Source of the DNA: Boothiomyces macroporosus
Taxonomy: Eukaryota; Chytridiomycota; Chytridiomycetes; Rhizophydiales; Terramycetaceae
DNA: 19,491 nt
Direction of reading: 5' to 3'
Assembly (NCBI GenBank): GCA_027604185.1
Contig: JADGKB010000183.1
Location: 1-19,491, forward strand
Shown one piece after another: positions 1 to 19,491 of this stretch. A program made the position numbers and the translations under genes. Under the pieces are notes generated by a model that did not search any database, was not told the origin of the DNA, and was given only the letters and a program-made list of their open reading frames with translations. Position 1 is the first letter of the stretch, and the number at the start of each line of letters is the position of its first letter.

Positions 1-20
1 ATGGGATATATTTAAAAAAG

Positions 21-849
21 TTAATAGTCGTCATCATAGTAGTTGCTTTCAAAGTTGCTGTTGAATTTTGAAGAAGAGTAGGCGGAACAGTAGAAAGCTG
101 GCATTGAGCTAGAACATGCGTTTGGGCAGACATTTTGCACATACCAAGCACCATTGTTGCACATTAGGAATTGGTTTCCATTGCATGCCGAGATATCGCC
201 TTTTTGTGGGTTACATGGCCCACCCGAAACTGGCAAACCTTGGACTGGAGGAGGGTTGTTTGGTGGGTTGTTTGGAGGTGGGTTGTTTGGTGGGTTGTTT
301 GGAGGAGGATTGTTTGGTGGGTTTTGGTTTCCTCCTTGGTTTCCTCCTTGGTTGTAGTTTGTACAGTCGTGCGGATTAACTACCTGATCGCAAGTGCTTG
401 GGTTGCAAGTGTTTTGCACAACCCATCGCTGGCTAGGCTTATCGCAAGTCAAAAAGTTGTGTCCATTGCAAGCCGAGACATCTCCGTTCTGGCTGCTGCA
501 AGTCTGCCCAGCAACAATCCCGCTGTTTGGATTAACAGGCGGGACAGGGGCGTTGCCGCCAGAGTTGTTGTTGCAGTTGTAAGGACCGACATCGATCGAG
601 CACAGGTTTGCACAGGTGTTTTGAACAGTCCTACCGTAAAGCACAAATTACCATCGCTGCGAGGTGGGATCGCAGGTCAAAAAGTAGTTTCCAGTGCAAG
701 CGGATATATCTGGGCCATAGGCAAGACTGTCCAACAGCAATCGCGAATTGCTTGGAGAAGCGGCCGTTGGAGCTGTGGTGTTTCGAGTATCGGTAGCGGG
801 CTTCGGCAAAGACAGCTTGAGCTGCAGCAAGAATGAAGATGGTTTGCAT
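21..849 (-). CDS. Secreted Cys-rich repeat protein (chitin-binding-like), frameshifted
   Basis: The start codon at 849 opens a signal peptide (MQTIFILAAAQAVFAEA). Three copies of a module follow, with the pattern G-x-x-C..GD[IV]SAC.G..F[LM].C..W.VQN.C..C..C. The second and third are separated by a Pro/Asn-rich linker (PPNNPP repeats), and the C-terminus is acidic (YYDDDY). A 21-nt GT-AG intron at 631-651 splits the first module; removing it gives QRW-TVQNTC, matching QRWVVQNTC in module 2. The first module also needs a +1 frame change near 711-723: GQSC is in the signal-peptide frame, but YGPDISAC is one base off. This could be an allelic or sequencing indel or a decaying gene. Corrected length is about 268 residues. 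Cysteine and Gly/Trp spacing is reminiscent of CBM19-like chitin-binding modules, but I cannot assign the family. A secreted or cell-wall location is inferred. Confidence 0.6.
240..352. repeat. Coding minisatellite (Pro/Asn linker)
   Basis: Imperfect repeats built from gggttgtttggtgg and gggttgtttggagg-type units, followed by two copies of tttcctccttgg. On the minus strand they encode the NPPNNPPPNN linker and the preceding GGNQGGNQ stretch of the secreted protein. Length variation between strains would be expected. Confidence 0.8.
631..651 (-). other. Intron, 21 nt, secreted Cys-rich gene
   Basis: Starts GTAATT and ends GGTAG on the minus strand; phase 2 (TG|G). Reading through gives TAA immediately after the Trp codon. 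Confidence 0.8.
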
Positions 850-874
850 TTCCGATTACCAATTATTTTGGTGA

Positions 875-881
875 TTTTATA
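875..881 (-). promoter_or_regulatory. TATA box of secreted Cys-rich gene
   Basis: TATAAAA on the minus strand, first T 32 bp upstream of the start codon at 849. Confidence 0.6.
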
Positions 882-945
882 CTACAACCACGCCACTCTT
901 CTAAATCAAAAAATTGTGCAGCCACAGGAATAGATGTATATCCAC

Positions 946-1028
946 ATATTGTGAGTTTGCGGAATGTTAGGTTAATATTGTGAGTTTGCGGAATGTTAGG
1001 TTAATATTGTGAGTTTGCGGAATGTTAG
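946..1028. repeat. 29-bp tandem repeat, about 2.9 copies
   Basis: Unit starts atattgtgagtttgcggaat. Copies begin at 946, 975 and 1004 and are identical until the third runs into atttaa. No coding or transposon features. Confidence 0.95.
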
Positions 1029-1167
1029 ATTTAATTTGATGAAGATTTCTAGTTGGTACTAGCCACCATGTCAAGATTCACGACCATGCCTCAGCTGTAA
1101 GGTACTACTAGATCTACTTGGTCCTACCACAAATTACCAACCACAATAAGTGCGAATATTATTGTAA

Positions 1168-1174
1168 TTTATTA
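1168..1174 (-). terminator. Poly(A) signal overlapping FKBP2 stop codon
   Basis: TAATAAA on the minus strand: the first TAA is the stop codon and AATAAA starts at its second base. Confidence 0.7.
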
Positions 1175-1592
1175 CAATTCAGTTCTCTTGTTTACAATTT
1201 CCAACAACTCAACATCGAACACTAGAGTAGCACCACCAGGAATCGCACCGCCAGCACCTCTATCACCGTACCCAAGATTAGGAGGAATAGTCAGCTTTCT
1301 CTTTTCTCCAACACACATCCCTAAAAGACCTACATCAGGAAAGAATACCTTGGTCCCATCCCTTGATTACTTGTCCAGCACCCAGCACAAACTCAAACGG
1401 ACCTCTTCCAACTGAAGAATCAAATTGCTTTCCTTCAAACAACTTGCCAGTGTAATGCATCTTCAGCTTGTCTCCAACTTGAGCCGCAACGCAATCCTCA
1501 GGAGCGATCTTGTGCTTGATTCCGATTTGCAATGTTTTTGGAGGATCTTTGCAAATCACTCCTGCTACTAAAATCAGTGCTTGGATTTTCAT
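1172..1592 (-). CDS. FKBP2: FKBP2-type ER peptidyl-prolyl cis-trans isomerase
   Basis: A 133-residue FK506-binding protein. Residues 1-14 form a short signal peptide ([14 protein letters not shown]) and about 22-128 a single FKBP domain with the usual pocket residues: Y47 in HYTG, F57-D58, F66/F68, V75-I76, W79, Y102 and F119. The protein ends in RTEL, the same ER-retrieval-type tail known from mammalian FKBP2, so it probably acts on proline isomerisation in the ER lumen. A 19-nt intron at 1330-1348 interrupts WDQG|LLGM; without removing it the domain ends at an early stop. The stop codon TAA (1172-1174) is embedded in TAATAAA, so the 3' UTR must be very short. It is divergent from MPC1 across only 30 bp and has no obvious TATA box. 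The full length matches the family. Very likely functional. Confidence 0.93.
1330..1348 (-). other. Intron, 19 nt, FKBP2
   Basis: GTATTCTTTCCTGATGTAG on the minus strand, phase 1 (G|GT). CTGAT near the 3' end is the branch-site candidate. Confidence 0.93.
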
Positions 1593-1622
1593 CTAAATTT
1601 TCCAAGCCTCACTTTTCATTAA
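1593..1622. promoter_or_regulatory. 30-bp bidirectional spacer FKBP2/MPC1
   Basis: The start codons of FKBP2 (1592, -) and MPC1 (1623, +) are separated by 30 bp with no TATA box. Core promoters of both genes must lie in this spacer or inside the opposite coding region. Confidence 0.7.
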
Positions 1623-1984
1623 ATGTCGAATCCAGTTGCTCAACGGTCATTGTTAAAAACATTTGGATTCAATTCCGGAAAAGAGTTTCGATCGTATATC
1701 TTTAGTACTCACTTTTGGGGACCGGTGGCTAACTGGGGATTGCCTATTGCGGCGATTGCTGATACTCAGAAATCACCAGAGTTCATTTCTGGCAAGATGA
1801 CTACCGTGCTATCTGTTTATTCTTGTTTGTTTATGGTGTTTGCCTTGAAAGTGCAACCGCAGAACATGCTGTTGTTTGCCTGCCATGCCACTAATGAAGG
1901 TAAATATTTTTAATATTAGCTGCGCAACTGGTTCAAGGATACAGATTCATTGATTACTACTATTTGAATAAAAAGAAGGATTAA
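1623..1984 (+). CDS. MPC1: Mitochondrial pyruvate carrier subunit 1
   Basis: A 113-residue inner-membrane protein, one half of the MPC1/MPC2 heterodimer that imports pyruvate into the mitochondrial matrix. Family landmarks are all present: [20 protein letters not shown] (about 29-48), [27 protein letters not shown] and, after splicing, [10 protein letters not shown] 20-nt intron at 1900-1919 splits NE|AAQ in phase 1; reading through it stops after six codons. The start at 1623 gives a short basic N-terminus typical of MPC1, which uses internal rather than cleaved targeting. The C-terminal [10 protein letters not shown] replaces the variable tail of other MPC1 proteins. AATAAA also occurs inside the last coding exon (1967-1972), just before the stop, so it may double as the poly(A) signal. 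No MPC2 partner is in the window. Confidence 0.96.
1900..1919 (+). other. Intron, 20 nt, MPC1
   Basis: GTAAATATTTTTAATATTAG, phase 1; TTAAT sits next to the 3' site as branch candidate. Confidence 0.95.
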
Positions 1985-2412
1985 ATTCTAGATATTAAGA
2001 TATGGATTGTGGTTAGAGCTTTTAACTTGGATGGGGGTGGTATTGTATAACCGACGGGAATATGAAGGATGAGTATGGTTGTAATCCACTTTTAAACCAC
2101 CGTGCCAGCTAGTAAGCTGAGTGACAAACCTAGATCAAAGAGTTCAATTCAACCGATGAAACTCGCCGAATTCACAGCGCTGCCCAAATAATGACACACT
2201 TGAGGATTGGTCCCAAAAGGGCTGTTTGGTTATAAAATGGATTGCACGAACGAGAAATCTCGGAGGTTCTTTGGAAGGCAAATCCAATTGTTAATGCGCA
2301 TCTGGGTAGCTGTGTTTCCTTGTATATTAACGAATTCAAATTGTACTACTGAAAGGCATGTGGTATGTGGCTTGGAAGGTTATAAAATCGCCCTTAATTA
2401 CAGAACAGACAA
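1985..2412 (+). other. Intergenic region upstream of M13 peptidase
   Basis: Non-coding as far as I can see. Two near-identical ggttataaaat boxes occur, near 2230 and 2379; the second is the likely TATA box of the peptidase. A short ORF beginning ATGGATTGC near 2237 overlaps the peptidase start out of frame; it is either a 5' leader uORF from an upstream start site or chance. Confidence 0.5.
2381..2387 (+). promoter_or_regulatory. TATA box of M13 peptidase
   Basis: TATAAAA, 32 bp upstream of the ATG at 2413, leaving room for almost no 5' leader. Confidence 0.6.
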
Positions 2413-4428
2413 ATGGTGAACCCTAACGTTGCGATCGATCCTCTCAACTTTGACTATTCAGTCGCTCCTACTGAATCGTTCTATAGACATGTGAATGGCG
2501 GATGGTTGGCTAGAACCAACTTTCCTGGTGACGAATCAAGATGGGGAACATTCAGCGAATTGGACGCTAAAAGCAAGAACGACCTGAAGGAAATCTTTGA
2601 ATCTTTTTCAAATTCTAAAGAGGGAACTGCATTGATTGCAGAATTGTTTCTGTCTGGAATGAATGAACAGCAGATTGAAGATTACGGATTTGAACCAATC
2701 AATGATGCCCTAGTTGAATTGGACAACATCCAAGACAAGGCTGAATTATTGAATTATTCCGCAAAGTTGCAGCTGCAAGGATTATTCTCTGGGTTCTGGT
2801 AATTATCAATAATCTAGGTATACTCTGGTAATCCCAGATTTGAAAAACTCTAACGTGAATATGGTCATGTCTGGACAGAACGGAATCTCTCTTCCAGACA
2901 AGGAATACTATGTCAAAGAAACTCATCTAGAAAAACAAAAGAAATTTGTGGAGTTTGTTTCGAAACTGTTTGTTGAATTTGGTTACAATGTAGTGGAAGC
3001 TCAAAAGATTGCTGAATTGGTGTTTTCAATCGAGAAACGAATTGCTGAATTCTCGGTTGATACAGTGGATAGGAGAGATATTGAAAAAATGTACCACAAG
3101 ATGTCTTTGGAAAAAGTGTGCGAGCTGGCTCCTTCTATTAACTGGGCAGCGTTCTATGGATCATTGGGGTTGAAAGATCTTGATCAAGTCAATCTCGAGA
3201 GAACAGAATTCTTTCAAGAAATTGACAAACTCATTTCTGAAACTGACTTGCAAGATTTAAAACTATTCATCAAGGCCCATGTTTTAATTGAATCATCTCA
3301 ATACCTACCAAAAAGAGTAGCTGATCATCATTTCGACTTTTTTGTTACTGCTTTAACTGGAGTAAAAGAAAGAAAACCGCGTTTCAAGGCTGTCATTGAA
3401 TTTGTAGGCTCCAAGTTGGGAGATGATGTTTCTCGTTTGTACGTTGAAAAACACTTTGGCGATAAAGCTAAAGCTGCTGCTAAAGAAATGGTTTCTTTTA
3501 TCTTGGAAGCATTCAAGGAACGGCTTGAAACAATTGACTGGATGACTGAAGGGACAAAAGTAAAAGCACTTGAAAAATTATCTACTTTCAAGGTAAAGAT
3601 CGGCTATCCAGACCAATGGGAGGATTATTCAAGCTTGAATGGAGTAATCAAGAGATCCAATGCTTACCTGACAAATGTCAGAGCTGCTTCTGAATTTGCA
3701 ACAAAGCTATTACTAAAAGAAGCTGGGCAATTGGTAGACAAGGAAAAGTGGAGAATGCCTGCCTACATGGTTAATGCATACTATAACCCTCTTGGCAATG
3801 AAATTGTATTCCCAGCTGGTATTTTACAGCCACCATTCTTTTACGCTCCAACAGATGAATATCCACTTGGAAACCCCGCAATGAACTTTGGAGCTATCGG
3901 GATGGTAATTTCACATGAAATCAGCCATGGTAAAAAGCATTAATTACAGGATACGATGATCAAGGTAGGGCTTTTGATGCGCAAGGAAACATGAACGACT
4001 GGTGGCAGACTGAAGACTCTGAAAACTTTAAAAGCAGAGCTGAAAAAATAATTGCTCAATTCAACGAGTACGAATTCTTTGGCCGTAGCCTAAACGGAAA
4101 ACTATGCCAAGGAGAGAACATTGCTGATTTGGGCGGTATCAACGTATCATACCTTGCACTCCAAAAGTACATTTCCAAGCATCCACAATTACCCATGCAC
4201 AAAAAGTATACTCTGGAGCAGCTCTTCTTTATCTCGTTTGCACAGATTTGGAGAAACCTAATTCGTAAAGAAAAAGCTATTGATTTGCTGATTTCTGATC
4301 CACATAGTCCGGGTGAATTTAGAGTTGATGGGACATTGGCCAACCTTGACACTTTTCATCGTGCGTTTGGGGTGCTGCCTGGCGATAGAATGTACCGGGA
4401 AGCTGAAAAACGAGTGTCTATTTGGTAA
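2413..4428 (+). CDS. M13 family zinc metallopeptidase (neprilysin/PepO-like)
   Basis: A 658-residue, three-exon gene. The N-terminal peptidase_M13_N region begins directly with FYRHVNGGWL, as in soluble bacterial PepO-type enzymes; there is no signal peptide or membrane anchor, so a cytosolic enzyme cleaving short peptides is inferred. Catalytic features are complete: NAYY (448-451) for substrate backbone binding, HEISH (H495, E496, H499) for zinc and catalysis, ENIAD (E555 zinc ligand, D559), and HSPGEFR near the end. The C-terminus KRVSIW matches the family's terminal Trp. Introns at 2799-2817 (19 nt, GFW|YTL) and 3930-3949 (20 nt, HG|YDDQG) are each supported by family continuity. The stop is inside TAATAAA. 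An upstream anchor exon cannot be fully excluded but none was found. Confidence 0.94.
2799..2817 (+). other. Intron 1, 19 nt, M13 peptidase
   Basis: GTAATTATCAATAATCTAG, phase 2 (TG|G); ATAAT near the 3' site. Confidence 0.95.
3930..3949 (+). other. Intron 2, 20 nt, M13 peptidase
   Basis: GTAAAAAGCATTAATTACAG, phase 1, directly after the zinc-binding HEISHG; TTAAT is the branch candidate. Confidence 0.95.
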
Positions 4429-4432
4429 TAAA
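4426..4432 (+). terminator. Poly(A) signal overlapping M13 stop codon
   Basis: TAATAAA, beginning with the stop codon itself. Confidence 0.7.
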
Positions 4433-4525
4433 TATGCCCCATCTTGGTCTTTACATTTAAGTGGTGCATTCTTTGATACGAGTGTTTTAATTGAATTAAA
4501 TATTCTTGTGTTTTAAATCGTTGTG

Positions 4526-4540
4526 TTGGCGATTCGCCAA
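4526..4540. promoter_or_regulatory. 15-bp palindrome upstream of seven-helix gene
   Basis: TTGGCGATTCGCCAA: perfect 7-bp arms around one T, 50 bp before the ATG at 4590. It could be a dimeric transcription-factor site; function unproven. Confidence 0.4.
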
Positions 4541-4589
4541 ATAATCATTGTGGTCATTTAGACGTGGATGTCAAAAAAGTCTAACCTGC

Positions 4590-6308
4590 ATGACATTTCA
4601 AAATATCTTTCAATCGATATGGACCACAACAGAGTGCCAGGGACCACCGCAAATAATGGTAGTGTTTAATGAAACTAACCCAACACCACTGTACACCGTG
4701 TCTATTATTGAAAATCCTATTGGTGTTTGTGGAATGGATGAAGTTCCAAAAGGTACTGGCTGCTGCCTTAGTTCTTTGGATATAAATGAATCACTGGGGT
4801 ACGGGTCCAACAGTTACAATTATCTGGCTAGTATATCTGTTGATGGCTCAATTCCAATATCAGCAAACAATTATAATTACTGTGTCTTGAATGCGCTCGA
4901 CAGTAGTGCTTTATTTGGATATCATCAGCTGTATTTATTGAATGGCACTTGCTACCAACATTTTTATTGTTCATCTGATGGATTACGGTTCTATCAATAT
5001 CCAAACTGCCAAGGTATATTCTCTCTTCCACTCCCTAACACAACGGTAGGCAACTTTAGCTATTCGTCAAGTACAGTCAACAACGCAAATCAAACGTTTG
5101 ACTGGACAGGATATTTTCCAGGCGGTCTATTCGTTCCACAGTACAAATCCGCCTTTGAAGTTTTCTCGCTAATATTCTATTTACTTTCTATAATAGGCTA
5201 CTTTGGATACTTTGCGTTCTGTCTAAGAGAATTCATCCTGAAAAGAAAATCTAGGGATTTGTACTTGGCCTTGACAGAATTAGCATGGTGCTTTTCAATC
5301 ATTTACGAACTAGTGTACTTGAATGTGCTTGTTAATGATATCCAAACAGTAATCTTGATGGACGTTGTTGCTACTTTTGAAATGGCACCCAGTTTGTTTT
5401 CAACAATGATTAGTGGATCAATGTTGCTGGATATCTTTAATTTAAACACCAGAATACAGTACCAGATGGCCGTGTATGGAGGATTGACTTTGGTTTTTGT
5501 TGTACTATATGGACCGGAAATTGTCAGTTATTTGATTCAGTGGTTTGGGTATCAAGATATCAGCTTTTACTTGCACATTAGCGCTTCGAATTTCTATTTA
5601 TACTGGTTCATTTTTGTGATGATATTCGATTCATTTCCTCCTCTAACTTTGCTAGTAATGATTGTCAAACAATTCCTAGTGAAAAGAAATAGAGCTAATA
5701 TCACTGGGACGCTATTTGATTACTTGGTAAAGAACTGGAGGATTGTTGCTTTGCTGGTATTCCAAGTATGCAACTCTGTGGTTTACTTTGTGCTCTCTTA
5801 CATCAAAAGACAAACCAACAATTTGCACAATGACAGAAACGCGGTTGCGATGAGTGGTTACATTGTTCTGGTATATTTTCTCCACAACACGTTCATAATT
5901 GCAGTGTACTTGGTGCTTCGTGCAATGGCGAGTGAGATTGTTCATCCAGATATGGCAACTACAACAAAAAATGCGGACAATATTCTAGATATGGAAAGCC
6001 TCAATGACAATCAGACTGGCTTTTCTGAATATGGAATGGCACAAAAGGTGCAAAATGTACAAAAAGTACAAAAAGTGCAAAATGTGTCGGGGATTACGAA
6101 TGTTGCTCCAGATTCATCTATGCAACAGAATTTCGCGGATAATTTAAACGCGAAATTAATGCAATTGGGAAATACTTTGTTTGGTAATCAATACGATTCG
6201 CAAATCAGTGGTGCTTCTCAATCCCAGGCAGAACCAAAGGAAGACTTTGCGGATAAATTGAATGCCAAGTTAATGAATTTACCAACCGGCCCAACAAGCT
6301 CTCAGTAA
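4590..6308 (+). CDS. Seven-helix membrane protein with Cys-rich ectodomain
   Basis: A 572-residue uninterrupted ORF. Residues 1-188 form an ectodomain with eight Cys (16, 47, 58, 59, 98, 121, 127, 140) and six N-glycosylation sequons (N27, N66, N118, N150, N155, N167). Seven hydrophobic helices follow at about 190-213, 224-245, 254-282, 292-318, 337-362, 383-405 and 421-443, then a soluble tail. The tail has a KVQNV/QKVQ repeat (486-499) and a duplicated motif, FADNLNAKLMQL (515) and FADKLNAKLMNL (553). The topology is receptor-like (N-out, C-in), but I do not recognise a named GPCR class. No signal peptide is seen. In-frame codons run upstream of 4590 only with non-ATG starts, so the true N-terminus is uncertain. 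AATAAA lies 9 bp after the stop. Sec14 starts 48 bp downstream. Confidence 0.8.
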   Translation: MTFQNIFQSIWTTTECQGPPQIMVVFNETNPTPLYTVSIIENPIGVCGMDEVPKGTGCCLSSLDINESLGYGSNSYNYLASISVDGSIPISANNYNYCVLNALDSSALFGYHQLYLLNGTCYQHFYCSSDGLRFYQYPNCQGIFSLPLPNTTVGNFSYSSSTVNNANQTFDWTGYFPGGLFVPQYKSAFEVFSLIFYLLSIIGYFGYFAFCLREFILKRKSRDLYLALTELAWCFSIIYELVYLNVLVNDIQTVILMDVVATFEMAPSLFSTMISGSMLLDIFNLNTRIQYQMAVYGGLTLVFVVLYGPEIVSYLIQWFGYQDISFYLHISASNFYLYWFIFVMIFDSFPPLTLLVMIVKQFLVKRNRANITGTLFDYLVKNWRIVALLVFQVCNSVVYFVLSYIKRQTNNLHNDRNAVAMSGYIVLVYFLHNTFIIAVYLVLRAMASEIVHPDMATTTKNADNILDMESLNDNQTGFSEYGMAQKVQNVQKVQKVQNVSGITNVAPDSSMQQNFADNLNAKLMQLGNTLFGNQYDSQISGASQSQAEPKEDFADKLNAKLMNLPTGPTSSQ

Positions 6309-6316
6309 TTGCTTTA

Positions 6317-6322
6317 AATAAA
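6317..6322 (+). terminator. Poly(A) signal of seven-helix gene
   Basis: AATAAA, 9 bp after the stop and 34 bp before the next ATG. Confidence 0.6.
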
Positions 6323-6356
6323 ACTCTAGTCCATTCGTTTTGAATGTGGCGCGCGC

Positions 6357-7227
6357 ATGACAAAATTAAAGTTAAATGAAAAAAGTTTCCAAATGATTGC
6401 TAACCAAGGACCTATAACTTTTTTTCCCAAACCAGTGAAAATACCGCCTGTTGAACTGTCACCGGAACAGCAAGTATTGTTGGATGAACTGCTTTTAAAA
6501 GTGCCAGAACTAGCTCAAGATGAGCAAGAAAAGGAATGGCTGGATAGAGGTTGCTTGTTGCGTTACCTTAGAGCTACCAAATGGGATCTATCGAAATCAA
6601 GTACTCTTTGCTAACCTAGTTGAGAGATTACAAAAGACTTTGGCATGGAGACGCGAATACAAACCACATGAAATTACTTCAGATCATGTACAAGAAGAAG
6701 CAGTTACCGGAAAGCAAATTATATCCGGATTTGACAAATGTGGCCGACCGATCCTGTATTTAATTCCTGCAAGAGAAAATACAAAGACTTATGAGCGCCA
6801 GATGAGGTATACAGTGTACAATATCGAAAAGATTATCAAGATGATGCCAGAAGGCGTAGAAACCTTTTGCATTCTAGTCGATTACCAAGATTTGAGTGTC
6901 ATGACGGCACCACCACTCTCAATCTCTAAACAATTCCTTGAAATATTTGGAAACCACTACCCAGAACGCATGCATATTTCCTTTATCGTTAATCCGTCTT
7001 GGTACATTTGGGTCTTTTTCAAACTTATTCGCCCATTCATTGATCCAGTAACCGCTTCCAAACTACACTTTGTTGGGCAGAATCAAACTAAAAAGGAAGA
7101 TGGGATGGGTGGTTACGTTGAACTTGCTGATTTCATTGACGATCAAATGCTGCTAAAGAATTACGGTGGTACTCATGATTGGGATTGGGACTTTGAGTAT
7201 TACTGGAATAAAATTAAACACCTTTGA
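6357..7227 (+). CDS. Sec14/CRAL-TRIO phospholipid-transfer protein
   Basis: A 283-residue protein. A CRAL-TRIO N-terminal helical domain (about 40-105, RYLRATKWDLSKS...LAWRREY) is followed by the lipid-binding CRAL-TRIO fold (about 115-262), with GRPILYLIPAREN, CILVDYQDLS, FGNHYPERMHISFIVNPSWY and KLHFVG landmarks. The family exchanges phosphatidylinositol with another lipid at cytosolic membrane faces and supports phosphoinositide signalling. Overall layout resembles Pdr16/Sfh-type yeast proteins more than classic Sec14, but this is a judgement by eye. A 19-nt intron (6601-6619) joins SKS|IERLQKTLAWR in phase 1 and carries a textbook CTAAC branch sequence. Start ATG at 6357 lies 48 bp after the upstream stop, so the promoter must overlap the preceding gene's 3' end. 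The C-terminal DWDWDFEYYWNKIKHL is intact. Confidence 0.93.
6601..6619 (+). other. Intron, 19 nt, Sec14-like gene
   Basis: GTACTCTTTGCTAACCTAG, phase 1 (A|TT); CTAAC ends 4 nt before the 3' splice site. Confidence 0.95.
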
Positions 7228-7384
7228 AGTCTATTTTTGTGACATTGAGTTTTGCTTGTGCAATATTGGTAATATTTGGTCATTGACACTGATTTGAGGG
7301 GAGGGTGATATACTCTTGATGTTTTGGCGATTTACTTTTCTCAGTGCATCTTATTTGTGCTTTCTTTTGAATCACAGATTTCAC

Positions 7385-7516
7385 TATCATCTCAATACCT
7401 AATACAGTTAGAACCTTTTCATAATCATCTCAATACAGTTAGAACCTTTTCATAATCATCTCAATACAGTTAGAACCTTTTCATAATCATCTCAATACAG
7501 TTAGAGCCTTTACCAA
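7385..7516. repeat. 31-bp tandem repeat, about 4 copies
   Basis: Unit begins atcatctcaatacagttaga. Copies start near 7386 (with an 8-bp insertion), 7424, 7455 and 7486; the last is degenerate at its end. Confidence 0.95.
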
Positions 7517-8020
7517 TAATAATGTAAAGAGAAGCATATCGGGTTCCATCTTTAATTTCTAAATATAGTAAAATTACGCAGATTTCCTTTTCAAGTGAAC
7601 CCTGCCAAAACAACTCTACAAAAAATTAAAAATCATGAATGGGATGAAACAGACTTAATATTCAATGTACCACTTGGATGCTTGTCAGCTGGTTTATAAT
7701 ATAGTGGTTTGAATTCAATTCGTATGTTGATCATACTCTATTCGATATTCATCATGTTGATCATCGTGATTATGAAAGAAATTCCTTTGCCAAGCATTGT
7801 CCTGGATAATATAAATATATTCTTTTATTCTCAAAGATTCCCTTTCATGAACAGCGTTTGATAATACCGTTCAGCCTTCAATTGCAACTAAACCAAACAA
7901 TGAAACTTTCATTTGAAAAGTGTGAATCACCGAAACCAAACTGAAGGAACCCATTGATTGTAATCTGTCAAAAACGGAAAAGGGGGCAAGTTGTTTGGCG
8001 TCCTGCCGGCCCGTCCCAAG

Positions 8021-8028
8021 TATAAATA
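8021..8028 (+). promoter_or_regulatory. TATA box of small secreted protein
   Basis: TATAAATA, 37 bp upstream of the ATG at 8058. Confidence 0.65.
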
Positions 8029-8057
8029 ACCAGTCAATCTGTGTATTTTTATCAAAA

Positions 8058-8390
8058 ATGTTCAAGATTATTGCTCTTTCTCTCTTTGCTACTGCCGCTT
8101 CTGCTGCTGTTACTCCAGTTGATGAGTGTACTGCTGCTTGTTTAGACGATGTCACTGGCAAAAATGAATTGGGAAAGATTACTGATGTCAACGGAATCGC
8201 AGTTGCTCCATTTTCACCTGTATCACTTGGAATTGCATACAGCAACGGAGAAACTGGGTGTCTTTGCAAAAGCAGTGTAAAGCCTGTAACTGTTGATGAT
8301 CAAAAATACACTTGCTTATCATGGTACCATTTCGCTGCTGCTGGACCAAAGAGAGTTCAAAGAACTTTGTATGCTGCATCCAAATGCTAA
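8058..8390 (+). CDS. Small secreted cysteine-rich protein
   Basis: A 110-residue protein with a clear signal peptide (MFKIIALSLFATAASAA). The mature chain of about 93 residues has six Cys (DEC, AAC, GCLC, YTC, terminal SKC), compatible with three disulfides; the last residue is Cys. No family recognised. The ATG at 8058 is chosen over an upstream in-frame non-ATG codon because it begins the signal peptide and sits 37 bp from a TATA box. Intronless. The stop lies inside TAATAAA. A secreted effector- or coat-type role is possible but unsupported. Confidence 0.85.
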   Translation: MFKIIALSLFATAASAAVTPVDECTAACLDDVTGKNELGKITDVNGIAVAPFSPVSLGIAYSNGETGCLCKSSVKPVTVDDQKYTCLSWYHFAAAGPKRVQRTLYAASKC

Positions 8391-8394
8391 TAAA
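8388..8394 (+). terminator. Poly(A) signal overlapping secreted-protein stop
   Basis: TAATAAA beginning at the stop codon. Confidence 0.7.
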
Positions 8395-8626
8395 TTTATT
8401 CAATAGAATGGTTTCAACGTATTTCAACATCTTTACAATTTACTTGGTGCATAGGTAAAGGTGTACAACTTGATTGTACTGCATTGGATTACCAAAACGA
8501 GTAAATTCTCATTCAAGAAACCAATAGCTGCCTAAAGATAGACCACCAGTGCTAAGATTGAGATTATTCCATTGTTCGCGACATGGTTTAACCACTCAAG
8601 TTTAATTTCTTTTGATCCCTTTGAAG

Positions 8627-8641
8627 CCGGAGAATATTCGG
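8627..8641. promoter_or_regulatory. CCG-N9-CGG motif upstream of first Zn2Cys6 gene
   Basis: CCGGAGAATATTCGG, 46 bp before the ATG at 8687. Zn2Cys6 dimers typically bind paired CGG triplets, so autoregulation or cross-regulation is possible. A single occurrence; weak evidence. Confidence 0.3.
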
Positions 8642-8686
8642 TACCACCTTTTTAAGTTATGTGGCCCTGTTTGTTTTTGCTCCAAA

Positions 8687-10467
8687 ATGAAACAACGAAA
8701 AAACTATAACCCCTGCAGTACACTCAATTTAAACTGTAGCAACGTGTAGAAAACGCAAAGTCAAATGCGACGGTGAGCTGCCGTGTTACAATTGCCAGAA
8801 ATACCGCAAGCAAGTGAAATGCGAATACGAAGAGTACATTGATTTAATATAGGATAAAGTACACCATTCAGAAACCAAAGGTAGATATTCAGAGCTTGTT
8901 TGCGGATGAAATGATTGTTCCGGACACTCTGGTAGTTTCAAATCAATTCGAGTTTCCCTCTTCTGGTCAAAATACCAGCTTTCAACTAAACCCAAATATC
9001 ACTTTGAATCAAACCGGATATGTGATTGATACGTCGCCTTCATTTTCGCAATCGCAAATCGACCCATTCCAGTATTTCAACGATCCAGAAATACTCGCGC
9101 ATTTGTTTTCAATTAGCGCATTCGTTTATTTTCCATTTTCAGTAGTAAATGGAAACCTATGCCCTATTAAAATAGAAGAAGCGTCTCTTATTTACCAAAA
9201 GTCTGTTATTTGCAACTCGATATTCTTTTCAATACATCCCAAACTGTTTCCTTCAGCTCTGTTGGGGATTCCGCCTACTTTTCAGGACCGAGTAAACCTG
9301 GCGTCTTTGATTTACATGGATAGCACCTATATCAAACCAAAGGAAGACTATCTGACTGACAGGGAAATGATTGACGATTTTAGAGGAATGTTTGGATATT
9401 CAGTTTCTTTGTTTGGAATAGGATTTCCTGATAGATCGCTCATCTTGTTTCAAGAAACCTATATATTAGCAATGCGGTATAGATTATTCAACACACATAA
9501 TGCAAAATCTGAAAATATTACTATTGATGATTTGGCAAAGATGGTTGAGTTTGTGGATTTGCAACGGGAAGTAGTTGCTCCAGATGACTGGGACAATCGA
9601 TTAATATTATTCAACATGTGTTTATCTAGTGATACGTATATCAGCATGATTTCTGGGGTACAGTTTATCGTTGATGATACTCTGTTTGATCATTATTTGG
9701 AGAAGCTAGGGCCAGTTACGCTTTTATCGAAAGCACGTAGAGATTTTCCTATCCTAACCGTACCAAATGATTACGTGCATGCAGAAAATACTATTTGGCA
9801 AGGTACCGAGTACGCGACTGTGTATGAAAACGTAAAGAATTCCAATCAATTGATGCAGTACATTAACGCTCGAGAGTTTTGCAGATCAGCCATCAACAGA
9901 ACAAAATTATATCGACGAATAATGACGTTTTCAAGAGCAAAGTCAAAATCGGTAGAAACCAAAGAGGTTTTGTTGGCTGAACTATGCAGTGTTTTTCAAT
10001 TGGATACTTTTGAAGTGGAATTTAGCGATTTGGAAAACTTTGTTGATGGTGAACTGTTGGTTGGGAAAACTAGAATGAAATTTCCCCATATTTACACCAT
10101 CCCGCTAACCAATTTGTTGATGTATTGTTATTTGAATCAACATGAAAAGGACAATCAAGCGATAAAGCCTAATGGAAAACTGTATCCGATAAAAGTGATA
10201 TTTACAGCTGTATTCAATTACCTGCTCAGTCTAGTAAAGTTGGCTACAGAAGCAGAAGGCGTGAATCCACATTTGCAAGCGCCGACAATTATATTTCTGG
10301 TTTACTGCATTGCGAGCAGTTGCCTGGTGAAAGCAGGAACGAATGAAATGAAGCAAAAAATCAGTAACACGGTTCTACCTGTACTAGATAGTGGCAGCAA
10401 TGTTTGGGAGCTGTGTCGGACATATGCCTCGCAGATGCGTCGATTGCTCCAAGTGATTAATTTCTAA
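8687..10467 (+). CDS. Zn2Cys6 fungal transcription factor, paralogue A
   Basis: A 579-residue regulator reconstructed from three exons. The binuclear zinc cluster is at the extreme N-terminus: C10-x2-C13-x6-C20-x5-C26-x2-C29-x8-C38, with the basic RKRKVKCDG core. Intron 1 (8718-8739, 22 nt) splits the codon after C10. Intron 2 (8834-8852, 19 nt) joins EYEE to IKYTIQ and the long all-helical region (about 80-579), which resembles fungal regulatory middle domains. Without these introns the large ORF at 8896 appears to lack any DNA-binding domain. A nuclear DNA-binding activator or repressor is inferred; targets unknown. Paralogue B follows after 25 bp and aligns over the full length, e.g. HAENTIWQGT and SLIYQK..ICNSIF.SIHPKLFPS. 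Confidence 0.92.
8718..8739 (+). other. Intron 1, 22 nt, Zn2Cys6 A
   Basis: Starts GTACAC, ends CTGTAG; phase 1, inside CxxC of the zinc cluster. Removal yields CTTCRKRKVKC. Confidence 0.9.
8834..8852 (+). other. Intron 2, 19 nt, Zn2Cys6 A
   Basis: GTACATTGATTTAATATAG, phase 2 (GA|G), same position as intron 2 of paralogue B; TTAAT branch candidate. Confidence 0.9.
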
Positions 10468-10492
10468 TATATTCAATGTGGCTTTTCTTTTC

Positions 10493-12205
10493 ATGAAACA
10501 ACGCAAGAATTACAATCCCTGCAGTAACCGAGTAATAACCAAGGTGTGTGTAGAAGGAGAAAAGTAAAATGCGATGGTAAACTGCCTTGCTCCAACTGCG
10601 AGAAATACAAACGAGGTGTAAAGTGCGAGTACGAAGAGTAATTCTCAACTAACAAGACCAACATACACGCTCCAACACAAAACCAATTTGGAAAGCTTAT
10701 TCTTTGATCCGGTTCAAGTGCCGGATACACTGGTTTCCAACACGGAATACGATTTGATGAATCTAAAGGATGATGCGGATATGGTAATGGACGACTATAT
10801 CTCTTTCACCATGGATCCGTTTCAGTTTTTTATTGACCCGGATATATACAAGCACCTATCTTTATTATCAACATTTTGGTATTTCCCATTCGCGGTAAGG
10901 AACGGAAACTTGGTGCTCTTGGAAGCAGAAAAGACTTCACTAGTTTATCAAAAAGCAATTATATGCAACTCGATATTTTATTCGATACATCCAAAGCTGT
11001 TTCCTTCTGTCGCTAGTGGGGTGCTTCCCACTTATCAGGACAAGGTCAATCTGGCGACATTGATTTACTTGGACTTGACATTTATCAAGCCCAAAGAGAG
11101 GTATTCTAGTGATAGAGAAATGGTGGAAGATTTTAAAGGACTGTTTGCTTATGCAAGTTTGTTGGGGATACTTGGCTATCCAGACAAAGCAATTAGATTG
11201 TTCCAAGAAACATACTTGCTAGCAGTAAGATACGGGTTGTTTAATCCGAATGAAGTATCTGACAATATTACCGTTGATGATCTGGCCAAGCTGATTGATC
11301 TGACTGATTTACAAAAAAAGGAAAGCAAACTATCAACCGATGAGTGGGATTGTAGGCTATTGCTCTATAATTTGTGCCTGACAAGTGACACATTTCAAAG
11401 TATGATTCACGGGATACAGTTTGTGGTTGATGATACCCTGTTTGATCAATATCTTGGAACACAAAACAAACCATTCAGTGCAGCTAGAGAAATACCGCAC
11501 TTTAAGCCCAGTAATGACTATATACATGCAGAAAATACTATTTGGCAAGGAACAGACTATGCATCAACTTATGAATCGCTCCAAATATCATGCAAGATTT
11601 TTGAATACATTAACGCCAAAGAGTTTTGTAAATCATCAATTAAAAGAACAAAAATACAACGGAGAATCATCAACTTTTCGCGGTCAAAAGTAAAAGACCC
11701 GAGCTTGAAACACCAGCTGCTGGTAGATTTGGATTCATGCTTCCAGCTTGATTTATTTGAACCAGAGTTTAGAGACCTGACCAATTTCCTTGAACCTATT
11801 CTAGTCAAAAACACAAAGTTCAAAGTCCCACATAGCTACACTATTCCATTATCCAACTTGATAATGTACAGTTACCTGAACCAGCATGAAACTGAACCAC
11901 AATTAATCAAACCTGGAGGCGAAAAGTATGAAATCAATGTAATATTCAAAGCAGTATTCAATTATTTGGTGGCATTGATCCAGTCTGCTAATTGCGGGAA
12001 TGGGATTAACCCGCATTTGCAACCACCAACAGTTATATTTCTGGTTTATTGCATAGCTAGTAGTTGTTTGGTAAAGACGAGATTGAACGAAATGAAAAGA
12101 GAAATCAATCGAGTGATTCTGCCGGTTTTAAAGGATGGAGCAGAGTTATGGCAAGTTTGCAAACCGTATGTCACTCAAATGGAAAAACTACTGAATATTC
12201 TATAG
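10493..12205 (+). CDS. Zn2Cys6 fungal transcription factor, paralogue B
   Basis: A 557-residue tandem duplicate of paralogue A. It starts MKQRKNYNPC like A, and its cluster has identical spacing (C10, C13, C20, C26, C29, C38; SVCRRRKVKCDGKLPC). Introns at 10524-10543 (20 nt, AAG end) and 10638-10656 (19 nt, CTAAC then AAG) occupy the same codons as in A although their sequences differ. After intron 2 EEPTYTLQ aligns with EEIKYTIQ of A. The helical regulatory region is colinear with A to the end. Only 25 bp separate its ATG from A's stop, so its promoter must lie in A's coding sequence or the pair is co-transcribed. Its stop (TAG, 12203-12205) is 1 bp from the end of paralogue C on the other strand, and no AATAAA follows nearby. 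Confidence 0.92.
10524..10543 (+). other. Intron 1, 20 nt, Zn2Cys6 B
   Basis: GTAACCGAGTAATAACCAAG, phase 1, within the first CxxC; TAAC branch candidate and AAG acceptor. Confidence 0.9.
10638..10656 (+). other. Intron 2, 19 nt, Zn2Cys6 B
   Basis: GTAATTCTCAACTAACAAG, phase 2, homologous in position to A intron 2; CTAAC directly precedes the AAG acceptor. Confidence 0.9.
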
Positions 12206-12211
12206 TTTATT
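12206..12211 (-). terminator. Poly(A) signal overlapping Zn2Cys6 C stop
   Basis: AATAAA on the minus strand spans the stop codon and part of the last Gln codon. Cleavage would fall inside the coding end of paralogue B, antisense to it. Confidence 0.6.
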
Positions 12212-13837
12212 GAAAAGTAGACAGCATCTTTTCCAATCCTGCTCTGTACTGATTTGCCAGCGGCCAAATAGTTCCAATTTTTCCAAGCATCTTTAGTACT
12301 ACAAAACAGCCATTTGTAACATTATCTTTGATGGATGGATCCACAACAGAGTTGTTGATTGCGTAAATGGTGCTGCTTGCAATACATTGAATAAAGTATG
12401 CCATCATTACATTTCCGAATAACGGGTTGGGTAAAGGAGACTCTACAAAATCTGCGAATTGGATCATGTAGACCACTGCGTTAAAGACAGCCAAGAATAT
12501 ATCTAGATTTGAAAACATTTCAATCCCGTTCAGTTCTAGACTATAAAACGTAGCATCGTGGTTCAATACTCCAGATAAATGGGTGTAACAGAATCCAACC
12601 AGAATTCCACACAGCTTCATGTAATTATCCCTAATGTTTTGTAAATTAGTAGGTTGCTTTACAACAGGTAACTGGCCATAAACAAACGGAACTAGTGAAT
12701 TGATGATTGCGAAATCTTGCTGTATGCTAGACATGGAATTCAATAAAAAGAGATGGTATTCCCTTCTAACTTGACCATCAGATTCCAATTGTTCATATTT
12801 TTTTCTTCGGGAGAAATCGATAATTGTGCGATAGGATTTCATCAACTGCATTTGGTTCTTTGCCTTGTACACTGCATCAGGTAGATATTGCGGTATCAAA
12901 CAGGTGGTTTCTTTGATCAAGTCGAATATTGGTTTCCATTCCTTGTCCCACAAATGATGCTCGCTTTTCCTGATGCTTTGAAATTCCACTATGTTTACTT
13001 TTGGATTGTTGAATGGAGCAATGTTGGGATATTGCGAATGATCAATGACGAATCCTTCTCCTTCAGACATTGAACAATAAGTATCAATCTGGAAAATGTA
13101 GCAATAAAGGGAAAACCGCTCTGTAATCTCGTATTCGTTCAACTGCGGCGTAGAGATGGAAAGTAGAGATACCAAATCATCTATCGACAACTGATTATTA
13201 TGATTAAAGTTGTCTGGATGAAACACTTTGTATTTCTTGCCAATCTTGAAGCAGTCAGACAAGAGCTGTCGTTGCATGTCATAATCACCTATTTGATGAT
13301 AGCCTTGGTTAAAGAATAGTACCTATGGATTGGTGAAGTAGTGCATGCAAATCATCACACAGCTCCTGGTTGGTAATATAGCTTGAGAGCGGCCTAATCA
13401 TCTTTGAATCAATACAAAACCGATTTGCTATTTTGAGCCGTTGCTGAAACGTTGGATTTGCTGGAAACAAGAGCGGATGATTAGAGTAAAAGCAGCTATT
13501 AAAGCACAGCGCTTTGCAAAGTAAGGGAGACAGGTTGTGTCTCAACATTGAGTGAACAGACTGGAATTTTTCGTTTACTGAATAGCCCTGGTGATACAGG
13601 AACGACAGTTCAATCAAATGCCGCTCAATCGATTGGTCAATTACTGTATCCACCAGCACAGTTTCCATTGCAATTTCTTTGGGGTTATAATCGTAAATAC
13701 AAATAGGAGTAGTGTCTTTGGAAATTCTTTTGAATGACTGGCAAGAGGAGCATGGCTGCTGCCCATCACACTTTACTTTGCGCTGCTTGCACCTGGCTAT
13801 ATTAGTATACAGTACCACAGGGTTTTTTTCTTTCCAT
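12207..13837 (-). CDS. Zn2Cys6 fungal transcription factor, paralogue C (diverged)
   Basis: A 530-residue relative of A and B on the opposite strand. Exon 1 is only MERKKPC plus one base; intron 1 (13797-13815, 19 nt, ACTAAT branch) joins it to ARCKQRKVKCDGQQPCSSC. The cluster is C7, C10, C17, C23, C26, C40, with a longer last loop (13 residues) than in A and B (8). Intron 1 is at the same place inside the first CxxC as in A and B. Intron 2 (13304-13322, 19 nt) joins LLHQSIG to YHQIGDYD, matching GYSVSLFGIGFPD of A; A and B have no intron there. The regulatory region is colinear but clearly more diverged. It converges on B with 1 bp between stop codons. The ATG at 13837 is 128 bp from the divergent seven-helix gene. 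Confidence 0.9.
13304..13322 (-). other. Intron 2, 19 nt, Zn2Cys6 C
   Basis: GTACTATTCTTTAACCAAG on the minus strand, phase 1 (G|GC); TTAAC branch candidate and AAG acceptor. Confidence 0.92.
13797..13815 (-). other. Intron 1, 19 nt, Zn2Cys6 C
   Basis: GTACTGTATACTAATATAG on the minus strand, phase 1 (G|CC), between the first two cluster cysteines. Confidence 0.9.
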
Positions 13838-13865
13838 CAAAGCACTTTCGGCATTTGATTTTGCC

Positions 13866-13898
13866 TTGTGGCTCTGGAAAGTATTGTGGCTGGAAAGT
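13866..13898. promoter_or_regulatory. Direct repeat in divergent promoter
   Basis: TTGTGGCTCTGGAAAGT and TTGTGGCTGGAAAGT, separated by 1 bp, in the 128-bp gap between paralogue C and the compact seven-helix gene. Possible paired factor sites. Confidence 0.35.
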
Positions 13899-13965
13899 TA
13901 AGTGGCGTTTAAACAACTTGCAAAAAAACATTAAGGCCACTTGACTTGAGATCACTGACACTCCA

Positions 13966-14884
13966 ATGATTTCGCAGGTGCAGATTGATGAGTTGGACAA
14001 GAGCAATGCTTTGGCCTACCCGTGTGTGGTATCCGGGCTTTTGATACTAATAGAGGCACTCTGTTTTGTTGCATACATACACAACGATTGCATGAAGCAC
14101 AATAGAAAGTTCAAGACTCTGTTCAACTTTTCGCTGGCAGGTTATTCACACTAATATAGGCAAATATCTATTAATTTAGGTACAAAATATCTATTAATTT
14201 AGGTACAAAATAGTGTAATTTAGGTTTACTGGTAACGAACGCAGCGGCTCTAATATCATTCGGCAACTCTTCGCTTCTACCGAAACTTGCGTTATATGGG
14301 TATATAGGCACTTCTGTGTGGCTCTGCTTGTACAAATCGTTGTTTATAGGTAAAAAGCACCAATTCAGGGTACTCTTACTTTAGATCATACTCTCTCTTT
14401 GAATCCAAGGGCTATAGAAAGAAACTCGAGTTTGCCCTCTTTGTATCTGCAGTTTCATTTCATGTTCCATGGATATTCAAAGTTTTGTTGTTGACTAGTG
14501 CCAATCCAACGCAGTTAATCAGTATATCAAATATCTTTGGGTTAATAACTTCGATTATAGCACTGCTGTGGGATATTATTTTCATGACGGTATTCATACA
14601 CCGAATATGGTATAGGACAGAAAAGGATAGCCGAATAGACACGATTGCAGTAATAATCAACTAACTAGATTTGCGGTATATACGCATGTGTGTTTTCCAT
14701 AGTAGCACTAATAATATCTGTGATTCCAATTGATGCAAAAGAGTATCTCTATTTCGTTTGTCTGTGGATGCTGAATGGCGCCTGTTTATCACTAGTTGTC
14801 ATGAAGGTGATGCTCATTCAAGAAGAAAAGCTGCGAAGGTTTGAAATGGAGCTTGAGTCTCGCACTGTTGTTCATGTAGAATAA
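13966..14884 (+). CDS. Compact 265-residue seven-helix membrane protein
   Basis: Four exons encode a protein that is nearly all membrane helices, at about 15-38, 51-72, 79-101, 120-142, 151-177, 194-214 and 219-243, with a short charged C-terminal tail. Size and helix number resemble small receptors or rhodopsin-like proteins, but no lysine-retinal motif or class signature is evident, so function is unknown. Introns: 14141-14223 (83 nt, see separate entry), 14350-14368 (19 nt, CCAATTCAG end) and 14650-14668 (19 nt, CTAAC then TAG). After removing the first as 83 nt the second helix reads SLAGLLVTNAAALISFG, continuous and hydrophobic. The reading frame is consistent through all four exons. It is divergently transcribed from paralogue C. 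It is not obviously related to the larger seven-helix protein at 4590-6308. Confidence 0.8.
14141..14223 (+). other. Composite 83-nt intron made of four intron-sized modules
   Basis: Boundaries follow from the frame: SLA|GLLVTNAAAL, phase 1. Inside, GT/GC...AG units abut exactly: 14141-14159 (19 nt, GTTATT..ATATAG), 14160-14179 (20 nt, GCAAAT..TTTAG), 14180-14202 (23 nt, GTACAA..TTTAG) and 14203-14223 (21 nt, GTACAA..TTTAG). The middle part is a 23-bp tandem duplication. An alternative acceptor at 14244 would drop 7 residues and stay in frame. Confidence 0.7.
14350..14368 (+). other. Intron 2, 19 nt, compact seven-helix gene
   Basis: GTAAAAAGCACCAATTCAG, phase 1; read-through would stop at TAG after LLL. 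Confidence 0.85.
14650..14668 (+). other. Intron 3, 19 nt, compact seven-helix gene
   Basis: GTAATAATCAACTAACTAG, phase 0, joining DTIA to ICGIYAC; CTAAC adjoins the TAG acceptor. Confidence 0.88.
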
Positions 14885-14921
14885 GTTGAAAATTTTGTAA
14901 TTTCAATTTGTGTAGAGTTAG

Positions 14922-14964
14922 TTTTGTTGTAATTTTGTTGTAGTTTTGTTGTAGTTTTGTTGTG
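14922..14964. repeat. 11-bp tandem repeat, 4 copies
   Basis: Unit TTTTGTTGTAG, with the first copy ending AA and the last truncated. Confidence 0.9.
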
Positions 14965-15244
14965 CTAGGATGAAAGTTGCATTCCAAGCACTTGGATATG
15001 GGAGCGGAATACTATAATCGGAATCGTTTGTCATTCGAGTCACAGTAACCGTTCCAAACATACCTTTCTGGTTCTGCCAAACTAGTTTCTCTGTAGATTA
15101 ACTATTCTAATGAGGAAATTCTATTCCGCATCCTCTCATGAGAAAAAGAAATGTCTAAGCAAACTCAATTATTTCTCTGCGTTCCAAAAAGTCCAATTAC
15201 CACAGTTCCTGTGTCCACATAGCCACCTATTGGGTGGAAAGGGA

Positions 15245-15251
15245 TATAAAA
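15245..15251 (+). promoter_or_regulatory. TATA box of P3B ATPase
   Basis: TATAAAA, 46 bp upstream of the ATG at 15291. Confidence 0.6.
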
Positions 15252-15290
15252 GGATCTGGAAAAAAACGATCGACACATTCTAATGCCAAA

Positions 15291-17984
15291 ATGCAGTTCC
15301 AAGTACTCGTTGAAAAACCACAAGCTGAATATGATTTAAGCATCACGAACGAAATCAAACATATTCAACTCGACCATCCAAGCTATGGTCCAATCGCTGA
15401 TTACGAACATCAAGAATTACAAGAAAAGTACGGTAAGAATATCCTGTCTGTTTCAAAGCCAATGCCATGGTACAAGCTCTTGTTCTTTTCCGTATTTCAA
15501 ATGTTTAATCTGATCCTCCTGTTTCTGGCTGCAATATCTTTTGCAACTGAAGACTATGTCACTATGACAATCATGCTGGTTATGGTTTCATCTTCCAGCT
15601 TACTAAAGTTTTACCAAGAACTAAAGTCAAACATTGCCTGTCAAGCATTGAAAAATATGGTGCAAAACCACTGCACTGTCATCCGAAAGTACTCTACCCC
15701 AATTGATAGAGACCCTTCTTACAAAGACGTGGAATTGATGGATAGTGGATACATGATTGAAAAACAGATTGCACTTGAAGATGTTGTTCCTGGGGAATTC
15801 CTCCGTTTGCGCGCTGGTGACTTGGTTCCTGGGGATGTAAAGGTATTACAAGCCAAAGACTTTTTTGTTTCTGAAGCTTCCTTGACTGGTGAATCAATTC
15901 CACTCGAGAAATTTCCGTTGAAAATACTTGAAACCCAAAACTATAATACTTTTTCTGAAAAAGAGCCTGCTGTATGCTTTATGGGATCTTCAGTGGTTTC
16001 TGGAACAGCTATCGTAATGGTTGAAAAAATTGGGTCTGATACAATGTTTGGTAAATTGGCTGAAAAGCTCGCTTCTGCAAAAAGTAAAACTGCTTTCCAA
16101 ATTGGCAAGTTGTAATTGATAATAGGAATTCGCAAAGTTTCGTTTGCTTTTGTTAGATTGATGGCTTCCATGCTGCCTATCGTCTTTGTACTATCAGGGC
16201 TGATTCAAGGCGATTGGTTCCAAGGATTCCTTTTCGCGGTTGGATTTGCTGTCGGACTTACTCCAGAAATGCTTCCAATGATTGTCAATCCCTGTCTCGC
16301 AAAAGGAGCAATTTACATGTCCAAACACAAAGCAATCGTAAAGAAATTGGATTCTATTATCGACCTTGGCTCAATGAACATCTTGTGCACTGACAAGACT
16401 GGAACTTTGACTCAAAACAAGGTTGTATTGGTACGATATTTGGATTTGTTTTCAAACAGCTGCACTCTTCCACTTGAAATGGCGTTTATGAATTCCAGCC
16501 ATCAAACTGGGTTCCGAAACTTGATTGATGAAGCAGTCATTACCCATTACAATTCCATCCATCAAGAACAAACTCTATTCTCAAACAAAGCGGTAAAGAT
16601 TGATGAAATCCCATTCGACTTTGTTAGAAGAAGAATGTCTGTTGTGCTCAAAGAAAACAATCAAACGATAATGATTTCCAAAGGAGCAATTGAAGAAATG
16701 CTGGATATCTGTGTCAGCTACCACCAAGATGGCCAAATCCTCGAGATGACTGGTGAAATTCGTCAAAAAGCTCTAGATTTATCTATTGAATTGAACACTG
16801 AAGGGCTTCGAGTAGTTGCAGTTGGATACAGATATATCGCTAACGACCAAACTGATTTTGGACCCAAAGATGAAAAGGAAATGATTTTTGCTGGCTTGAT
16901 TGCATTCTTGGATCCACCAAAAGAATCTACCAAGCAAGCTATTCAAGAATTAATCCAATACGGAGTTCAAGTCAAAGTGCTCACTGGCGATACTCCCCAA
17001 GTATGCAAAAAAGTTTGTCAAGAAATCAATCTTCCTGTTGATGGAATCTGCACCACGTTTGACTTGGAAGGGAAATCAGACGATGAAATTGCGAATTATG
17101 CTCACAAATGCACAATCTTTGCCAAATTAACTCCTCTACAAAAAGCTCAAATCGTCAATACATTGAAAAATCAAGGAAACGTGGTTGGGTTCTTGGGAGA
17201 TGGAATTAATGATGCACCAGCATTAAAAGATAGCTCTGTTGGCATTTCTGTAGACGAGGCAGTTGAAGTAGCAAAGGAAACTGCAGATATTATCCTCTTG
17301 GAAAAGTCTTTGATGGTTTTGGTTGATGGTGTAATAGAAGGAAGAAGGACCTATTGCAACACCATCAAGTACATTAAACTAGCCCTTTCCTCTAATTTTG
17401 GAAATGTATTTTCTGTTCTTGTAGCTTCTGCTTGGTTGCCATTCATTCCCATGCTTCCGCTCCAAATTGTGGTTCAAAACATGCTCTATGATTTTTCACA
17501 AACAGTCATTCCATGGGACAATGTAGACAAGGAGTTTGTCAAAGTACCACGAACATGGAACGTCAAATCCCTCCTACAATTCACATTCTTTTTTGGTCCA
17601 ATCTCGTCCATTTTCGACATTACCACATTTACATTCTGCTGGTTTGTCTATGGTTGCGCAACTAACCCTGATGCATGCGCTGCTGAATTCCAAACTTCAT
17701 GGTTCTTGGAGGGCTTGATTACACAAACCTTGATTGTCCACTTTATCCGATCTGAAAAGATTCCATTCATTCAAACTACTGCAAATTGGCGATTGATCCT
17801 TTCAACAATATTGGCTTGTTTGGCAGCTATCATCATTGCTACTACACCACTTGGAAACTGGTTTGAAATGCATACTCCAAGAATAGAGTTTTATTTCTAT
17901 TTGGTTGCACAAGTTGTTGGGTACTTTGTTTTAGCAACCCTTGGGAAAATGGTTTACCTAAAGATTTTCAAAACCTGGATGTAG
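15291..17984 (+). CDS. mgtA: P3B-type Mg2+-transporting ATPase (MgtA-like)
   Basis: An 890-residue P-type ATPase, close to the bacterial MgtA length. P-type features: actuator LTGES (198-202), phosphorylation site DKTGTLT with D361, nucleotide-domain VLTGD, and GDGINDAP (629-636). Subtype features: GLTPEMLPMI in helix 4 (P318-E319-M320) and QNMLYDFSQ in helix 6, both typical of P3B magnesium pumps rather than P2 calcium or P3A proton pumps. Expected role: ATP-driven Mg2+ import; the membrane in which it sits is unknown. A 21-nt GC-AG intron at 16105-16125 joins FQIG to IRKVS, restoring the conserved G-[IV]-x-[KR]-V-S stretch. The ATG at 15291 is chosen over an upstream in-frame GTG that overlaps the TATA region. 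AATAAA lies 4 bp after the stop. P3B pumps are mainly bacterial, so an old transfer is plausible; intron, TATA box and local base composition argue against contamination. Confidence 0.95.
16105..16125 (+). other. GC-AG intron, 21 nt, P3B ATPase
   Basis: Starts GCAAGT, the usual strong context of GC donors, and ends AATAG; phase 1 (G|GA). GT donors further in (17 or 14 nt) do not restore the frame. Confidence 0.9.
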
Positions 17985-17988
17985 CCTG

Positions 17989-17994
17989 AATAAA
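17989..17994 (+). terminator. Poly(A) signal of P3B ATPase
   Basis: AATAAA starting 5 bp past the stop codon. Confidence 0.65.
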
Positions 17995-18451
17995 TTTCAT
18001 TTACTTTACTTTAGGGGGTTTTGGTGGTTTATTAGTCCTGGTTGTTTAGGAGGGCAATTTATTAGTAATACGTTCAAGTTTAATTATTCTAGGATTGGGA
18101 AACATTTTTGAGTTGAACCAAAAACCAACAGTACCTCCTATCATAGTTCTAAGTATAGTAGTTCTGATTGGTTCTTTGAATGAAAACGGAGTAAGTCAAA
18201 TAGACCTAACTGTAAATCTGTCCTTTTATTCATTTTCTCTTTTTGAACAATAAAGTAGACTAATCATTTAAACTATCGTCTCGCGTGACATCATCAAAGA
18301 TTACATAATCTTCGATACGATTCACAGTAAGAATAGATAACAATCTATCATCTCCATCTTGTGAATGCTTTATTAACGAAGTAGTAGAACAGTACGTGAT
18401 TTTTCAACTTTAGTTTAATTACCAACACACCAGACCGGTGCTCATACAACA

Positions 18452-18534
18452 AACAACTATTTGTACAACATTCCATTAACACGTCTGATCGAATTACATC
18501 AGACAGAATATAGATTAATACACAAATAGTTGTT
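18452..18534. repeat. Nested inverted repeat (hairpin/MITE-like)
   Basis: Outer arms AACAACTATTTGT (18452-18464) and ACAAATAGTTGTT (18522-18534) are perfect 13-bp complements. Inner arms GTCTGAT (18483-18489) and ATCAGAC (18498-18504) flank an 8-nt loop, placed symmetrically. No target-site duplication found. Confidence 0.85.
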
Positions 18535-18624
18535 GAGAAAAAAACATTTAAAATTACATTTAATTTCACAATTATGGTTATTGAACAAATATTTGTTAAT
18601 AAAATAGATTTACGTCATTCCCAG

Positions 18625-18630
18625 TATAAA
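18625..18630 (+). promoter_or_regulatory. TATA box of SAP-domain gene
   Basis: TATAAA, 39 bp upstream of the ATG at 18664, matching the spacing seen at other TATA genes here. Confidence 0.55.
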
Positions 18631-18663
18631 TTTATGGGCTCAGTCTAACTCTGCACATCAGCA

Positions 18664-19318
18664 ATGATTATGACAAGAATTATGGGATGGACTTCTCTTG
18701 GACAATATCAAGGATTGGTGTAGAGAAGAGCACATCCCAATATCAAGGCGAAATAGACCTGAACTGGTGCAGGAGTTGTTATGCCGCAATATTTATTTAA
18801 ATCAATTGTGTAAAATCGAACTACAGAACATATGCATCTATTACAGGTTACAACAAAGTGGCAACAAACCTGATTTACGCAAAAGGATAACTGAATATTT
18901 CCAAAATGAAAGTGAGAGCGATGATGACGAGGAGGATGAAGATGACAGTGAGGAAGAGGATGATGAAGACGACGAGGACGAAACTGACGAATCAAGTTAT
19001 GAAGAAAGCCCCACTAATGAGTACCACTCTATAGTTAGGGGGATGACTTCAATTAAAGTTAGCGGGTCCAATAATGCAGTCAATTTTGGTGAAGGTCCGT
19101 CAAAAGCGAATCCAAAACCAGAGCAGTCCCTCGAAAAGAAATATCCAAGTCTAGATTCGGTAGCATCTATCTTAGGAATTGAAAGCTTGGTAGGTCTGGA
19201 AGGTGTTACCACTTTGGAAATAATGAAATCTAACTTTGCTACTTTGAATGAAAAGTATGGAATAACGAAAAAAGAATTCATGGCGTTAAAGAAATTCCAA
19301 AATAACCCTGTTACTTGA
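18664..19318 (+). CDS. Acidic protein with two SAP-like domains; 5' end unresolved
   Basis: The long frame runs from about 18674 to the TGA at 19316-19318. Two consecutive SAP-type helix-loop-helix units are visible: NIKDWCREEHIPIS..RPELVQELL, then ELQNICIYYRLQQSGNKPDL..RITEYF. A strongly acidic Asp/Glu tract (about 35 residues) and a helical C-terminal part (LEKKYPSLDSVASILGIESL) follow. SAP domains bind DNA or RNA in chromatin and RNA-processing proteins, so a nuclear role is inferred. The long frame has no ATG before the first SAP unit. The best-placed ATG (18664, 39 bp after TATA) is in another frame and reads MIMTRIMGWTSL; skipping one G near 18700 would give TSLDNIKDWC. No micro-intron solves this. 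It may be an indel, frameshift or non-ATG start. Confidence 0.6.
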
Positions 19319-19339
19319 TCTAAATCCCAAAGTTATCTC

Positions 19340-19345
19340 AATAAA
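19340..19345 (+). terminator. Poly(A) signal of SAP gene
   Basis: AATAAA, 21 bp after the stop. Confidence 0.6.
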
Positions 19346-19417
19346 TTTAGATTTGGTTAAGTTATGGTTAGGAATCTCGCAATGGCTACAAATGAAACAC
19401 AAAGAATATCAAGGAAT

Positions 19418-19433
19418 TGACTCATATGAGTCA
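19418..19433. promoter_or_regulatory. Palindromic double AP-1/Gcn4-type site
   Basis: TGACTCATATGAGTCA: the bZIP heptamer TGACTCA and its reverse complement TGAGTCA, 2 bp apart, forming a perfect 16-bp palindrome that ends 7 bp before a TATA box. Confidence 0.65.
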
Positions 19434-19440
19434 CCGTAAA

Positions 19441-19448
19441 TATAAATA
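19441..19448 (+). promoter_or_regulatory. TATA box of a gene beyond the window
   Basis: TATAAATA. By the 32-46 bp spacing seen elsewhere, a start codon is expected at or just past the window edge; none is visible up to 19491. Confidence 0.5.
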
Positions 19449-19491
19449 GTAAGGTTTATTATAATAAAGCATCTCACATTATATCTTGACA

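Follow-up and report, generated by a model that had tools for sequence, protein, structure and literature searches.

A likely genome-wide population of 19–22-nt spliceosomal introns in a rhizophydialean chytrid

The window analysed here, a 19,491-nt stretch of a chytrid genome, carries genes whose reading frames are interrupted by segments of only 19–22 nt, which raises the question of whether these are spliceosomal introns and, if so, whether they represent the genome or a local oddity. A preliminary description had proposed fifteen such introns in nine genes. Rechecking against the sequence placed all fifteen segments where they had been described and with the same sizes (nine measure 19 nt, three 20, two 21 and one 22; Table 1), although we count ten host genes. 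Fourteen have GT-AG ends and the one at 16105 has GC-AG. Donors beginning GTAA or GTAC, as had been proposed for all of them, hold for 13 of the 15, the others being GTAT (1330) and GCAA (16105). The donor motif of U12-type introns, RTATCCTT, is absent from all 15, and scanning the window for Rfam families and tRNAs gave no matches. Phases were computed for the 15 introns, that of 631 being taken from the split codon TG|G; with the 83-nt intron at 14141 included, phase 1 accounts for 11 of 16, as previously counted. This excess is local, because the 146 gene-finder calls of 17–25 nt in a larger sample (below) divide 60/57/29 among phases 0/1/2.

Table 1. Putative introns of the window, with the units of the composite intron
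Feature	Position	Strand	Phase	Host gene
21-nt intron	631..651	-	2	gene of repeated Cys-rich units, 21-849
19-nt intron	1330..1348	-	1	FKBP2-type prolyl isomerase, start 1592
20-nt intron	1900..1919	+	1	mitochondrial pyruvate carrier 1, start 1623
19-nt intron	2799..2817	+	2	M13 metallopeptidase, start 2413
20-nt intron	3930..3949	+	1	M13 metallopeptidase, within zinc motif
19-nt intron	6601..6619	+	1	Sec14/CRAL-TRIO protein, start 6357
22-nt intron	8718..8739	+	1	Zn2Cys6 protein A, start 8687; between cysteines 1 and 2
19-nt intron	8834..8852	+	2	Zn2Cys6 protein A
20-nt intron	10524..10543	+	1	Zn2Cys6 protein B, start 10493
19-nt intron	10638..10656	+	2	Zn2Cys6 protein B
19-nt intron	13304..13322	-	1	Zn2Cys6 protein C, start 13837
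19-nt intron	13797..13815	-	1	Zn2Cys6 protein C
83-nt composite intron	14141..14223	+	1	multi-pass membrane protein, start 13966
units of 83-nt composite intron	14141-14159, 14160-14179, 14180-14202, 14203-14223	+		
19-nt intron	14350..14368	+	1	multi-pass membrane protein, start 13966
19-nt intron	14650..14668	+	0	multi-pass membrane protein, start 13966
21-nt GC-AG intron	16105..16125	+	1	P3B-type (MgtA-like) ATPase, start 15291

Precise removal of the segments brings back the reading frame and family residues, in the window genes as on other contigs, and the earlier claim that conserved residues are restored was borne out for the FKBP2, MPC1, M13, CRAL-TRIO/Sec14, Zn2Cys6 and P3B (MgtA-like) proteins. 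The FKBP2-type protein becomes 133 residues long, with an FKBP_C match (124 bits, profile positions 5–94 of 94) that spans the junction; unspliced, it stops at residue 85. The Sec14/CRAL-TRIO protein also stops at residue 85 unspliced and reaches 283 residues spliced, with both CRAL_TRIO_N and CRAL_TRIO. Spliced mitochondrial pyruvate carrier 1 has 113 residues, 25–112 of which match the MPC family at 106.7 bits. In the metallopeptidase the Peptidase_M13_N match is full-length; the 2799 junction aligns without gaps to 9eyg_A, with one single-residue gap a few residues upstream, and removal at 3930 gives HEISHGYDDQGRAFD, in gapless alignment with HEMTHGFDDQGRQFD of the same chain. Retention at 16105 leaves an in-frame stop in the ATPase, and removal gives AFQIGIRKVSFAFVRLM, aligned without gaps to AFQQGISRVSMLLIRFM of 8uy7_A.

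Three paralogous Zn2Cys6 proteins have an intron at the same site. Its removal yields PCTTCRKRKVKCDGELPC in protein A (8718; Zn_clus 36.9 bits), PCSVCRRRKVKCDGKLPC in protein B (10524, the intron sequence being unlike that of 8718) and PCARCKQRKVKCDGQQPC in protein C (13797; Zn_clus 27.3 bits). Proteins A and B share a second site, at which removal joins CEYEE to IKYTIQ (8834) and to PTYTLQ (10638; branch CTAAC at offset 14). Removal at 13304, an intron recovered by our gene finder, merges two long frames into one of 530 residues. In the Cys-rich gene, retention at 631 produces a stop after SQRW, and removal gives SQRW-TVQNTC, like SQRWVVQNTC in the next unit of the same protein; a branch-like A lies at offset 14. 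The membrane protein meets a stop shortly downstream if 14350 (branch-like CCAAT, offset 13) is retained, and this segment is removed in its 265-residue frame; 14650 (branch CTAAC, offset 14) was picked up by the first-pass gene finder. Under a permissive branch test an A is found at offset 13 or 14 in all 15 introns, with the five bases around it differing from YTRAY in five (631, 2799, 8718, 10524 and 14350).

The same membrane protein carries the longer, composite intron, in which four intron-like units of 19, 20, 23 and 21 nt stand head to tail, each starting with GT or GC and ending in an AG preceded by TAAT. Among the 16 combinations of units, only removal of all four gives the 265-residue frame; the other 15 meet a stop within 66 codons. 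Tandem Repeats Finder reports a 23-bp array at 14162-14225.

Beyond the window, we sampled 200 kb of another contig, for a total of 219.5 kb, using a dynamic-programming gene finder whose prior on length was flat, with wrong dinucleotide pairs as controls; intron lengths up to 250 nt were covered in this sample and up to 75 nt across the whole assembly. At cost 10 the finder placed 102 GT-AG segments of 19–22 nt against 11, 11, 9 and 13 for the wrong pairs, and a looser run placed 148 against 29, 24, 18 and 24, with the GT-AG excess confined to these lengths. A first, over-merging version had given 26 against 4, 2 and 3. A third pass, in which site weights were learned, made 190 calls, 139 of them at 19–22 nt, though only five of the 15 window introns were recovered exactly. 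One call, in NAC-beta, was made and counted at 17 nt; a 20-nt reading through the next AG fits too. Across the 15.2-Mb assembly, motif matches of 14–44 nt numbered 878 against 355 in the control, 82 of the first 100 being 19–22 nt long, and one 20-nt pattern occurred 185 times against 18. We estimate that the assembly holds roughly ten thousand 19–22-nt GT...AG segments.

A motif scan of the 200 kb gave 90, 109, 64 and 48 matches at 19, 20, 21 and 22 nt, with 19–43 per length at 16–18 and 23–40 nt; its reversed control ran higher overall (45–78 at 17–40 nt), and only 19 and 20 nt exceeded it (90 and 109 against 66 and 59), with no excess at 21 and 22 nt (64 and 48 against 66 and 67). With CTAAC alone the 200-kb scan showed no excess at 19–22 nt (24 against 28), and CTAAC was dropped as a fixed branch motif, since it misses most introns. 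Local comparison of spliced and unspliced frames found 23 GT-AG segments of 19–22 nt against 0–7 in six other pairs; another such scan stayed near its controls (24 against 7–18 in seven other pairs), and one with too-strict thresholds returned no segments.

These counts bear on the alternative that short introns are a minority, the main population being of ordinary fungal size and the window a local oddity. The 83-nt intron of the window would fit it, as would the 43 of 190 third-pass calls longer than 25 nt; 18 of these 43 carry at their start or end a loose short-intron motif, matched by 2.8% of GT sites, and could each be a fusion of two short introns, although genuine longer introns may be among them. 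Against it, at 41–250 nt the wrong-dinucleotide controls exceed GT-AG at cost 10 (142–157 against 111), and the looser run shows no excess either (431 against 420–608). In the whole assembly the 45–75-nt matches (284 against 349 in the control) likewise show no excess, whereas those of 14–44 nt do. A main population of ordinary size is thus contradicted for lengths up to 250 nt, and we regard this alternative as improbable. The genome-wide mode at 50–80 nt that the preliminary description had named as its refutation was looked for and none was found, and its proposal of a genome-wide miniature-intron population in a fungus is supported by both the gene finder and the motif counts.

A branch motif surfaced unprompted in the gene finder, where 54 of the 63 calls had an A at -7 and 46 had a T at -9. 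Among the 146 short calls, 129 contain a branch motif, mainly TTAAT, CTAAT or TTAAC, and 17 have no recognisable one; in 109 of the 129 the donor-to-branch spacing is 13 or 14 nt, the branch points being inferred from the motif, so that the branch A falls mostly at intron position 14 or 15. A search of the 200 kb and the window together for a GTA donor with YTAAY 13 or 14 nt away gave 137 occurrences, and the reversed sequence gave 9. The motif-only count, which uses no coding information, gave 86, 51 and 12 at offsets 13, 14 and 15 against 4, 5 and 7 reversed (149 against 16 in total), with 0–5 at other offsets. Both features by which an ultra-short population is recognised, a genome-wide modal length no greater than about 25 nt and a branch motif nearly fixed in position, were found.

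Protein similarity places the genome in Terramycetaceae (Rhizophydiales), an initial yeast assignment having been dropped, and CTG reads as leucine in the Prp8 frame. All eight spliceosomal parts looked for were matched: U2, U6, Prp8, SF1, Isy1 and Cwc25 above their family cut-offs, U1 slightly below (68.8 against 69.5 bits) and the U2AF large subunit well below (230.7 against 310.3). U1 carries ACUUACCUG, U6 carries ACAGAGA, and both copies of U2 carry GUGUAGUAUCUG, the branch motif being predicted to pair with U2 GUAGUA. Cwc25 keeps its N-terminal Gly-rich plug, MGGGDLNLKKSW, and its MGGGDLNLKKSWHP is identical to the human chain; its start was set by homology, the frame being open upstream. 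The N-terminus of Isy1, whose lack of conservation would be a further Stentor-type change, was also compared: the Isy1 model aligns to human Isy1 only from residue 43, with a Pfam match from position 4, and its first exon is uncertain. Judged by sequence, U2, U6, Prp8, SF1 and the plug of Cwc25 appear canonical.

Introns of this kind also interrupt conserved genes elsewhere. SF1 is restored by removing introns of 24, 22 and 21 nt, and Isy1 recovers two aligned stretches on removal of a 20-nt and a 19-nt intron. On the sampled contig, prohibitin has three 20-nt introns and aligns without gaps to 9urz_B after their removal, and Spt16 carries such introns as well, its third junction adjoining a one-residue gap relative to three more distant relatives. 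The database protein of one relative has a gap exactly at one of these introns and that of another a gap beside it, as if annotation pipelines mishandled introns of this size. Gene models of the clade may be wrong where pipelines enforce a minimum intron length.

That the segments instead stay in the mRNA, to be skipped by ribosome bypassing or frameshifting or read as short peptides, is very improbable: the third SF1 segment has a length of 3n and no stop, as such a reading would allow, but keeping it in disrupts the CCHC zinc knuckle. Splicing, unlike bypassing, also predicts the GT-AG ends, the fixed spacing of the branch motif, the use of all three phases and the recognisable U1, U2 and U6. 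Excision from DNA, in the manner of ciliate internal eliminated sequences, or assembly errors and pseudogenisation, to which duplicated stretches in the assembly and an unexplained frame break in the first gene might point, is judged extremely improbable: the segments have GT-AG ends and a branch motif, and the same pattern is found throughout the assembly, conserved genes such as Spt16, SF1 and prohibitin included.

We infer that the 19–22-nt segments are excised from pre-mRNA, and on these sequence data they are very probably ordinary U2-type spliceosomal introns near minimum size, distributed genome-wide. U1 would pair with GTA(A/T/C/G), and YTRAY would be chosen by SF1 and U2, giving a predicted lariat ring of only 14–15 nt; the fixed donor-to-branch spacing would act as a ruler setting both ends together (intron definition). 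The 3' splice site would be the AG 5–7 nt past the branch A, leaving no space for a polypyrimidine tract between them. Because the core machine appears canonical, adaptation would be expected in early assembly or minor contacts and not in loss of spliceosomal parts. Arrays of tandem AG|G units, like the one at 14141-14223, would be removed either as a single intron or unit after unit. We lean, with reservations, towards a broader reading in which a fungus arrived independently at the lower limit of intron size, its whole nuclear intron population having collapsed to 19–22 nt with a 13–14-nt ruler, and with an otherwise canonical spliceosome that retains the Cwc25 plug, the trait being common to other Rhizophydiales families, hidden by gene predictors, and its tandem arrays removed unit by unit.

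If the segments are spliced, this chytrid would join the organisms with the shortest known introns, for which the problem is how a multi-megadalton machine grips a donor and branch site separated by a dozen nucleotides. Chlorarachniophyte nucleomorph introns, reportedly of 18–21 nt, are the closest in length, but belong to a relict endosymbiont nucleus, whereas the chytrid has an ordinary fungal genome. No fungus with such introns appeared among the matches listed from open-licence PubMed Central papers. The known cases given in the preliminary description, nucleomorphs and some ciliates, omit the mikrocytids (Rhizaria; 16–17 nt; PMC10245619), which share the very narrow size range. Theirs, however, is the case of a reduced parasite, with 224 introns in Mikrocytos mackini and 17–19 spliceosomal proteins, whereas the chytrid has an estimated ten thousand introns and eight matched spliceosomal parts, two of them below cut-off. 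Other fungi also have spliceosomal introns, but about three times longer, as in Cryptococcus neoformans (mean 63 bp; PMC8476143); the accessible portion of that survey of 644 genomes names no ultra-short population, and gives its two Chytridiomycota a mean of 3.93 introns per kb of coding sequence. In Paramecium and Nyctotherus the whole population is ultra-short, as here, but these are ciliates and their introns are longer (about 25 nt; PMC5014332). The heterotrich ciliate Stentor coeruleus (PMC9505925) has introns of 15–16 nt, of which 92.81% are exactly 15 nt long; its branch A is mostly at position 10, and it shares with the chytrid GT-AG ends, near-uniform tiny length, AT-richness, a near-fixed branch A and conserved snRNAs; the chytrid differs in its 19–22 nt and in a branch A mostly at 14 or 15. 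Stentor Cwc25 is described there as without the Gly-rich plug, which is intact in the chytrid, and protein parts that would clash with a small lariat ring are conjectured to have changed. That conjecture would lack generality if the plug is kept in a fungus that uses a ring of 14–15 nt, and the chytrid would extend the tiny-intron problem to the opisthokonts, close to the yeast and human spliceosomes of solved structure.

All fifteen segments of 19–22 nt that had been preliminarily described as introns are present in the window at the lengths claimed. In several genes their removal was said to restore family sequence, and seven of the eight spliced proteins submitted to Pfam matched the expected family (ten genes carry the segments; Zn2Cys6 B and the Cys-rich repeat protein, gene 1, were left out), the spliced membrane protein giving no Pfam family match. 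Translation after splicing yields FKBP2 (133 aa), MPC1 (113), M13 (658), a Sec14-like protein (283), Zn2Cys6 A (579), Zn2Cys6 C (530), the membrane protein (265) and an MgtA-like ATPase (890), and Zn2Cys6 B was also translated in spliced form. In alignments with solved structures the junctions within HEISHGYDDQGRAFD of M13 and AFQIGIRKVSFAFVRLM of the ATPase are ungapped, and the first M13 junction follows a few residues after a gap of one residue. The segment at 631 splits SQRW from TVQNTC in gene 1, and the next repeat of the same protein reads SQRWVVQNTC. From the DNA, we infer that such segments would be spliced out.

In each of the three Zn2Cys6 paralogues the stretch between the first two cysteines is interrupted by an intron, which measures 22 nt in A, 20 nt in B and 19 nt in C. 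Paralogues A and B are identical at 91 of 125 aligned exon positions, compared with 12 of 22 in the first intron and 12 of 20 in the second; the intron sites are thus conserved while their sequences drift within a narrow range of lengths. Other features of the window were also recorded. The start of gene 1 (about 710–849, minus strand) has a signal-peptide-like sequence, MQTIFILAAAQAVFA, in a different frame from the remaining gene, and no tiny intron accounting for this break was seen. P-type 1 magnesium-transporting ATPases occur in bacteria, and the MgtA-like gene is possibly an old transfer.

Coordinates of the composite intron and other features of the window
Feature	Position	Description
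Composite intron	14141-14223	83 nt; units of 19, 20, 23 and 21 nt, head-to-tail
MgtA-like P-type ATPase	15291-17984	best solved relatives named magnesium-transporting ATPase, P-type 1; 823.6 bits
Tandem repeat, 31 bp	7401-7511	intergenic
Tandem repeat, 29 bp	946-1028	intergenic
Tandem repeat, 27 bp	246-323	encodes Pro/Asn-rich stretch of gene 1

In the composite intron of the membrane-protein gene, the sixteenth intron of the window, only one of the 16 combinations of units opens the frame, namely the removal of all four. A 23-bp tandem repeat spans 14162–14225, covering units 2–4, and the array therefore most likely grew by tandem duplication. On another contig, a 37-nt motif match (C4:258886–258922) divides into intron-like units of 16 and 21 nt joined as AG|GT, and is possibly a second tandem intron.

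The window is contig C183 of an assembly whose 216 contigs total 15,203,306 bases. Long frames served to train a gene finder, which was run on 200 kb of contig C1 and the window and could place any GT-AG segment of 10–250 nt at a single flat cost. At cost 10 it called 102 GT-AG segments of 19–22 nt versus 11 for TG-GA, 11 for CT-AG, 9 for GT-AC and 13 for AG-GT; 63 GT-AG segments of this size were called at cost 14. At 41–250 nt GT-AG gave 111 calls versus 142–157 for the wrong pairs, and 431 versus 420–608 in a looser run. A later pass, for which the finder derived splice-site weights from the short introns it had called itself, ran for GT-AG only and returned 190 calls: 36, 55, 30 and 18 at 19, 20, 21 and 22 nt, seven at 17, 18, 23 and 25 nt, one at 14 nt and 43 longer than 25 nt. 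This pass recovered only five of the fifteen window introns exactly.

Scanning 200 kb for GTA...TAAY...AG by total length gave 90, 109, 64 and 48 matches at 19–22 nt and at most 43 at other lengths from 12 to 40. The reversed sequence gave 66, 59, 66 and 67 at 19–22 nt from a higher base level, and the scan by itself therefore gives a clear signal at 19 and 20 nt only. The cleanest of the four counts, because it is independent of coding and total length, is that of donor-to-branch offsets in 219.5 kb (GTA, YTAAY and YAG, with 1–3 nt between motif and YAG): offsets 13, 14 and 15 had 86, 51 and 12 matches and the remaining offsets between 7 and 22 had 0–5 each, against 3–8 throughout for reversed sequence. 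Across the whole assembly, GTAA-CTAAY-NNTAG at 14–44 nt had 878 matches versus 355 for the backwards pattern; of the first 100 listed, all on C1–C4, 82 were 19–22 nt long. At 45–75 nt the whole assembly showed no motif excess (284 versus 349 backwards). The claim of a genome-wide miniature population, for which an ordinary-size mode was the counter-test, thus held: in 219.5 kb no other mode appeared at lengths of up to 250 nt. By extrapolation the genome would hold about 9,200 introns of the strict motif (149 matches less 16 in 219.5 kb, scaled) or about 11,700 at the density of the window, both figures being for an assembly that contains duplications. Identical pattern matches recur at constant offsets within C2 (42,596), C3 (about 21,618), C10 (53,656) and C20 (45,067), and Cwc25 is found on both C49 and C100; the cause is either haplotypes that the assembly keeps apart or large duplications of recent date.

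Intron anatomy was taken from 146 gene-finder calls of 17–25 nt, which are 71% A+T. Donors were GTAA (76), GTAT (30), GTAC (20), GTAG (9) and others (11), with GTAAGT in only four, and acceptors were TAG (101), CAG (30), AAG (13) and GAG (2). A branch motif was present in 129; the predicted branch A is preceded by 13 or 14 nt in 109 of these and followed by 5–7 nt in 121. Under a permissive test, a branch-like A stands at 13 or 14 in all fifteen window introns. With the branch A placed by motif throughout, we infer a lariat size and a donor-to-branch ruler. At least one short call fell in 66 of 131 predicted genes.

Possible traces of such introns were seen in relatives' proteins. Spt16 is 93% identical to that of Terramyces sp. 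JEL0728, while among named proteins with at least 88% query coverage those that follow are at 61–67% (best 120 of 895 matches), and prohibitin is 99% identical to that of Boothiomyces sp. JEL0838, the next being at 82% (best 120 of 7845); both genera belong to the Terramycetaceae, Rhizophydiales. Prp8 was at 83% to a partial Basidiobolus protein, in a search whose length limits excluded full-length Prp8 proteins, a match that would point to early fungi. The prohibitin of Boothiomyces is likewise 272 residues long, with nothing inserted at the sites of the three 20-nt introns; provided that its gene contains these introns too, the annotation pipeline evidently removed segments there. The Terramyces Spt16 database protein (P0121) lacks ten residues, VEIAHLERVQ, which here are encoded by exactly the last 30 nt ahead of intron 5 (20 nt). 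That of Kappamyces sp. JEL0680 (P0125) lacks thirteen, exactly 39 nt after the intron 5 site, and carries insertions of 8 and 9 residues at other positions; Polyrhizophydium, Gorgonomyces and Batrachochytrium Spt16 are complete at this site. Predictors stretching an intron to about 50–59 nt, or leaving in-frame introns unspliced, would produce such gaps and insertions, which suggests that Kappamycetaceae may share tiny introns.

Among splicing components, U6 carries ACAGAGA and its core is normal, U1 starts AUACUUACCUGG (score 68.8 versus a cut-off of 69.5), and U2 occurs in two diverged copies (L029 on C80 and L030 on C178), both with GUGUAGUAUCUG. The two U2 genes are identical in the branch-recognition region and diverged in their 3' halves. 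A 1196-residue part of Prp8 aligns to the human protein with 2297.6 bits. For the U2AF large subunit there was a single strong match, which contains in-frame stops and reaches 230.7 bits versus a whole-protein cut-off of 310.3. The SF1 gene is itself interrupted by three introns (24, 22 and 21 nt). The third of them is stop-free and a multiple of three, and was retained by the gene finder, placing seven extra residues inside the zinc knuckle CRICNSVGHLARDC. The Isy1 model (L044 on C39, start 1433), whose first exon is uncertain, begins MAPKTLAQKQE..., unlike the usual MxRN.

No report of such introns in Terramyces, Boothiomyces, Rhizophydiales or chytrids was among the open-licence papers listed; annotators of these genomes may have noticed them. 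Chlorarachniophyte nucleomorphs have such ultra-short populations. Other reports describe them in Stentor (PMC9505925), mikrocytids (PMC10245619) and other ciliates (PMC5014332). In Stentor the Cwc25 plug is missing, and the authors of that study conjecture that without it a collision with the small lariat is more easily avoided (PMC9505925). In contrast, Cwc25 here starts MGGGDLNLKKSWHP, with the start set by homology and the frame open upstream, and over these residues the plug sequence is identical to human.
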